The notes under the pieces are model-generated. The model had not been told where the DNA came from. It saw only the letters and a list, made by a program, of their open reading frames with translations, and did not search any database. This document shows, piece by piece, positions 1 through 64,000 of a DNA stretch of 64,000 nt; positions within the stretch are counted from its first letter, which is position 1; every line of letters starts with the position of its first letter. Source of the stretch: Bacteroidales bacterium. GTDB lineage: Bacteria; Bacteroidota; Bacteroidia; Bacteroidales; F082. The position numbers and the translations under genes are program-made. The DNA lies in the NCBI GenBank assembly GCA_016936355.1, contig JAFGYB010000020.1, positions 1 to 64,000 of the forward strand, written 5' to 3'.

Positions 1-61
1 AATTTCAAAGATTAATACAAATCCGATTTCATTTTTGTAGCATTTTGAAACAACATCCATT

Positions 62-835
62 ATGACAAAAGAAAACAAATCCCAGGTTGAAGGTGACGTA
101 AGCGTGGAACAAAAACTCATTGCACTCTATAACCTGCAACAAATCGATTCACAAATTGACCGAATTCAAATTATTCGGGGTGAATTACCGCTTGAAGTGG
201 AAGACCTGGAAGACGAAATAGCCGGACTGGAAACCAGAATTTCCAATCTTCAGGAAGAAAAAGTAAAATTTGAACAATTCATTACAGAAAAGGAAAACAG
301 CATTACGGAAAGTAAAGCCCTTATTAAAAGATACGAAGAGCAGCAATCCAATGTGCGCAACAACCGTGAATACGATTCACTGACTAAAGAAATCGAGTTT
401 CAAAATCTAGAAATTCAACTTTCAGAAAAGAAAATCAAGGAATCAAAATTCCGTATTGAAAATATTGACAACGACATCAACGAGATCCAGGAAAGAACGA
501 CCATGCGTCAACAGGATCTGGAAGCAAAAAAATCGGAACTGAACAGCATTATTGCCGAAACTGAAAAGGAAGAAACAGACCTGGTGACCAATTCAAAACA
601 AAACGAAGAATTCATTGAAGATCGTTTGTTGAGTGCTTATAAACGCATCCGGAAGAACTTCCGTAACGGACTGGCAGTAGTTCAGATTCAAAGAGATGCC
701 TGTGGTGGTTGCTTCAATAAAATACCACCCCAGCACCAACTGGATATCAAACTCCACAAAAAGATTATCGTTTGTGAATACTGTGGACGTATTTTGGTTG
801 ACGATGAAATCGTGAACCATGCTAATGAAAAATAA
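62..835 (+). CDS. coiled-coil protein with C4-type zinc ribbon
   Basis: This is a 257-residue cytoplasmic protein. Residues about 30-190 are almost entirely charged heptad-like sequence that predicts a long antiparallel coiled-coil hairpin. The C-terminus carries a four-cysteine zinc ribbon: CGGC near residue 218 and CEYC near 240, followed by GRIL. This is the layout of the C4-type zinc-ribbon family (DUF164/CdsZ-like), whose members are thought to bind nucleic acid or act in ribosome-linked processes; the exact role is unsettled. In many Bacteroidota the gene follows a Nif3-like metalloprotein gene, which would lie upstream of this window. The start codon at 62 fits the family N-terminus. 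Family assignment is confident, function is not. Confidence 0.85.
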   Translation: MTKENKSQVEGDVSVEQKLIALYNLQQIDSQIDRIQIIRGELPLEVEDLEDEIAGLETRISNLQEEKVKFEQFITEKENSITESKALIKRYEEQQSNVRNNREYDSLTKEIEFQNLEIQLSEKKIKESKFRIENIDNDINEIQERTTMRQQDLEAKKSELNSIIAETEKEETDLVTNSKQNEEFIEDRLLSAYKRIRKNFRNGLAVVQIQRDACGGCFNKIPPQHQLDIKLHKKIIVCEYCGRILVDDEIVNHANEK

Positions 836-856
836 TTTTTTTGATATATGAGTTTC

Positions 857-884
857 AAAAAAGCAGCCTTCCGGCTGCTTTTTT
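857..884. terminator. bidirectional intrinsic terminator
   Basis: The inverted repeat AAGCAGCC (861-868) / GGCTGCTT (873-880) has a 4-base loop, with A-run and T-run flanks on both sides. It can end transcription of the zinc-ribbon gene (+) and of the NTPase gene (-), whose stop codon at 883-885 lies in the T-tract. Confidence 0.85.
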
Positions 885-1410
885 ATTTTAAGGCAGTTCG
901 TATTCTGTTCACAATCTGTTCCAGGTCATCATCAGTTGTAAAAATCTGAACATTTTCTAATGTATACTTTTCAATGAATTGAGTAATGAAGTCTGAACGC
1001 ACGGTAACAAGTAAGGACTTATTATTTCTGAGAAGCGAATCAAAAATGGGATGCCACACATTTCCCGATAACTCAAACTTTCCCATTTCATCCATCACAA
1101 ATAAATCTGCCCGATTGAGGATTCCCTGCTGAAGCATCTGTTCACCCCATAGAATCACCTCAGGATCGAAATAAAATCGTCCCAGTGCAATCCATCCATC
1201 CGTCACCTGTGTTGTGCACAATGTTTTTTCCACAGATCCTTGAATATCCGCCAACGTAAAACCACTCCTCATCCCTCCTTCCCAGCTTCCTTTTGCAACA
1301 AAGCCCGCAGTTCTGATTCCCGATTCTTCCAGCAAAGGCAGCAATTCTCCCAGTCGGGTGGTTTTGCCTTCACCCTGTCCACCGGAAAGAATAAAAATAT
1401 TGTTTTCCAT
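883..1410 (-). CDS. THEP1-like nucleoside-triphosphatase
   Basis: The product is a P-loop NTPase of about 175 residues. The Walker A motif GGQGEGKTT lies near the N-terminus and a Walker B-like LFVMDEMGKFEL about two thirds along, the pattern of the THEP1/DUF2478 family of small nucleotide hydrolases. Physiological substrate is unknown. The longer reading frame would begin at a TTG at 1431, but that codon sits inside a TAAATTTG promoter element (1429-1436), so the ATG at 1410 (MENNIF) is the better start. The gene is convergent with the zinc-ribbon gene and divergent from prmC. Confidence 0.75.
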   Translation of the reverse strand: MENNIFILSGGQGEGKTTRLGELLPLLEESGIRTAGFVAKGSWEGGMRSGFTLADIQGSVEKTLCTTQVTDGWIALGRFYFDPEVILWGEQMLQQGILNRADLFVMDEMGKFELSGNVWHPIFDSLLRNNKSLLVTVRSDFITQFIEKYTLENVQIFTTDDDLEQIVNRIRTALK

Positions 1411-1428
1411 AGGAATGTTATCTGCATA

Positions 1429-1436
1429 CAAATTTA
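1429..1436 (-). promoter_or_regulatory. -7 element TAAATTTG
   Basis: This matches the Bacteroidota sigma -7 consensus TAnnTTTG on the minus strand, 18 bases before the NTPase ATG. No clear -33 TTG was found. It decides the start codon of the NTPase. Confidence 0.6.
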
Positions 1437-1496
1437 AAAATGTAAGTCATTGCAAAAGGAAACACACCACACGAAAAAAACCATTTATTTTGCAAC

Positions 1497-2369
1497 ATGC
1501 AATACCACACCAATATTTTGGGAAAAATCAAGTCGCAAATACAACGACAACTGACTGATATCTATGATGAACGGGAAGCCGGAAACCTGGTTTCACTGCT
1601 TGTTGAACATTATTTCGGAATCAGCCGGTCCGAACTTGCCTTACAGCCCGATTACCGCCTTTCCGAATCAGAGATTCTTCAGTTGCACTTTGCTGCAAAA
1701 AGGTTGTTACAGCATGAACCGATTCAGTATATTCTGGAACAGGCATCCTTTTTTGGACTTAGGTTGTATGTAACTCCCTCGGTGCTTATTCCCCGACAGG
1801 AAACCGAGAGTTTGGTTTCGGAAGTGCTGTCCTCGGCCAAACCGAATACGAAGATTCTGGATATCGGAACCGGTAGCGGATGCATTGCGCTGGCCCTCAA
1901 ATCCAAACTCCCTAACGCAGAAGTTTCGGCCTTAGACGTTTCTGAAAGTGCAATTGAGATTGCCGAAAAGAACGCCCGCGAAACTAATCTGAAGATCCTA
2001 TTGATTCAAGATGACATACTGAATCCAAAACGGGTGGACCAAGAAGCTCAATTCGATATTATCGTAAGCAACCCACCTTATGTGACCGAAAAAGACAAGA
2101 GTCAGATGAATGCCAATGTGCTGCTTTGGGAACCAGGCCAGGCGTTGTATGTAACGGATGAGGATCCCTTGCTCTTTTATCAACACATCTCTGATTTTGC
2201 CCGAAAACATCTTACCACGGGGGGACAGTTGTATTTCGAGATCAATGAAAATTTCGGAACAGAAACAGTTCATCTGCTCACACGGAAAGGTTTTACAGAT
2301 GTTGTACTCCTACCCGATTTGAACGGAAAAGACCGTTTTGTTAAAGCGGTTTTTGAAGACCGGAAATAA
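1497..2369 (+). CDS. prmC: peptide chain release factor N5-glutamine methyltransferase
   Basis: PrmC (HemK) methylates the glutamine of the GGQ motif in release factors RF1 and RF2, using SAM, which speeds translation termination. The 290-residue protein has the family N-terminal helical domain, the SAM-binding motif ILDIGTGSGCIAL near residue 120 and the diagnostic catalytic motif NPPYV near residue 190. Length is normal. A near-consensus promoter (TATTTTG, 1486-1492) ends four bases before the ATG, so the transcript is probably nearly leaderless. It is convergent with the molybdenum-carrier-like gene, with stops two bases apart. Confidence 0.95.
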   Translation: MQYHTNILGKIKSQIQRQLTDIYDEREAGNLVSLLVEHYFGISRSELALQPDYRLSESEILQLHFAAKRLLQHEPIQYILEQASFFGLRLYVTPSVLIPRQETESLVSEVLSSAKPNTKILDIGTGSGCIALALKSKLPNAEVSALDVSESAIEIAEKNARETNLKILLIQDDILNPKRVDQEAQFDIIVSNPPYVTEKDKSQMNANVLLWEPGQALYVTDEDPLLFYQHISDFARKHLTTGGQLYFEINENFGTETVHLLTRKGFTDVVLLPDLNGKDRFVKAVFEDRK

Positions 2370-2371
2370 GC

Positions 2372-2851
2372 TCAGCCCTTTCCAGTATATTTCCAAAATA
2401 ATTCATCGAGGAAATACCTTGTCTTGTGGTATATACCCGGGCTGTTGGATTCCCGGGAACCGACAATATTGACACGATGTACTCTGTATTCATCCACAAA
2501 CTGATCCAGTCCCTCTTCCTGGTCCGCCAAATTCATTTGAAGATAGACTACAAACAACGGTTTTTCCTTTTCCTGAGCGTAATCAACAGCCGCTATTGTA
2601 CCCTCATCCATTTTTTCATCGACGAAAACCAAAACGGCATCGCTGTCATCAACATTCAACCGGGTACGAACAACCGGATCGGATGACCCGGCTTCCTGCA
2701 AAGGATATTTGGGATCTATAATTCCGTCTTCTGCTATCCGTCCTTTCGGACACCACCCGCCACATGGAATCTTATATTCTAATGCGAAATCTAATGCTGC
2801 TCTGTCAACACCTGTCTGGCCTCCTGAATTAATCTTCAGCCAATCAATCAT
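2372..2851 (-). CDS. putative molybdenum carrier / YpsA-like protein
   Basis: The 159-residue protein opens with the nucleotide-binding-like motif SGGQTGVDRAALDFA and contains GGWCPKGR, both hallmarks of the 'putative molybdenum carrier' family, which is related to the LOG/SMF Rossmann-fold group. A role in molybdenum cofactor handling is inferred from family naming only. Its ATG overlaps the stop of the upstream PiT gene as ATGA (2848-2851), indicating translational coupling with anion transport. This is notable because molybdate is an anion and a molybdenum hydroxylase is encoded 48 kb away in the same window. Confidence 0.75.
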   Translation of the reverse strand: MIDWLKINSGGQTGVDRAALDFALEYKIPCGGWCPKGRIAEDGIIDPKYPLQEAGSSDPVVRTRLNVDDSDAVLVFVDEKMDEGTIAAVDYAQEKEKPLFVVYLQMNLADQEEGLDQFVDEYRVHRVNIVGSRESNSPGIYHKTRYFLDELFWKYTGKG

Positions 2852-5151
2852 ACTTTATTCTTCAGTTTAATAAAATCACGTTGCGATTTATACAAATTCA
2901 CCGTCTGCAAAAGCAAGTTCTTACTTTCAGAAAGCAAATTTAAGTAAAGAATACTGTTTCTGGTTCCCACAACGCCATTTTTAATGCGCCGAACCTGATT
3001 TCTACGGTTCCTGTCCAAAAGGCTTAAGGCGTGTTTCTGCATCTCGAGGAGCTCGTCCTGATTAGCAAAATTGGAACGCAGAATACTGTACATTACCTGT
3101 TTAACAATTTTCTCCACCTGAGCAGATATCTCTTTTAACTCGGTGATTTGTTCCGGGCGCAATGGTTTGTGGTTGTTATCCACATGATCCATGGCCGGCT
3201 TCGCAAAGAAGGAAACACTATGCACCATTTCACGCATGTAATCCAAAACCTCCACCAGGTAATAAGCTGAATCCACAGAATCTTCTCGCAACCTGTCAAT
3301 AATCACATTCACATGGTTCTTAAGATATTTGGTCCGCGCCGCCATTTCATCAATGGTCTTAATCGTCCTTCTGAGGGTTCTAATGTTTTCCGCCTCCAAT
3401 CCGGAAACCACATGATTGTATTCACGAACGATTTTTTTCAGATTGGCAACCAGGGTAGCATTGGAACGTTCCATCAGGTTTTCTTCAGTAATTCCATAAA
3501 CGCCCTCGGTTTCCACCATGCGTTCATCTTCTTTCTTTTTATGGAATAAATGTGACCGATAGACCAGTACAACAATCAGGATCATGAATACGGCTATCGT
3601 GATGGGACCACCATAATAATAGGCGAACACAATAATAAACGATATGGTAAAGGCAGTAAAGGCCGTTAAGAACCAGCCCCCAACCACAGAAAACACACCA
3701 GAAATTCGATACACTGCACTTTCTCTTCCCCATGCTTTATCAGATAATGAACTACCCATGGCTACCATAAAGGTTACATATGTGGTGGACAAAGGCAGAG
3801 TCAATGAAGTACCCAGAGCAATCAGCACACTGGAAAGTACCAGGTTAACGGATGCTCTGATCAGGTCAAAGGCCGGCATATTCGGATCATTTTTGATAGC
3901 CTGATCTTCCAGCACCTGAAATTGTTTGTCAATAGCTCTGGCCATCCGGGAGGGAATAATCTTTCGCATCCCTTTGGAAATATTCAACGAAGACCGGACC
4001 AGAGCCTTGGATAAAGCATTGGCTTTAAATCGTTCGTCACCCACATCCTGACGGCTGAGATCCACGGAAGTTTTAATGACCGATCTTGCTTTCCGTGAAA
4101 AAGCCAACGTCAGTACCATAACCAGTCCTGCCAGCAACAAAAACAAAGTAGGAGTAGCTACTTTACCACTCATGGCAATCATCGACAACGAGTTGGGATC
4201 GGATCCGGGTGATTGTTTGAAAATTTCAAAAGCATTGTAACCGGCAATAGGCACCCCTATAAAGTTCACCAAGTCGTTGCCCGCAAAGGCCATGGCCAGT
4301 GAAAAGGTTCCTACCAGTACAATGGCCTTCAGTATGTTTACCTTAAAAATCCAGTTTAACAACTGCAAAAACAACGTCCAGAAAATAAAACTGTAGACCA
4401 ACAACAAAAATGTATTGTTGTTGAGCCAGTCTTTGGCTTCCTGTGGAATAACACTGGCTCCGTTAGCTCCTTTTATAATGATAAAATAGGTAATAGCAGT
4501 AAAAGCTAGCCCCCCCCAAAGACCACCAAACCATTTCATTCTCTTTTTATAATTGAATGAAAAGATGATCCGGGCAATGTATTGAACAATCGCACCAATG
4601 ATAAACGCCACAGCTACCGAAAACAGGATTCCGGAAATAATTGCCAATGCCTTCCCGGTATTGATAAAATCTCCCAGCGTCAACGTTTCGTTGAGGTTTG
4701 AAATCAAATGATGATCAAAAAGAAACTGTTTAAATACTGCCATGCTCTCAGGGGAGGCGATTAATTTGATCGTAGCCATCCCTACCGCTGCACCCAACAA
4801 CTCAAATACAATGGAAACGGTGGTCGATGTAGGCAAACCGAATGTATTAAACGTATCCAGCATAATGATATCTGTAGTCATAACCGCCAGAAAGATGAGC
4901 ATGATCTCCGAAAAATAGAACATCTCAGGATGAAAGATTCCCTTACGGGCTACTTCCATCATTCCGCTGGAAAAAATGGCTCCTACCAAAACACCCAAAG
5001 CAGCCACCAAAATAATCACTTTGAACGATGCTACTTTTGAACCAATTGCTGAATTCAGGAAATTAACAGCATCATTGCTCACCCCCACAATCAGATCGGA
5101 TATAGCTAAAATGAACAATATCCCTACAATAACCAGATAAAAATTTTCCAT
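2848..5151 (-). CDS. PiT-family inorganic phosphate transporter with C-terminal PhoU-like domain
   Basis: This membrane protein (about 767 residues) imports phosphate, by family usually with H+ or Na+. The two PiT repeat signatures are visible: SNDAVNFLNSAIGS near the N-terminus and AGNDLVNFIGVPIAGY in the middle. About ten or more hydrophobic segments are followed, over the last 220 residues, by a soluble helical domain resembling PhoU/DUF47 that may gate transport. The longest frame starts at 5205, but a TATTTTTG promoter element lies at 5166-5173, so the ATG at 5151 (MENFYLV) is preferred. The stop overlaps the next gene's start. Confidence 0.9.
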   Translation of the reverse strand: MENFYLVIVGILFILAISDLIVGVSNDAVNFLNSAIGSKVASFKVIILVAALGVLVGAIFSSGMMEVARKGIFHPEMFYFSEIMLIFLAVMTTDIIMLDTFNTFGLPTSTTVSIVFELLGAAVGMATIKLIASPESMAVFKQFLFDHHLISNLNETLTLGDFINTGKALAIISGILFSVAVAFIIGAIVQYIARIIFSFNYKKRMKWFGGLWGGLAFTAITYFIIIKGANGASVIPQEAKDWLNNNTFLLLVYSFIFWTLFLQLLNWIFKVNILKAIVLVGTFSLAMAFAGNDLVNFIGVPIAGYNAFEIFKQSPGSDPNSLSMIAMSGKVATPTLFLLLAGLVMVLTLAFSRKARSVIKTSVDLSRQDVGDERFKANALSKALVRSSLNISKGMRKIIPSRMARAIDKQFQVLEDQAIKNDPNMPAFDLIRASVNLVLSSVLIALGTSLTLPLSTTYVTFMVAMGSSLSDKAWGRESAVYRISGVFSVVGGWFLTAFTAFTISFIIVFAYYYGGPITIAVFMILIVVLVYRSHLFHKKKEDERMVETEGVYGITEENLMERSNATLVANLKKIVREYNHVVSGLEAENIRTLRRTIKTIDEMAARTKYLKNHVNVIIDRLREDSVDSAYYLVEVLDYMREMVHSVSFFAKPAMDHVDNNHKPLRPEQITELKEISAQVEKIVKQVMYSILRSNFANQDELLEMQKHALSLLDRNRRNQVRRIKNGVVGTRNSILYLNLLSESKNLLLQTVNLYKSQRDFIKLKNKV

Positions 5152-5165
5152 GTTTGTAATTTGCG

Positions 5166-5173
5166 CAAAAATA
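5166..5173 (-). promoter_or_regulatory. -7 element TATTTTTG for the phosphate transporter
   Basis: Perfect TAnnTTTG consensus on the minus strand, 14 bases before the ATG at 5151. It excludes the longer start at 5205. Confidence 0.65.
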
Positions 5174-5261
5174 TAAAGAAAGATATCAGAGTTTTTGGAG
5201 ACCAATGTTAATTAAATATTAAGAATGGACGGAAACACCTAGATATCAAATTAAATATCAA

Positions 5262-7406
5262 TTATTTAGAATGATTAAAATTTGGCTTCATTTCCAGATT
5301 ATACATAATAAATGAATAAATATCCGTCGCCTCGTCAATTTGCTTGGTCGTGGGCTTACCGGCACCATGCCCGGCTTTGGTTTCAATACGAACCAGCGCA
5401 GGATGAACAGGCGAAGCATCGGCCTGAAGTGTAGCCATAAACTTAAAGGTATGGGCCGGCACTACACGGTCATCATGGTCAGCAGTTAAAGCCAGGGTAG
5501 CTGGGTAAACCACTCCCTTTTTTATGTTATGCAAAGGAGAATAGTGGTACAAATATTCAAACATTTGCTCACTGTCGTCGCTTCTTCCGTAATCCGAAGC
5601 CCAAGCCCATCCAATGGTAAATTTCTGATAACGCAGCATATCCATCACTCCTACCATCGGAATCGCCACTTTGAACAACTGTGGTTGCTGTGTCATTACA
5701 GCACCGATCAGCAGTCCGCCGTTTGATCCGCCCATGATCGCCAGTTTTTGACTGCTGGTATATTTTTTAGTAATCAGATATTTTGCGGCAGCAATAAAAT
5801 CGTCAAATACATTTTGCTTGTGCATTTTGGTTCCGGCCTCGTGCCAGTCTTCACCGTATTCACCTCCCCCCCGGATATTAGCCATAACATAAATCCCTCC
5901 TTGTTCCAGAAAAGCCATACGACTGATACTGAATCCTGGAGTCAGGCTGATATTAAAGCCACCATATCCATACAACAGCGTCGGATTGTTTCCATCCAGT
6001 TTCAAGCCCTTTTTATGGGTAATGAACATCGGTACCCGTGTACCGTCCTTGCTTTTATAAAACACCTGTTGCGTTACAAAATCATCCGGATTGAAGTCCA
6101 CTTCCGGTTGCTTCATCAATTGTGTCTCTCCGGTTGTCACATTGATCTGATAAATGGTGTTGGGAACCGTGAAAGAGGTAAAACCAAAAAAGGCTTCATT
6201 ATCTCCTTTTAGTCCGCTAAACCCGCTTATTGTTCCGATCCCGGGCAACGGTAGCTCACGAATAAATCTTCCTTCCGTATTGTAAAAATAACCTCTACTG
6301 CTGGCATCTTTCAGGTATTGAGCAAACAGATCACCTCCAACCAAACCAGCCGATTGCAGTACTTCTTTTTCCTTATTCTTTTCCGGTAAAACCACAACGC
6401 GTTTGGAAGGATGATTAAAATCGATTTTGATCAGCTTATAAAAAGGAGCTTCTTCATTGGTCAGCACCAGCAACTGATTGCCCAGATGCCCTTCCACAGA
6501 ATAGTCGTACTTAAAGCCCTTTGCGAGCTTCACAAAATGCAATCTATGTACATCATTTAATTTTGCAGCATACAGTGCATTTCCGCTGGTGGATTCCGAT
6601 TCACTGATAATCAGAAACTGTTCATCACGGGTTGTATATGCATAATAGTTACGCAACGGGTACTTTTTGTTTTCAAAGATGATTCGGTCGTCTTTTTGCG
6701 GGGTTCCCAACACATGATAATACACTTTATGAAAACGGTTTTGCTGCGAAAGCTCTTCACCCTTTTTGGGCTCACCGTAAGCCGAATAGAAAAACCCGTT
6801 TCCTTTCCAGGAGATACCCGAAAATTTTACCCACTGAATATGGTCGGATAGCATCTTCCGGGAAGCTATTTCCATAACCAATATTTCATTCCAGTCGGAT
6901 CCTCCTCTGGCCACACTGTAAGCAAGATATTTACCGTTTTTTGAAACCGAAAGAGAAGAAAGCGCTACGGTTCCGTCCTCAGAAAGTTTATTGGGATCCA
7001 GTAACACTTCGGGTTCTGAAGTCAGTGTCTTCTGCACATACAAAACACTCTGATTTTGCATTCCATTGTTTTTAAAGAAGAAATACAAACCGCCTCTTTT
7101 AAAAGGAATGCCGTATTTGGGGTAGTTCCAGATTTGTTCCAGTCTCTTTTTCAGATCTTCTCTGAATGGTATCTTTGAAAGATAGGAATGGGTCAGTTCG
7201 TTCTCCGCCTTAACCCATTCTTTGGTATCTTTTGAATTTTCATCTTCAAGCCAACGATAGGGGTCAGCAACTTGATGTCCAAAATAGGTGTCTACAGTAT
7301 CCACTTTTTTTGCTTTAGGATATTTTAACTCTGCCTGCTTGGGGTGTGGTGTACATCCTGCCATTAAAAGCCCGGCAAAAATCATAAAAAACAGTGTATT
7401 TTTCAT
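5262..7406 (-). CDS. prolyl oligopeptidase, S9A family, lipoprotein
   Basis: This serine peptidase cleaves after proline in short peptides. The N-terminus is a lipoprotein signal peptide with lipobox LMAGC, so the enzyme is probably anchored in the periplasm or outer membrane. The N-terminal half is the seven-bladed propeller that excludes large substrates. The C-terminal alpha/beta hydrolase carries GGSNGG (Ser561), ADHDDR (Asp near 646) and GHGAG (His680), giving a complete triad. At 714 residues it is of family length. It stands alone, with the Opp-type permease upstream on the same strand; peptide cleavage and peptide import could be linked, but nothing proves it. Confidence 0.93.
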   Translation of the reverse strand: MKNTLFFMIFAGLLMAGCTPHPKQAELKYPKAKKVDTVDTYFGHQVADPYRWLEDENSKDTKEWVKAENELTHSYLSKIPFREDLKKRLEQIWNYPKYGIPFKRGGLYFFFKNNGMQNQSVLYVQKTLTSEPEVLLDPNKLSEDGTVALSSLSVSKNGKYLAYSVARGGSDWNEILVMEIASRKMLSDHIQWVKFSGISWKGNGFFYSAYGEPKKGEELSQQNRFHKVYYHVLGTPQKDDRIIFENKKYPLRNYYAYTTRDEQFLIISESESTSGNALYAAKLNDVHRLHFVKLAKGFKYDYSVEGHLGNQLLVLTNEEAPFYKLIKIDFNHPSKRVVVLPEKNKEKEVLQSAGLVGGDLFAQYLKDASSRGYFYNTEGRFIRELPLPGIGTISGFSGLKGDNEAFFGFTSFTVPNTIYQINVTTGETQLMKQPEVDFNPDDFVTQQVFYKSKDGTRVPMFITHKKGLKLDGNNPTLLYGYGGFNISLTPGFSISRMAFLEQGGIYVMANIRGGGEYGEDWHEAGTKMHKQNVFDDFIAAAKYLITKKYTSSQKLAIMGGSNGGLLIGAVMTQQPQLFKVAIPMVGVMDMLRYQKFTIGWAWASDYGRSDDSEQMFEYLYHYSPLHNIKKGVVYPATLALTADHDDRVVPAHTFKFMATLQADASPVHPALVRIETKAGHGAGKPTTKQIDEATDIYSFIMYNLEMKPNFNHSK

Positions 7407-7470
7407 CTCATTTTTGGGATTAGGTTATTTTTTCTAAAGATAGTGAAAAACAGTCTTTCATAAAATGATA

Positions 7471-8697
7471 TCATCCAGAAGTTTGCAGCTGTTCCTTCAC
7501 ATCCAGCGCATCCCTTAGCCCATTGCCCAATGTCATGAATGAAAGCACCAGAATTACGATGGCCACTCCCGGAATTATCGCCAAATAGGCTGAATTCAGC
7601 ACGATGAATCCATAGTATTCTTTAATCATATTTCCCCATGAAGGCATGGGCGGCTGAACACCTATACCCAGAAAACTTAAACCGGCTTCGATGAGAATGG
7701 CCGATGCAAAATTGGCAGCAGAGATCACTATTACGGGACTCAATATATTCGGCAGAATATGCCTGACAATAATCCGAAAACGGGAATATCCCAGGGCCAC
7801 CGCTGCTTCCACATATTGTACTTCACGGGTACGAATCATCTCTCCCCTGACAATCCGCGCTACTTCCACCCACATAGTCAGCCCTACAGCGATGAAAATC
7901 TGCCAGAATCCCTTTCCCAAGGCAAAGGTGATGGCGATCACCAAAAGTAAAGTAGGTATGGACCAAACCACATTGATCAGCCAACTGATAAAGTCATCGG
8001 TTCTCCCTCCAAAATAGCCACCCAATGATCCCAGAAAAATACCCACCAACAAAGAAATAGCCACAGAAATAAACCCCACGGAAAGACTGACACGGGTTCC
8101 CAAAACCAGTCGGCTTAACAAATCTCTGCCAAACTGATCGGTTCCCAACCAATAGGTTTTGCTGATCAAATTGTTTTTTTCTATTTCTTTTTTAAGTACT
8201 GCCGGTGTCGATTGTTCGTAGGCACCATTGATTAACTGGTAGTGGATCTTTCTCCGACTATACGTTTCCTTTGCCTGAAGCGGATAAAGCACATCCGCCA
8301 ACCCAAAACGTTCCGTCAGCCCATCGTGATCGGCATCATACACTTTTACAACAACCTGATCCTTTGAGTAATATAACGAATCGATCGGAACATAGATATA
8401 GTTACTCTTCCGTCCCTCAAACATTTTTTCTATCCAGGGTTGCTGCACTTCCGGGGCATTCTTACGGATTTTCAGCATCCGGATATGGAAACCGGGTTTC
8501 CGGGTAGCCAGTTCCAGAATTTGCCGGTTGGCATCGGGTGTATGATCGGGAATAAAGAAATAGGCAAACACGCCGATAAGAACAGCCAATAAAATAACAA
8601 ATAATGCGATCATGGATAGAAAATTACGCATGAATTTTCTTCTGGCTAAAGCCCACAGTGAACCGGATTTTTTTGTGTTATTTAGATTGGACGACAT
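7471..8697 (-). CDS. ABC transporter permease, OppC/DppC type, with large periplasmic insert
   Basis: This is an inner-membrane subunit of a peptide-type ABC importer. One transmembrane helix near residue 25-50 is followed by about 110 residues of soluble sequence before the typical permease core. The core includes WLGTDQFGRDLLSRL and the EAA loop (EAAVALGYSRFRI), which contacts the ATPase. DppC of E. coli is about 300 residues; the extra length here (408) is the periplasmic insert. No DppB, binding protein or ATPase lies nearby, so it is an orphan subunit. The start is set at ATG 8697 because the longer TTG start (8715) lies upstream of the TATTTTTG element at 8703-8710. Confidence 0.88.
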   Translation of the reverse strand: MSSNLNNTKKSGSLWALARRKFMRNFLSMIALFVILLAVLIGVFAYFFIPDHTPDANRQILELATRKPGFHIRMLKIRKNAPEVQQPWIEKMFEGRKSNYIYVPIDSLYYSKDQVVVKVYDADHDGLTERFGLADVLYPLQAKETYSRRKIHYQLINGAYEQSTPAVLKKEIEKNNLISKTYWLGTDQFGRDLLSRLVLGTRVSLSVGFISVAISLLVGIFLGSLGGYFGGRTDDFISWLINVVWSIPTLLLVIAITFALGKGFWQIFIAVGLTMWVEVARIVRGEMIRTREVQYVEAAVALGYSRFRIIVRHILPNILSPVIVISAANFASAILIEAGLSFLGIGVQPPMPSWGNMIKEYYGFIVLNSAYLAIIPGVAIVILVLSFMTLGNGLRDALDVKEQLQTSG

Positions 8698-8702
8698 CAA
8701 AC

Positions 8703-8710
8703 CAAAAATA
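8703..8710 (-). promoter_or_regulatory. -7 element TATTTTTG, five bases before the permease ATG
   Basis: Perfect TAnnTTTG on the minus strand; only GTTTG separates it from the ATG at 8697. The transcript should be leaderless or nearly so. Confidence 0.55.
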
Positions 8711-8804
8711 GACAAAAAATATCATACATTTTTCTTAAAAAAGATGCTGCTGAATCTTTTTGATGTGATACAAATTTTAGGGCGAAAGTTTTTGAAAATA
8801 GTTC

Positions 8805-8832
8805 TTGACGATAAAAATTTATTGTATATTTG
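8805..8832 (+). promoter_or_regulatory. tRNA-His promoter, -33 TTGAC and -7 TATATTTG
   Basis: TTG at 8805-8807 and TATATTTG at 8825-8832 are 17 bases apart. This is an excellent match to the Bacteroidota housekeeping promoter and ends 13 bases before the tRNA. It is the clearest complete promoter in the window. Confidence 0.8.
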
Positions 8833-8845
8833 CCGACCCAAAAAC

Positions 8846-8920
8846 GGTGGATGTAGCTCAGTTGGTTAGAGCACTGGATTGTGGTTCCAGGGGTCGTGGG
8901 TTCAAGTCCCATCTTCCACC
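8846..8920 (+). tRNA. tRNA-His (anticodon GTG)
   Basis: The cloverleaf is complete. The anticodon stem CTGGA/TCCAG closes a seven-base loop with anticodon GTG (8881-8883). The D-arm GCTC...GAGC and the T-arm with TTCAAGT are present. The acceptor stem has the extra 5' G (8846) pairing with C73, which is specific to tRNA-His, and one T-T mismatch. A 3' CCA is not encoded in place, so it must be added after transcription. Confidence 0.97.
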
Positions 8921-8924
8921 CACC

Positions 8925-8951
8925 AGACCGCTTTTTTAGCGGTCTTTTTTT
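8925..8951 (+). terminator. intrinsic terminator after tRNA-His
   Basis: A 7-bp perfect stem, AGACCGC (8925-8931) and GCGGTCT (8939-8945), is followed by a T-tract. It ends the single-tRNA transcript. Confidence 0.88.
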
Positions 8952-9009
8952 ATGCATAAAAAAATCCGGCTCAAATGAACCGGATTTTCCATTTTATAGC
9001 TTTTCAGAA

Positions 9010-11097
<2,088 letters not shown>

Positions 11098-11182
11098 CTA
11101 CATAGCAAGGTTTATAAATAACTAAATACAAGTTATTTATGATTTTTTAACAATTTCAAAATTGTTTAATTTTTCACAAAAG

Positions 11183-12934
11183 TCAGAACCGGTAGGATGC
11201 CCCCAACATGACTTCGATTCCGGCAACAGGATATTCATTAAATTGCCAGTACTGTTTGTTGAGCAGATTGGTAACTTTAACAAAACCTGACAGCTGTTTA
11301 TCAAACCGGTAATTCCCGCCCAAATTTACATCTACATAGGCCGGTAACCGGTAATACGGATTCGACACAACTGAACCGCCCGACAGGAATCGGTGAGCGG
11401 CCCACCGTTCACCAACATAAGCTGCCTGAATCCATCCACTGGCTTTTTTTGTAACCCGGACGGAGGATCCCAGCTGCACCTCAAGATCAGGCTCGTACAA
11501 AGGTTTCATGCCGTTATCCAATTGGAATTCCTGGTATTTACCGGTAAGCCACACTTTAACATTCGGTGCATTTTCATAGGACAAACCACCGGAAATATAA
11601 AATACATTGCCATTGGCATAAGACACATAAAAAGCATTTTTCACAAACCGCATCACTGAATCCGAAGCAGGAATTCGATAGGTATTCGACCACACATAAT
11701 CGAAAAAGGCCTTATTCTTAAAGTATTTTACACCGGCTTCCATTTCAAACCCGAGTCTTCGGGCAAAATTACCATTGAAACCGGCATGGACCGAAAACTG
11801 ATCATTCTCCCACTGGTAGGAATTATCAAATGAATACAAAAATGGATTGGCCGTAACCAGGCTATAATAGCTGTTCTTTTTTAAACCGCCGTCCACACCT
11901 GCAAAGAGGGAGAATGCCTCCGGTATAATATTCATCCGGACATTCAGGAAAGGATAAGCATACAATTTCTTCCCCAAAGCCTGAAGCCATTCAACATGTA
12001 CCCCTGCCCTCAATGAAAAAATGCCGTACCGGGCATCAAAATAAGGCAGCAGACTCAGAAAATTATCTCTTCGGGTTTGATACGTATTTTTCTCCCGATA
12101 GAATGAATAGTTTCCTTCCACTCCCAACTGTTGATGGTTAAAGACATTGGTTACCTCAAATGCCTTATGCACGTCAAAGCGGGCATCTGCATGCCATTCA
12201 TCCATTCCAAAACGGTCACCAAAATAATAACCTTTGGCTGTAATCTGATAATGAAGCTTGTCAAAATTCCGGTAGGTATCACCGAAAGAAACAGATGCTG
12301 ATCCCAGTTGATAAAGCTGCTTCAGCTGATCATTGTTTTTGTTGTAAGTCAGCGTGTCTCCCAAGGTATTGTATCCGTAATACCGTAATGTATTGATTCT
12401 GTAGCCGGCTTCCAGCGACAATACATGATACGGAAAGAACTTTTTAAACGATGTCTCAGCCAGGGTTGTTGAATGCGGAGAAGGTAGATAGTTTTTAATA
12501 TTTAGAAACGAGGAAAAATGATATAAATGTACATTCCACCGGTACGAATCTTCCTTTCCCTGACTATGAAAAAGTTCGGCATAAGGGGTCATGCGACTTC
12601 CAAAACCTCCCCTTACCAGATTATTCCAGTTTTCGAGCGGAACATAAGTATCCACAGGTTCAGGCTTCATAGTCTGAAGAGTGATTTTTGTCGGAACAGC
12701 ACCGGGTAGAGAAAGTGCTGAACCGGTACCTGAAGGGATATTGATTTTATAATCTGTCGGTTGCCAGTATTTCTGAAAAGCCTGACGGATGACGGGGCGT
12801 GAGGTACCGTAAATGGTAACATTCTCACTGTGTCCACTCTGCAAACTATCCGCCGAATTTTGGGCGTCTGCACCCGTTGCCATAAAAAGTAAGGCTGCAG
12901 TCACCAAAAATAGATACTTCATTCTTCTGTTCAT
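11183..12934 (-). CDS. outer-membrane beta-barrel protein, TonB-receptor-like C-terminus
   Basis: This protein of about 583 residues has a signal peptide (MKYLFLVTAALLFMATGADA) and no obvious plug domain. Alternating amphipathic strands rich in Y, F and N run through its length. The C-terminal part (LPAYVDVNLGGNYRF, VKVTNLLNKQYW) and the final aromatic residue resemble the barrel of TonB-dependent receptors. It follows the TPR gene by 19 bases on the same strand, so the two are probably one operon: an outer-membrane barrel with a TPR scaffold partner. The longest frame begins 58 bases inside the TPR gene; ATG 12934 (or 12922) starts directly before the signal peptide. Substrate and function unknown. 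Confidence 0.75.
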   Translation of the reverse strand: MNRRMKYLFLVTAALLFMATGADAQNSADSLQSGHSENVTIYGTSRPVIRQAFQKYWQPTDYKINIPSGTGSALSLPGAVPTKITLQTMKPEPVDTYVPLENWNNLVRGGFGSRMTPYAELFHSQGKEDSYRWNVHLYHFSSFLNIKNYLPSPHSTTLAETSFKKFFPYHVLSLEAGYRINTLRYYGYNTLGDTLTYNKNNDQLKQLYQLGSASVSFGDTYRNFDKLHYQITAKGYYFGDRFGMDEWHADARFDVHKAFEVTNVFNHQQLGVEGNYSFYREKNTYQTRRDNFLSLLPYFDARYGIFSLRAGVHVEWLQALGKKLYAYPFLNVRMNIIPEAFSLFAGVDGGLKKNSYYSLVTANPFLYSFDNSYQWENDQFSVHAGFNGNFARRLGFEMEAGVKYFKNKAFFDYVWSNTYRIPASDSVMRFVKNAFYVSYANGNVFYISGGLSYENAPNVKVWLTGKYQEFQLDNGMKPLYEPDLEVQLGSSVRVTKKASGWIQAAYVGERWAAHRFLSGGSVVSNPYYRLPAYVDVNLGGNYRFDKQLSGFVKVTNLLNKQYWQFNEYPVAGIEVMLGASYRF

Positions 12935-12953
12935 GATCCAAAATCTTTGCGCA

Positions 12954-15900
12954 TTATTTCTTTTCATTGCTCTTTTTTTCCTGGGGCAGTAATGCCAATT
13001 TTTCTCGGGCAATTTTCTTCAAATCATTTCCCGGATAATTATTCAAAACACTCTTCAATGTTTCCCTGGCCTGAAATACATTCCCCCTGGCAGCATAAGT
13101 ATCGGCCAGCAAAATAAACCCTTTTGCCACCCAGTAAACTTCATTAGGGTATCGATCGGAAAGAGAAAACAATACTTTCTCCGCTTCCGGATACTTTTTA
13201 GAATTAAAATCCAGTTGAGCCATCTCGTACATGGATTCCGCTCCTGGTGCTCCCTTTGACAAACGGCTTGTTATCTCAAATTCAGTCATTGCCTTTTTCA
13301 GATCCCCTTGAACAAATGCTGCTTTAGCCAATACAAAATGAGCAAAAACCAATTGGTCCTCTGAAGCTCCCTTAGTTTGCAAAAGCTCATTGGCAACATC
13401 ACTGGCAGCACCCATATTCTGTAATAAATAAGCCGAACGCATACTACCGTCGAGTGCTTCCAGTCTGAGAGAAGCATTCTCAGTTAGTGGCAACAACTTA
13501 TGGTAATCGTTATAGGCATCATGATATGATTTCCTGGCATATTCCATTCTTGCCGCACGAATTAGTGCCGACAGGGTATAGTCGTTTTGTGGAAAGTCAA
13601 TGATTTTGTTGTAGTAATGAATGGCCTGTACCGTATCGTTTCTTTTCGCGTAGCATTCGGACAGGTAATTGTAGGCTTTTAGCCTGAATCCGCCCTGTGG
13701 GAACTGGCTCAGATAGCTTTTCAACGAAGAAATGACTTTGTTACAATTTCCGTTCAAATAGGCATCTTCCCCTACAGAGAAGGTCAGAGAATCTTCCTGA
13801 CTGTGAGAAACCTGAACAAAACTAAGGGTTTTGGCATAAGCAAAATACTGGCTTAGATTTCCCTGATCTTTATAGATGCTTTCCAGCGTAGACAAGGCTA
13901 CACGAGCCTCTTCAGTAGCCGGATAGGAAGCAATCACCTTCTTCAATACTGAGATTGCCTGTGCATTCTGATTATTTTTGTAATACAACAGTCCCATTTT
14001 CACCAATGCCTTTCGGGCAAAACTGGTGCCTGGTCTCTCGTTCACCAATTGATTGAAGTAAACGATAGCCTGTCGCGGACTGTTCAAAGCACTGCTGTAA
14101 GTATCGGCCATATCATAGATGGCATTACCGTAATATTCGGAAGCCGGATAGCTACTGATCAGTGATTTCAATGTGCTCACTTTCGATTGAAAATCACCCT
14201 GTACGCCATAACAATAGGCTTTCTGATACAAAGCATACGGAGCATCTGACCTTCCGGTTCGGATCACACGATTGTAATACGTTAATGCTTTAGTGTAGTC
14301 CTGTAACATAACATAGCTGTCGGCAATTCTGAGCTCTGCATCATTAATCCAATCTTTATTTGTGCGCTCGCGACTGAGGTAACGCTGAAAAAACTCAATG
14401 GCCTGGCTGTATTTTTTTTCATTGAAATAAGCATAACCCAATCCATAGTAAGCTTTGGTATACAAAGCGGAGGCCGTTGCCCCTCTGCTGATCAGAAACT
14501 TCTTGTACGACTGCACAGCCTGACTGTATGCACGAAGCCAGTATTCTGTATTAGCCATCCAAAACAAGGTATTTAACTGCAGGTCATAATCAGGAGTAAA
14601 ACGCAACGCTTTATTAAAATACAGAATCGCATCACGATACTGCCTGCCCTGATAAAGAGCAATCGCCTGTTGGTAAGTAAGTTGCTGATAGGCCTGTTGC
14701 AAGACTCTACCCGGATTCGGGTTTTTCTCAATGGAGGCAATAGCCATTTGTTTGTTGTTGGAACTCATATACAACTGAACCAAAAACCGGGAGGCTTGTT
14801 CCTTTTGTTCGGCAGTAGCTCCCGAGCTATGGATAAAATCTTCAACCAGGTTTACAGGATTCCTGTAGGGATCTCCTTTTTCCTTTAAAGTTAGATTGAT
14901 GTAGGCAAATAGAGATTGTGCCGTTAATTCAGCATCAGCTTTCGACTGGTAAGCCGATACCCAGGCATTTTGAGCAAACCGATATTCTTTCAGTTTATAA
15001 TAGGCACTTCCCAGATAATACCACGCACTTTGCTTCATCACACTTTCGGGGCCTGTAGTAATTCGCTGTAGACTGGAAACCGACTCGTTGTATTTTTCAG
15101 CATTAAACTGGGCCAGCCCCATACGGTAATATTCATCATCAGAAATGGAAGTTCGTGCATGAGTTACATAAGCTGAAAAATAAGGCAACGCATCTGCATA
15201 TTTTTTCTGCTTGTACAATGCATTGGCAATAAGACGGTTCACTACGGGTTTCAACCTGTAATCGGCTTCTGGCAAAAAGGATTTCCCCAACTCTACAACT
15301 TTTTCGTATTGCCCTAATTCATAATAAGTTTGTAAAATCAGTGCGGGGACCTGACGCTTGTATTCAGGATCATCTTTTACCTCCAGGAAGTCCTTAAGTG
15401 CTTGATCATATTGACCGTTTTGGTACAAAATAAATGCATGATAATACCGGGCTGGTTTTGCATAAACAGTTTTGCTTTGCATGGCATCATTAAAATAAGG
15501 GATCGCCACCGACGTTTTTTTCATTTTCAGCAAACAAAAACCCTTTTCATATTCGAACTGAGCCTTTTGTTTTTTGTTCAGATGAGACGGATCAATTTTG
15601 TTGAATATCTCCAGGGCCAGATAATAGCGCCCCTTTTGGAAATACAGATCTCCCATCAACCAGTTAACCACAGGGATCCATGCGCTGGACGAATAATGAT
15701 CGGAAAATGATGTGAGCCGGTACAAAGCATCCCCTTCTTTAAGCTTTACAGCACAATCGGCTGCATAAAAAGAGGCGTCCTCTGCCGTAATTCCCCCCCC
15801 GGACCGAGATGCTTTCAGATACTGATCCAATAATTCAAGGGCTGATCCGTAGTTTTTTTGTTCGTACAAATCCAGAGCCTGGTTGTACAGTTGTTTTGGA

Positions 15901-15989
15901 CTCCTTTTAATCAAGGTTTCCTGAGCCTTTAAAGTGATCCCTAAAAACAGCAAAAAACCCATGAAAATGATCCTAACTCTTATACTCAT
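12954..15989 (-). CDS. large exported TPR-repeat protein
   Basis: This protein of about 1011 residues has a signal peptide (start chosen at MSIRVRIIFMGFLLFLG, 15989) and is otherwise a continuous array of tetratricopeptide repeats. Many copies of the A..Y..G...Y..A..YF pattern can be seen, for example YNQALDLYEQKNYGSALELL near the start and YYGLGYAYFNEKKYSQAIEF in the middle. Such solenoids are protein-protein scaffolds, here in the periplasm or at the outer membrane. It is co-directional with and 19 bases upstream of the outer-membrane barrel gene, its likely partner. A role in envelope or cell-surface assembly is inference only. Confidence 0.85.
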   Translation of the reverse strand: MSIRVRIIFMGFLLFLGITLKAQETLIKRSPKQLYNQALDLYEQKNYGSALELLDQYLKASRSGGGITAEDASFYAADCAVKLKEGDALYRLTSFSDHYSSSAWIPVVNWLMGDLYFQKGRYYLALEIFNKIDPSHLNKKQKAQFEYEKGFCLLKMKKTSVAIPYFNDAMQSKTVYAKPARYYHAFILYQNGQYDQALKDFLEVKDDPEYKRQVPALILQTYYELGQYEKVVELGKSFLPEADYRLKPVVNRLIANALYKQKKYADALPYFSAYVTHARTSISDDEYYRMGLAQFNAEKYNESVSSLQRITTGPESVMKQSAWYYLGSAYYKLKEYRFAQNAWVSAYQSKADAELTAQSLFAYINLTLKEKGDPYRNPVNLVEDFIHSSGATAEQKEQASRFLVQLYMSSNNKQMAIASIEKNPNPGRVLQQAYQQLTYQQAIALYQGRQYRDAILYFNKALRFTPDYDLQLNTLFWMANTEYWLRAYSQAVQSYKKFLISRGATASALYTKAYYGLGYAYFNEKKYSQAIEFFQRYLSRERTNKDWINDAELRIADSYVMLQDYTKALTYYNRVIRTGRSDAPYALYQKAYCYGVQGDFQSKVSTLKSLISSYPASEYYGNAIYDMADTYSSALNSPRQAIVYFNQLVNERPGTSFARKALVKMGLLYYKNNQNAQAISVLKKVIASYPATEEARVALSTLESIYKDQGNLSQYFAYAKTLSFVQVSHSQEDSLTFSVGEDAYLNGNCNKVISSLKSYLSQFPQGGFRLKAYNYLSECYAKRNDTVQAIHYYNKIIDFPQNDYTLSALIRAARMEYARKSYHDAYNDYHKLLPLTENASLRLEALDGSMRSAYLLQNMGAASDVANELLQTKGASEDQLVFAHFVLAKAAFVQGDLKKAMTEFEITSRLSKGAPGAESMYEMAQLDFNSKKYPEAEKVLFSLSDRYPNEVYWVAKGFILLADTYAARGNVFQARETLKSVLNNYPGNDLKKIAREKLALLPQEKKSNEKK

Positions 15990-16138
15990 AGATATCAGGT
16001 TTATAACAATAGTACCTGTTTCAATCAAACCAACGGTTTAGAAAATGAAACCAAATATGAAACGGGAAAAATAAAGATTTGTTTTAATCGAATAAAGATA
16101 GCTTTACAGAAGTTTTAAACAAGCTCCGGTCCGGGTCT

Positions 16139-17857
16139 TTATGTTTTTGAATTCTTTGGCAATACAAAAGTTTCTATTTTTTTCATCAGCAGGTTCGCAT
16201 TGAGGGGCTTGGTTATGTATTCATCGAAACCGGCATCCAGACATTTCTTGCGGTCGCCAATCATTGCCATAGCGGTCTGGGCTATGACGGGCACTTTGTT
16301 ATTAATTTTCCGTAATTCCTTTAAAATTTCAAATCCATTCATCCCCGGAAGCTTAATATCCAGCAATACCAGATTTATTTCGGGATGGTTCTTAAACAAT
16401 TCCAGTCCTTTCTCACCATCCATAGCTCTTAAAACCGTGACACTTTCGTTCTTAAGTACCCTGTCCAAAAAGAGGGAACTGACTTTATCATCTTCTATGA
16501 TTAGAAAAACCGAATCTTTTAACGCTTTTCTTTCGCCTCCGGGTTCAAGGGTTGCTTTTTCCGGAACCTCAATTATTACATGCTGGCCGGGTACCGTGAA
16601 ATAAAACTGCGAACCGTATCCGTAAACCGATTGTACTTCAATTGTACCTCCCAGCAATTCAACCAGTTTCTTAACCAGAAACAATCCGATCCCGGTTCCT
16701 CTGTACAACCTCTTCGGATCGTCTTCCACCTTATAAAAGCGGTCAAACAAATTATCCAGGTGTCTGTCTTCAATTCCTATTCCGGTATCTTTCACAAAAA
16801 ACACCAGCGAATCCTCACGAACAGAGAACCCATAGACCACCTCTCCCTTTTCTGTGAATTTCAAGGCATTATCCAGTAAATTCATCATGATTTGCTGCAG
16901 CCTGCTGCAGTCAACTGTAATATTGACCCGATCCTCAGGGACTTCCTTTACCAACCGGAACGTATCTTGATCCTTTTCTTTTAAAACGGAAAAAAACAAG
17001 ACTTCAAGCCGATCCATCATCTGATTCAAATCACAAGGCCCTTCATTCAAATTGATCTGTCCCGATTCAATGAGAGACACATCCAGTATATCCCCGACTA
17101 ACCGGAGCAACGCCTGATTTCCATCGTTGATAATTTCGCGGTAAGATTCCATATCGTCAGGAGACAACTTACCCTCTGCCAGCAGGTTACTAAATCCAAC
17201 TATGGCATTCAAAGGGGTACGGATCTCGTGTGACATATTCGTCAAAAAGGAAGACTTCAGCTGATCGGACAGCACGGCTTTGCGGTATTCTTCATAGTAG
17301 TACCTTTTTACCAGAGACATTAGAAAAAAAGCAACAACCAGATAGATCAAAACAGACAAATACGAGTCGGTGATCTGGTCCATTTCAGTGGGATAGCTTC
17401 CGATCAATGCATTGAAATAATAATCGTAAGCGAACAGCCCTCCCACATTGGCAGAGATGACAATCACTGCCCAGAACAGGTGCCAACCGCTCAACATGAA
17501 AATAAGGTAACTATACAAAAGCACAATCAAGTATACCCAGGGCCCTTCCGATCCGTAGTTAAAATACCAGATAAGATTAATAAAAATCAGGATCAAAACG
17601 ATAAAGACCCATTTAATAATATTTATATTTTCTGATTTTTTAGCAAGGAAATAAAGAACGGAAACCAAAATAACTCCGGCAAATGGAATCACAATCATAT
17701 AGTTTCCAAAACCCAAAAAGTAGTTGCCCACTGCCGATATAAAAAAAAGAACAACGGTGACAATCATCATGGGCAAAAGAAAGCCACGCTCCAATGCTGT
17801 TGCATCGTTAGCGCTTAGCTTAAAATCAGCAAATAATATTTTTTTCAGATTTATCAT
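16139..17857 (-). CDS. membrane hybrid histidine kinase with receiver domain
   Basis: This is a sensor kinase of about 572 residues. Roughly six hydrophobic segments (residues about 25-190) lack a recognisable ligand domain. HisKA follows with phosphorylated histidine in MSHEIRTPLNAIVGF (about residue 210), then HATPase with N box LLDNALKF and G boxes DTGIGI and GTGIGLFL, and finally a receiver domain with phospho-acceptor Asp in LVLLDIKLPGMNG. There is no DNA-binding output, so a separate phosphotransfer partner is expected. ATG 17857 is preferred over the TTG at 17884. It lies 29 bases downstream of a clear paralog (17887-19584). Confidence 0.92.
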   Translation of the reverse strand: MINLKKILFADFKLSANDATALERGFLLPMMIVTVVLFFISAVGNYFLGFGNYMIVIPFAGVILVSVLYFLAKKSENINIIKWVFIVLILIFINLIWYFNYGSEGPWVYLIVLLYSYLIFMLSGWHLFWAVIVISANVGGLFAYDYYFNALIGSYPTEMDQITDSYLSVLIYLVVAFFLMSLVKRYYYEEYRKAVLSDQLKSSFLTNMSHEIRTPLNAIVGFSNLLAEGKLSPDDMESYREIINDGNQALLRLVGDILDVSLIESGQINLNEGPCDLNQMMDRLEVLFFSVLKEKDQDTFRLVKEVPEDRVNITVDCSRLQQIMMNLLDNALKFTEKGEVVYGFSVREDSLVFFVKDTGIGIEDRHLDNLFDRFYKVEDDPKRLYRGTGIGLFLVKKLVELLGGTIEVQSVYGYGSQFYFTVPGQHVIIEVPEKATLEPGGERKALKDSVFLIIEDDKVSSLFLDRVLKNESVTVLRAMDGEKGLELFKNHPEINLVLLDIKLPGMNGFEILKELRKINNKVPVIAQTAMAMIGDRKKCLDAGFDEYITKPLNANLLMKKIETFVLPKNSKT

Positions 17858-17886
17858 TAAAAAGATGATGGTCTTTAGTGTCAAAT

Positions 17887-19584
17887 CTATTTCTGAATAC
17901 GTGCTATCTCCTTTAACAAAACCTCTTTATTCAAAGGTTTTGAGAAATAATCATTAAATCCGGCATTCAAACACACCTGTTTATCGGTACTCATGGCATG
18001 GGCCGTCAGGGCAAATACGGTTACCTTTTTATCAATCTTCCGTATTTCTTTCAGCGCCTCAAAACCATCCATCACAGGCATTTTGATGTCCATTAATATC
18101 AAACTGACATCCCGGTTTCTTTTGAACGCTTCCACTCCTTCCAGTCCGTTCATAGCATGTATCAGCTTATACGGACTATCCTTGAGTATGGCTTTATAAT
18201 ATTCCTGATTTGACATTTGGTCTTCAACTATTAAAATTTTCAACTTATCCCCTTCTTCCGGGACAATTTCTTCAACCTCCACGGTGCTTTTTGCAACAAC
18301 ATCCTTCACTTCCGCTACTTCCATTCCTACTTTCGGGACAGTAAAATAGAACTGCGACCCTTTACCAAACTCAGAATCAACCCAGATATTGCCGTTCAGA
18401 AGGTGAACAATCTTTTTGGTTAAATACAGTCCTATTCCCGTTCCCCTGTATAATTTCTTTTTATCGTCCTCAATTTTGTAGAACCGGTCGAACAAATAAT
18501 CGATATGCGACTGTTTGATCCCTATACCTGTATCCTTCACATAGAAAACAACATCCTTCTTTTCCAGTTCGTATCCAAATTCAATGCGCCCCTCTTCGGT
18601 ATATTTTATGGCGTTGTCAAGCAGGTTGATCAACACCTGTTTCAAACGTTCACAATCTGCCTTAACAATATAATTTTGATCGGGTGAAGTATTGAAAACC
18701 TGGATCCGCTGTATCCCGCTCGATTTGAGCTTAAGCTTATACATATCTTCCAGTTCACGCATAATTTTTTTCAACTCACATCCTTTGGTCTCAATTTTCA
18801 ACTGGTCCGATTCAATCATCGAAACATCCAGGATGTCGTTGACCAGTCTCAGCAATGATTCGTTGCTGCTGTTGATAATTGAAACGTATTGCTTTCGTTC
18901 TTCATCACTAAGTTGCTCTTCAGCCAGTATATTACTGAAACCAACAATTGCATTCAAAGGCGTACGGATCTCGTGCGACATGTTGGCCAGAAATGAAGAC
19001 TTTAACTGATCAGCCCTGCGAGCTTTCAGAAATTCTGAAATATAATTCCGTTTTGCCTGGCTCATCAGAACATACATAATGAACAAATAAAGGAATACCC
19101 CAAAATAAACATCGATAATTCTGGAATATACCGAGGGATATTTTCCCACAACAGTTGGGTTATTATACTCCACATAAAAAAGAATCAGTATGTTCAGTAT
19201 CAGCAAGATTGAAACAAAAAGAAACTGCTTCCCGTCCAGCATAAAAATAAGGTAGCTGAAAAGAACTACAAAAAGGTACAGCACCGGACCATGAGTTCCA
19301 AAATTATAATACCACAAAAAATTAGTAATGGTAACAGTGATCAATACCAGCGCCCATTTTGAGAATTCAAGTCCCCGACCTGTTCGGGCCAAAAAGAAAA
19401 GCATCGAAAAAACAAATAAAGAAATATAGGGTATGATTTTAAGAACATGTCCAAAATCAAGTTCAATATTTATGAAGATAGCTACCAGCGAAAATAATGC
19501 GCTTGCAATGATCAGGGGATTAACAAAACTCTTTTTAAACTCAATATTCTCTGCCATTAGCCGGTTCGAAACAAACAGCTTCAT
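17887..19584 (-). CDS. membrane hybrid histidine kinase, tandem paralog
   Basis: At 565 residues this has the same architecture as the kinase downstream: about six membrane segments, HisKA with His204 (MSHEIRTPLNAIVGF), HATPase (LLDNAIKYT, DTGIGI, GTGIGLYL) and a C-terminal receiver (LILMDIKMPVMDG). The two share a membrane-region motif, FLWYYNFGTHGP here and LIWYFNYGSEGP in the other, pointing to tandem duplication and a common signal. The pair is probably one transcript. Signal and downstream target are unknown. Confidence 0.92.
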   Translation of the reverse strand: MKLFVSNRLMAENIEFKKSFVNPLIIASALFSLVAIFINIELDFGHVLKIIPYISLFVFSMLFFLARTGRGLEFSKWALVLITVTITNFLWYYNFGTHGPVLYLFVVLFSYLIFMLDGKQFLFVSILLILNILILFYVEYNNPTVVGKYPSVYSRIIDVYFGVFLYLFIMYVLMSQAKRNYISEFLKARRADQLKSSFLANMSHEIRTPLNAIVGFSNILAEEQLSDEERKQYVSIINSSNESLLRLVNDILDVSMIESDQLKIETKGCELKKIMRELEDMYKLKLKSSGIQRIQVFNTSPDQNYIVKADCERLKQVLINLLDNAIKYTEEGRIEFGYELEKKDVVFYVKDTGIGIKQSHIDYLFDRFYKIEDDKKKLYRGTGIGLYLTKKIVHLLNGNIWVDSEFGKGSQFYFTVPKVGMEVAEVKDVVAKSTVEVEEIVPEEGDKLKILIVEDQMSNQEYYKAILKDSPYKLIHAMNGLEGVEAFKRNRDVSLILMDIKMPVMDGFEALKEIRKIDKKVTVFALTAHAMSTDKQVCLNAGFNDYFSKPLNKEVLLKEIARIQK

Positions 19585-19696
19585 ACTTCTCTATATTTAA
19601 TCAATATTTGTTTAAGTAAAAGTATCAAAAAAAGAATAAACTTTGGTTTGTTGATAAACATTTTCCAAATATTGGAAATTATTCCCTGGGTTTGAA

Positions 19697-19704
19697 TACA
19701 TTTG
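19697..19704 (+). promoter_or_regulatory. -7 element TACATTTG
   Basis: Consensus TAnnTTTG, 35 bases before the ATG at 19740, in the divergent gap between the kinase pair and the PLP enzyme. The nearest TTG upstream (19672) is 22 bases away, slightly long. Confidence 0.55.
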
Positions 19705-19739
19705 TTATGTAAACCTTTTTATATCTAAAAGTCCGATCA

Positions 19740-20987
19740 ATGGAACATAAATTATTAGAAAAAGCATTCAACATCATTGATTTTGCAAAAACACACAATC
19801 TGGGACATGTTGCCACACATAAACTTATGGAACCCGGAGAGAAGAGACTCGAAATAGCCGGTGGAAAATATGTAACTTTTTCTTTGAGTGATTACCTCAT
19901 GTTGATGCAGGATGAAAGAATCAAGCAAGGAGCCATTGAGGCCATTCAACAAAACGGATTCAACCTCTCCATTTCCAGAGAGTACATGAGACTGAATATA
20001 GTAGATGAAGCGGAAGAGATTTTATCCCAGGTGTTTGGCAATCCTGTAGTACTTTTCCCAAAAACAACGTTGGCTCATGTGGGTGCTCTACCTCTGTTAA
20101 TAGATAAAAAAGATGCCATCATAATGGACCATCATGCCCATTCAACCATTGCCATGGCTGCTGATATTTCCAAAGCCCACGGCACTCATCTGGAACTGAT
20201 ACGGCACAACAATATGGAACTTTTGGAAGAAAGAATTCTGGAGCTCCGAAAGGATCACCCGAAGATATGGTATCTCGCCGACGGTGTTTATTCCATGCAT
20301 GGAGATGTAACCCCGGTTAAAGAGTTGCACCAGCTTATGGATAAATACGATGAATTCTATACCTATATTGACGATGCTCATGGCATCAGCTGGACCGGTC
20401 CCAATGGAAGCGGTCATGTGCTGGCACAGGGCAAACAACATCCGAAAATGGTTTTGGCTGTCTCTTTCGGTAAAGGTTACGGAGCCGGTGGTGGGGCTAT
20501 TGTATGCCCCAACGAAACAATAAAAAAACAATTGGTGTATTTGAGCGGCCCCCTCATGTTTACCGGACCGCTTGAATCTTCGACATTGGGCGGATTGATT
20601 GCCGCTTCCAAAATTCACCTCAGCCAGGATATTGTTGACTTACAGAACCAACTGAAAGAACTGATCGACTATTTCTATGACCGTGTTCAGGAGATGGGTC
20701 TTCCTTTGGCTGATTATACACGAACTCCGACCGCCTATTTTCCGGTTGGAAAACCCATGACTGTTTTTGAATTTGCGAAAGCCGTTTTCGACCACAACAT
20801 GACTATTACAGCAGGTCTGTTCCCGGCCGTTCCCTTCTTCAATGCAGGAATCCGTGTTCAGCTTACCCTTTACCAGGAAAAAGCCGACATCGACCGGTTA
20901 CTTCAGGTCATGAAAGCAACCTATGAATATCAGGAAAAAAACAAAGACTTTTCTATAGAAAGTGTGCTGAAAAGATTCAAGAATTAA
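19740..20987 (+). CDS. alpha-oxoamine-synthase-like PLP enzyme (fold type I)
   Basis: This 415-residue enzyme resembles 8-amino-7-oxononanoate synthase, glycine C-acetyltransferase and serine palmitoyltransferase, which condense an amino acid with an acyl thioester. Motifs seen are IDDAHGISWTG (PLP-contacting Asp and His) near residue 215 and the PLP lysine in SFGKGYGAGGG near 243. The usual N-terminal region is replaced by a short helical segment with HVATHKLMEPGEKR. It stands alone next to rnpB, with no biotin, threonine or sphingolipid genes nearby, so the substrate cannot be named. A role in Bacteroidota sphingolipid- or sulfonolipid-type base synthesis is possible but unsupported. The stop codon abuts the rnpB terminator on the other strand. 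Confidence 0.8.
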   Translation: MEHKLLEKAFNIIDFAKTHNLGHVATHKLMEPGEKRLEIAGGKYVTFSLSDYLMLMQDERIKQGAIEAIQQNGFNLSISREYMRLNIVDEAEEILSQVFGNPVVLFPKTTLAHVGALPLLIDKKDAIIMDHHAHSTIAMAADISKAHGTHLELIRHNNMELLEERILELRKDHPKIWYLADGVYSMHGDVTPVKELHQLMDKYDEFYTYIDDAHGISWTGPNGSGHVLAQGKQHPKMVLAVSFGKGYGAGGGAIVCPNETIKKQLVYLSGPLMFTGPLESSTLGGLIAASKIHLSQDIVDLQNQLKELIDYFYDRVQEMGLPLADYTRTPTAYFPVGKPMTVFEFAKAVFDHNMTITAGLFPAVPFFNAGIRVQLTLYQEKADIDRLLQVMKATYEYQEKNKDFSIESVLKRFKN

Positions 20988-20993
20988 AAAAAA

Positions 20994-21372
20994 CCGTCGG
21001 ACCTGTAAGCGGGATTCTGTCTCCCGATATTTCGGGACTTCCATCATTTATCTTGGCCCTGTGTCACCACAGGGCTCCAGCAGCCTACCCACCGGCATCG
21101 AACGGGCAGCCCTTATCCCGCCGAAGCGGATCTGCCGGTATATTTGGCCTTGCAACCCATAAGGTTTACCCCACGATCCTGTCACCAGAACCGCGCGTGG
21201 GCTCTTACCCCACGTTTTCACCCTTACCCCGTCGAAACGAGGCGGTAATTTTCTGTGGCACTTGCTGTGTGCACTTTTCAGTGTACCCTTCCTGTTAGGA
21301 AGTATGGTGCCCTGTGTTGTCCCGACTTTCCTCCCTGTTTTCACAAAGCGATGGAACAGTCCGACGGCGCTG
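20994..21372 (-). ncRNA. rnpB: RNase P RNA (catalytic subunit)
   Basis: RNase P RNA cleaves the 5' leader from pre-tRNA. On the minus strand the 5' and 3' ends pair as P1 (CCGTCGGAC near 21366 with GTCCGACGG near 20994-21002). The conserved 5' core GGAGGAAAGTCGGGAC, the internal core GGGTAAGGGTGAAAA, and the 3' core ending ACAGAATCCCGCTTACAGG are all present, which marks a bacterial type A RNA. The T-run at 20986-20993 is the terminator and overlaps the stop codon of the convergent PLP gene. Ends are estimated to within a few bases. Confidence 0.96.
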
Positions 21373-21402
21373 CAAAAATAAGGCTTTTGTGCACTGCTTC
21401 AA
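21373..21402 (-). promoter_or_regulatory. rnpB promoter, -33 TTG and -7 TATTTTTG
   Basis: On the minus strand TTG (21400-21402) and TATTTTTG (21373-21380) are 19 bases apart, directly before the rnpB 5' end. This is a full Bacteroidota promoter. Confidence 0.75.
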
Positions 21403-21481
21403 CCTCCAACACGACAGAGAAGGAGGTCTAGTTATTTTGTTAAAAAATATTGTGAAAAATCCAATTCAAATGAGAAGCTGC

Positions 21482-21489
21482 TAACTTTG
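21482..21489 (+). promoter_or_regulatory. -7 element TAACTTTG for tatA
   Basis: Consensus TAnnTTTG, 16 bases before the tatA ATG at 21506. No -33 TTG at usual spacing. Confidence 0.55.
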
Positions 21490-21505
21490 TAGAAAAATTT
21501 GTTCT

Positions 21506-21751
21506 ATGTTACAAACCTGTGGAATCATCGGAACACCGGAATTGCTGTTGATCATTGCAGCAATCGTTTTATTATTCGGAGGCAAAAAAATTCCGGAACT
21601 GGCAAAGGGATTGGGAAAAGGAATGAAAGAATTCAAGAAGGCAACCCACGACAGTGATCTGGCTCAGGACATGAAAGATGTAGCGAATGAAGTAAATGAT
21701 CTGAAAAAGGACATCGATAAGATCAACCCCAAGAAGATCATAAAACATTAA
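21506..21751 (+). CDS. tatA: twin-arginine translocase subunit TatA/E
   Basis: TatA oligomers form the path for folded proteins through the inner membrane. The 81-residue protein has a short N-terminus with GTPELLLIIAAIVLLFGG (the membrane helix), the conserved KKIPELAKGLGKGMKEFKKA amphipathic helix, and a charged tail. Length is typical. tatC is not in the window. The enzyme at 50426 belongs to a family that often needs Mo cofactor but shows no Tat signal, so no link should be assumed. Confidence 0.93.
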   Translation: MLQTCGIIGTPELLLIIAAIVLLFGGKKIPELAKGLGKGMKEFKKATHDSDLAQDMKDVANEVNDLKKDIDKINPKKIIKH

Positions 21752-21769
21752 ACTCTTTCCTCTGAATCA

Positions 21770-23449
21770 TCAGTGACTTTTCAAGATCTTCGTATGAATC
21801 TGCCAACGATTCATACGCACACTCAGTACATAATATCCGGATGGAATATCTCCCAATCCCTTCATTTTATACTCTCCGAATGATCCGGAAAGGACAAATG
21901 ATTTCTCTACTACTTTCTGACCCAACAGATTAAACAGTGAAACCACAACCTGTCCCTTTACAGGAACACGATTCAGGGTGAGTATAACATCCCCCTGAAA
22001 CGGGTTAGGAAACACATTCCATTCAAAGGGAAGTTTTTGATTAGTTTCAACCGTAGTAAGAATGGTCAGCATAGAATCTGCCCTGGAAAAATCAGGAATC
22101 CCCCACCCCATCTGATTATTCGGATCATTATGCAGGGAAGCGGTTTCTTTGATGGACTGGATAATCTGCATGTTCGAAGCCTTAGGATGCGCCTGCCACA
22201 AGCAGGCACTCATGCCTGCAATAATCGGCGATGAAAAAGAAGTTCCGTTTCCGTACAACACTCCCGTATCCGCATCGGCAACGGTTGTTAATTCCCCCAT
22301 TGCCATCACGGTAGGCTTGATTCTTCCATCATATGTTGGACCGGTAGAACTGAAGGATGCTCTATACCCCGCACCATTGACTGCGCCTATGGTAAAAACG
22401 CTGTCACCGTCTGCCGGTGCCCCCACCCAGGGTTCGGAAGTTCCCCCGCTGTTTCCTGCACTATTCACTACCAAAATTCCTTTTGAAGCAGCAATTTCAG
22501 CCCCCAGGGTTGAAACCGCCGTTTTACCGTTCATATCGGCATAAGTGTAGGAGTCTGCAGTATCGTTAAAGGTTGTATAACCCAATGAACTATTGATAAT
22601 ATCAGCGCCAACACTATCGGCAAATTCTGCTCCGGATACCCAGTTATATTCCTCCAATACACTTTCACTCGTTACATCTTCCGTATGCAACAGCCAATAG
22701 GATGCCTTGGGAGCTGTACCAATCATAAGTCCGGGATCATCAGCGGCCATACACGAGAGAACCATCCTTCCGTGATCACTTTCCACATAAACCGATCCGC
22801 CGGGGTGAACAAAATCGCGGGTTCCCAGCAACCTCCCTTCTGCCCGCAGGCTGTCAAAAACTATTTGCCGGGGAACATTCAAATAGCCAGCATCTAATAC
22901 GGCAATTACCATCTTTTGACCACGGTACCCGCTGTCGTGTAGTCCGGTACCCTTAATTTGATCGATTTGAGTAGCTGCATATCCGTAATCGTAGCCTGTT
23001 TCAGCAGCAGCTGACTTGTTCTGATCAGAGCTTGCACCTGATACGGACTCATGGGTAAAGAATGCCTTTTTGATACTCCCTGTTTTGATAAGTCTGGTAG
23101 TCAACACGTATGTCTTTTGCCTGATTTGAGCAAGCTGATTGGTATCGGTTGTTTCAATAGTCACTCCGTTAAGCCACTTGGTTGGATTTAATAAGGTAAC
23201 TCCGGTGGCAGCTATGCCTAGTAAATACTGTTGACTAACGGGCAAATCATTCTCGGTAATAGCAATCCCCTGCCGTGTTCTCCTGTCCAGCGCTCTTTGT
23301 GACAAAAATTGTTCGGGATGACTCAACGAATAGGTATTACTGTCCTTATCTGTAAATTGCACATAATAATAGTACGCTGTTTGTCCATGCCCCAAGGCGG
23401 ATACAACCAGCAACCATACCAACAGCAAATATTTACCATAAACTCTCAT
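21770..23449 (-). CDS. secreted S8 subtilisin-like protease with T9SS sorting domain
   Basis: This 559-residue secreted serine protease has a signal peptide (residues 1-23) and a propeptide-like region to about 165. The catalytic domain has Asp186 (VIAVLDAGYL), His226 (ESDHGRMV), oxyanion Asn343 (AGNSGG) and Ser404 (GNGTSFSSP), a complete triad. The last 80 residues (from FPNPFQGDVIL, then IPSGYYVLSV) form a type A T9SS C-terminal domain, so it crosses the outer membrane and is released or anchored at the surface. It lies 15 bases downstream of the M1 peptidase gene on the same strand, so the two are probably co-transcribed. Confidence 0.94.
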   Translation of the reverse strand: MRVYGKYLLLVWLLVVSALGHGQTAYYYYVQFTDKDSNTYSLSHPEQFLSQRALDRRTRQGIAITENDLPVSQQYLLGIAATGVTLLNPTKWLNGVTIETTDTNQLAQIRQKTYVLTTRLIKTGSIKKAFFTHESVSGASSDQNKSAAAETGYDYGYAATQIDQIKGTGLHDSGYRGQKMVIAVLDAGYLNVPRQIVFDSLRAEGRLLGTRDFVHPGGSVYVESDHGRMVLSCMAADDPGLMIGTAPKASYWLLHTEDVTSESVLEEYNWVSGAEFADSVGADIINSSLGYTTFNDTADSYTYADMNGKTAVSTLGAEIAASKGILVVNSAGNSGGTSEPWVGAPADGDSVFTIGAVNGAGYRASFSSTGPTYDGRIKPTVMAMGELTTVADADTGVLYGNGTSFSSPIIAGMSACLWQAHPKASNMQIIQSIKETASLHNDPNNQMGWGIPDFSRADSMLTILTTVETNQKLPFEWNVFPNPFQGDVILTLNRVPVKGQVVVSLFNLLGQKVVEKSFVLSGSFGEYKMKGLGDIPSGYYVLSVRMNRWQIHTKILKSH

Positions 23450-23464
23450 CCCGATTTTGTTATA

Positions 23465-25351
23465 CTATCGAACCACCTCATTATTGGAACGGTCCACATC
23501 CGGTATATCTGAAGTGCCCAGCTCAACCTTTTTAATAACTTTTCCAAAATCAGCCTGCAAATTCACTTCATCACTTTGCGTATCCCAAATTGCAGTTGAT
23601 TTACGGATTATTTGTTCAGAGCCATCCGTATAAGTTATTTTCAAAACAACAGGCATCGGGAGCCCGCCAATATTTTTAATAACAATCTGATTGAAACGGG
23701 TAATTTTTTCAATTCCCTGATCAGCGTAGGCATGATCAAAGAACCAGGGTTTGATATACCACATCAGGTTTTTCCCGTAATCTGTTTCAAAGACATTGAA
23801 GAAGTCATAGGGAATAGGATGTTTCCCATGCCAAAGTTGCATGTACTTCAAAAGCGCATGTTTAAAAGCCATTTCCCCCATGGCATCCTGCAGAAAGCGA
23901 TAGGCTAGTGATGACCTCACATAAGCTTGTGTTCTGTAAGCTGCATAATCGTAAATCAGATTGGACGGAATCATCAGGGGCATTTCATTTTCTGTACCGC
24001 TGATGGCATTAAATTGTTGTGCGTAATGTCCAAAATAATCATACTTAGGTGCATAATGCTTGTAGAACAACCCGGTTAAATAGGTCGCCCAACCTTCATC
24101 CATCCAGGCATATTTTTCCTCATTGGTACCCATGAAAAAGGGGAAATAGGTATGCGAATTTTCATGAAATATCAAACCGGCTGCCCTTAAGGAATCTTCA
24201 TCGTCACCGTCATTGGCCATCATCGGTGTTTCCATTCCACCGTAATTTCCTCCGTTACTGAATGAAGTCATATGATCATAGGGAAAAGGATAACCGGGCC
24301 ACTGGTACGACATGAACTGCACACTTTCCCGGGCCATTTGGGCGGCCTTTTTAAAAGAATGAGTATTGTCGGGATAAACGGCATCCACTCTGACTCTTCT
24401 GCCCGTAGCCGAATCCACCAGTACCGAAGAAGCATCCCAGTCATATTTCAAGGTAGCTGCAAACGAAAAATCAGGCACGTACGCTGCAACAAATTCCCAG
24501 GTATTCTCACCTTTGTGTTTCAATACTTTGTCTGCCTTCCAGTCCTCCTGGGTAAACACCGGAATAATTTCATCTGATGAAGCAACCTTTTTCAACCGCC
24601 TATTCACCCGGGCCGAATATATCTTGCGGGCATTGGTCAATGTACCGGTTGCCCAGACGGCATAACCAGGAGGTGTCTTAATTGAAACATTGTAATGATT
24701 GAAATCATTGTAAAATTCAGTAATTCCGTTAAATGGAATCCGGTCCCAGCCGGAAATATCATCATAAACAGCAACCTGTGGGTACCAATAGGCTACAAAA
24801 ATTTTCCCGTTCCCGTAATTTCCCATCCGGTTGCGACTGATTTCGGGGATATGAAATTTCCAGGCAGTCTCGATCGTCACCGAATCATGCGGTACCAAGG
24901 GCTTGACTAACCGAACAAAATGCACACTTCCCATACCGGGCAATGAATTGTGAACCAGCTTTGCTTGGAGACCGTCCACCTTAAAATACGACAGATGAAC
25001 TCCATCAGTCAGATCTTTCGGGTCGACAGGCCAGGCACGGTAAGAACCTTTTTTGTAAAAATCCTGATACAATCGAATAACCAAAACCCGCAATGTATCC
25101 GGACTGTTGTTAAAATAAGTTACTTTCTCTTCGCCGGAAAGCATACTTTCTTCAGCCATCAACTGTGCGTTGATCTGATAATTGGCATGATTTTCCCAAT
25201 AGTTGGGTCCCGGAGCACCCATCTCAGAACGGGTTCCCTTTTCGTAGGCTTTTTGTACTTCCAACGGGACATAAGGGGCTTGTTGTCCAAAAGATAATGA
25301 TGTTTGAAAGATCAACAGAAACAGAAAAGTTCCAAAAGTAAATTTTTTCAT
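23465..25351 (-). CDS. exported M1-family zinc metallopeptidase
   Basis: This 628-residue peptidase has a signal peptide (MKKFTFGTFLFLLIFQTSLS). The M1 zinc site is complete: HENSH (His396, Glu397, His400) and Glu419 in WMDEGWATY, with the family spacing. The exopeptidase motif GxMEN reads GGMET (about 382-386), with the final Asn replaced by Thr; this could alter N-terminal recognition. There is no T9SS tail, so it is likely periplasmic or outer-membrane associated. It probably forms an operon with the S8 protease. Confidence 0.92.
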   Translation of the reverse strand: MKKFTFGTFLFLLIFQTSLSFGQQAPYVPLEVQKAYEKGTRSEMGAPGPNYWENHANYQINAQLMAEESMLSGEEKVTYFNNSPDTLRVLVIRLYQDFYKKGSYRAWPVDPKDLTDGVHLSYFKVDGLQAKLVHNSLPGMGSVHFVRLVKPLVPHDSVTIETAWKFHIPEISRNRMGNYGNGKIFVAYWYPQVAVYDDISGWDRIPFNGITEFYNDFNHYNVSIKTPPGYAVWATGTLTNARKIYSARVNRRLKKVASSDEIIPVFTQEDWKADKVLKHKGENTWEFVAAYVPDFSFAATLKYDWDASSVLVDSATGRRVRVDAVYPDNTHSFKKAAQMARESVQFMSYQWPGYPFPYDHMTSFSNGGNYGGMETPMMANDGDDEDSLRAAGLIFHENSHTYFPFFMGTNEEKYAWMDEGWATYLTGLFYKHYAPKYDYFGHYAQQFNAISGTENEMPLMIPSNLIYDYAAYRTQAYVRSSLAYRFLQDAMGEMAFKHALLKYMQLWHGKHPIPYDFFNVFETDYGKNLMWYIKPWFFDHAYADQGIEKITRFNQIVIKNIGGLPMPVVLKITYTDGSEQIIRKSTAIWDTQSDEVNLQADFGKVIKKVELGTSDIPDVDRSNNEVVR

Positions 25352-25531
25352 GTGCTTAGGATTTCATTACAAAAAGGTTTATTGATTCCTACCAAAAACC
25401 AGTAGAAAGTGTAAAAATAAGATTTCCTGTCGTTCTCCATTCACATCAAGTACTAATTTTGCCGATCTCACAGTTCAGGTTTTAACCTTAATGACTGTTA
25501 TTCAGATCAAAACATTTTTAAATAAAAAAAC

Positions 25532-25539
25532 TATCTTTG
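25532..25539 (+). promoter_or_regulatory. -7 element TATCTTTG
   Basis: Consensus TAnnTTTG, 29 bases before the DUF2892 start at 25569. The rest of the divergent gap 25352-25531 shows no other feature I can name. Confidence 0.6.
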
Positions 25540-25568
25540 TGAGTTAAAACCTCAAAAATTCAAGCTTT

Positions 25569-25757
25569 ATGAAAAAGAACATTGGATCAGCCGATCAAAT
25601 TATTCGCTGGATCATCGGCATTGTTATTGCGGCTTTGGGTATTTATTATAAAAACTGGTGGGGCCTGGTTGCTATCATTCCCATTGGCACGGCACTCTTT
25701 AATTTCTGCCCGTTGTATCTGCCGTTTGGCATCAGCACCCGAAAAAAAGCCGAATAA
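25569..25757 (+). CDS. small membrane protein, DUF2892 (YgaP-like)
   Basis: The 62-residue protein is MKKNIGSADQIIRWIIG followed by two hydrophobic helices and the motif FNFCPLYLPFGIST, the DUF2892 signature that forms the membrane part of YgaP-type proteins. No rhodanese domain is attached. Function is unknown; family members are often near sulfur or thiosulfate genes, which is not the case here. It has its own promoter and terminator. Confidence 0.88.
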   Translation: MKKNIGSADQIIRWIIGIVIAALGIYYKNWWGLVAIIPIGTALFNFCPLYLPFGISTRKKAE

Positions 25758-25779
25758 ATTATTATCAAAGAATATTTTA

Positions 25780-25810
25780 AACGCTGCCCTGATTTGGACA
25801 GCGTTTTTTT
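25780..25810 (+). terminator. intrinsic terminator after DUF2892 gene
   Basis: AACGCTG (25780-25786) pairs with CAGCGTT (25799-25805), extended inward by CC/GG pairs, and is followed by seven Ts. Confidence 0.85.
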
Positions 25811-25839
25811 ATTTTTGTGATTGACATAATTCAAATAAT

Positions 25840-27000
25840 ATGAGAAAAATTTTACCCATTATCCTCATACTTACTTTCTTTACAGGCTGTGTGAGCTCAG
25901 AAAAATTATTGCAACAGGGCAATTATCAGCAGGCTATTGACAAAGCTTTTAAAAAAGTTGGCGCTAACCCCAAAGATTCGAAACAAATTGCCGTTCTGAG
26001 AAAAGCACTGAAACTGGCTGATCAACAGGATATGGATGCCATCAAACAACTTCAGCTCGACGGAAACCAGGCCTCATCACCCCGGATCTACCGACACTAT
26101 TTACTTCTGAAGCAACGGCAGGAAAAGATTCAACGACTTCCGGATGTTGTCTTACACAAAATAAATTTCAAACCCATTGACTACAACTTAATACTGGCGG
26201 AAAGCAAAAAAGCAGCTGCGGATTACTACCATAATGAGGCACTTCGTCTGTTGGCCACTCAGGATATGTACGATGCCCGAAAAGCTTATTATTTGCTGAA
26301 AGAGGAAAAAAACTTATTTCCCGGTACACCGGAAATTGATAATCAGTTGACAGAAGCTCTGGATGCAGGAACGGTGCATGTTCTGTTCGAAGTGGAAAAC
26401 GCCAGCAGCCAGGAACTGCCTCAGGCGTTTACGGATGAGCTGTACCGGATAAATCCCGGCAGCATCAATCAAAACTGGATTCAACTGGATACATATCCTG
26501 TGAAAAACAGGTTCTATCAATACCTGGTCAAGCTAAGTATCATGAGAATCCATATCGGCCCCTAGCAAATTAACCGCCGCTCATTTGAAGAAAAGAAGAA
26601 AATTCCCGATGGCTGGAACTATGTGCTGGACAAACGGGGCAATGTTAAAAAGGATTCGTCGGGTAATGACATGAAGGTTCCTAAATTCAAAGTCATCAAA
26701 TGCAGGGTTACAGAGGTTGTACAAATGCAGGGATCGACAATCGAAGGGATGATTGAAATTCTGAACAATGCCTCAGGAAGACCCGCCCAGGTTCAAAAAA
26801 TTCAAAGTCAGTACGTATTTCGGTATCAATACGGAATAGCCAGAGGAAACAGCAAAGCCCTGAACAAACAAACCAGAGCCTTGGTTTCTCGCGGGCCGAT
26901 TCCTTTTCCCGATTACGGCCGTATTTTGTATGAAAACGGAAGAATATTAAAAGACAAAACCGTATATTTTCTGAGAGCCAACCGAAATGTTTTCAAATAA
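25840..27000 (+). pseudogene. Bacteroidota lipoprotein gene interrupted by an in-frame TAG
   Basis: The reading frame starts at 25840 with a lipoprotein signal (ILTFFTGC) and runs 241 codons to a TAG at 26563-26565. The same frame then stays open for another 144 codons to a TAA at 27000. The two halves read as one protein of about 386 residues: helical, TPR-like repeats in the first part (QGNYQQAIDKAFKK, DMYDARKAYYLLKEEK) and a conserved-looking basic domain in the second (KKKIPDGWNYVLDKRGNV). A single base change explains the break; there is no frameshift. It may be a recent nonsense mutation, a sequencing error, or readthrough. The downstream half has no promoter of its own. Function unknown. 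Confidence 0.75.
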
Positions 27001-27066
27001 AGAAAAATCAACTGTTTAGGGATAGTTCTTAACAATATACGTTTAACAACTATCACGGCAGCCCCC

Positions 27067-27096
27067 TTGTTTATTAAGCGCAATCTCCTATTTTTG
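27067..27096 (+). promoter_or_regulatory. parE promoter, -33 TTG and -7 TATTTTTG
   Basis: TTG (27067-27069) and TATTTTTG (27089-27096) are 19 bases apart, 16 bases before the parE ATG. Confidence 0.72.
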
Positions 27097-27112
27097 CAGC
27101 AAATTAGGTAAG

Positions 27113-28969
27113 ATGTCAGTAGAATACAACGACGAGAGCATACGATCCTTAGATTGGAAAGAACACATCCGGCTCCGGCCCGGAATGTATATTGGAAAGC
27201 TGGGAGACGGCAGTTCTCCCGACGATGGAATTTATGTGTTGCTGAAAGAGATTATTGACAATTCTATTGACGAATTCGTAATGGGACACGGCAAAACCAT
27301 CGAGATCAAAATCGATGAGGGCGTAGTCACCGTCCGGGATTACGGACGCGGTATGCCGCTGGGAAAAGTCAGTGCCTGTGTGAGCCAGATCAACACCGGA
27401 GCCAAGTACGATTCGAAAGTGTTTAAAAAATCGGTAGGGCTGAACGGTGTCGGTTCCAAAGCGGTGAACGCACTGTCCTCTTACTTTAAGGCTCAATCTA
27501 TTCGTGAAGAAAAGACAAAAATCGTTGAATACAATCAGGGAGAACTGATCAACGATGATAAAATAGTGGCATGCCAGGAAAAACCAGGTACTCTGATTAC
27601 CTTTATTCCCGATAAGGAAGTTTTTGGGAACTACCACTATATTTCGGATTATGTGGAGGAAATGTTGTGGAACTACGTCTTCCTCAATAACGGGCTGACC
27701 ATTGATTACAACGGTCTGAAGATGCAGGCCAAAAATGGTCTTCTCGACCTGCTGGAACACAATCTGGATGGAAACGGACCGTTGAATTATCCCATTATTC
27801 ATATTAAGGAAGATGATTTCGAGTGTGCCTTTTCGCACAGTTCCCGCTCCTATTCCGAAGAATATTTTTCCTTTGTAAACGGACAACACACCACCCAGGG
27901 CGGTACACACCAAAATGCTTTCCGCGAAGCGGTGGTTAAGACGATTCGCGAATTTTATAAAAAAGACTTCGACACCAGCGACATCCGTACATCCTTGTTC
28001 GCTGCCATTAGTGTCAAAGTTCAGGAACCGGTATTTGAATCACAAACCAAAACCAAACTGGGATCACAATACCTGGAGCCCAACGGACAGAGTATCCGGA
28101 ATTATGTGAGCGATATCATCAAACGGAATCTGGATAATTTTCTGCACATTAATACTGAAACCGCAGAAGCTTTGTACCGTAAAATCCTACAATCGGAAAA
28201 GGAACGCAAAGACATGGCCGGGATTAAAAAACTGGCACGTGAAAGTGTGAAAAAGGCCAGTTTGCACAACAAAAAACTCCGCGACTGCAGGGTTCACTTC
28301 GACAGCAACGACGAAAAAGGGCTGGAAAGCACCTTATTTATTACCGAGGGGGATTCCGCCAGCGGTTCTATTACCAAATCGCGGAATGTACAAACCCAGG
28401 CAGTATTCAGTCTGCGAGGCAAACCCCTCAACTGTTATGGACTCAGCAAAAAAATTGTCTATCAGAACGAAGAATTCAACCTGCTGCAAGCGGCACTGAA
28501 CATCGACGAAAGCATGGAAAACCTGCGGTACAACTATATTGTAATTGCCACCGATGCCGACGTGGACGGCATGCATATCCGCATGCTGTTGCTGACTTTC
28601 TTCCTGCAGTTCTATCCTGATTTGGTTAAAGGAGGGCATTTATACATTCTGCAAACCCCCTTGTTCCGGGTTCGCAACAAAAAAGAAACGCTCTACTGTT
28701 ATTCAGAAACAGAACGCATTGAAGCCATTAAAAAACTGGGGCCTAATCCTGAAATCACACGATTTAAAGGACTGGGTGAAATCTCACCCGATGAATTCAA
28801 GCACTTTATCGGCAAAAACATCCGACTGGATCCGGTCATCCTGAAAAGAGAATCTTCGGTTCCTGAAACACTGGAATTTTATATGGGAAAAAACACGCCC
28901 ACCCGTCAGGAATTTATCATCGATAACCTGCGCATTGAAGAAGATGTGGTGGAAGAAGTTTCGGGCTAA
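27113..28969 (+). CDS. parE: DNA topoisomerase IV subunit B
   Basis: ParE is the ATPase subunit of topoisomerase IV, which decatenates sister chromosomes. The 618-residue protein shows the GHKL ATPase ([38 protein letters not shown]), the transducer region with SQTKTKLGS, and TOPRIM motifs EGDSASGS (about residue 411) and DADVDGMHI. The N-terminus RLRPGMYIG is typical. It is shorter than GyrB and groups by sequence with the ParE type seen in Bacteroidota. parC does not follow; the next gene is a TtcA-like enzyme, so the A subunit must be encoded elsewhere. Confidence 0.93.
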
Positions 28970-28991
28970 TCCCATTTCACCTCACATTTTT

Positions 28992-28999
28992 TATCTTTG
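28992..28999 (+). promoter_or_regulatory. -7 element TATCTTTG, six bases before the TtcA-like ATG
   Basis: Consensus TAnnTTTG. Its last three bases are the TTG that would be the longer start, so the ATG at 29006 is the true start and the leader is extremely short. Confidence 0.6.
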
Positions 29000-29005
29000 C
29001 CTTCC

Positions 29006-29773
29006 ATGAAACAGGAAGCTCCTTTTACCTATTGGGAAAACCGTCACATTGAACACGTGAAAAATCAGGTGGCCAAAGCCGTCATGCAATACGGACTCAT
29101 CGACAACGATGACCACATCATGGTGGCGGTAAGTGGAGGAAAAGATTCTTTAGTACTGTTGAGTGCGCTGGCAGCCTTTCGTAAGTTCAACAAAGTGGAT
29201 TTTCATCTGGAAGCCATTCACATTGACGTGGAGGATGTTCCGTACCGGGCGGATAGAGATTTTCTGACCCACTATTGTCAAAGTCTGGATATTCCTTTTC
29301 ATTTCAAACAAATTGAAGCTGATCTTGAACACAGGGGAAAAAAAGCGCCTTGCTTTGTCTGTTCCTGGCACCGAAGAAAATTTTTATTCGAATTCACCAA
29401 GAAGCGGGGCTTTCAAAAGCTGGCGCTGGGGCATCATATGGACGATGCTGTGGAAACGCTACTCATGAACATGGCATACCACGGTCATGTTTCTTCGCTT
29501 CCGGCCAAACTGAAAATGTTCAACGGAGCGTTGCACCTTATCCGTCCGTTGATGCTTTTAACCGATAAAGACACCCGAAAGTACGCTGAAATTATGCAGT
29601 TTCCTGAATTGCTTACAGAATGTCCCTATGCTGATGCAACCAAAAGGACTACTGCCCGCAAACTCATCGAAACACTTCAGGACATACACCCAAAAGCAAC
29701 ACATAATATTTTCAACTCGTTGAGTCAGATTGATCACGAGTATTTACCGGAAGGAGGACAGATTGGTGAATGA
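29006..29773 (+). CDS. TtcA-like tRNA 2-thiolation enzyme (PP-loop ATPase)
   Basis: This 255-residue protein of the N-type ATP pyrophosphatase superfamily carries the PP-loop AVSGGKDSLVL near residue 35, the central CFVC pair (about residue 116-119) of TtcA-type enzymes, followed by WHRRK, and GHHMDDAVETLLMNM. TtcA uses an iron-sulfur cluster bound by such cysteines to thiolate cytidine 32 of tRNA. A third conserved cysteine occurs in TECPY. Exact tRNA target is inferred from family. Its stop overlaps the Nudix gene start. Confidence 0.85.
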   Translation: MKQEAPFTYWENRHIEHVKNQVAKAVMQYGLIDNDDHIMVAVSGGKDSLVLLSALAAFRKFNKVDFHLEAIHIDVEDVPYRADRDFLTHYCQSLDIPFHFKQIEADLEHRGKKAPCFVCSWHRRKFLFEFTKKRGFQKLALGHHMDDAVETLLMNMAYHGHVSSLPAKLKMFNGALHLIRPLMLLTDKDTRKYAEIMQFPELLTECPYADATKRTTARKLIETLQDIHPKATHNIFNSLSQIDHEYLPEGGQIGE

Positions 29774-30404
29774 TTTAAGAATATTTAGCGAAAAACTTCA
29801 AAAGATTCTGTCAAATCCCCTGCCGGGACTCAGTGCCCAATCGTTGATGATCCCTCCCACCCGCAGAAAACAAATCGAGGCCTACGATCAGATCAGTGAT
29901 GTTAAACTAAGTGCGGTACTGGTGTTGTTTTATGCCAACGGGGAAAACCTTCGGTTTGTCCTGATCAAAAGGGCCCAATACGAAGGGGTTCACAGCGGTC
30001 AGATTGCCTTACCCGGAGGCCAATACGAGCCCAAAGATCTGGATTTGAAACAAACCGCATTAAGAGAAACCGGAGAAGAAATCGGGATTGATAGTGAAAA
30101 AGTTCAGGTATTGGGGTCGTTGAGTCCCATGTACATCCCCCCCAGTCATTTCAAAGTCTTCCCCTTTGTAGGAATATATCCGGAAAAGCCCTTTTTTCAT
30201 GCCGACGGAACAGAAACCACCCAGATCATAGAAGTGGACGTCAACGACTTTCTGAACCCGGAATGTCAAACAGAAAAAAAAGTATTAACCCGATCGGGAG
30301 ACCGAGTACCGGTTCCCTGTTTTTACCTATACGACCATATAGTTTGGGGAGCTACAGCCATGATATTAAGCGAACTGCTCTATCTGCTCAGAAAAATTTC
30401 GTAA
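29766..30404 (+). CDS. Nudix hydrolase, CoA-pyrophosphatase type
   Basis: This protein of about 212 residues hydrolyses a nucleoside diphosphate linked to X, probably CoA or a derivative. The Nudix box reads GGQYEPKD....TALRETGEEIGI, and the preceding IALPGGQ and the following PMYIPPSHFKVFPFVG match the NudL/YeaB CoA-pyrophosphatase group. A Shine-Dalgarno-like GGAGG at 29753-29757 sits eight bases before GTG 29766, so GTG is chosen; a TTG at 29763 is an alternative. The start overlaps the TtcA-like gene by eight bases, suggesting coupling. Confidence 0.82.
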   Translation: MNDLRIFSEKLQKILSNPLPGLSAQSLMIPPTRRKQIEAYDQISDVKLSAVLVLFYANGENLRFVLIKRAQYEGVHSGQIALPGGQYEPKDLDLKQTALRETGEEIGIDSEKVQVLGSLSPMYIPPSHFKVFPFVGIYPEKPFFHADGTETTQIIEVDVNDFLNPECQTEKKVLTRSGDRVPVPCFYLYDHIVWGATAMILSELLYLLRKIS

Positions 30405-30407
30405 ACT

Positions 30408-30839
30408 TTATTTTTCATCGGCATAGGGTTGGTATTCCACCTGAACCCCGGCCCTGCGTAACAAATCAAGCCCTTCTTTGATACGATATTCACGCGCGTA
30501 AACCACCCGTTTGATTCCGGACTGGATGATCAGTTTGGAACATTCCATACACGGAGAATCCGTTACGTATAAAGTGGCTCCGTCGCTGCTGTTGTTTGAT
30601 TTGGCCACTTTGGTAATCGCATTGGCCTCGGCATGCAGCACATAAGGTTTGGTTATGTAGTCCTCATCCTCGCATAAATTTTCGAATCCGGAGGGCGTAC
30701 CGTTGTACCCGTCGGAGATAATCATCCGGTTCTTTACCAGCAACGCACCTACCTGGCGCCGTTTACAATAGGAATTTTTTGCCCAAACCCGGGCCATCTC
30801 CAGATAGCTCTCATCGAACTTATGATCTTTTTCTTTCAT
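30408..30839 (-). CDS. dCMP deaminase (ComE-like)
   Basis: Deoxycytidylate deaminase converts dCMP to dUMP for thymidylate synthesis. The 143-residue protein has the zinc site HAEANAI (His and catalytic Glu, about residue 71-73) and SPCMECSKLI (two cysteines, about 97-100), plus CKRRQVGALLVK and GYNGTPSGF at the N-terminus, all typical of this family. It is convergent with the Nudix gene with stops three bases apart. Confidence 0.93.
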   Translation of the reverse strand: MKEKDHKFDESYLEMARVWAKNSYCKRRQVGALLVKNRMIISDGYNGTPSGFENLCEDEDYITKPYVLHAEANAITKVAKSNNSSDGATLYVTDSPCMECSKLIIQSGIKRVVYAREYRIKEGLDLLRRAGVQVEYQPYADEK

Positions 30840-30909
30840 TGTTGTGACTTAGGGCGGCTAAGATAGGAAATGTAAACTAAATCTTAAATACATTTCATAA
30901 AATCCCCGG

Positions 30910-31947
30910 TCAGGAGTGCACCAGCTTCAGTCGTCTCACAATTTTCCCATGTTGATCTTTGAAAACCACCAGATAGATTCCCTTAGGCAGTTGGCCAATA
31001 TCCATCATTTTGTCGGTAGAACGGAGCAAAACCCTGCCTTCCATGCTGCATACTTCCTTAATCAGGTTCTCAGCATGACGAAAATACACTTTTGCCGAAG
31101 CAGGATTGGGATATAAAGCAATAAGATGAGCTTCCGGCACGATAATACCGGTGGCAACACTGTCAGGGCCCCATATTTTGTTTACAAATTCTGGGTGATC
31201 TATATAAGGATTTCGGTTGTGCTGAAAGGAATAAATCACATCATTTCTATGGCGTTCAAAGGCATCCACAGGATCCAATTCATTCCATCGGAGTAGCGTA
31301 CTCAATCTGGCGTGTACGGGTTCATTGGTGCTGTTATCTGCAGGCAAATAATCTATCACCCTGAGATCCGGTTCACCGTTTTCTCCTTCATAACGGGTAG
31401 CCATATAAAAGATAATACGAGCCACATCACCCTGCACCTCTTTCCGGGGTTGCCATACCCATTCGGTTGTACTGGTATAACACCCGGTGGCCACTCCATT
31501 ATCATAATAGGCGACGGAACAGGTATCAAACCAGCGATTGTTTCGTGCACTGTTTACAGAAACATCTACCGGCCGCAAATTGTGAGCATCGGTACCCGCC
31601 GGGGGATCGGTGCCAAAATCGCCCCGTGATTTAGCCCAGACATGTTCGCGTGACCAACCTCTTCCGTTGTTGTACTCCTGTGCAGCATTCACCGACCAGC
31701 CAGTATAAAACAAAATAACATTGTCAGGATTGAGGGTGTCTTTATCCGTTTCTTTCAGGATATCCCACACATCGGTGCTGGAACTGGTATACGGATACTC
31801 CGTTTGGCCTTTAATAATTTGGTACAATGCTTTTTTCAGCGCCTGCCCTCTTAAGGCATCGGTACCATCGTAATAATGCTCAGGAATCTGAGCCCCTAAA
31901 TACATACCCGATACAATCAAGTATGTGAGAAGTAAAAATTTTTTCAT
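30910..31947 (-). CDS. secreted endonuclease I with T9SS sorting domain
   Basis: This 345-residue extracellular nuclease of the endonuclease I / BsnA family degrades DNA or RNA nonspecifically. It has a signal peptide (MKKFLLLTYLIVSGMYLGAQ). The catalytic core is WSREHVWAKSRGDFG (His near residue 103) with DAHNLRPVDVSVNSARNN. The last 70 residues (LYPNPASAKVYF, LPKGIYLVVF, RRLKLVHS) form a T9SS C-terminal domain. It likely supplies phosphate and nucleosides from external nucleic acid, which would feed the purine-degradation genes in the same window. Confidence 0.94.
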   Translation of the reverse strand: MKKFLLLTYLIVSGMYLGAQIPEHYYDGTDALRGQALKKALYQIIKGQTEYPYTSSSTDVWDILKETDKDTLNPDNVILFYTGWSVNAAQEYNNGRGWSREHVWAKSRGDFGTDPPAGTDAHNLRPVDVSVNSARNNRWFDTCSVAYYDNGVATGCYTSTTEWVWQPRKEVQGDVARIIFYMATRYEGENGEPDLRVIDYLPADNSTNEPVHARLSTLLRWNELDPVDAFERHRNDVIYSFQHNRNPYIDHPEFVNKIWGPDSVATGIIVPEAHLIALYPNPASAKVYFRHAENLIKEVCSMEGRVLLRSTDKMMDIGQLPKGIYLVVFKDQHGKIVRRLKLVHS

Positions 31948-32147
31948 CCGCCTGATAGGATTTCAGCGCAAATTTAATCCATTATTTCAAAGAACACAAT
32001 TCATCCACTAATTATATAAATTCCAAATAGTCAACAAAAAGACAGCGTTGGATCATCTCTTGATTCTGGACTTCCGAAACAGAGGTTTTTCCATTAATTT
32101 CTATCGAAAACAAGCGCACTTATACCCAAATCGCATGGATAAATTGG

Positions 32148-32155
32148 TATTTTTG
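32148..32155 (+). promoter_or_regulatory. -7 element TATTTTTG, four bases before the glycosyltransferase ATG
   Basis: Perfect TAnnTTTG; TTTA then ATG 32160. The transcript is predicted to be leaderless. The rest of the 210-base divergent gap (31948-32147) shows no other clear feature. Confidence 0.6.
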
Positions 32156-32159
32156 TTTA

Positions 32160-33296
32160 ATGAAAATCGCGGTGAATACAAGATTATTACTCCCGAACAA
32201 ACTGGAAGGCATTGGCTGGTTCATTCACGAACAGTTTAGCCGTATAGTCGCTGATCATCCGGAGCATGAATTTTATTTTCTTTTCGACCGTCCCTACGAC
32301 AACAGTTTTATTTTCAGCAATAATGTAAAACCACTGGTTGTGTTTCCCCCTACCCGTCATCCTATTTTGCAATACTGGTGGTTTGAAATTCAAATACCCC
32401 GAATACTAAAAAAAATACAACCCGATCTATTCATCTCACCCGATAATTACAATTCCCTTTCTTTGCCCTATAAAAACCTGGTGGTCATTCACGATTTGAA
32501 TTTTGAGCATTATCCCAAGTTCTTACCTTTCCGCGACCGCTGGTTTTTCAGACATTTTGTTCCTAAGTACGCTCGCAAAGCCGACAATATTGTCACGGTT
32601 TCCCAATATTCAAAACAGGATATTATCCATCAGTATCAGATTGATGAATCCCGAATTGACGTGGTTTACAACGGGGCACACTCTCTTTACCAGCCGGTTA
32701 CCAAAAACAAACAGGAACTTACGCGACAAAACATATCCGGTGGAAATCCCTATTTTGTTTACGTGGGAGCCTTCAATCCGAGAAAAAATATTGCCCGTCT
32801 TTTGCAGGCCTTTGATTTATACAAAAAGGAAAATACCTGCTCTACTAAACTGGTGCTGGTTGGAGAAACTATGTACCGCAGCAAAGAAACCGAACAGGTG
32901 CTGCATACTATGAGCCATCGAAAGGACGTTATATTTACCGGCAGAAAAGAACCGGAAGAACTAAGATATATTGTGGGAAGCGCATTGGCCCTCACTTACA
33001 TACCGCTATTCGAAGGATTTGGGATTCCTGTAGTGGAAGCCTTTAAAGCAGAAACTCCGGTCATTGCATCGGGCACCACATCAATCCCTGAAGTAGCCGG
33101 AGATGCGGCCTTGCTTACAGATCCAATGAATGTTCCGGCTATTGCCCATGCCATGAAAAAGATTACTTTTGACGAAGAATTACGTCATTCTTTGATCAAA
33201 AAAGGAAAAGAAAGAGGCTCTGTTTTCAGCTGGGATATTGCAGCAAAACAATTTTGGCAATCCATTGAAAAAGTATTAAACGAACACGAAAAATGA
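32160..33296 (+). CDS. glycosyltransferase family 4 (GT-B)
   Basis: The 378-residue cytoplasmic enzyme transfers a sugar from a nucleotide-sugar donor. The N-terminal domain ends with VIHDLNFEHYP and NIVTVSQYSK. The C-terminal donor-binding domain has YVGAFNPRKNI and the GT4 motif EGFGIPVVEAFKAETPVIAS with EVAGDAALLTDP. Acceptor unknown; lipopolysaccharide or capsule synthesis is likely by family. Its stop overlaps the purD start as ATGA (33293-33296), an unusual coupling to purine synthesis that may be just compact packing. Confidence 0.9.
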   Translation: MKIAVNTRLLLPNKLEGIGWFIHEQFSRIVADHPEHEFYFLFDRPYDNSFIFSNNVKPLVVFPPTRHPILQYWWFEIQIPRILKKIQPDLFISPDNYNSLSLPYKNLVVIHDLNFEHYPKFLPFRDRWFFRHFVPKYARKADNIVTVSQYSKQDIIHQYQIDESRIDVVYNGAHSLYQPVTKNKQELTRQNISGGNPYFVYVGAFNPRKNIARLLQAFDLYKKENTCSTKLVLVGETMYRSKETEQVLHTMSHRKDVIFTGRKEPEELRYIVGSALALTYIPLFEGFGIPVVEAFKAETPVIASGTTSIPEVAGDAALLTDPMNVPAIAHAMKKITFDEELRHSLIKKGKERGSVFSWDIAAKQFWQSIEKVLNEHEK

Positions 33297-34573
33297 AGAT
33301 TTTAATTCTGGGATCAGGAGGTAGAGAACACGCGCTGGCATGGAAACTGGACCAAAGTCCTAAGGTTGAAGAACTGTTTATTGCCCCGGGAAATGCAGGT
33401 ACTGCCCTGCTGGGAACCAACCTTCCCGTAGAAGTAAACGACTTTGAAACCATTAAAACCACCATCATAGAAAAGGAAATTGACATGGTGGTAGTTGGAC
33501 CTGAAGTTCCTTTAGTTCAGGGAATTCGTGATTTTTTTATTCAGGATCGGGTACTCCAAAATATTCCGGTAATCGGACCATCTAAAGAGGCAGCGCAACT
33601 AGAAGGAAGCAAAGATTTTGCAAAGAACTTCATGAACAAATACAACATACCAACGGCAGCTTCCCAAACATTTACCAAAGAAACGTTGACCGAAGGCAAA
33701 GCTTTTCTGGATAAACTGAACCCGCCTTATGTATTGAAAGCCGACGGCCTGGCCGGAGGTAAAGGTGTGGTTATCCTAAGTGATCTGAACGAAGCGAAAG
33801 CTGAGCTGAATCACATGTTAGTGGAAGAAAAATTTGGCTCTGCTTCTGCCAAAGTGGTGATTGAAGAATTTCTCCAGGGTATTGAAATTTCTGTCTTTAT
33901 ATTGACCGATGGCATTCACTATAAATTGTTGCCCGAGGCCAAGGATTACAAACGCATTGGTGAGGGAGATACCGGGCTCAATACCGGAGGCATGGGGTCT
34001 ATTTCTCCTGTTCCATTCGCCACAGGCGAATTCCTTGAGAAGGTTAAATCCAGAATTATTGAGCCCACACTGGAAGGATTACAAAAGGAAAATATGGATT
34101 ACAGAGGGTTCCTTTTTTTCGGTCTGATCAATGTGAACGGAGAACCTTTTGTCATCGAATACAACTGCAGGATGGGGGACCCTGAAGCACAGTCTGTGAT
34201 ACCGCGTATCAAAAGTGATCTGATGGACCTAATGGAAGGAGTTGCAGCACAGGATCTGGATATGCGCAAGATGGAAATTGACGAACGTTATGCCACATCC
34301 GTTGTACTGGTATCCGAAGGATATCCGGGAAAATATGAGATCGGGAAACCCATCTCCGGAATCGGCAACCTGAACAATTGTGTACTCTTTTATGCCGGAG
34401 CAGGCAACGATATTGAAAATAATGTAGTGAAAACAAGCGGAGGTCGCGTATTGTCTATAACCTCCTTTGGTATGACGTTGAACGAAGCGTTGAAGAACAC
34501 CTATATCAACGTGGAGCAAATTCAATATGAGGGAAAATACTATCGGAATGACCTGGGTTTTGATTTAAAATAA
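33293..34573 (+). CDS. purD: phosphoribosylamine-glycine ligase
   Basis: PurD (GAR synthetase) joins phosphoribosylamine and glycine with ATP, the second step of purine synthesis. The 426-residue protein has the N-terminal MKILILGSGGREHALAWKL, the ATP-grasp region with VLKADGLAGGKGVVI (about residue 144-158), GLNTGGMGSISP and EYNCRMGDPEAQ, all diagnostic. It overlaps the glycosyltransferase stop by four bases and is followed closely by a membrane protein and rnhB, forming one operon from 32160 to 36150. Confidence 0.96.
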   Translation: MKILILGSGGREHALAWKLDQSPKVEELFIAPGNAGTALLGTNLPVEVNDFETIKTTIIEKEIDMVVVGPEVPLVQGIRDFFIQDRVLQNIPVIGPSKEAAQLEGSKDFAKNFMNKYNIPTAASQTFTKETLTEGKAFLDKLNPPYVLKADGLAGGKGVVILSDLNEAKAELNHMLVEEKFGSASAKVVIEEFLQGIEISVFILTDGIHYKLLPEAKDYKRIGEGDTGLNTGGMGSISPVPFATGEFLEKVKSRIIEPTLEGLQKENMDYRGFLFFGLINVNGEPFVIEYNCRMGDPEAQSVIPRIKSDLMDLMEGVAAQDLDMRKMEIDERYATSVVLVSEGYPGKYEIGKPISGIGNLNNCVLFYAGAGNDIENNVVKTSGGRVLSITSFGMTLNEALKNTYINVEQIQYEGKYYRNDLGFDLK

Positions 34574-34577
34574 AAAG

Positions 34578-35561
34578 ATGATCTTGCGTTTCTTTAAATC
34601 CGGATTACCCTCTCGGTTTCTTTTTCTTTTGTTGATCTTTTTTGTCTTAAGATTACCGGGTTTGTTCCTTACCCCTGCCAGTGTCCCCATTTCAAACAAT
34701 ACCTTTCTCCCGTGGTTTTATTCATTTTTACCGAAGTCAAATACCCTTCTGTGGTTTGCTTCGTCCTTTCTGATTTTCGCAGCCGGATACATTGTTAACT
34801 TTTTTGGAACCAACACCGGATTCACCGGCAAAAGCTCGTCTTTAACACTTTTGCTTTTTGTATTGTTGTGCAGCTTGCTCCCGTTTACAGACCCCGTAAA
34901 TCCCTATTTGTTTGCTACATTGTTTATGGTTTGGTATTTCGGGCTCTTGTTCCGCATTCCGGAGTCCACCTTTCCTATTCGATTCGCGTTTGATGCCGGA
35001 TTCGCCCTGGGGATGGCCGCTTTATTTTTCCCGGTTCTGCTCTACATGGTTGCCTTTACATGGATTGCGCTGATGATTTACCAAACTGCTCAGTGGCGCA
35101 ATTATGTTACAACATTACTGGGCACTGTAACACCCTATCTGATTGTAGGGGTCACTACTTTTATGCTGAATAAACCGATCCGGATTTTACCGCTGCTGAT
35201 TCCCCGGTTTGACAACCTCTTTGCATTTAAACATTGGCACATTGTTCAGCTGGCAATGATCGCATTTTTTACTGTTTTTATTTTATACACATCGCTGCAG
35301 GTATTGGGTATAGTAAGAACCAAAAGCATTGAAGTCAGACAGCATACCAGCGTAGTTTTCTGGGCACTGATCTTCATTTTCTCAATTGTTGTTTTGTTCC
35401 GATCCTCTCCGGAAGCGTTCATCTTGTCAAGTATACCGGCTTCCTTGCTCCTTGCCTCATTTTTTGAGAACATGAAAAAAGAAAAAAGAGCCGGATGGGT
35501 AGTAAACAGTCTGTTTATTTTAATCATTCTTTATCAGATTTATTTTCTCTATGCTGCTTAA
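34578..35561 (+). CDS. multi-pass membrane protein, DUF6427-like
   Basis: The 327-residue protein has about eight to ten hydrophobic segments, very few charges, and an aromatic-rich N-terminus ([28 protein letters not shown]). It resembles the Bacteroidota family DUF6427, often found beside purine genes; I assign this from memory of the family and cannot run a profile search. No catalytic motif was seen. It starts four bases after purD and overlaps rnhB by eleven bases. Confidence 0.7.
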
Positions 35562-36150
35562 GCAATACTCAAAAACATGGATTCCTGAAGCCGGGTGTGA
35601 TGAAGCAGGCAGAGGCTGTCTGGCAGGCCCTGTATTTGCCGCAGCGGTAATCCTTCCTGAGCACTTTGAGAACGAACGGCTCAACGACTCCAAACAATTA
35701 ACCGAAAAGACCCGTAATTTACTCAGACCTGTCATTGAATCGGAAGCTCTCGCCTGGGCAGTAGCCTCTGTTAGTCCCGAAGAAATTGATGAGATTAACA
35801 TCTTGAACGCATCCTTTCTGGCCATGCACAGAGCACTGGATCAACTCAGGATTCAACCGAAACTTTTGCTTATTGATGGAAACCGGTTCAAACCCTACGG
35901 AAACATCCACCACCAATGCATAGTAAAAGGCGATGCCACCTATCTTTCAATCGCTGCCGCTTCGGTACTGGCCAAAACATACAGGGATGACTATATGGCC
36001 CAAATTCATGAGGATTTCCCCATGTACGGTTGGAAAACAAACAAAGGCTACCCTACCTTGAAACACAAAACAGCCATTGCAAATTATGGCAGTTGTCTGC
36101 ACCACCGCAAAACATTCAATGCGGCGATTCAAACCCGACTGGATCTGTAA
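35551..36150 (+). CDS. rnhB: ribonuclease HII
   Basis: RNase HII cuts the RNA strand at single ribonucleotides in DNA, starting ribonucleotide excision repair. The 199-residue protein shows [15 protein letters not shown] (first two acidic residues), [10 protein letters not shown] (third Asp), [21 protein letters not shown] (fourth acidic residue) and GYPTLKH. Length is normal. ATG 35551 is inside the previous gene, overlapping by eleven bases, so translation is probably coupled. Confidence 0.96.
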
Positions 36151-36194
36151 TTATTTTCCCAACTGAGGAAAACCTCCGTTCCACCTCTTTTTCT

Positions 36195-36202
36195 TATCTT
36201 TG
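36195..36202 (+). promoter_or_regulatory. -7 element TATCTTTG
   Basis: Consensus TAnnTTTG, 18 bases before the ATG at 36221. Confidence 0.6.
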
Positions 36203-36220
36203 AATTAATCTTTCTGGGAT

Positions 36221-38881
36221 ATGAACCAAAGGTCAAACTACTTAATATTAATTATACTTGCTGTTCTGATCGGGACAGTTTATTTCTTCTTTTTTCAAAA
36301 AAAGGAAGGGTATGGCGATCCGTGGAGAATGATTCCAAACACACCGGCACTGATTCTCCAAACAGATCATACCGGCACTTTCCTCGACAGGATTCTGAAA
36401 AACAACAACCTGTGGAATGAACTGTCCAAAATTCCTGAGTTCGGTTCTGTAGACAAACAGCTAACGGAAATACAACAGTTTTTTCACAAAGACTCATCCT
36501 TATTGGAAACCTTAAAAAAAGGGCCTGCTTTATTGACTGCTTTTTCGGATTCCAGTTTGCACCACCGTTTGCTTTTCCTTTTTCCCCTCCAGAAAAACAT
36601 CACACTGGAAAGAGTAAAAGCCTATTTGCAAAAAAACGCAGGAACCGGAACGGGGATTTTCTATGAAAAACAAAACGGATACCATCTGCTTAAAGTTCTG
36701 GATGGAAAAAACAACCGGCAATGGTATCTGGGAATTAATAAAGGAGTCCTCGTGGTTAGCCGTTCTCACAAGCTTCTGACCCTTTCACTGAACACAGACA
36801 AAAAGGGGCATTTTACCCAAAGCCATGCCTTCAGGCAAGTTGCCCGTACTACCGGAACCATTGTGGATGCCAGCCTCTATTTGTATTATCCCCATCTGAT
36901 CAAACTATTGGCTCCAGTGGTAAACAAAGACTTTGAAGCACAGTGGGATTCGCTTTCCCGTTTTGCCCTGTGGACGGAAGCGGACATATTGATCAAAAAC
37001 AACCAACTGTTGCTCAGCGGATATACCAACACCACCCCCGGCAATCTACTTTCCAAACTTAAAAATCAACAACCACAAACCAATAAAGCATACACTGTTT
37101 TTCCCTTTGATACCCGTATTATGCTGAATCGGTTCTATTCCGATCCTTCAGAAAAACTAAAAGACATTGATTTATCCCGGTTTCCTTCATCTTATCGGAA
37201 AGACATTGCACGTTTTTTTGAGCAAACCAGACAAGCTGCCTATGTTTCGGATGCGCTTTCCGCTAAAGACTTAACGGAAAAAAGCTGGGCCGTCCTAGCT
37301 GTTAACAACGTCAATGAAGCCACTGAGATCCTCAAACGACTAGCGGTAAACAGCCACGGGCGTGTATACCGAACCTACGGAAATGCTACCCTTAGAAGAA
37401 TCAAAATTCCAGGTCTGCTCACAACGCTTTATGGAAATCTGTTTCCCGACATCAGTGAATATTACTACACGGTTCTGAACGGGTACGTTATTTTTGGCCG
37501 TTCTGAAGACGCACTGATTCGTTTAATCGGTTTTTACGACACAGGAAAAACCCTGGATCTCAACGACAATTTCACCACGTTTACCAACACGATGGCGTCA
37601 AAGTCCAATCTTTCAGTTCTGATCCAACCCAAAGAATCGTTTGGTCTGGCCGAACATTTCCTCACTCCCAAAGCAGCCCGAATTTTAAAGGACAACATGA
37701 ATGTGATCGATGAATTTCCTTACCTGGGATTCCAATGGATCAACAGCGACTCGCTTTTTTATACCAATATCTCCCTCCGGTTCAGCACCAAATCCAAAGA
37801 TGAGAACCTGGCCCTCTGGAAACTACAGCTGGAAGACCCGGTTGTGGGAAAGCCCTTTCTGGTAAAAGATCATGAAACGGGCAAATACGACATTATTGTA
37901 TTCGACAGCGGAAACCGCATGTACCTGATCAATTCCAACGGAAAAATCCTTTGGACCAAACGCCTTCCAGCACTTCCCATCAGCAGTATATATTCTGTGG
38001 ACTATTATAAAAACAGAAAATACCAATATCTGTTCAACACAGAAAACAACCTGTATTTGATTGACCGGAACGGTCAGTTTGTTGCCAACTACCCTATCCG
38101 CATTGTTCCGAAAGCAACCAATGGACTTACTCTTTTCGATTACAACAGAAATAAGGATTACCGAATCCTTGTGGCTCAAGCCGATAAAAAAGTGTACGAT
38201 TACAACATCAAAGGGAATCGGGTAAGAGGATGGCTGGACCCGAAAATGCAGGATATTGTAACCGGCAAGATTTACCGTTTACTGGCCAATCACCGTGATT
38301 ATATTTTCATCACAGACCTGGATAACCACATTAAAATTGTAAGCCGGCGCGGAAAGGAAAGAATCTATTTAAAAGGAACGTTCGAAAAAGCCAAAAACTC
38401 TGCCTACTATGTGAATAAAACCAACAACAAGGGCATCATACTTACCACCGATACAAAAGGCGAACTGGTCTATATTTCAAGCAGGGGGCATCTACAATAT
38501 ACCCGATTTGGTACGTTCACTCCCGATCATTATTTTCTGTACAATGACTTTAACGGAGACGGCATTAAAGACTTCATCTACATCGACCAGAAGAAACTAA
38601 CCGTATACAACCGCCTTAAAAAGGTCTTGTTTGAACATACTTTTTCAAGCGACATCAACATCAAACCTGAGTTTTTCTCGCTGGGTGAAGGCCAGAAAGT
38701 ATTGGGGGTAGTTGTATCCGGCGAGAATACCATTTATCTGTTTGACAAAAACGGCAACATCCTGGTCAGCAAAGGACTCACAGGATCCACACCTTTTACT
38801 GTAGGCAGCCTGAACGACAACAGAGACATTAACCTCATCTCTGCTTCAGGAAATACCCTGTATAATTACCGGATTAAGTAA
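36221..38881 (+). CDS. membrane-anchored protein with DUF3352-like and propeller-like regions
   Basis: I do not recognise a function. The 886-residue protein has an N-terminal membrane anchor (YLILIILAVLIGTVYFFFF) and then about 520 residues of mixed alpha/beta sequence that looks like the DUF3352 type (IPNTPALILQTDHTG, YYTVLNGYVIFGRS). From about residue 530 the pattern changes to short beta repeats: KYDIIVFDSGNRMYLINSNG, YQYLFNTENNLYLIDRNG, LFDYNRNKDYRILVAQADK and NDFNGDGIKDFIYIDQKKL. These read like blades of a PQQ/FG-GAP-type propeller facing the periplasm. It stands alone with its own promoter. Confidence 0.7.
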   Translation: MNQRSNYLILIILAVLIGTVYFFFFQKKEGYGDPWRMIPNTPALILQTDHTGTFLDRILKNNNLWNELSKIPEFGSVDKQLTEIQQFFHKDSSLLETLKKGPALLTAFSDSSLHHRLLFLFPLQKNITLERVKAYLQKNAGTGTGIFYEKQNGYHLLKVLDGKNNRQWYLGINKGVLVVSRSHKLLTLSLNTDKKGHFTQSHAFRQVARTTGTIVDASLYLYYPHLIKLLAPVVNKDFEAQWDSLSRFALWTEADILIKNNQLLLSGYTNTTPGNLLSKLKNQQPQTNKAYTVFPFDTRIMLNRFYSDPSEKLKDIDLSRFPSSYRKDIARFFEQTRQAAYVSDALSAKDLTEKSWAVLAVNNVNEATEILKRLAVNSHGRVYRTYGNATLRRIKIPGLLTTLYGNLFPDISEYYYTVLNGYVIFGRSEDALIRLIGFYDTGKTLDLNDNFTTFTNTMASKSNLSVLIQPKESFGLAEHFLTPKAARILKDNMNVIDEFPYLGFQWINSDSLFYTNISLRFSTKSKDENLALWKLQLEDPVVGKPFLVKDHETGKYDIIVFDSGNRMYLINSNGKILWTKRLPALPISSIYSVDYYKNRKYQYLFNTENNLYLIDRNGQFVANYPIRIVPKATNGLTLFDYNRNKDYRILVAQADKKVYDYNIKGNRVRGWLDPKMQDIVTGKIYRLLANHRDYIFITDLDNHIKIVSRRGKERIYLKGTFEKAKNSAYYVNKTNNKGIILTTDTKGELVYISSRGHLQYTRFGTFTPDHYFLYNDFNGDGIKDFIYIDQKKLTVYNRLKKVLFEHTFSSDINIKPEFFSLGEGQKVLGVVVSGENTIYLFDKNGNILVSKGLTGSTPFTVGSLNDNRDINLISASGNTLYNYRIK

Positions 38882-38899
38882 ATCGATTAAATGGGAAAA

Positions 38900-38923
38900 T
38901 GTCAATATTTTTAAGTATTGACA
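38900..38923. terminator. possible bidirectional terminator hairpin
   Basis: TGTCAATA (38900-38907) and TATTGACA (38916-38923) form an 8-bp perfect stem with an 8-base loop between two convergent genes. There is no T-tract, so termination is only plausible. Confidence 0.45.
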
Positions 38924-38948
38924 AACCCTTCAAACACTATTTGTTCTA

Positions 38949-39602
38949 CTATCGCATATCCTCAGGTTCTCCAAATCCTGGAAAATCTTTGGCCCGATAG
39001 GTAAAAGTACCTGCAGGAAATGTCAGGTTGGATTTCAGGTTCACAATATGGTAGGTATACACACTGCCCTGATCGTCGTACAGTGAAAAACTTTGCAATT
39101 CAAAGGTTTTAGTGTTCAGTGTAATCGTCACCTTTTTGTAATTGGCATCCTTCTTCGTATTCAACTCCAGCGTCACCAAATCTTTCGCTGCATCTTCGTG
39201 ATCAATTTTTGCTTTGTAATCGGCATATTTTGACAATATATTCGTCGGTGATATGCTGGACGGGTCGTTTGGATCAACTGAAGTCAGCATCACTTCCTTG
39301 GAATCACGGAGTACAGTCCATACATCTTTGCCATCGGAAATAATCACCTGTGCGCCCATATCGATGCGGTATTTATCCCCTTCCACAAAAATAGTCCCGG
39401 ACTTTTTCTCATGGATGTTCATATCCTTATTATCCATGGTATAGGACAAGTTGGCTTTAAAATTCTTATAAGCCGACATTTTGTCCATAGCCTTTTTCAG
39501 GAGGACTTCCGCATCTTCTTTTTTACTTTCGTGAGCCATCAGGTTACCCGCCATAAAAATCATGGCCAGCAGCAACCAGGCTCCCATTTTTTTCTTAATC
39601 AT
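38949..39602 (-). CDS. LolA-like outer-membrane lipoprotein carrier
   Basis: The 217-residue periplasmic protein has a signal peptide (MGAWLLLAMIFMAGNLMA). The body matches the LolA fold: KMSAYKNFKANLSYTM, GTIFVEGDKYRIDMG, IISDGKDVWTVLRDSKEVMLTSVD and a C-terminal FTYRAKDFPG. LolA shuttles lipoproteins from the inner membrane to the outer-membrane acceptor. It lies twelve bases downstream of ftsK on the same strand, a recurring Bacteroidota arrangement. Confidence 0.87.
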   Translation of the reverse strand: MIKKKMGAWLLLAMIFMAGNLMAHESKKEDAEVLLKKAMDKMSAYKNFKANLSYTMDNKDMNIHEKKSGTIFVEGDKYRIDMGAQVIISDGKDVWTVLRDSKEVMLTSVDPNDPSSISPTNILSKYADYKAKIDHEDAAKDLVTLELNTKKDANYKKVTITLNTKTFELQSFSLYDDQGSVYTYHIVNLKSNLTFPAGTFTYRAKDFPGFGEPEDMR

Positions 39603-39614
39603 TCAATTTCAGGT

Positions 39615-42089
39615 TTAATTTTCAAAGTTCTTTGAATTCAGATCCTTCAAATATTGTTCCAAAGCCATCTCGTTGGCAATTTTTACCTCACGGGCTTTGC
39701 TGCCTTCGAAAGGCCCCACAATTCCGGCAGCTTCCAGTTGGTCAATAATACGGCCTGCCCTGTTGTACCCAAGTTTCAGCTTTCGCTGCAACAAAGAAGT
39801 AGATCCCTGCTGGGTCTGGACGATAATGCGGGCAGCATCTTCAAACAACTCGTCCCGTTCGTTGGGGTCCAGCTCTCCCACGGCTTCCGTTTCTTCATCG
39901 TTGTATTCCGGCAAATGGAAGGCATCTGGATACCCCCTCTGGAGACCAATAAAGTCGGTGACTTTCTCCACTTCATCGGTATCGATAAATGCACATTGCA
40001 ATCGCAGCAGATCGCTACCTGTGGAAAGCAACATATCGCCCCGTCCCACCAGCTGATCGGCTCCGCCCGAATCCAGAATGGTACGGGAGTCGATCTTTGA
40101 AATAACACGGTAAGCAATCCTTGCCGGGAAGTTGGCTTTGATGGTTCCGGTAATTATGTTCACCGAAGGACGCTGGGTAGCAATAATCAGGTGAATCCCT
40201 ACCGCACGAGCCAGCTGAGCCAAGCGGGTAATGGGGCTCTCCACTTCTTTACCGGCGGTCATGATCAGGTCGGCAAACTCGTCGATGACCAATACCAGAT
40301 AAGGCAGGAATCGGTGTCCGTGCAAAGGATTCAGCTTGCGTTGTTTGAATTTCTGATTGTATTCTTTCACGTTACGAACCTGTGCATCTTTCAGCAGTTC
40401 ATAACGGTTGTCCATTTCAATGCTCAGCGAATTGAGTGTACGTACTACTTTTCGTGTATCGGTAATAATGGCTTCTTCCGAATCGGGAAGCTTTGCGAGA
40501 TAGTGACGTTCAATCCGTGAATACAAAGTCAACTCCACTTTCTTTGGGTCTACCAGGATAAACTTCAGCTCCGAAGGATGCTTTCTGTACAAAAGAGAAG
40601 CAATCACAGCATTCAGCCCCACCGATTTTCCCTGTCCGGTAGCACCGGCAATCAAGATGTGCGGCATCTTAGTCAGGTCTGCCACATAACTCTCGTTGGC
40701 AATGGTTTTCCCCAAAGCCAGCGGCAGTTCCATCTTGTTATTCTGAAACCGTTCCGATTCCAGCAAGGAGCGCATTGATACCGTGGTGGGATTCTTGTTG
40801 GGAACTTCAATCCCAACCGTTCCCTTTCCGGGAATGGGGGCAATAATACGGATTCCCATGGCCGAAAGACTCAAAGCAATATCATCTTCCAGGTTTCGGA
40901 TCTTTGAAATACGAATACCGGGAGCCGGAACAATTTCATACAACGTAACTGTGGGCCCGATGGTCGCCTTGATCTTTACAATGTTGATGGAATAATGATC
41001 CAGCGTTTCCACAATTTTTTTCTTGTTCGCTTCCAGTTCCTGATGATCCACCACCACATCATCATCGTAATGCTTCAGCAGATCTATGTTGGGGAATTTA
41101 AAATCGGGAAGATCCAGTGTGGGATCAAATTCAGTATCAATCCCTTTGTGTTCTCCGGGAACAACCTTAGCTTCCTGTTTGGGAGCTTCAATGGTCAGTT
41201 CCAGATCTTCCTCCACTTGATCAGTTTCGTCACCGGCTTCTTCTGTTTCAAAGACATCCGTTCCTTCTTCCTGCTCCTCCGCTACCGGTTCCTCTTCTTT
41301 TAGGGCCTCATCTTCTTCTACAGCATATTCCACCGTATTATACAGATCTTCGGAATGATTCCGGACAGGAGTCTTCGTATCCTTGTCATCGTCCGACGGT
41401 TCCTCTTCTTTTTTCTTTCTTTTCAGGAAGGCAAAGGAAAACTTAGTATGGATCAGCCAAAGGAGGATTGGGATAAACAAAAAGATCAGAATCAGACCAA
41501 CATTTCCAATCAAACCCACCAGTTTACCGTTCAGGTAATGCCCCAGCAAACCACCAAATATATTGTCGGGATGATTGGGAAGGATGAAATTAAACACCAT
41601 GGGCAACCACAAAACACCCATCAGTAAAATGCGAAAAACCGTCCAGGCACTGAACATTTTAATCCGTGCCAGCCAGCCCAAACCCAGGTCGAAAATCAGT
41701 AATGCTACAAAATACGCACCGACACCAAAACTATACTGAATCAGCCATTTAGACAAAAATGCTCCCAGATTACCGGTCCAGTTGCGCACCAACTGAGCAT
41801 GATCGCTGAAATAATAACCCAGTCCCAGACCACGGGATACCACGTTTCCAGGATTGCTGTCGAACCAGTTCACAAAAAAGGAGGTAAATGCCAGTATCAG
41901 ATAAAGGGCGAAAAGAATAAGAAAGAAGCCTACAACCCGAATGACTCCGGGATCAATCCCTCCGAAACTGACTTTCGGATTAAGGATTTTTTTGGGAGTT
42001 CTTTCTTTCTTTTTGGGGGCTCTTTTAACCTTTGGTTCCTTCTTCTCTTTTAATTTATTTGATTTCAGCTTATTGCTTTTTGGCGGCAT
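39615..42089 (-). CDS. ftsK: DNA translocase FtsK/SpoIIIE
   Basis: FtsK pumps chromosome dimers through the septum and activates dif recombination. The protein of about 824 residues has a very basic N-terminus, four membrane helices (about residues 50-220), an acidic linker rich in E and D, and the motor with Walker A IAGATGQGKSVGLN and Walker B YLVLVIDEFADL. A C-terminal winged-helix gamma domain ends it (LLQRKLKLGYNRAGRIIDQLE), which reads KOPS-type signals. ATG 42089 (MPPKSNK) is chosen because the TACTTTTG promoter element at 42108-42115 excludes the longer frame from 42143. Confidence 0.95.
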   Translation of the reverse strand: MPPKSNKLKSNKLKEKKEPKVKRAPKKKERTPKKILNPKVSFGGIDPGVIRVVGFFLILFALYLILAFTSFFVNWFDSNPGNVVSRGLGLGYYFSDHAQLVRNWTGNLGAFLSKWLIQYSFGVGAYFVALLIFDLGLGWLARIKMFSAWTVFRILLMGVLWLPMVFNFILPNHPDNIFGGLLGHYLNGKLVGLIGNVGLILIFLFIPILLWLIHTKFSFAFLKRKKKEEEPSDDDKDTKTPVRNHSEDLYNTVEYAVEEDEALKEEEPVAEEQEEGTDVFETEEAGDETDQVEEDLELTIEAPKQEAKVVPGEHKGIDTEFDPTLDLPDFKFPNIDLLKHYDDDVVVDHQELEANKKKIVETLDHYSINIVKIKATIGPTVTLYEIVPAPGIRISKIRNLEDDIALSLSAMGIRIIAPIPGKGTVGIEVPNKNPTTVSMRSLLESERFQNNKMELPLALGKTIANESYVADLTKMPHILIAGATGQGKSVGLNAVIASLLYRKHPSELKFILVDPKKVELTLYSRIERHYLAKLPDSEEAIITDTRKVVRTLNSLSIEMDNRYELLKDAQVRNVKEYNQKFKQRKLNPLHGHRFLPYLVLVIDEFADLIMTAGKEVESPITRLAQLARAVGIHLIIATQRPSVNIITGTIKANFPARIAYRVISKIDSRTILDSGGADQLVGRGDMLLSTGSDLLRLQCAFIDTDEVEKVTDFIGLQRGYPDAFHLPEYNDEETEAVGELDPNERDELFEDAARIIVQTQQGSTSLLQRKLKLGYNRAGRIIDQLEAAGIVGPFEGSKAREVKIANEMALEQYLKDLNSKNFEN

Positions 42090-42107
42090 GGATTCATTCG
42101 TTTTATG

Positions 42108-42115
42108 CAAAAGTA
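42108..42115 (-). promoter_or_regulatory. -7 element TACTTTTG for ftsK
   Basis: Consensus TAnnTTTG on the minus strand, 18 bases before ATG 42089; it lies inside the longer reading frame and so decides the start. Confidence 0.55.
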
Positions 42116-42158
42116 AAAAATTAGTGCTTTCTTGTGCCATCACTCTGAAATTAGGAAT

Positions 42159-43490
42159 CTAAATACGATGAGTCTTCCATCTTCCTGATTTTAAATAAAG
42201 CCATGACAGTGAGACCATGAGCGTTCCGTAAAGCCACTCGGCTGTCCAAACCCAATCAACGGAACGATGAAAAACTTCCACCATCAAATGAGTATACAGC
42301 AAATACAGAAAAAGAACAAACAACTCAATCCGAAGAGAGACATTAGTTTTTCCGGTACCCGAAACACCACTGAAAAACACAAAAGCAATAGACAACAGCA
42401 GGGCTCCTATACTCACCACTTTTAATACTGGAATTCCCATCTGTATCAAACTGGTATCGTTGGTATAAATCGACAGGACGGCTTCAGGAAAGATCATTCC
42501 AAGGATGACTATCAGCAACACACTCGAAAAGGACATTACAGCAATTTTTGACAACAGATGCATTACATCCGACTTGCGTTCCTTCCCGATCAGGAAACTC
42601 ACCAGTGTATTGGCTGCTGTGGCAAATCCCCAGATGGGCATCATCAGCAAGACATAAACACTGCGGATAATGTTGGATACAGCTAATGGCCCTTTACCCA
42701 GTTTTTCCACATACAGGAAAAAGATAAACCAAACAAACAGGCTGGTGAATTGCTGAATCATGGTTGGTCCGGCCACTTTCAGAATCCTCCGCATACGCCC
42801 CCAATCAAATCGGAAGTCGCTGTACAGACCGTAGGCAGGGCGGTCGAGAAAGAATCGGGTATAGATCATAAAATACACCATTGCCGAAAACTCAGCCATT
42901 ACCGAAGCCAAAGCTGCTCCGGAGATTCCCATTTCCGGGAAACCGAAATGACCGAATATCAACAGGTAATCAAAGATGATATTTACAATGGCCAGTACAA
43001 ACGTAGTATAGGTAATCACTTTAGTTCGGGCCAGTCCCACATACAGCGAACGATAGACCACATTGACAAAAGCAAAAAAGATCCCGAAGGCCCGGAAATC
43101 CAGAAATTCCATTGTGGCCTTTTGCACATCCTGTGATTTCACCCCCAGATCCAGAATCAGAGAAGAACCGAACCGAAGAAAAAGAAAAGCCAGTACTGCC
43201 ATCCCCAACAGAAAATAGAGCGAATGGTGAAACAATTGCCCAATGGCTTTCTTGTTGCCTTCTCCCAAACGACGGGCAATCAGAATTTGTTCCCCCATAC
43301 CGAACCCCAAAGCGAGCATAAACACGGACAAATACAAAATACCGCCTAAAGCACCACCGCCCAATGCTACTTCACCTACCCTGCCCAAAAAAGCCGTATC
43401 GGTGAAATTGATCAGGTTCTGGGCTATACTCCCCAATATGATCGGGTAAGCTATTTTCCAAATCCTGCTGTATGTAATATCCTTTTGCAT
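42159..43490 (-). CDS. MATE-family efflux transporter
   Basis: This protein of about 443 residues has twelve predicted membrane segments and the two-fold repeat of MATE exporters. The N-terminal IWKIAYPIILGSIAQNLINFTDTAFLGRVG and the second-half FGMGEQILIARRLGEG and WGFATAANTLVSFLIGKE are typical. MATE proteins export cationic drugs or metabolites using Na+ or H+. The ATG at 43490 is preferred over a TTG at 43499, which overlaps a TATTTTTG element. It is divergent from ygeY; a link to purine metabolism is not shown. Confidence 0.93.
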   Translation of the reverse strand: MQKDITYSRIWKIAYPIILGSIAQNLINFTDTAFLGRVGEVALGGGALGGILYLSVFMLALGFGMGEQILIARRLGEGNKKAIGQLFHHSLYFLLGMAVLAFLFLRFGSSLILDLGVKSQDVQKATMEFLDFRAFGIFFAFVNVVYRSLYVGLARTKVITYTTFVLAIVNIIFDYLLIFGHFGFPEMGISGAALASVMAEFSAMVYFMIYTRFFLDRPAYGLYSDFRFDWGRMRRILKVAGPTMIQQFTSLFVWFIFFLYVEKLGKGPLAVSNIIRSVYVLLMMPIWGFATAANTLVSFLIGKERKSDVMHLLSKIAVMSFSSVLLIVILGMIFPEAVLSIYTNDTSLIQMGIPVLKVVSIGALLLSIAFVFFSGVSGTGKTNVSLRIELFVLFLYLLYTHLMVEVFHRSVDWVWTAEWLYGTLMVSLSWLYLKSGRWKTHRI

Positions 43491-43496
43491 GAGCGG

Positions 43497-43504
43497 CAAA
43501 AATA
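43497..43504 (-). promoter_or_regulatory. -7 element TATTTTTG, six bases before the MATE ATG
   Basis: Perfect TAnnTTTG on the minus strand. It overlaps the longer TTG start and predicts an almost leaderless transcript. Confidence 0.58.
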
Positions 43505-43725
43505 CGTCATTATCGCTTGTAAAAAAATCCCAATTCAGTATCTTTATACACTATAAACCGGGATGAGATCATCACCCGAAATTCACTTTTTTTCAAAATC
43601 GCTTCAGGAAAATTAATTTTAAGAATAATTTTCTATTTTATTACTAATATTTATTAATGAAGTCCAATTTATTCAAAGACTATCAGAATCTAATCCTGCA
43701 TAAATCAGTTTTCTCAAAATTAACT

Positions 43726-43733
43726 TACCTTTG
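43726..43733 (+). promoter_or_regulatory. -7 element TACCTTTG for ygeY-ygeW
   Basis: Consensus TAnnTTTG, 43 bases before the ygeY ATG at 43777. The longer leader than at other genes leaves room for regulation. No clear -33 TTG. Confidence 0.6.
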
Positions 43734-43776
43734 TTTCCCTTCACTAGGAAGGAATACACCAAAAAAAAGTAACCAA

Positions 43777-44964
43777 ATGGAATCATTGTTTCAAAAAATA
43801 ATGGACCTGTCTGAAAAATACAGGGACTACACGGCACAGAACCTTTCGAAGCTGGTACAGATCAAGTCGCTGAGCATGGAGGAAAATGAAGTGCAGCAGG
43901 AACTGAAACGACAGATGTTAGAAGCCGGTTTTGATGAAGTAAATATTGACGGATTGGGCAACGTGATCGGCCGCATCGGGAACGGAAAGAAAGTGCTGGC
44001 CATAGACGGACACATCGACACGGTAGACATTGGAAACATGGAAAACTGGACTTTTGATCCGCTGGGCGGAGAAATTAAAGACGGATACGTTCATGGCCGG
44101 GGCACAGTGGATCAGGAAGGCGGAATCGCCTCTTTTGTAACGGCAGGGAAGATTTTAAAGGAAATGGCCTTCGACCGGGAAATGACAGTTTATTTCGTGG
44201 GCAGTGTTATGGAAGAAGACTGCGACGGGCTTTGCTGGAAATACATTGTAGAAGAAGACAAAATTAAACCTGATTTCGTGATCAGTACGGAACCCACCAA
44301 TCTGAACATTTACCGTGGTCACCGGGGGCGCATGGAAATCCGGGTTTCCTTTAACGGAATTTCCTGCCACGGATCAGCTCCCGAACGGGGCGACAATGCC
44401 ATTTACAAAGCTTCCCGGGCAGCACTGGAAATTGAAAAACTCAACGAACGACTGGCATACGATCCTTTCCTTGGCAAAGGAACTGTGACCATTTCTGAAT
44501 TCAAGTCCGGCAGTCCTTCCCTGTGTGCGGTAGCCGACTATGCCCACCTCCACCTCGACAGAAGGCTCACCTGGGGCGAAACCAAAGAAATCGCCGTAAA
44601 AGAAGTTGAAAATGTAGTAAAAGATATGGGTGGTAAAGTAGAAGTCCTGTATTATGAGGAAACAGCCTACACCGGACTGAGGTACGGCATGGAAAAATAC
44701 TTCCCTACCTGGAAAATTCCGGAAGATCATCCGGCAGTACAAACCGGTATCAGTGCCTATAAGAACCTGTTTGATAAAGATCCGCTGGTAGACAAATGGA
44801 CTTTCTCTACGAATGGGGTCACCATCAACGGAAAATACGGCATCCCTACTATTGGGTTCGGTCCGGGCAACGAAGTAATGGCCCATGCTCCCAATGAAAA
44901 AGTACCGGTGGACGACCTGGTGAAAGCCAGCGCCTTTTACGCCGCTTATGCTTTCCTGATCTGA
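43777..44964 (+). CDS. ygeY: YgeY-type M20 hydrolase of the purine/selenium cluster
   Basis: The 395-residue M20-family amidohydrolase/peptidase has metal-site motifs AIDGHIDTVD (His and Asp), GRGTVDQEGG (bridging Asp), VMEEDCDG (catalytic Glu pair) and STEPTN, plus the dimerisation-domain motif HGSAPERGDNA. These match the YgeY 'selenium metabolism hydrolase' group. In gut bacteria ygeY is part of the gene set needed for anaerobic uric acid breakdown; its exact step is not settled. The longer frame from 43657 is excluded by the promoter at 43726-43733. ygeW follows after 19 bases, so the two form an operon ended by a terminator at 46199. Confidence 0.93.
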   Translation: MESLFQKIMDLSEKYRDYTAQNLSKLVQIKSLSMEENEVQQELKRQMLEAGFDEVNIDGLGNVIGRIGNGKKVLAIDGHIDTVDIGNMENWTFDPLGGEIKDGYVHGRGTVDQEGGIASFVTAGKILKEMAFDREMTVYFVGSVMEEDCDGLCWKYIVEEDKIKPDFVISTEPTNLNIYRGHRGRMEIRVSFNGISCHGSAPERGDNAIYKASRAALEIEKLNERLAYDPFLGKGTVTISEFKSGSPSLCAVADYAHLHLDRRLTWGETKEIAVKEVENVVKDMGGKVEVLYYEETAYTGLRYGMEKYFPTWKIPEDHPAVQTGISAYKNLFDKDPLVDKWTFSTNGVTINGKYGIPTIGFGPGNEVMAHAPNEKVPVDDLVKASAFYAAYAFLI

Positions 44965-44983
44965 TTTATTTAAACAAGACACG

Positions 44984-46171
44984 ATGAATATTCAACAACA
45001 AATAGAAGAATTAAAGACACTGAAGACCGGTTTATACGGACATGATTTCTTATTGACGTGGGAAAAAACCACCGATGAACTGAAAGCTATTCTGGATATT
45101 GCCCAGATACTGAAAGACATGCGCGGCGAGAACATATCTCCCCGTTTGTTTGATTCAGGACTAGCGATTTCTCAGTTCCGGGACAACAGTACCCGCACCC
45201 GTTTTTCCTTTGCTTCGGCAGCCAATCTACTGGGACTGGAAATTCAGGACCTGGACGAGGGGAAATCCCAGATTGCCCACGGAGAAACTGTACGTGAGAC
45301 CGCTAACATGATCTCTTTCCTGGCTGATTTTATCGGAATCCGGGACGATATGTTTCTGGGAGAAGGCAACAAATACATGCGCGAAGTAGGCGAAGCCCTC
45401 GACGATGGTTTTGCTACCGGCGTACTCCCCCACCGTCCCGGGATTATCAACCTGCAATGCGATATTGACCATCCTACTCAATCCATGGCCGATCTGCTGC
45501 ACCTTAAAAACGAATGGGGTGGCCTGGAAAACCTGAAAGGTAAAAAGATGGTGATGAGCTGGGCTTATTCGCCCAGCTACGGCAAACCACTTTCGGTTCC
45601 ACAAGGGATTATTGGACTCATGTCACGCTTCGGAATGGATATCGAACTGGCCTATCCCGAAGGCTACGAACTCATCCCGGAGGTGGTAGAGCTGGCAGGT
45701 AAACAAGCCAAAGCCAGTGGTGGCAGCTTTAAGATTAGTCATTCCATGAAAGAAGCGGTGAAAGGCGCCGACATTGTGTATCCCAAAAGCTGGGCTCCGT
45801 TCCACATTATGCAGCAACGCACCGAACTGCTGAAAGCAAACAACCGGCCCGGACTGGAAGCATTGGAGAAAACATGTCTGGCAGAAAACGCGCGTTTCAA
45901 AGACTGGGAATACAACGAAGACATGATGCGCCGCACCAAAAACGGAGAGGCGCTGTACATGCACTGTCTGCCAGCCGACATTTCAGGCATATCCTGCAAA
46001 GAAGGCGAAGTAGCCGGCGATGTTTTTGAACAGTACCGTATTAAAACTTACCTGGAAGCAGGGTATAAACCATATATCATCGCCGCGATGATGTTGTCGC
46101 AGCGATTTGAAAGCCCAGCACATATTCTGGGAAAGATATTGGAACAGAACCGTAAACGGGTACTGTTCTGA
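44984..46171 (+). CDS. ygeW: YgeW-type knotted carbamoyltransferase
   Basis: The 395-residue enzyme belongs to the aspartate/ornithine carbamoyltransferase superfamily. The carbamoyl-phosphate site DNSTRTRFSFASA, LDEGKSQIAHGETVRET, MVMSWAYSPSYGKPL and HCLPADISG are visible. This pattern, rather than that of ArgF or PyrB, matches YgeW. By family and context it probably works in the phosphorolytic direction, releasing carbamoyl phosphate from a ureido product of purine breakdown for ATP formation; this is inference. It is in an operon with ygeY. Confidence 0.93.
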   Translation: MNIQQQIEELKTLKTGLYGHDFLLTWEKTTDELKAILDIAQILKDMRGENISPRLFDSGLAISQFRDNSTRTRFSFASAANLLGLEIQDLDEGKSQIAHGETVRETANMISFLADFIGIRDDMFLGEGNKYMREVGEALDDGFATGVLPHRPGIINLQCDIDHPTQSMADLLHLKNEWGGLENLKGKKMVMSWAYSPSYGKPLSVPQGIIGLMSRFGMDIELAYPEGYELIPEVVELAGKQAKASGGSFKISHSMKEAVKGADIVYPKSWAPFHIMQQRTELLKANNRPGLEALEKTCLAENARFKDWEYNEDMMRRTKNGEALYMHCLPADISGISCKEGEVAGDVFEQYRIKTYLEAGYKPYIIAAMMLSQRFESPAHILGKILEQNRKRVLF

Positions 46172-46198
46172 TTTGGGATTTGTTTTATTTATTTGTTT

Positions 46199-46241
46199 AA
46201 ACCCGACGTTTTTCTTTGAAAAATGTCGGGTTTGGTTTTTT
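46199..46241 (+). terminator. intrinsic terminator after ygeW
   Basis: AAACCCGAC (46199-46207) pairs with GTCGGGTTT (46225-46233), the inner TTTT/AAAA pairs extend the stem, and a T-tract follows at 46236-46241. It separates the ygeY-ygeW operon from the next gene. Confidence 0.85.
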
Positions 46242-46315
46242 ATGGCATTAGAAACCCAATTTTTCCTTACTTTGTAGGTATAGAAATTTAGTCATCATTC
46301 ACACCGCAAAACAAC

Positions 46316-47320
46316 ATGATCAAATACCTGCTCAACTGGTTTGTGTATGCAGTAAATGGTTTCTGGTTGTTGTTCAGACTGTACGAGCAGAAAAAATTCA
46401 TGAAGAGAATTCTCAATTCTGACCTGGCTCCATTCATTGAACATCACGATGAAAGCCTGGACGAAAGAGATTTTTCTAAAATCAGGAAGTATTACGGACT
46501 GGCTGTACCCGGAGTATTGGGGGAAGCATTTGCACTGTTGCGCGGGAAAAAAATGACTCTCTCCGAACGGAGTGCACTGACTTACCTCGGGGGACTCACC
46601 GGTCTGGCTGACGATTTTTTTGACAAAACCCAGACAAGAGACCAACATATTTTATCCTTAATCAAAGACGAAAAAGATGTTAACATCCGGGGTTCAAATG
46701 AAGAGCTATTCATGACCTTGTACAGGAAAGCCCTTTCCTTTTCAATCCACAGGGAAGAGATTATTACCCGTTGCCTTGAGGTATTTGAAGCACAGATCGA
46801 CAGTAAAAAACAAAGCTCCCCTTCCATTACACAGGATGAGATCAAAAATATAACCTATAGAAAGGGAGGCAGTTCTCTGGTTTTTTACCGGGCTGCCATG
46901 GATCACAGCTTAGATTCTGAAGAAATGAAAATGCTTCACGCTTTAGGTAGTCTGTTCCAACTGGAGAATGATATTTTCGATGTTTACAAGGACCATAAAA
47001 ATAATATACAGACTTTGGTTACTACGGAAACCCGGATGCAGGATCTGCAAAAAAAATATCGGTCACTCATACGCGAATTTATACAAAGTGTTGACCAGCT
47101 AGCTTATTCCTCAAAAAACAAAAAACAGTTTATTCGTCTCATCCTTGTGGTGATCAGTCGGGGTTGTGTGGCCCTTCGTCAGCTAAAGAAAAATCAGAAA
47201 AAGAGTCAACAGGTTTTTGCCATCGACCAGTACGAAAGAAAGGACCTTATCTGCGATATGGAGAAGCTTCCCAATATCTTTCGCACCACCCATTATTTCG
47301 CCAAAGTTAATCCGAGGTGA
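46316..47320 (+). CDS. class I isoprenoid-synthase-fold protein
   Basis: This 334-residue protein is mainly helical with a hydrophobic N-terminus (residues 1-22). A first Asp-rich motif DDFFD lies at 99-103 and a second, NDIFDVYKD, at 218-226, spaced as in trans-prenyl transferases and related terpenoid enzymes. YRKGGSSLVFYRAAMD at 181-196 resembles the K-x-G/A-x-L helix of such enzymes. The first motif would hold magnesium and diphosphate. Substrate unknown; squalene/phytoene-type condensation, prenyl elongation and terpene cyclisation are all possible. It precedes a SAM methyltransferase by 161 bases on the same strand. Assignment rests on motifs read by eye. Confidence 0.6.
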   Translation: MIKYLLNWFVYAVNGFWLLFRLYEQKKFMKRILNSDLAPFIEHHDESLDERDFSKIRKYYGLAVPGVLGEAFALLRGKKMTLSERSALTYLGGLTGLADDFFDKTQTRDQHILSLIKDEKDVNIRGSNEELFMTLYRKALSFSIHREEIITRCLEVFEAQIDSKKQSSPSITQDEIKNITYRKGGSSLVFYRAAMDHSLDSEEMKMLHALGSLFQLENDIFDVYKDHKNNIQTLVTTETRMQDLQKKYRSLIREFIQSVDQLAYSSKNKKQFIRLILVVISRGCVALRQLKKNQKKSQQVFAIDQYERKDLICDMEKLPNIFRTTHYFAKVNPR

Positions 47321-47481
47321 TGCTAAATAAAGTATTCGGTAATTCATTTTCCGGAAAACAAATGATGACTCATTGTGCTTATTTGCCAACGATAAGAACT
47401 ATTTTTTAATCGAAAACACACAAACTTGCCCGGATAAAAAAAGGCTTACAGTTATATATGTTAATGAAGATATCTTAGAAT

Positions 47482-48420
47482 ATGAATGAGAATACTATTG
47501 AAATAAATGACAAAGAACTAAAGAAATATTGTCGTAAAATTTATACGGTCGTTGGGGAAAAATTAATCAAAGAGGAGCAGGTCTCCAGTGAAATAGTCAG
47601 TAACTACTATTCCAAATCAGCTTTTTACTACAAAAAGTTTCATTCGCCGGAGGGAGCCATACATCTCCCCGTTTCATTTTCTGAAAAAGAATCCCATGGC
47701 GAAAAATTGTTATATCAGGCAAAATCCATTGATAAAATCATCAATACCCATAACTATTCCAATATTTTGGAACTGGGATGTGGGATGGGGTTTAATACAA
47801 ACTACCTGGCCAAAAAAAATCCCGGAAAAAAATTTACCGGGGTTGATCTTACAGCGGATAACATCAAACAGGCTAAAAAAAACGCAACAGACTCAGATAA
47901 TAGTATTTTTCTCCAAGGCGATTTTGATGATCCTGAAACAATCCAGGGAAAATACGATTTAATTTTTGCGGTTGAAACGCTTTGTCATTCCAACAACCTT
48001 ATTGAACTTATTTTGAATTATCGCGACAAATTAGCTGATAATGGCAGAATGATAATATTTGATGCCTATGTAAAAAAAGATGCGAAAGTGTTGAAAGGTG
48101 AATTTGAACAAAAAGCTTATCATTTGTTGTTGTGGGGATTTGCGTTGAATCAATTTCAAAAAATGAGCGATATCCTGGATGCAGAAAAGCTAATATCCAT
48201 CGAAAGTATAACTGACTATACCGTAAACGTGGCGCCAAATGCCATTGTATTTCAAAAAGCGGCAATCAAAGTCCTGCGTTTTCATCTATTCCTTAAATTA
48301 CTGCTCAAAACCGGAATCGTATCAATAGCCTTCATAAAGCAACTGAGCGCCGGTTTATTTGGCCCCTATTTTGGTCATACCGGTTACCTGGGATATTATA
48401 AAATAGTGATCACAAAATAA
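47482..48420 (+). CDS. class I SAM-dependent methyltransferase
   Basis: The 312-residue protein has SAM-binding motif I ILELGCGMGFNTNYLAKK near residue 95, an acidic residue after it (FTGVDLTADNI), and motif IV YDLIFAVETLCHS. The segment before the fold, YYSKSAFYYKKFHSPEGAIHLPVSF, is a substrate lid similar to those of small-molecule methyltransferases. The C-terminal 60 residues are hydrophobic and may bind a lipid-like substrate or a membrane. Position after an isoprenoid-synthase-like gene suggests methylation of a terpenoid. Codon use looks more AT-rich than neighbours, a sign of possible transfer. Confidence 0.82.
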   Translation: MNENTIEINDKELKKYCRKIYTVVGEKLIKEEQVSSEIVSNYYSKSAFYYKKFHSPEGAIHLPVSFSEKESHGEKLLYQAKSIDKIINTHNYSNILELGCGMGFNTNYLAKKNPGKKFTGVDLTADNIKQAKKNATDSDNSIFLQGDFDDPETIQGKYDLIFAVETLCHSNNLIELILNYRDKLADNGRMIIFDAYVKKDAKVLKGEFEQKAYHLLLWGFALNQFQKMSDILDAEKLISIESITDYTVNVAPNAIVFQKAAIKVLRFHLFLKLLLKTGIVSIAFIKQLSAGLFGPYFGHTGYLGYYKIVITK

Positions 48421-48515
48421 ACTGCCCTGAGCATAGATCTAACGCAAGTAAATACTGGCACGAATGAATGAGTCACTCATTACCGGATGAAAATACTGAC
48501 GGATCACATCATCCA

Positions 48516-48767
48516 TCACTTATAAATAATCTTGTAACCCATGATAATCACTGCAAAACAGAGTGTCACCGCATTGGCGACAAGTATAGGAATATCATCC
48601 GTGACAATACCATAAATAAACCATAACAATACTCCTGTTGAAAACATGAGGTACATAACAAGAGATATTCCTTGTGTATTTCGGGTTCGGATTGTTTTTA
48701 TTGCCTGTGGGACAAATGATGCGGTGGTTAAAATTGCGGCCACGTATCCAATGAATTGTTCGATCAT
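48516..48767 (-). CDS. SemiSWEET sugar transporter
   Basis: SemiSWEETs are three-helix proteins that dimerise to make a sugar uniporter. The 83-residue protein has the family's PQ-loop motif SFVPQAIKTIRTRNTQGIS in helix 1 and WFIYG in helix 2. The long reading frame from 48887 adds 40 residues without resemblance to the family; ATG 48767 (MIEQFIGYVA) gives the normal length. It is unrelated in function to the genes on both sides. Confidence 0.9.
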   Translation of the reverse strand: MIEQFIGYVAAILTTASFVPQAIKTIRTRNTQGISLVMYLMFSTGVLLWFIYGIVTDDIPILVANAVTLCFAVIIMGYKIIYK

Positions 48768-49150
48768 CTTCCATGAATCATTTTGTTCCGGCAAAAATAG
48801 TTTTAATCCGTTAACACATCCAACAGGTACCTTTACAGCGGGAAATAACGCACTGATTGTTGAATTTGCTGCCCGAAATAATGCCACAGTATATCTGAAA
48901 AGCGTTTTTAATTCTGTAACCGGGTAGATGCAGACCTATTAAAGCTGAGAGAATAGCAAAAGAATATACGATGTTGACTTTCAAAGCCAATTTCAAAGGT
49001 GAATGCTTAGGATACAAAAGTGCAGGAAAGTCTACCGTCTGGGAACAAGAACGACGAAATTATCATGTTACAGGGAGCAGACGAAGAAGGCTTCATTTTT
49101 TTGATACAGAGACCAAAGAAATCCTAACCACAGTAAATAAGGAATAGTTT
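48768..49150. other. gene-poor stretch with one short open frame
   Basis: This 383-base gap between the SemiSWEET and ssnA genes holds no recognised gene. One plus-strand frame, 48971-49147, stays open for 58 codons, starts MLTFKANFKGECLGYKS and ends in TVNKE. It is rich in Lys and Arg and matches nothing I know; it may be a gene remnant or chance. A further plus-strand frame running to 48927 overlaps the SemiSWEET gene and is probably a shadow. I see no hairpin terminator or clear promoter for ssnA here. Confidence 0.35.
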
Positions 49151-50422
49151 TCAGCCTTTCATCCGGCTCCACAACCGCTGTGCCTGTTCCTGTGCAAAAG
49201 TCATCACTTCGGCTTCATCCACAGTTTGCATTATACTATCTTTCAGAATGAGTCTCCCATCGGAAATAACATGCTGTACTCTTGAAGCATCCCATCCGAA
49301 AATAAAATGTCCAAGAATGTTATCTTCGGTTACCGGTGTCCTTCCCCGATAGTCCAGTACTACCAGGTTGTTTTCTCCATCGCCTTCAAAACGATTCTCC
49401 TTCAGATACCGATGTACATTTCTAAATCGGTGATATGTTTCTTCAAAGCCAATGGTTTCAAAGCTCTGACCGGCAAAATAGGCCTGTTGGGCACTGCGGA
49501 TCATGTCGCTGTGCATGCCATCGGTTCCCAGCATAATCCGTGATCCCAGCCCATTTCCATTGAACACCCCCACTCCATTGTTCAGATTGCTCTCCATATT
49601 TTCCGCCATAAAAGCTTTGGATTCACGGAACAGCTTTCTTTCGTGATTGGAAAGATGCAGACCATGCACCAAGAGGGTCTTGCTCTGATCCAACATACCA
49701 TAATCATTGAGTCGTTCCAGAACCCGCCTACCATATTGTACCAGAGCCTGATCCTGATCGTAGCGATCTTCAGCTACATGTATATGCAGGCCGGATCTGA
49801 ATTTCTCCACGAGGTCAACTGCTTTTTTCATAGTCTCATCGCCCACAGTAAAAGAAGCATGCAAGCCCACAAGTCCCTGATGTTTCTTTAGATAATGCTC
49901 GGTTTCGTGCAATCCCTGTTCAGCTTTTTCCCTACCGTCACGGTCGGTCACTTCATAGCAAAGCAAATGCCCCACGCCTACCTTCTCAAAAGCATTGGCA
50001 ATAGTTTCCAGTGAACCGTCAATGGCGTTAGGCGAAGCATGGTGGTCGATCACGAATGTGGAGCCGGCTTTAGCACAGGCTACGGCGGTCGCCAAAGCAC
50101 TGGCTTCTATCATTTCCTTATCCAGTGCCTTGTCCAGTGTCCACCAGATGTATTTCAGGATCTCATAAAAGTTCTCAGGATTTTTCGCCGGTGCGGGCAT
50201 CCCCGTCGCCAAAGCGGAATAAATGTGATGATGCCCCACAGCGAAAGATTTGGTAACAATCTTTCCTTGACAATCCAGCACTTCACTCACCTCAATATCC
50301 GGAACCGATTTAGGTGTAAAAAATAACTTACCGTTCACTCCTTCTTCCACCAGAATATGAGTGTCTGTGAAACTTAGTTTTTCCCAGTCCAGGAATCGGG
50401 CATTTTTTAATAAGAGTGTCAT
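49151..50422 (-). CDS. ssnA: SsnA-type aminohydrolase of the purine/selenium cluster
   Basis: The 423-residue protein belongs to the amidohydrolase superfamily, the same group as guanine and cytosine deaminases. Metal motif AVGHHHIYSALATGMP (HxH), VGLHASFTVG (metal His), HIHVAEDRYDQDQ and LGTDGMHSDM (catalytic Asp) are all seen. It matches SsnA. By context it hydrolyses a C-N bond of a purine-derived intermediate. Its ATG follows the xdh stop by three bases, so it is the last gene of the 54192-49151 operon. Confidence 0.92.
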   Translation of the reverse strand: MTLLLKNARFLDWEKLSFTDTHILVEEGVNGKLFFTPKSVPDIEVSEVLDCQGKIVTKSFAVGHHHIYSALATGMPAPAKNPENFYEILKYIWWTLDKALDKEMIEASALATAVACAKAGSTFVIDHHASPNAIDGSLETIANAFEKVGVGHLLCYEVTDRDGREKAEQGLHETEHYLKKHQGLVGLHASFTVGDETMKKAVDLVEKFRSGLHIHVAEDRYDQDQALVQYGRRVLERLNDYGMLDQSKTLLVHGLHLSNHERKLFRESKAFMAENMESNLNNGVGVFNGNGLGSRIMLGTDGMHSDMIRSAQQAYFAGQSFETIGFEETYHRFRNVHRYLKENRFEGDGENNLVVLDYRGRTPVTEDNILGHFIFGWDASRVQHVISDGRLILKDSIMQTVDEAEVMTFAQEQAQRLWSRMKG

Positions 50423-50425
50423 AGC

Positions 50426-52978
50426 TTACGATTTTCGTTTCATAGGTAGTTTGGTGCGCCGGATGCCGTCAAACTGATACAGGGCATTGGCCACCGCAGC
50501 TGCAGTGGGCACCAGTCCGATCTCTCCAACTCCTTTGGCACCGTATGGTCCCACCGGATCTTTTACCTCCACGCCTTTCACCACAATTTCCGGAGTTTCA
50601 TGCGCCCTCAGAATACCCAGTTTCCTATATCTGTCAGAAACCAGATACCCGTCTTTCATGGGCAGGTCTTCCGTCAGTGCATAACCCAGGCCCATGTGTA
50701 CAGCACCTTCAATCTGCCCTTCAAAGAGCATGGGATTCATAATCTTACCCGCATCATGGGCAGCAACTATTTTGCTTACCTCTCCGTTTTCATCCAATAC
50801 ACACACCTGAGCTGCATATCCGTAGGAATAGTGAATCTTCGGGTCTTCCACCTCATCTCCCGGTTTGGAGGTCCAGTCACAAATATATTGCCCAGAATAG
50901 GTTTTTCCGATCAGTTCTTTGACAGTATTCGAATGTAAGTCTTCTTTCAATTGATGGGCGGCATTGATCACTGCCAGTCCCAGCAAGGCCGTTGCCCGTG
51001 AGGATGTGGTCATTCCCGTTTTGATCTGTGCATCGGTATCCACGACTACTTCCATGATGTCAGGACGTAAACCTGTTTCTTCACACAAGGTCTGCAGAGC
51101 CATGTTGTGAACCCCCTGCCCCATCTCTGTCCAACCGTGACTAATCTGAATTTTGTCTTCCGAAAGAATTTCTATTTTCACTTTGGATTCATCCACCATG
51201 CCGTTGCCCACTCCTGAGTTTTTAATGGCCGTGGACAGGCCTGCAAAAGAAGCATTTGTAAAATCATCTTTCACCGCTTCGAGGCAAGCCCTGATGCCTA
51301 CACCAAAAACTTTCTGTCCTGTAGCCGTTTTCAATCCGTCGGTTAAAGCGTTGTCCCAGCGGAACTGCCAGCGGTCGAAACCACCCTGTTCACAAAGATC
51401 GTCGATGCACTGCTCCAACGCAAATACCACCTGATTCACACCAAAGCCACGCATCGCACCACAGGGAATATTATTGGTATAAACTGTTTTAGCCGTCATG
51501 TTTACATTGGGAATATAATAACCTCCGGCAGCATGTCCGGCCACCCGTTCCATCACCTTCATACCCACCGAAGCATAAGCTCCTGTATCGCCCACTGCCA
51601 TGAGCGACAAAGCCACCAACTTACCGTTTTCATCTGCACCGAGCTTCATATCCATAAACACCGGATGACGTTTGGGATGCAAACGAATAGATTCTTCACG
51701 GGTCAATGTAAGCTTCACGGGTTGCTGCATCAGCCAGGCAAAAAGAGCCGTTTGCCCCTGGATACTCAAATCTTCCTTTCCTCCAAAACCACCACCATTG
51801 GGAACCAGTTCCACATGAACTTTTTCCTCGGGCAAACCCAAAAGCATCGCTACCTGGCGCCGGTCCTCGTATACGCCCTGACTCTGACTGTATAATTTCA
51901 ACTCTCCAATTCCGTAAGGCAGAGCCAGTGCGGCTTCTTTTTCCATGAACCCATGTTCGATACGCTGGGTTTGATAGTTGCCTTCCGAAACGTATTGGGC
52001 TTGTTTAAAAGCCTGCTCCGCATCACCGATGGTATAATGTACTGTTTCGAAATTATTGGGTCGTTCCTTGTGTACCTGAGGTCCCTTGAGGGCTTCAAAT
52101 ACATCCGTGACCGGTTCCAGCACTTCGTATTCTACCCGAATCATCTCTGCTGCTGCCCGGGCCTGTTCTTCCGTATCTGCTAATACTCCTGCCAGTACAT
52201 CCCCAATGTAATGCGTGGTTTCTCCTTCACCAATCATCACTGGCCAGTCCTGCAGTATTAACCCAACCTTATGTTCTCCGGGGATGTCGTTTGCCGTTAC
52301 AACCCGTTTCACACCAGGCATAACTATAGCTTCTGACAAATCAATCTTCAACACTTTAGCTTTGGGATAATCGCTGAATTTCAAGGCAGCAAACAACATC
52401 CCATCCACAAACAAATCATCCACAAAATTGCGTTGCCCCAATGCCGTTTCATAAGCTTGGTATTTGGGTTGTGAGACCCCCACTTTTCCTGAAGTTTTAC
52501 GGACTTCCAGCGTCTTATTTTCCCGCAAAGCCTCGGCTGCAGTCAGGACTCCCTTTTCAATTTTCTTGTATCCGGTACAACGGCAAATGTGTGGTTTAAA
52601 AGCCAAACGAATGTCTGATAAATCAGGTCGCAGATTTTTCTGCAACAGTACTTTTGAGCGCGTAATAAACCCGGGAGTACAAAAACCGCACTGAACCGCT
52701 CCTTCGTTGACCATGGCTTTGGCCAAAGTGTCTTTTATATTTTCCTGAAAGCCTTCAATGGTGAAAACCTGAGCCTGATCCAGCGTTTTCATTTTAGTAA
52801 CACACGAAAGTTTGGCTTCCCCGTTGATCTCCACCGTACAGGAACCACAGGCCGCCTGTCCGGAACAACCGTCTTTCACGGAAGTGATCCCCAGTTCATT
52901 CCGTAAGTATTTCAACAACATCCGATTGGGATCACCGTCGTATTCGTATTTTTTTCCGTTGACAAAAAAAGTAATCAT
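50426..52978 (-). CDS. xdhD: selenium-dependent-type xanthine dehydrogenase, Mo/Fe-S subunit (XdhD-like)
   Basis: The protein of about 850 residues fuses two ferredoxin-like [2Fe-2S] domains (CSGQAACGSC, then CGFCTPG and CRCTGY) to the molybdopterin domain. Mo-site sequences GGGFGGKED, GAMRGFGVNQ, TEMGQGVHN and KGVGEIGL (with the catalytic Glu) are present. No FAD domain is present and no FAD subunit is in the window, so electrons must pass to a separate protein; YgfK is the candidate. The first cysteine motif has five residues between the first two cysteines, where canonical enzymes have four. Start ATG 52978 overlaps the stop of the PLP gene as ATGA, so the 47-residue longer N-terminus is not used. 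It hydroxylates a purine, probably. Confidence 0.93.
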   Translation of the reverse strand: MITFFVNGKKYEYDGDPNRMLLKYLRNELGITSVKDGCSGQAACGSCTVEINGEAKLSCVTKMKTLDQAQVFTIEGFQENIKDTLAKAMVNEGAVQCGFCTPGFITRSKVLLQKNLRPDLSDIRLAFKPHICRCTGYKKIEKGVLTAAEALRENKTLEVRKTSGKVGVSQPKYQAYETALGQRNFVDDLFVDGMLFAALKFSDYPKAKVLKIDLSEAIVMPGVKRVVTANDIPGEHKVGLILQDWPVMIGEGETTHYIGDVLAGVLADTEEQARAAAEMIRVEYEVLEPVTDVFEALKGPQVHKERPNNFETVHYTIGDAEQAFKQAQYVSEGNYQTQRIEHGFMEKEAALALPYGIGELKLYSQSQGVYEDRRQVAMLLGLPEEKVHVELVPNGGGFGGKEDLSIQGQTALFAWLMQQPVKLTLTREESIRLHPKRHPVFMDMKLGADENGKLVALSLMAVGDTGAYASVGMKVMERVAGHAAGGYYIPNVNMTAKTVYTNNIPCGAMRGFGVNQVVFALEQCIDDLCEQGGFDRWQFRWDNALTDGLKTATGQKVFGVGIRACLEAVKDDFTNASFAGLSTAIKNSGVGNGMVDESKVKIEILSEDKIQISHGWTEMGQGVHNMALQTLCEETGLRPDIMEVVVDTDAQIKTGMTTSSRATALLGLAVINAAHQLKEDLHSNTVKELIGKTYSGQYICDWTSKPGDEVEDPKIHYSYGYAAQVCVLDENGEVSKIVAAHDAGKIMNPMLFEGQIEGAVHMGLGYALTEDLPMKDGYLVSDRYRKLGILRAHETPEIVVKGVEVKDPVGPYGAKGVGEIGLVPTAAAVANALYQFDGIRRTKLPMKRKS

Positions 52979-54192
52979 AACATTCTTGATTTTAACGATT
53001 CCAGGTCGGGGATGATGGCTTCCGGCATGGAAATCACTTTTTGAACCGCTTGCAGGTCTTTCAGTCCACTTCCTGTGGAAAGAATTACACTGGATCCGAC
53101 ACCACCGGATTTCAACCATCCCGCGAAGGCGGTGGCTGCTGCCGGTTCTGCAAACAAACCAGTATTTCGGGATAAAACAGCAGATGCCGACAAAATCTCA
53201 TCATCAGAAACGGTCAGTACCTCACCGTTGTACTTATTCAGAAACTGTTTCGCCATGTAGAAATTCCGGGGTATGTCCACCGAAATGGAATCAGCTACGG
53301 TACGGCTGGGCACAAAAGAAAATTCATCCTTATCCACATTATTAACCAGATTGGCACTGCCTTCTGATTGCACTGCCACGATTATCGGTATACGGTCGAT
53401 CATATCCAATTTCAGGAGATCTTCGAACCCTTTGTACACACCTGAAATAATAACCCCATCTCCCACAGGAACAAAAATCTTATCCGGAAGCTGTCCGTTC
53501 AACTGATCAAACAATTCAAATGAAACGGTTTTCTTTCCTTCAATAGTCAGCGGATTATAAGCTGTATTCCGATTGTACCATCCCAGATTATCGGTTGCTG
53601 CCACACTCAGATCGAAGGCATCGTCGTAGGTTCCTTTCACAGGAATCAATGTAGCTCCGTACATCAAAATCTGAGTCAGTTTGGCTAAGGGGGCTTTTTC
53701 AGGAACCAGGATCAATGCTTTCTGGTGTTGTGCGGCACAGATTCCTGCCAGCGAAGAACCTGCATTTCCTGTTGACGCTGTAATAATCGTATCGATTCCC
53801 TGTTCTTTGGCAAAAGCTGAAACCAGGGCTGAAGCCCTGTCTTTAAAGGAATACGTGGCATTCAGCGAATCATCTTTAATAAAAACAGGGGCCTTGATAC
53901 TCTTCCCTTCTATGGATCTTAAGGTAATCAATGGTGTGCTTCCGATACGCAATTGAGGCAGGCTGCTTACCTCATTAATAGGCATTAGATCGAGAAACCC
54001 TGTGGATTTTAACTGTGAAAACGTAATCTTTTGTTGTTTCAGACCGTCATAATCGTACAGTACTTTCAACACGCCCCTCGGTGGTTTATCTTTCTGATTA
54101 GCGGCACTGCATTCCGGACACAGATAGCGTACTTCACTGGAATCATAGGTTTTGCCACAGTCTACACACTGATATTGGAATTTCTGTTCCAT
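52975..54192 (-). CDS. threonine-synthase-like PLP enzyme with N-terminal zinc ribbon
   Basis: This 405-residue fold-type II PLP enzyme has a four-cysteine knuckle at its start (YQCVDCGKTY, YLCPECSA), the PLP-lysine motif ATYSFKDRAS near residue 118, ASTGNAGSSLAG and the phosphate-binding LSTGSGLKD at the C-terminus. It resembles threonine synthases but also diaminopropionate ammonia-lyase-type enzymes. Translational coupling to the xdh gene, the first step of purine breakdown, argues against housekeeping threonine synthesis. It may replace the missing YgeX, which makes pyruvate and ammonia from 2,3-diaminopropionate. That role is inference. Confidence 0.82.
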   Translation of the reverse strand: MEQKFQYQCVDCGKTYDSSEVRYLCPECSAANQKDKPPRGVLKVLYDYDGLKQQKITFSQLKSTGFLDLMPINEVSSLPQLRIGSTPLITLRSIEGKSIKAPVFIKDDSLNATYSFKDRASALVSAFAKEQGIDTIITASTGNAGSSLAGICAAQHQKALILVPEKAPLAKLTQILMYGATLIPVKGTYDDAFDLSVAATDNLGWYNRNTAYNPLTIEGKKTVSFELFDQLNGQLPDKIFVPVGDGVIISGVYKGFEDLLKLDMIDRIPIIVAVQSEGSANLVNNVDKDEFSFVPSRTVADSISVDIPRNFYMAKQFLNKYNGEVLTVSDDEILSASAVLSRNTGLFAEPAAATAFAGWLKSGGVGSSVILSTGSGLKDLQAVQKVISMPEAIIPDLESLKSRML

Positions 54193-54214
54193 TTCCCCGT
54201 TTTTAGACAGACAT

Positions 54215-54222
54215 CAAAAATA
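54215..54222 (-). promoter_or_regulatory. -7 element TATTTTTG for the PLP-xdhD-ssnA operon
   Basis: Perfect TAnnTTTG on the minus strand, 22 bases before the ATG at 54192. No -33 TTG was found at normal spacing, so an activator may be needed. Confidence 0.65.
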
Positions 54223-54261
54223 AGGAATTCTTACTGCGTTTTGGTAAAAATTTCGTTTCAT

Positions 54262-54298
54262 AAAAAAAACTTCCGGCAACGCTGGCTACCGGAAGTTT
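54262..54298 (-). terminator. intrinsic terminator of the 495-residue PLP gene
   Basis: A 10-bp perfect stem, AAACTTCCGG and CCGGAAGTTT (54267-54276 and 54289-54298), is followed on the minus strand by a run of Ts. It ends the gene at 54307 and isolates the next operon. Confidence 0.88.
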
Positions 54299-54306
54299 AA
54301 AGCATG

Positions 54307-55794
54307 TTAACCTTCGTACATTTTTAACAAACCCGTCCGGTCGTTAAACTCCCGGATAAGTTCGTCCCAGCGATCAACCTGGTTGAATAATTGACCCCAT
54401 AAATTGCGGTCGTACCACAGAGCATTCAGATCCTGCACATCTTTTGCCTGCTGTTCCACCCAGGTAAAGTATTTCAGGTTGTGTACTGCTTTTTGGTCCT
54501 GATAATTCAGTTCTCGCATATGGTCGGTTTTCTGTCCCAGCATACAACTTTCGTAATCACGGGCAGCCTGCAATTCACTGTAGGCTCCTCTTTCTTCATT
54601 CAGTTCAGCCAAACGAGAACGATACATATCCACCGAATCGGTGGCAATGGTCATGATGACATCATCGGCTGTGTATTCAAAATAACGGGCTGTTTTTATA
54701 GCCGAAAGTAAGTTGGCGATACTGGAAATTCCAAGCAAGGGAAGCTGCGCAATCAGTTCATCGCTGCAACCGACTGATTTCAGGAATTGCTGTCCTTCCT
54801 TTTCGTTAAACAGACGGAGCAAACGCATGGGGTCCTCATCGTCGATGGCAGTCACCACATTGGTATTTTTCACATTATGGATCCACGGTATATGCTTGTC
54901 ACCAATTCCTTCAATTCGATGTGCACCAAACCCATTTCTTAAAATTGTCGGGCATTGTTGTGCTTCCGAAGCCACTACTTTCAGGTGTGGATACTTTGTC
55001 CGAAGATAATCACCGGCTGCAATGGTACCGGCCGAGCCGGTAGCCGAAACATAAGCCGCCAGCTGGGATTTTTCGGTTTTTACCAACTGAAAGACTTCCT
55101 CAATAGCGCTTCCGGTTATATTGTAATGCCATGCCGCATTGCCAAATTCATCAAACTGATTGAAAATAACCACGTCTTCACGGGTATTTCTCAATTCCCA
55201 GCACTTGTCGTAAATTTCCTTCACATTGGATTCACTTCCAGGAGTGGCAATCACGGTTGATCCCACTTCGTTACGCAACCAGTCAAAACGTTCCTGACTC
55301 ATTTCTTCCGGCAAGATGGCAATGGGTTCGGTGGACATCAAACGGCTGTCAAAGGCTCCACCACGGCAATAATTACCTGTGGAGGGCCAAACCGCTTTGT
55401 GATAAGTAGGATCGAATTCCCCGGTGATAATTCGGGGTGCCAGACAGCCATAGGCTGCTCCCACCTTGTGTGCTCCTGTGGGAAAGTATTTACCGATCAT
55501 CAGCACAATGCGGGCATCCACCCCTGTCAACGCTTTTGGTAACTCAATGAAATTGGGATTTCCAAATAATCCCCCTTTTTCTTTGGGTTCGTTTTTCCAG
55601 GTAATACGAAACAAATTCAACGGATTAATGTCCCACAACCCCACCTTTGTAAGGGCTTGTTTGATTTTATCGGGAATTAATTCGGGGTGTTTTTGTTGCT
55701 CAAAAGTAGGCAAAATAATTTGCTGTTCTTTAAATCTTGCGACAGCGTGGGCCAACGCCTCTTCGTTAACCACTTTATCCGAAAAGTGTATCAT
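54307..55794 (-). CDS. fold-type II PLP-dependent lyase of unknown substrate
   Basis: The 495-residue enzyme belongs to the cysteine-synthase/tryptophan-synthase-beta fold. The PLP lysine is in PTGAHKVGAAYG (about residue 112), followed by WPSTGNYCRGGAFDSR (phosphate/substrate loop), ILPEEMSQERFDWL and SATGSAGTIAAGDYL. It is about 100 residues longer than YgeX and does not have its N-terminal sequence, so it is a different family within the fold, seen in many anaerobes without an assigned role. A lyase acting on a diamino or sulfur amino acid is likely. Own promoter and terminator; divergent from an Lrp-type regulator, its probable controller. Confidence 0.82.
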   Translation of the reverse strand: MIHFSDKVVNEEALAHAVARFKEQQIILPTFEQQKHPELIPDKIKQALTKVGLWDINPLNLFRITWKNEPKEKGGLFGNPNFIELPKALTGVDARIVLMIGKYFPTGAHKVGAAYGCLAPRIITGEFDPTYHKAVWPSTGNYCRGGAFDSRLMSTEPIAILPEEMSQERFDWLRNEVGSTVIATPGSESNVKEIYDKCWELRNTREDVVIFNQFDEFGNAAWHYNITGSAIEEVFQLVKTEKSQLAAYVSATGSAGTIAAGDYLRTKYPHLKVVASEAQQCPTILRNGFGAHRIEGIGDKHIPWIHNVKNTNVVTAIDDEDPMRLLRLFNEKEGQQFLKSVGCSDELIAQLPLLGISSIANLLSAIKTARYFEYTADDVIMTIATDSVDMYRSRLAELNEERGAYSELQAARDYESCMLGQKTDHMRELNYQDQKAVHNLKYFTWVEQQAKDVQDLNALWYDRNLWGQLFNQVDRWDELIREFNDRTGLLKMYEG

Positions 55795-55824
55795 TTTTTA
55801 AAATCTTTAGCTTAATTTCATAAG

Positions 55825-55832
55825 CAAAATTA
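55825..55832 (-). promoter_or_regulatory. -7 element TAATTTTG of the PLP gene
   Basis: Consensus TAnnTTTG on the minus strand, 30 bases before the ATG at 55794, inside the divergent control region. Confidence 0.6.
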
Positions 55833-55869
55833 AATATATATACACTTATCCTTACAACACAACTTTTTT

Positions 55870-55940
55870 AAGTAAATACATCTATTATTTGAAGTTTGAC
55901 AGGAAATTAATTACATTTGTCAGCAAATCAATATTTACTT
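55870..55940. repeat. 9-bp inverted repeat bracketing the lrp promoter
   Basis: AAGTAAATA (55870-55878) and its exact reverse complement TATTTACTT (55932-55940) are 53 bases apart, one upstream and one downstream of the -33/-7 elements of the regulator gene. Lrp/AsnC proteins form octamers that often wrap DNA between distant sites; these arms are candidate operators for autoregulation. Confidence 0.5.
55889..55919 (+). promoter_or_regulatory. lrp-type regulator promoter, -33 TTG and -7 TACATTTG
   Basis: TTG (55889-55891) and TACATTTG (55912-55919) are 20 bases apart. The element lies inside the longer reading frame and places the true start at ATG 55955. Confidence 0.65.
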
Positions 55941-55954
55941 TAGAAAAAACAGCC

Positions 55955-56416
55955 ATGAAGCCATTAGACGATACAGATTACAAAATATTAAACCTGCTTC
56001 AACTCAACAGCCGGATTACCATACGTGAATTATCAGAAAAGCTTTTCCTGTCTACTACGCCCATTCACGAGCGAATCAAAAAACTGGAAAAGAGCGGATA
56101 CATTCAGAAATACGTCACCCTTATCGACCCGAAAAAGATCGGTCAGAAACTGATTGTATATATCTCGGTAATCCTGAACGACCACACCAAATCTTCGGTG
56201 GAAAAATTTGAAGCCGAAGTAAACGGACTGGATGAAGTGATGGAATCGTATTATGTTTCAGGAAATTCTGACTTTCTGTTGAAGGTGTACTGCAAAGATA
56301 TGGATGACTATCACCAGTTTGTGGTGGAAAAATTTTCTGTCATTCAGAATATTGCCCGGTTTTACAGTTCGTTTGTGCTGACCGAATCAAAGGTGGATCA
56401 CCACTTTAAACTATAG
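55955..56416 (+). CDS. Lrp/AsnC-family transcriptional regulator
   Basis: The 153-residue regulator starts MKPLDDTDYKILNLLQLNSR, the typical AsnC-type helix-turn-helix opening, with FLSTTPIHERIKKLEKSGYI as recognition region. The C-terminal RAM domain follows (IVYISVILNDHTKSSVEKFE, YVSGNSDFLLKVYCKDMDDY), which binds amino acids and forms octamers. It is transcribed away from the 495-residue PLP gene and probably senses an amino acid substrate or product of that enzyme. It ends one base before the ygfK stop on the other strand. Confidence 0.95.
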   Translation: MKPLDDTDYKILNLLQLNSRITIRELSEKLFLSTTPIHERIKKLEKSGYIQKYVTLIDPKKIGQKLIVYISVILNDHTKSSVEKFEAEVNGLDEVMESYYVSGNSDFLLKVYCKDMDDYHQFVVEKFSVIQNIARFYSSFVLTESKVDHHFKL

Positions 56417-56417
56417 A

Positions 56418-59400
56418 TCAACTGTATTCCAACAGGGATGCCCCCTGCAGAATCACCGTCATTTCAGCAGCCTTTTGCAGACTGAAGGCCTCTTTTCTTT
56501 CAGGATTAATCTTTTTGAAATCCTGAACAGAAAAATCAGTTTTATCGAAAACCACTTCAAAGTCATCTTCTTTGTAAATGAAGTTTTCCAGTGACTCCGT
56601 TAAAGAAAATGCTCGTCCGGATGCTTTGCCTTTCAGGATTTTTTGATCGTCGAGCTTTTGCAGGTAAAAGCCTTTTTCTGCATCATCAAAATCCTTACGG
56701 GTCAGATAAATCTTGGGTTTCTCCAAATAAGGTGCACTTTGAGTCGGACAGAACGTAGCACAATTACCGCATTCATTGCAGAAATTGGCGATGTTCAGGA
56801 TTTGAATTTCCTGTTTGATTTCAAAAAGCCCATCCGGTTCCCAGCGGAGATTTCCATTCTCAAGAATCCCTTTCTGCAAAGGAATCGGGGTCTTTTTAAC
56901 CGGATAAGAAAAATTAGCCAGATTCGGACAAACGGTGGTACATATATTACATACTTCATCGCAAAGCAAACAACGGGAGGCTTCTTTTTGGGCTTGCTCT
57001 TCCGTGAACGTACCGGTAATTAATTGAAAGCTCTTCGGATCATTTAAACTGGATTTCTCAGGATGCTCGCCCGGAACCCGTTCCGACTTTTTAGCCATCA
57101 AATCCTTCACCAAAGCCGGCTTTCTTGAAATCTCTTCCGGTTTGAAATTCCGGGTATCAAAATCAATTTCGTACTTATCAATGAGTTCCTGGGCTATTTT
57201 TCGTCCGTCCCCCACCCCTTTGATCAGTGAGGCTGCACCCAGGCGGGCATCACCACCAATGTAGACGCCCGGTAACTGCGTTTCAAAACTGTCTTCTTTG
57301 GTTTCGAGCAGGTTTACATCGGTAAAATCAACCGTTATTTTTTGTCCAACTGCCGGGATCAGCGTATCCACTTCCATTTCAAACTCAGAATCCTCGATAG
57401 GAACCGGGCGCACCCTTCCGCTTTCGTCCGGTTCACCAGGTTTCATCCGGATGCATTGCACTCCGGCAATTTTCCCGTTTTCGGTCATTATTTTCACCGG
57501 ATTCACCCATTCCATGAATTCCACCCCTTCTTCCATCGTTTCAACAATTTCATGATACACCGCCGGCATTTCATTCACAGAACGACGATACATCAGCGTG
57601 ACTTTACCGCTCGCTCCTGTCATGCGGTTCGCTGTCCGTGCTATATCCATGGCCGTATTGCCACCACCGATCACAGCTACCTTATTTCCGACGGTAAAAT
57701 CTTTCCCTTTCCTTGATGCTTCCAGAAACTCCAGCGATTCATAAACGCCTTGTGCTTCCATCCCATCCAGCTTCAACAACGGCACATCCTGTGCCCCGAT
57801 CGCCACAATCACCGCATCATTGTCTTTTCGTAACTGATTAAATTCTTTCTTTCCAATTTTTTGATTATAATAAACGGCAACTCCCAGGTCGGTAATATGT
57901 TTCACATCCAGCTCCACGGTTTCATCCGAAATACGGAACCGCGGAATAGCACCTGATACCATGCCCCCCGCCTTACTTTTAGCTTCATACACCGCAACCT
58001 CAAATCCTGCTTTGCGCAGAAAATAGGCACTGGATAATCCGGTGGGCCCAGCCCCGATAATGGCCACTTTTTTCTGAATATCAGACAACACCTCTTTTTC
58101 CGAACCCTTATATTGGTTATGCCAGTCCACCACAAAATGCTTAATCTCGCGAATAGCCAAAGGCTCGTCATAGTTCATACGAGTACACTGAGTCTGACAT
58201 ACATGATCACACACGATGCTTGTTGAATTCGGAAAAGCGTTTGTCTTGGTAATTACCCGATAAGCTTGTTCAAACTCCCCTCTAGCCGTATGGTACATAT
58301 AGGATGGGATATCCTGATGGGTCGGACAGGCATTCAAACAGGGGGCTGCTATACAATCGAAATATGATAGCGGTTTGTTGTTTTTTATACTTGGCGTACG
58401 AAGATAGGTTCGCTTGTATTCTCTGGCTTGCAAAATCTGTTTTGCGTACCGTTCAATATTAGCAAGTCTTGCCGCAACAGGCTCCCCTGTCCCTGCTTTT
58501 GCCGAAATAAAATCCTCAATAGTTTCAACCCTTTCAGCTACAAAAGCCTCGTTCAGTTTTTGGAAATACTGATGAAGGCGGGTGTACCCACCGGGTTTCA
58601 GTAAATCGGTACACACGGTAATGGTTTCAAATCCACAGGTAAGAACATCGGCAACATTCAATGCGTTAATTCCTCCCGAAAAGGAAAGACTCAGTTCACC
58701 GTTAAAATCTTTCTGTAGTTTTTGAGTCAACGCAATGGAAATAGGATGCAGTGCCCTGCCGCTCATATACATCATCGAAACATCCTCACCAAACACCGGT
58801 TTATTGTTTACCGATTCCAGGGTATTGGTCAGCTTCAGGCCAAATTGCAGGTTTTCCTTTTCAGCCGTTTGCTGCAACGCCCTGATCATCTTCAAGGCTT
58901 CAGGATATTTCAGGTCGTGTTCAAACGCTGCATCGGGAACCTGTGTTTTAAACTGAAGTGTTTCATTCAGTATTCCTCTCAACAAATCGGACCCAAGCAA
59001 AGTGGGATTGAGTTTTACAAACGTATGAAGTTTCTTTTCCGTGATCAGATACCGGGCAATATCTTCGATTTCATTGGCCGGACATCCATGCATGGTGGAA
59101 AGTGTAATATTATCGGAAATTCGATATGGAATTTCTATTTCCTGAATTTCAGGATAGACCGAGCTGATTTCCCCAACTTTTTGAGCAATTCCCTCCGGAC
59201 AACGCTGCATTTTATCAAGAAACCATTGCACATTTTCTTTCATGATTCCCTCCAGATTGTAGCCCACACTCATATTAAAGATGGTATTCACCGGAGTCTT
59301 TCTCCCGAGTTTATGGTGCAATACATGGATCAATACCCAGGCTTTCAGATATTCGTCAAAACTCTCTTTGATTTTCAGTTCCTGCGACCATTCGCAGTTG

Positions 59401-59720
59401 TAGCCTTCGTCCTGCATGTCAATACACGGTCTGGGAATCTCCAATTCATCCAGCGTTTGAACCGTTTTCAGTTCGATATACCGGGCACCCGTCAGCCAGG
59501 CAGCAACAATATTCTGTGCCATTTGCGAATGCGGACCGGCCGCCACCCCCAGAGGGGTTGCCAGTTTCTGATCAAAAAGTTCAGTGGTAAACCGGTTTTC
59601 ACTATCCGGATTGAAAAACAAGTGCTCGTCGATACCCAAAATGGAATGATTGCGGTCGTATTCCGACAGCATCATCTGTATCAGTTGTTTTAAAGGAATG
59701 GGATGAAATTGATCTGACAT
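56418..59720 (-). CDS. ygfK: YgfK-type flavin/iron-sulfur oxidoreductase
   Basis: This 1100-residue multidomain protein matches YgfK (putative selenate reductase subunit; E. coli protein about 1030 residues). In order: a dihydroorotate-dehydrogenase-like TIM barrel (LGVAAGPHSQMAQN, STMHGCPANEIE, SFSGGINALNVADVL); a GltD-type 4Fe-4S cluster domain (CLNACPTHQDIPSYM, CDHVCQTQC); FAD and NAD(P) sites (IIGAGPTGLSSAYFL, VIGGGNTAMDIART); and two C-terminal cluster motifs (CDEVCNICTTVCPN, CNECGNCATFCP). It likely moves electrons between NAD(P)H and a purine-derived substrate or the xdh protein. Own promoter. In gut anaerobes it is required for uric acid breakdown. Confidence 0.93.
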   Translation of the reverse strand: MSDQFHPIPLKQLIQMMLSEYDRNHSILGIDEHLFFNPDSENRFTTELFDQKLATPLGVAAGPHSQMAQNIVAAWLTGARYIELKTVQTLDELEIPRPCIDMQDEGYNCEWSQELKIKESFDEYLKAWVLIHVLHHKLGRKTPVNTIFNMSVGYNLEGIMKENVQWFLDKMQRCPEGIAQKVGEISSVYPEIQEIEIPYRISDNITLSTMHGCPANEIEDIARYLITEKKLHTFVKLNPTLLGSDLLRGILNETLQFKTQVPDAAFEHDLKYPEALKMIRALQQTAEKENLQFGLKLTNTLESVNNKPVFGEDVSMMYMSGRALHPISIALTQKLQKDFNGELSLSFSGGINALNVADVLTCGFETITVCTDLLKPGGYTRLHQYFQKLNEAFVAERVETIEDFISAKAGTGEPVAARLANIERYAKQILQAREYKRTYLRTPSIKNNKPLSYFDCIAAPCLNACPTHQDIPSYMYHTARGEFEQAYRVITKTNAFPNSTSIVCDHVCQTQCTRMNYDEPLAIREIKHFVVDWHNQYKGSEKEVLSDIQKKVAIIGAGPTGLSSAYFLRKAGFEVAVYEAKSKAGGMVSGAIPRFRISDETVELDVKHITDLGVAVYYNQKIGKKEFNQLRKDNDAVIVAIGAQDVPLLKLDGMEAQGVYESLEFLEASRKGKDFTVGNKVAVIGGGNTAMDIARTANRMTGASGKVTLMYRRSVNEMPAVYHEIVETMEEGVEFMEWVNPVKIMTENGKIAGVQCIRMKPGEPDESGRVRPVPIEDSEFEMEVDTLIPAVGQKITVDFTDVNLLETKEDSFETQLPGVYIGGDARLGAASLIKGVGDGRKIAQELIDKYEIDFDTRNFKPEEISRKPALVKDLMAKKSERVPGEHPEKSSLNDPKSFQLITGTFTEEQAQKEASRCLLCDEVCNICTTVCPNLANFSYPVKKTPIPLQKGILENGNLRWEPDGLFEIKQEIQILNIANFCNECGNCATFCPTQSAPYLEKPKIYLTRKDFDDAEKGFYLQKLDDQKILKGKASGRAFSLTESLENFIYKEDDFEVVFDKTDFSVQDFKKINPERKEAFSLQKAAEMTVILQGASLLEYS

Positions 59721-59739
59721 AAACGTATAACCCTTTTCG

Positions 59740-59747
59740 CAAATTTA
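59740..59747 (-). promoter_or_regulatory. -7 element TAAATTTG for ygfK
   Basis: Perfect TAnnTTTG on the minus strand, 19 bases before the ATG at 59720. Confidence 0.63.
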
Positions 59748-59875
59748 GGATAATTCAGAACAGCTCTTCTTGTTTTCTCAGCCACAGCTAAACATCAGGA
59801 AAATCACCCAGACTAGAGACTATTTCATAAAATATTTCCTAAACAGAAATCCCATTTCCGAACGAACAGAAAGAA

Positions 59876-61519
59876 TTAACGGGATGAATACACCTTCTTT
59901 CCGGACACATAGGTGGAAAGAACTTTAACATGTGGGATAGTTGCTTCGGGACAGTTCATAATATCCTGGTCCAGCACCACAAAATCGGCCACTTTTCCGG
60001 GCTCGAGACTTCCTTTTTGCTTTTCATCAAAACTTCCTTTGGCAGGCCACAGCGTGACCGAATACAAAGCATCCCTGCGACTGAGGGCATTTTCCATTTC
60101 AAATCCGCCCGAAGGCCATCCCTTTATATCCTTCCGGGCAACTGCTGCATAAAAAGTCTTCAACGGACTGATGTCTTCAATTGGAAAATCCGTACCGTTC
60201 ACTTCCCAGCCGTTTTCTTCCATTAACTGCTTGTAGGCATAAGCGGTTTTGATCCGCACGGGCCCCAGTCGTTTTTCTGCCCAGTACATATCAGAAGTAC
60301 AGTGGGTAGACTGAATGGAAGGGATAACGGAATAATCACCAAAATAATGAAAATCTTCAGGACTCAGAACCTGTGCATGCTCGATGCGCCAGCGCCGATC
60401 GTTTTTTCCTTTTAAAAATCGGGCATAGGTTTGAAGCATAATCCGGTTTCCCGAATCGCCAATGGCATGGGTATTTACCTGGAAACCGGCTTTGTATGCC
60501 TTAGCACAAATCGAATCATAATAATCCATCGGATGCAGTCGAAGACCGAAATGACCAGGCATATCGGAATAAGGCTTCAACAACAAAGCGCCCCTTGAAC
60601 CCAGGGCTCCGTCAATATAAAGCTTTACAGCGCTAACCGTAAGCCTACCGTTATGAACAGGCCCTGTAGTAAAGAATTCATCGAAATTCTCCTGTGTCGG
60701 ACTCATCATGGCATAGATCCGAATATCCAGTTTTCCTTCCTTTTGCAAGCGGTCCAAAAGCAAAATATCTGCCTTATCCAGCCCAGCATCCGTAACGGTG
60801 GTCAGCCCCTCCGCAAAACAGTTTCGCTGTGCTTCCAGTAAAGCTTTCGTCTTTTCTTCCTGAGTCGCTTCGGGAATTACCATCTGCACGATATCAAGGG
60901 CATTGTCAATCAAAACACCGGTTAGTTTTCCATGATCCAGAACAATTTCTCCCCCCTCAATCTTTGTTTGTGGAGTAATCCCAGCCAGTTCCAGTGCTTT
61001 GGCATTAGCCAAAACTGCATGACCATCAATGCGGGTCAATACCACCGGATTGTTGGGATACAATCTATTTAACAGGGTATTGTCCGGATAATCGGTGTTC
61101 TTCCAGTCGTTCTGATCCCAGCCTCGGCCTAGAATCCAGAAGCTTTTTAGTTGATCATGATGTGCTTTTACTTTATCCAGTACTTCTTCAAAAGATTGCG
61201 TTCCCACCAGATCGGCCCATCGAATCAGGCTCATACCATAAGAAAGGAAATGACTGTGTCCGTCATTAAAACCCGGGTAAACAGCCCGTCCCTGTTCATT
61301 AATTTGTTCGGGTGCTTCATACTGATCCAGTATAGCCTTGTCGGATCCCGTGGTCAGAACCTTCCCGTCCTTAACGGCAAAGGCTGTAACGACTGAAAAA
61401 TCGGAGTCCACCGTATATACTTTTGCATTGTATACGATCAGGTCGGCTTTCGTTTTGGTTTGAAAGGTTGACATAGCTATGAGTGTAATTAAAATGAAAA
61501 GAGTAAAAGTATATTTCAT
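59876..61519 (-). CDS. exported YtcJ-type amidohydrolase
   Basis: The 547-residue enzyme has a signal-like N-terminus (MKYTFTLFILITLIAMSTFQ) and belongs to the amidohydrolase 3 group that includes N-substituted formamide deformylase. Metal motif GFNDGHSHFLSYG (HxH), TDAGLDKADILLL, NTHAIGDSGN (metal His) and RIEHAQVLSPEDF are present. Substrate unknown. It is 21 bases downstream of the ABC ATPase gene on the same strand, so an imported compound and an exported hydrolase may be linked. It is not HyuA/dihydropyrimidinase, whose metal-bridging lysine region and cytoplasmic location differ. Confidence 0.85.
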   Translation of the reverse strand: MKYTFTLFILITLIAMSTFQTKTKADLIVYNAKVYTVDSDFSVVTAFAVKDGKVLTTGSDKAILDQYEAPEQINEQGRAVYPGFNDGHSHFLSYGMSLIRWADLVGTQSFEEVLDKVKAHHDQLKSFWILGRGWDQNDWKNTDYPDNTLLNRLYPNNPVVLTRIDGHAVLANAKALELAGITPQTKIEGGEIVLDHGKLTGVLIDNALDIVQMVIPEATQEEKTKALLEAQRNCFAEGLTTVTDAGLDKADILLLDRLQKEGKLDIRIYAMMSPTQENFDEFFTTGPVHNGRLTVSAVKLYIDGALGSRGALLLKPYSDMPGHFGLRLHPMDYYDSICAKAYKAGFQVNTHAIGDSGNRIMLQTYARFLKGKNDRRWRIEHAQVLSPEDFHYFGDYSVIPSIQSTHCTSDMYWAEKRLGPVRIKTAYAYKQLMEENGWEVNGTDFPIEDISPLKTFYAAVARKDIKGWPSGGFEMENALSRRDALYSVTLWPAKGSFDEKQKGSLEPGKVADFVVLDQDIMNCPEATIPHVKVLSTYVSGKKVYSSR

Positions 61520-61540
61520 GGTTGCTTTTTTGGTTCTTAC

Positions 61541-62548
61541 TCAGTAATCCATTTCCCGTTTCATCACCTCCTCTATCGTGGACAGTATTACGTCTTCTTT
61601 ATCCTTCCGGGAAAGCACAAAATGATCCGTATCAAAGCTATAATAAATAACTGATTTTCCCGCTGTTGCTTTACGTACTTCTTTCCCCATACGGGTAAAA
61701 GCCCGGCAAAGCCATTGCATTTCCACCTGATCACCTTTCACATAAACCACTTGCCTGTCCGGCTTATTTCCGGAACCGAAGCGGCCTTTACGTGGATCAA
61801 AAACAACCCGCTCTCGGTCGAAATACTGATTGATCACCCCATTTAAGACCAGGTCTTCAGGAATTCCCTTTTGGAGGGGTTTTTCCCGGTTCATAAGCCA
61901 AAGCCGGTCGGCATAGTCGAGTGCCAGTTCAATATCATGGGTAGTGATGAGGATGCCTTTGTTCTGTTCGTGTGCGAAATGCGACAGCCATTCCATGATC
62001 TCGATCTTCCCGGGAGAATCGATAAAAGCCACCGGTTCATCCAAAAACAAAAAAGGCGTATCCTGAACCAAGGCTCGGGCCAGCAACATTTTCTGCTTTT
62101 CTCCGTCGCTGAGCTGATAAAAGGTTTTGTCTTTTAAATGAGCGACATGCAACAGATTCAGTGTATTTTCCACCTCTTCCAGATCCGATTTCTTTAACCT
62201 TCCGTAAAAAGAAGCATAGGGGAAACGCCCCATACTTACCACTTCAAACGCCGTCAAAAACGGATCATTAATCTGTCCTGTGAACACAACTGCCACTTCT
62301 CTGGCCCTGGCTTTCAGGCTCATCGATTCAAGGTTTTTACCAGAGAAACTGATTTTTCCCGAAAGGGGTTGATGAAATCCCGAAAGCGTGCGCATCAACG
62401 TGGATTTCCCGGCGCCGTTGGGCCCCAGCAAACAAACAAGATCGCCTGGATGCAAGAATGCTGAGATGTTTTCCTGCAAAACGGTTTCTCTGCTTCCGTT
62501 CCGGAAACCGTTGGTCAGTTTTTCAATACGCAATTCTTTTTCTACCAT
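61541..62548 (-). CDS. ABC transporter ATPase, FecE/BtuD type, with C-terminal extension
   Basis: This is the ATP-hydrolysing subunit of an iron-complex or cobalamin importer. Walker A GPNGAGKST (about residue 40), Q-loop FTGQINDPFL, signature LSDGEKQKM, Walker B PFLFLDEPVAFID and the H-loop TTHDIELAL are all present. At 335 residues it is about 80 longer than usual; the extension (from VVFDPRKGRFG) has no motif I recognise and looks like a small alpha/beta domain. Its ATG lies one base after the permease stop. Confidence 0.92.
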   Translation of the reverse strand: MVEKELRIEKLTNGFRNGSRETVLQENISAFLHPGDLVCLLGPNGAGKSTLMRTLSGFHQPLSGKISFSGKNLESMSLKARAREVAVVFTGQINDPFLTAFEVVSMGRFPYASFYGRLKKSDLEEVENTLNLLHVAHLKDKTFYQLSDGEKQKMLLARALVQDTPFLFLDEPVAFIDSPGKIEIMEWLSHFAHEQNKGILITTHDIELALDYADRLWLMNREKPLQKGIPEDLVLNGVINQYFDRERVVFDPRKGRFGSGNKPDRQVVYVKGDQVEMQWLCRAFTRMGKEVRKATAGKSVIYYSFDTDHFVLSRKDKEDVILSTIEEVMKREMDY

Positions 62549-62549
62549 C

Positions 62550-63587
62550 CTATTCCGTTTTGAAATGACGCCCTTTAATAATAACCCAGATGATCACCGG
62601 AGCTCCCACCAGTGACGTAACTGCATTGATAGGCAGCGATACATCAGTTCCCGGCAAACGGGCCAGTAAATTACACAACAAAGCCAGTGACGCCCCCATT
62701 AATACAGTGGAAGGCACCAGCACACCGTGCTGGGATGTTTTGAAAAATCCCCTGGCCAGATGCGGAACCGCTAACCCAAGAAAGGCAATGGGACCTGTAA
62801 AAGCGGTCCCTGCAGAAACCAGCAAACCGGTAATCAAAATAAGCAGGGTATGAATTCTTCGGGTATGAAATCCCAGACTCCGGGCATAGCGCTCTCCCAT
62901 CAGCAGAGCATTCAATGGCCTGACGAATAATAATGTAACAATCATCCCTGCCAAAGCCACAACCAGCAACATCACTGATTGAACAGCTGTAGTTTTTGAG
63001 AAGCTGCCAAGTCCCCATACCACATAAGCATGCAGTTCCTCAGCACCGCTGAAAAACTGTAAAACACCCACCACAGCAGAAACCGCATAGCCCAGCATGA
63101 TACCAATAATCAATACCGTTAATATATTCCCAATTCGTGACGAAACCAAAATAATGATCAGCAACACAACCAGCGAACCGGCAAAAGCAGCCAGAATCAC
63201 CGACAGGTTCCCAATCAGGGTCGTCATCGAAAACCAGCTACCGAAGGCACTACCTGCCAGTACAACCAGGGCCACCCCCAAACTCGCACCCGAACTAATT
63301 CCCAGTACGGAAGGACCTGCCAGGGGATTTCGAAATAAGGTTTGTAAAATCAGTCCCGATAAGGACAGTAAGATTCCCGTCGACAGGGCGGTAATGGTCT
63401 GAGGCAAACGATACTGATTCACGATAACCTCTGCCAATGTATCCTTGCTGTCGGGATGAAACAACACATCCAGTACCCGTTCCCAGCCGATGAGTACCGA
63501 ACCAAACCAGAGATTGGCCAGAAACAACACGATGGTCAGCAAAAAGAAAATAACAAACCAGATTTTATGTCGGGATAAGGAAACCAT
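62550..63587 (-). CDS. ABC transporter permease, FecCD/BtuC type
   Basis: The 345-residue inner-membrane protein has about nine to ten helices and matches siderophore/cobalamin importer permeases: YRLPQTITALSTGILLSLSG, LQTLFRNPLAGPSVLGISSGA and GPIAFLGLAVPHLAR (the coupling region contacting the ATPase). It follows the binding-protein gene by 21 bases. Confidence 0.94.
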   Translation of the reverse strand: MVSLSRHKIWFVIFFLLTIVLFLANLWFGSVLIGWERVLDVLFHPDSKDTLAEVIVNQYRLPQTITALSTGILLSLSGLILQTLFRNPLAGPSVLGISSGASLGVALVVLAGSAFGSWFSMTTLIGNLSVILAAFAGSLVVLLIIILVSSRIGNILTVLIIGIMLGYAVSAVVGVLQFFSGAEELHAYVVWGLGSFSKTTAVQSVMLLVVALAGMIVTLLFVRPLNALLMGERYARSLGFHTRRIHTLLILITGLLVSAGTAFTGPIAFLGLAVPHLARGFFKTSQHGVLVPSTVLMGASLALLCNLLARLPGTDVSLPINAVTSLVGAPVIIWVIIKGRHFKTE

Positions 63588-63608
63588 GCATTCAAATGAA
63601 CGATAAAA

Positions 63609-64000
63609 TTACTTTAAAATTTTGTAATAATGCGGCTTATAATGAGGCAACAACTCGGGATGAAAGGCTTTGATAAAATCAGCCAAAAGAACCTGAGGTT
63701 CCAGCGACCCTTTTTCAAAATAACCACTTTCGGCCTTACAATAGATGATGTGGTGCAATCGGAACGCTTTGAATTTAGTGTACAACTTATTCTCATTTGC
63801 CAGTGCCGGATAGGAAGCTTTTTCGCCGTAAGAACCCAGAATTCTCCAAAAATCGGCATGGCCGGCTTTTTTATACACCGATTCGAAATCCAGGGGAAAA
63901 CTGCCCTGTTTCCGCACATTTTTCCAAACATAATCGGCCCCTGCATCCCGAAATAAAGTAGCAATGTAACTATCACCGCCCGGAACATACCACTGACCAT
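63609..64000 (-). CDS. ABC transporter periplasmic binding protein, C-terminal part (cut by window end)
   Basis: The frame is open to the window edge. Read through, it gives GQWYVPGGDSYIATLFRDAG at the edge, then HADFWRILGSYGEK, and ends HPELLPHYKPHYYKILK. This matches the C-terminal lobe of FecB/BtuF-type binding proteins that deliver iron complexes or corrinoids to the permease. The 5' end lies beyond the window. A GTG-initiated short frame from 63917 is not a real start. It is the first visible gene of the minus-strand import operon. Confidence 0.85.
   Translation of the reverse strand, partial: GQWYVPGGDSYIATLFRDAGADYVWKNVRKQGSFPLDFESVYKKAGHADFWRILGSYGEKASYPALANENKLYTKFKAFRLHHIIYCKAESGYFEKGSLEPQVLLADFIKAFHPELLPHYKPHYYKILK

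Follow-up and report, generated by a model that had tools for sequence, protein, structure and literature searches.

A Bacteroidales gene cluster that probably encodes a variant reductive urate pathway with two PLP enzymes and no recognised YgeX

The locus at 43777–59720 of contig JAFGYB010000020.1, from a Bacteroidales bacterium (GCA_016936355.1; Bacteria; Bacteroidota; Bacteroidia; Bacteroidales; F082 in GTDB), raises the question of how the reductive urate (yanthine) pathway might end where YgeX is not recognised and two PLP enzymes stand among the pathway genes. The window, meaning the whole stretch of DNA analysed, comprises positions 1–64,000 of the forward strand. Work on E. coli and Clostridia established the pathway in 2025 (PMC12507026, PMC12990295), and the E. 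coli uricolytic cluster is described as ygeW-ygeX-ygeY-hyuA-yqeA ... ygfK-ssnA-ygfM-xdhD (Li 2025, PMC12507026). The survey in that paper is built on the SsnA family IPR017700. The phyla it lists are Bacillota, Pseudomonadota, Chloroflexota, Actinomycetota, Spirochaetota and Elusimicrobiota, and its main text nowhere contains the stem "Bacteroid". We propose, and consider it likely, that the locus represents a variant of this pathway, probably one of the Bacteroidota, in which one PLP enzyme (PLP1) takes the place of YgeX and the other (PLP2) carries out an extra step.

All five gene families named in the original prediction (ygeY, ygeW, ssnA, a molybdenum hydroxylase and ygfK) are present as judged from the open reading frames and profile matches (Table 1), with best E-values from 1.5e-110 (SsnA) to 6.1e-274 (YgfK), far beyond chance. 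They are split over both strands, as predicted, and the PLP enzymes and local regulator named in that prediction correspond to two fold-type-II PLP enzymes and an Lrp/AsnC regulator. YgeY is 53% identical to its E. coli counterpart, shares with it 20 Asp/Glu/His columns in at least 97% of 49 aligned sequences, and is expected to remove a ureido group to leave 2,3-diaminopropionate. YgeW is 68% identical to E. coli YgeW, and YgfK, a candidate yanthine reductase, is 36% identical to E. coli YgfK, with 17 cysteines in common in at least 97% of 50 aligned sequences. The ssnA assignment holds in part. The protein misses both curated cut-offs (on TIGR03314 it scores 339.3 against 455.5), although NF005540 is by far its best family, the next being NF004701 at 100.7 bits. 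It is 34% identical to E. coli SsnA over 404 aligned positions and has 16 His/Asp/Glu columns in common with it in at least 97% of 58 aligned sequences, which points to a divergent SsnA that has retained its catalytic residues.

Table 1. Features of the locus, in window coordinates, with profile matches and cut-offs in bits
Feature	Description	Position	Strand	Profile match	Cut-off	Remark
YgeY	M20 hydrolase	43777..44964	+	NF009555, 552.5	321	
YgeW	knotted carbamoyltransferase	44984..46171	+	TIGR03316, 648.7	500	
SsnA	amidohydrolase, divergent	49151..50422	-	NF005540, 369.9	444	
Xdh850	single-chain [2Fe-2S]/Mo hydroxylase	50426..52969	-	TIGR03311, 862.9	830.45	
PLP1	threonine-synthase-like fold-II PLP enzyme	52975..54192	-	PALP, 219.8		N-terminal Cys pairs
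PLP2	495-aa fold-II PLP enzyme, CysK-like core	54307..55794	-	PALP, 45	35	
Lrp/AsnC-type regulator		55949..56416	+	AsnC_trans_reg, HTH_AsnC-type		divergent from PLP2
YgfK	Fe-S flavoenzyme, 1100 aa	56418..59720	-	TIGR03315, 911.2	835.3	

Further parts of the pathway lie outside the window in the same genome (G000), whose assembly is 94% complete. A HyuA-type dihydropyrimidinase at G000:C26:16515-17888 scores 539.9 on TIGR02033 (cut-off 393.25) and is 40% identical to E. coli HyuA, and a carbamate kinase at G000:C48:210774-211670 scores 374.9 on TIGR00746 (cut-off 358.25). Contig C26 also carries genes for xanthine-dehydrogenase-like subunits, all below their family cut-offs: TIGR02965 at 793.7 (849.5), TIGR02963 at 315.7 (467; the gene is incomplete in the stretch scanned) and NF045664 at 224.0 (350). 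A search for a urate transporter (UacT) gave one PF00860 permease, G000:C1:12555-13706, with no NCBIfam match at 1e-30. A PF07969 amidohydrolase upstream of ygfK (59876–61519) was considered as UacY and set aside, the best of its eight NCBIfam matches reaching only 39.3 bits. Judged by sequence, the genome holds a candidate for every reductive urate step except a recognisable YgeX, in agreement with the gene set originally proposed, and we infer, as that proposal did, that the organism grows on purines.

The hydroxylase, Xdh850, contains Fer2, Fer2_2, Ald_Xan_dh_C and MoCoBD_1/2 domains. It had been called XdhD-type, which the profiles do not uphold: it scores 213.5 on the XdhD-like model TIGR03313 (cut-off 1101.9) and belongs to the TIGR03311 type instead. 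TIGR03311 is named selenium-dependent xanthine dehydrogenase, a name that alone is no evidence of selenium in Xdh850; the markers proposed for a selenium-dependent molybdenum hydroxylase are selD and accessory genes, YqeB among them (PMC2276186). The name does agree with a different reading, in which the cluster acts at a different purine step or on a different N-heterocycle, with Xdh850 hydroxylating xanthine or hypoxanthine and the enzymes after it acting on a related ring. So does the identity of only 25% to E. coli XdhD, and so does Glu606 of XdhD, proposed to orient urate (Li 2025, PMC12507026); we tried this residue as a test of urate specificity and abandoned it, as its position falls in an alignment insertion and cannot be matched in Xdh850. 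We nevertheless find this reading quite unlikely, because the separate genes on C26 would make a second enzyme for the xanthine step redundant, because XdhAC of C. sporogenes makes yanthine from urate (Percudani 2025, PMC12990295), and because YgfK, YgeW and YgeY exceed the cut-offs of the urate-set models and SsnA is nearest to that set. In the reductive urate reading, Xdh850 is a candidate urate dehydroxylase giving yanthine. Among its scanned neighbours there is no FAD subunit or FAD-binding protein, an arrangement shared with clostridial variants such as C. sporogenes XdhAC (PMC12990295), so that the donor could be something other than NADH.

To compare gene order we used the best 80 of 553 confirmed relatives, and the proportions therefore describe the closest relatives only. 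Genes in these loci were named with a simple ORF caller and BLAST or profile HMMs made from sequences of this analysis, at thresholds of our own choosing; the caller missed PLP2 itself in six of the 80 (L125, L130, L135, L141, L145, L154). The plus-strand order YgfK-PLP2-PLP1-Xdh850-SsnA recurs in 19 of these best 80 loci, many of which lie on short contigs; the shorter order PLP2-PLP1-Xdh850 is found in 33, and PLP1 follows PLP2 in 39. The layout is a conserved order and not an individual rearrangement, and "rearranged", as the locus was first described, is misleading. Between YgeW and SsnA (46316–48887) lie three genes without a relative at 1e-8 in the best 80 loci: one for a protein that weakly matches polyprenyl synthase, one for a methyltransferase and one for a SemiSWEET. 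These unrelated genes, the location of HyuA and its 209-aa neighbour on another contig, and a loss of YgeX could together be read as decay of the pathway in this genome. That is highly improbable given that the reading frames are open, that SsnA and YgeY retain their catalytic residues and YgfK its cysteines, that HyuA still adjoins its 209-aa partner, whose counterparts (64–66% identical) lie between SsnA and HyuA in L083, L086 and L120, and that 28 of the 35 genomes of the phylum with PLP2 likewise have no YgeX match above 300 bits.

A YgeX hidden elsewhere in the genome was also considered and rejected, as searches of the 94%-complete assembly with TIGR03528 and PF00291 recognised none. The sole TIGR03528 match is PLP1, at 32.4 bits against a cut-off of 532.25, and none of the six PALP matches was recognised as YgeX (two TrpB-like proteins were named by eye). 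The remaining seven of the 35 PLP2 genomes have a YgeX match above 300 bits; in the controls one of 14 genomes passes the cut-off, and E. coli is among those matched. The most likely candidate to replace YgeX in the last step is PLP1, which is present in 34 of the 35 PLP2 genomes (in G031, G116 and G148 recognised from the score pattern only). Its identity to E. coli YgeX is 27% and extends over just 127 residues; its predicted model (pLDDT 93.8) has ThrC 2zsj as nearest solved fold (32% identity), Lys117 is invariant in 31 sequences, and its best-scoring NCBIfam equivalog is NF006050, at 205.5 and so under the cut-off of 303.

With 172 on the threonine synthase model TIGR00260 (cut-off 167.1), PLP1 is the sole candidate above that cut-off in its genome, the two other matches scoring far lower (54 and 37.8). 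PLP1 might then be the cell's threonine synthase, merely situated in the operon, and the last step might fall to PLP2 on its own or to some enzyme that went unseen; PLP2 is marginally the more widespread of the two, as G156 has PLP2 and no PLP1 match. We regard this as unlikely. Proteins that we judge from length (434–445 aa) and score (234–322 bits) to be canonical ThrC occur in 14 of the 20 genomes with YgfK, in 13 of them besides PLP1. In the tree, PLP1 belongs to a clade of 16 that holds only the cluster-type PLP1 of relatives (support 100/99), apart from nine other ThrC-like proteins, of which only L170, on a very long branch, was taken as canonical ThrC. The frequent position of PLP1 after PLP2 argues the same way, as does L113, with the order YgfK-PLP2-YgeX, in which a true YgeX stands where PLP1 usually does.

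PLP2 matches only the broad PALP family; the best of its seven NCBIfam matches reaches 98.6 against a cut-off of 350.95, and no YgeX model is among them. The similarity to E. coli YgeX (30% identity) covers only 47 residues. The predicted model (pLDDT 92.5) has a core nearest to beta-cyanoalanine synthase 3vc3 (24% identity), to which we estimate that roughly 50 N-terminal and 90 C-terminal residues are added, and Lys110 in the motif PTGAHKVG is invariant in 53 sequences. These extra termini and the lysine motif set PLP2 apart from ThrC and the CysK family, from which both PLP1 and PLP2 also differ in lying in purine-type clusters; both are fold-type-II PLP enzymes like the diaminopropionate ammonia-lyase YgeX (TIGR03528/NF006058).

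Among 395 genomes of the phylum, YgfK is found in 20, in 19 above the cut-off and in G082 as a gene split over two contigs. At a search threshold of E 1e-60, PLP2 is found in all 20 of these and in 15 of the other 375, or 35 in total (Fisher p 1.5e-24; the genomes are related, and the 20 are not independent, 16 belonging to one family). With genes named in the same way as for the relatives' loci, PLP2 is linked to pathway genes in 16 of the 17 YgfK genomes examined (all but G047, G310 and G385); in G031 the contig ends 137 bases past PLP2. Of the 15 PLP2 genomes without YgfK, 14 were fetched (all but G326), and in all 14 the PLP2 stretch carries YgeY, YgeW/OTC, SsnA or Xdh genes. Throughout the phylum the PLP enzymes accompany the pathway, whereas YgeX is absent from most of these genomes; "added PLP enzymes", as first described, understates what is the most unusual part of the locus. 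No recognised pathway genes were found near PLP2, at the thresholds chosen here, in 26 of the best 80 loci; four of the 26 (L111, L124, L129, L134) extend more than 9 kb in both directions and 12 do so in one direction, and Elusimicrobia are represented several times.

PLP2 as a direct replacement of YgeX is weakened by two of the best 80 loci in which a true YgeX adjoins it, L113 and L128 (carbamate kinase-YgeW-YgeY-YgeX-PLP2), these YgeX proteins scoring 425.4 and 422.4 on NF006058 (cut-off 276), so that YgeX loss does not explain PLP2. Instead, PLP2 is probably an additional enzyme in this pathway, with 2,3-diaminopropionate or its ureido precursor as the probable substrate, and its step is perhaps stereochemical. 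The literature searched gave no description of such a step or of this pathway variant. It is conceivable, and we suggest it only tentatively, that PLP2 founds a new family of reductive-urate enzymes, with an extra PLP-dependent step, such as the racemisation of 2,3-diaminopropionate or albizziin or the breakdown of one of their enantiomers, across a broad range of bacteria that are mostly known through metagenomes, PLP1 replacing YgeX in many of them.

With the chemistry of the route taken from PMC12507026, we infer the reactions of the present organism, and what PLP1 and PLP2 act on, as follows. An XdhAB-type enzyme (the C26 genes) would convert xanthine to urate, Xdh850 would dehydroxylate urate to 2,8-dioxopurine, and YgfK would reduce the latter. 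SsnA would open the pyrimidine ring of dihydro-yanthine and, with HyuA, the opening of two rings would yield 2,3-diureidopropionate. YgeW and YgeY would then take off one ureido group each, YgeW by phosphorolysis to carbamoyl phosphate, from which carbamate kinase could yield ATP. The remaining 2,3-diaminopropionate would be converted to pyruvate and ammonia, most likely by PLP1 in the role of YgeX, and PLP2 may, for example, be a racemase or act on a single enantiomer. Several observations count against this scheme: the scores of SsnA and the C26 subunits under their cut-offs, the misfit of Xdh850 to the XdhD-like model and the xanthine dehydrogenase name of the model it passes, the standing of PLP1 as sole threonine synthase candidate, the PLP2 loci without recognised pathway genes, the relatedness of the 20 YgfK genomes, and the E. 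coli K-12 annotated cluster region, which has no PLP2-like gene.

Like the E. coli cluster, the locus has YgeW, YgeY, YgfK and SsnA, with HyuA and carbamate kinase elsewhere in the genome, and its molybdenum hydroxylase adjoins SsnA. It differs from that cluster in having PLP1 and PLP2 and no YgeX found, a TIGR03311-type hydroxylase with no YgfM beside it, HyuA on another contig, a divergent SsnA under the family cut-offs, and an Lrp-type regulator where E. coli has YgeV. From C. difficile, described with UacX and UacY (PMC12507026), it differs in keeping YgfK and YgeW; YgeX was not found. The clusters suggest that the pathway occurs in this phylum too, mostly with a different ending. If PLP2 is a new family and PLP1 replaces YgeX, surveys by YgeX or by an SsnA cut-off would misjudge the spread of anaerobic urate degradation; the label used for YgeX in PMC12507026, PF00291, would take in PLP1 and PLP2 as well. 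The PLP pair also bears on the stereochemistry of the ureido intermediates, which PMC12990295 names as an open question, and makes that question testable. By its position, the Lrp/AsnC-type protein is a candidate local regulator, and proteins 56–72% identical to it occur in 13 of the best 80 loci.

The order of the purine genes in the window, which the original prediction described as rearranged, is instead conserved. We took the best 80 of 553 relatives' loci from a contig scan based on PLP2, one of the two fold-type-II PLP enzymes of the cluster, and in 19 of these 80 the full run of YgfK, PLP2, PLP1 (the other PLP enzyme), Xdh850 (the Mo hydroxylase) and SsnA recurs on the plus strand, which is the order of the window's minus strand. 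YgfK, PLP2, PLP1 and Xdh850 occur together in 28 of the 80 and PLP2, PLP1 and Xdh850 in 33, and many of the loci stop too early for the remaining genes to show. Thirteen of the same best 80 have a related Lrp gene, and eight have YgeY or YgeW on the opposite strand. In a second layout, found in other families of the phylum, YgfK lies opposite YgeY, PLP1 and a carbamoyltransferase (about 336 aa) that falls under the YgeW cut-off (186.9 of 500 in locus L055); a three-subunit Xdh, SsnA and PLP2 are also present. PLP2's closest titled relatives among the best 80 of 553 are metagenome-assembled Bacteroidetes or Bacteroidales, at most 81% identical.

Locations of the features discussed (C, contigs of the genome containing the window; L, fetched loci)
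Feature	Location	Strand	Remark
YgeY, YgeW	window, within 43.8-59.7 kb	+	
334-aa protein, methyltransferase	window 46316-48420		between YgeW and SsnA
SsnA	window, within 43.8-59.7 kb	-	one run with Xdh850, PLP1, PLP2
Xdh850	window 50426-52969	-	single-chain Mo hydroxylase
PLP1	window 52975-54192	-	
PLP2	window 54307-55794	-	
Lrp-type regulator	window 55949-56416	+	
YgfK	window 56418-59720	-	
Amidohydrolase	window 59876-61519		PF07969, 294.2 bits
Dihydropyrimidinase (HyuA-type)	C26:16515-17888		TIGR02033 539.9 over 393.25
Xanthine dehydrogenase-like subunits, XdhC-type factor	C26		all under cut-offs
Carbamate kinase	C48		
Permease (one)	C1		PF00860
PreA-like protein	L204:10524-13036		NF006183 427.9 over 335
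RnfC/PrdC-like and PduT-like proteins	L209:11092-13367		TIGR01945 241.2 under 245.95; TIGR02526 132.8 under 250.3
RnfC/PrdC-like and PduT-like proteins	L213:7527-9561		by eye

Of the five purine families originally named, YgeY, YgeW and YgfK exceed their NCBIfam cut-offs, and SsnA is nearest its own family yet misses both cut-offs. The hydroxylase, originally called XdhD-type, fits TIGR03311 and not the XdhD-like TIGR03313, and Glu606 of XdhD has no matchable position in the alignment with Xdh850, the candidate urate dehydroxylase. With the E. coli proteins as reference, 16 His/Asp/Glu columns of SsnA (58 sequences), 20 of YgeY (49 sequences) and 17 cysteines of YgfK (50 sequences) are kept in at least 97% of rows. 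The 334-aa protein matches only polyprenyl synthase, below threshold (18.6 of 27), and at 1e-8 the best 80 of 553 PLP2 loci contain no relative of this protein or of the methyltransferase. The amidohydrolase directly upstream of ygfK has a signal-like N-terminus, fits no specific NCBIfam model and shares a broad Pfam family with UacY of C. difficile.

The genome (3.10 Mb in 74 contigs, 94% complete; the window is G000:C50:1-64000) holds pathway parts absent from the window on three other contigs, and the pathway therefore looks spread over several places, with a candidate for each step except YgeX. The dihydropyrimidinase is accompanied by a 209-aa protein; counterparts of this protein, 64-66% identical to it, sit between SsnA and HyuA in three loci (L083, L086, L120). 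The Xdh-like set on C26 scores 793.7 of 849.5 with TIGR02965, 224.0 of 350 with NF045664 and 315.7 of 467 with TIGR02963, the last for a gene cut by the end of the stretch examined. Contigs C54 and C57 carry, by eye, near-duplicate genes resembling a tryptophan operon, which may reflect a strain mixture or an assembly artefact.

In the published pathway, according to PMC12507026, YgeX converts 2,3-diaminopropionate to pyruvate and ammonia. The genome has six PF00291 proteins, namely two that are TrpB-like by eye, one nearest BhcB, one CysK/CysM-like, PLP1 and PLP2, and the YgeX model TIGR03528 matches PLP1 alone, at 32.4 bits. Among 35 PLP2 genomes of the phylum, seven have YgeX-like matches above 300 bits, all of them short of the 532.25 that TIGR03528 requires, and the remaining 28 have none above 55 bits.

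YgfK exceeds its cut-off in 19 of 395 genomes of the phylum and is split across two contigs in one more (G082). PLP2 is present in all 20 of these versus 15 of the 375 others (Fisher's test, 1.5e-24, a figure that does not count independent events since 16 of the 20 are from one family). Of the 35 genomes with PLP2, 34 also have PLP1, recognised in three by score pattern alone. In all 14 inspected of the 15 extra genomes PLP2 lies alongside YgeY, YgeW/OTC, SsnA or Xdh genes, and in several of them YgfK gives way to a short protein resembling it or to a pair of PreA-like and GltD-like proteins that recalls UacX. Near PLP2 in L204, L205, L209 and L212 a PreA-like protein (by eye in the last three) stands in YgfK's stead, with a GltD-like protein in three of the four; this set is a possible counterpart of UacX.

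A true YgeX adjoins PLP2 in two of the best 80 of 553 loci. L113 (titled Bacteroidetes) has YgfK, PLP2 and YgeX (NF006058 425.4 over 276), and L128 (titled SAR324) has carbamate kinase, YgeW, YgeY, YgeX and PLP2 (422.4 over 276). As YgeX in L113 occupies PLP1's usual place beside PLP2, the arrangement suggests that PLP1 performs the work of YgeX and PLP2 something additional. PLP1 has a threonine-synthase fold (nearest 2zsj) with Lys117 invariant in 31 sequences. Against the YgeX role, it exceeds the TIGR00260 cut-off and is the sole such candidate in its incomplete genome, although an apparent canonical ThrC is present in 14 of the 20 YgfK genomes, in 13 besides PLP1, and PLP1 clusters with cluster-type relatives.

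In its core PLP2 resembles the cysteine and the beta-cyanoalanine synthases (TM-score to 3vc3 of 0.85 by target and 0.56 by query length). It carries N- and C-terminal additions, its Lys110 is invariant in 53 sequences, and its best PDB sequence match reaches only 82 bits. Because HyuA is described as D-stereospecific and E. coli YgeX as acting equally well on either isomer (PMC12507026), and stereochemistry is named as an open question (PMC12990295), our guess from fold and context is that PLP2 handles an enantiomer. HyuA follows PLP2 in five loci whose titles name other phyla (L109, L111, L121, L126, L129). The kind of system is already known and its ending is a variant, which we did not find in the literature searched, a search that did not cover two Liu papers and a Kasahara paper, any of which may mention Bacteroidota.

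PLP2 also lies away from recognised pathway genes in 26 of the best 80 of 553 loci, four of which extend more than 9 kb on both sides. In L138, L140 and L144, titled Elusimicrobium or Elusimicrobia, it has no recognised purine genes nearby and is followed, by eye, by a zinc-ribbon-like protein and an apparent tRNA nucleotidyltransferase. In L209 and L213 an RnfC/PrdC-like protein and a protein resembling the microcompartment shell protein PduT lie beside it.
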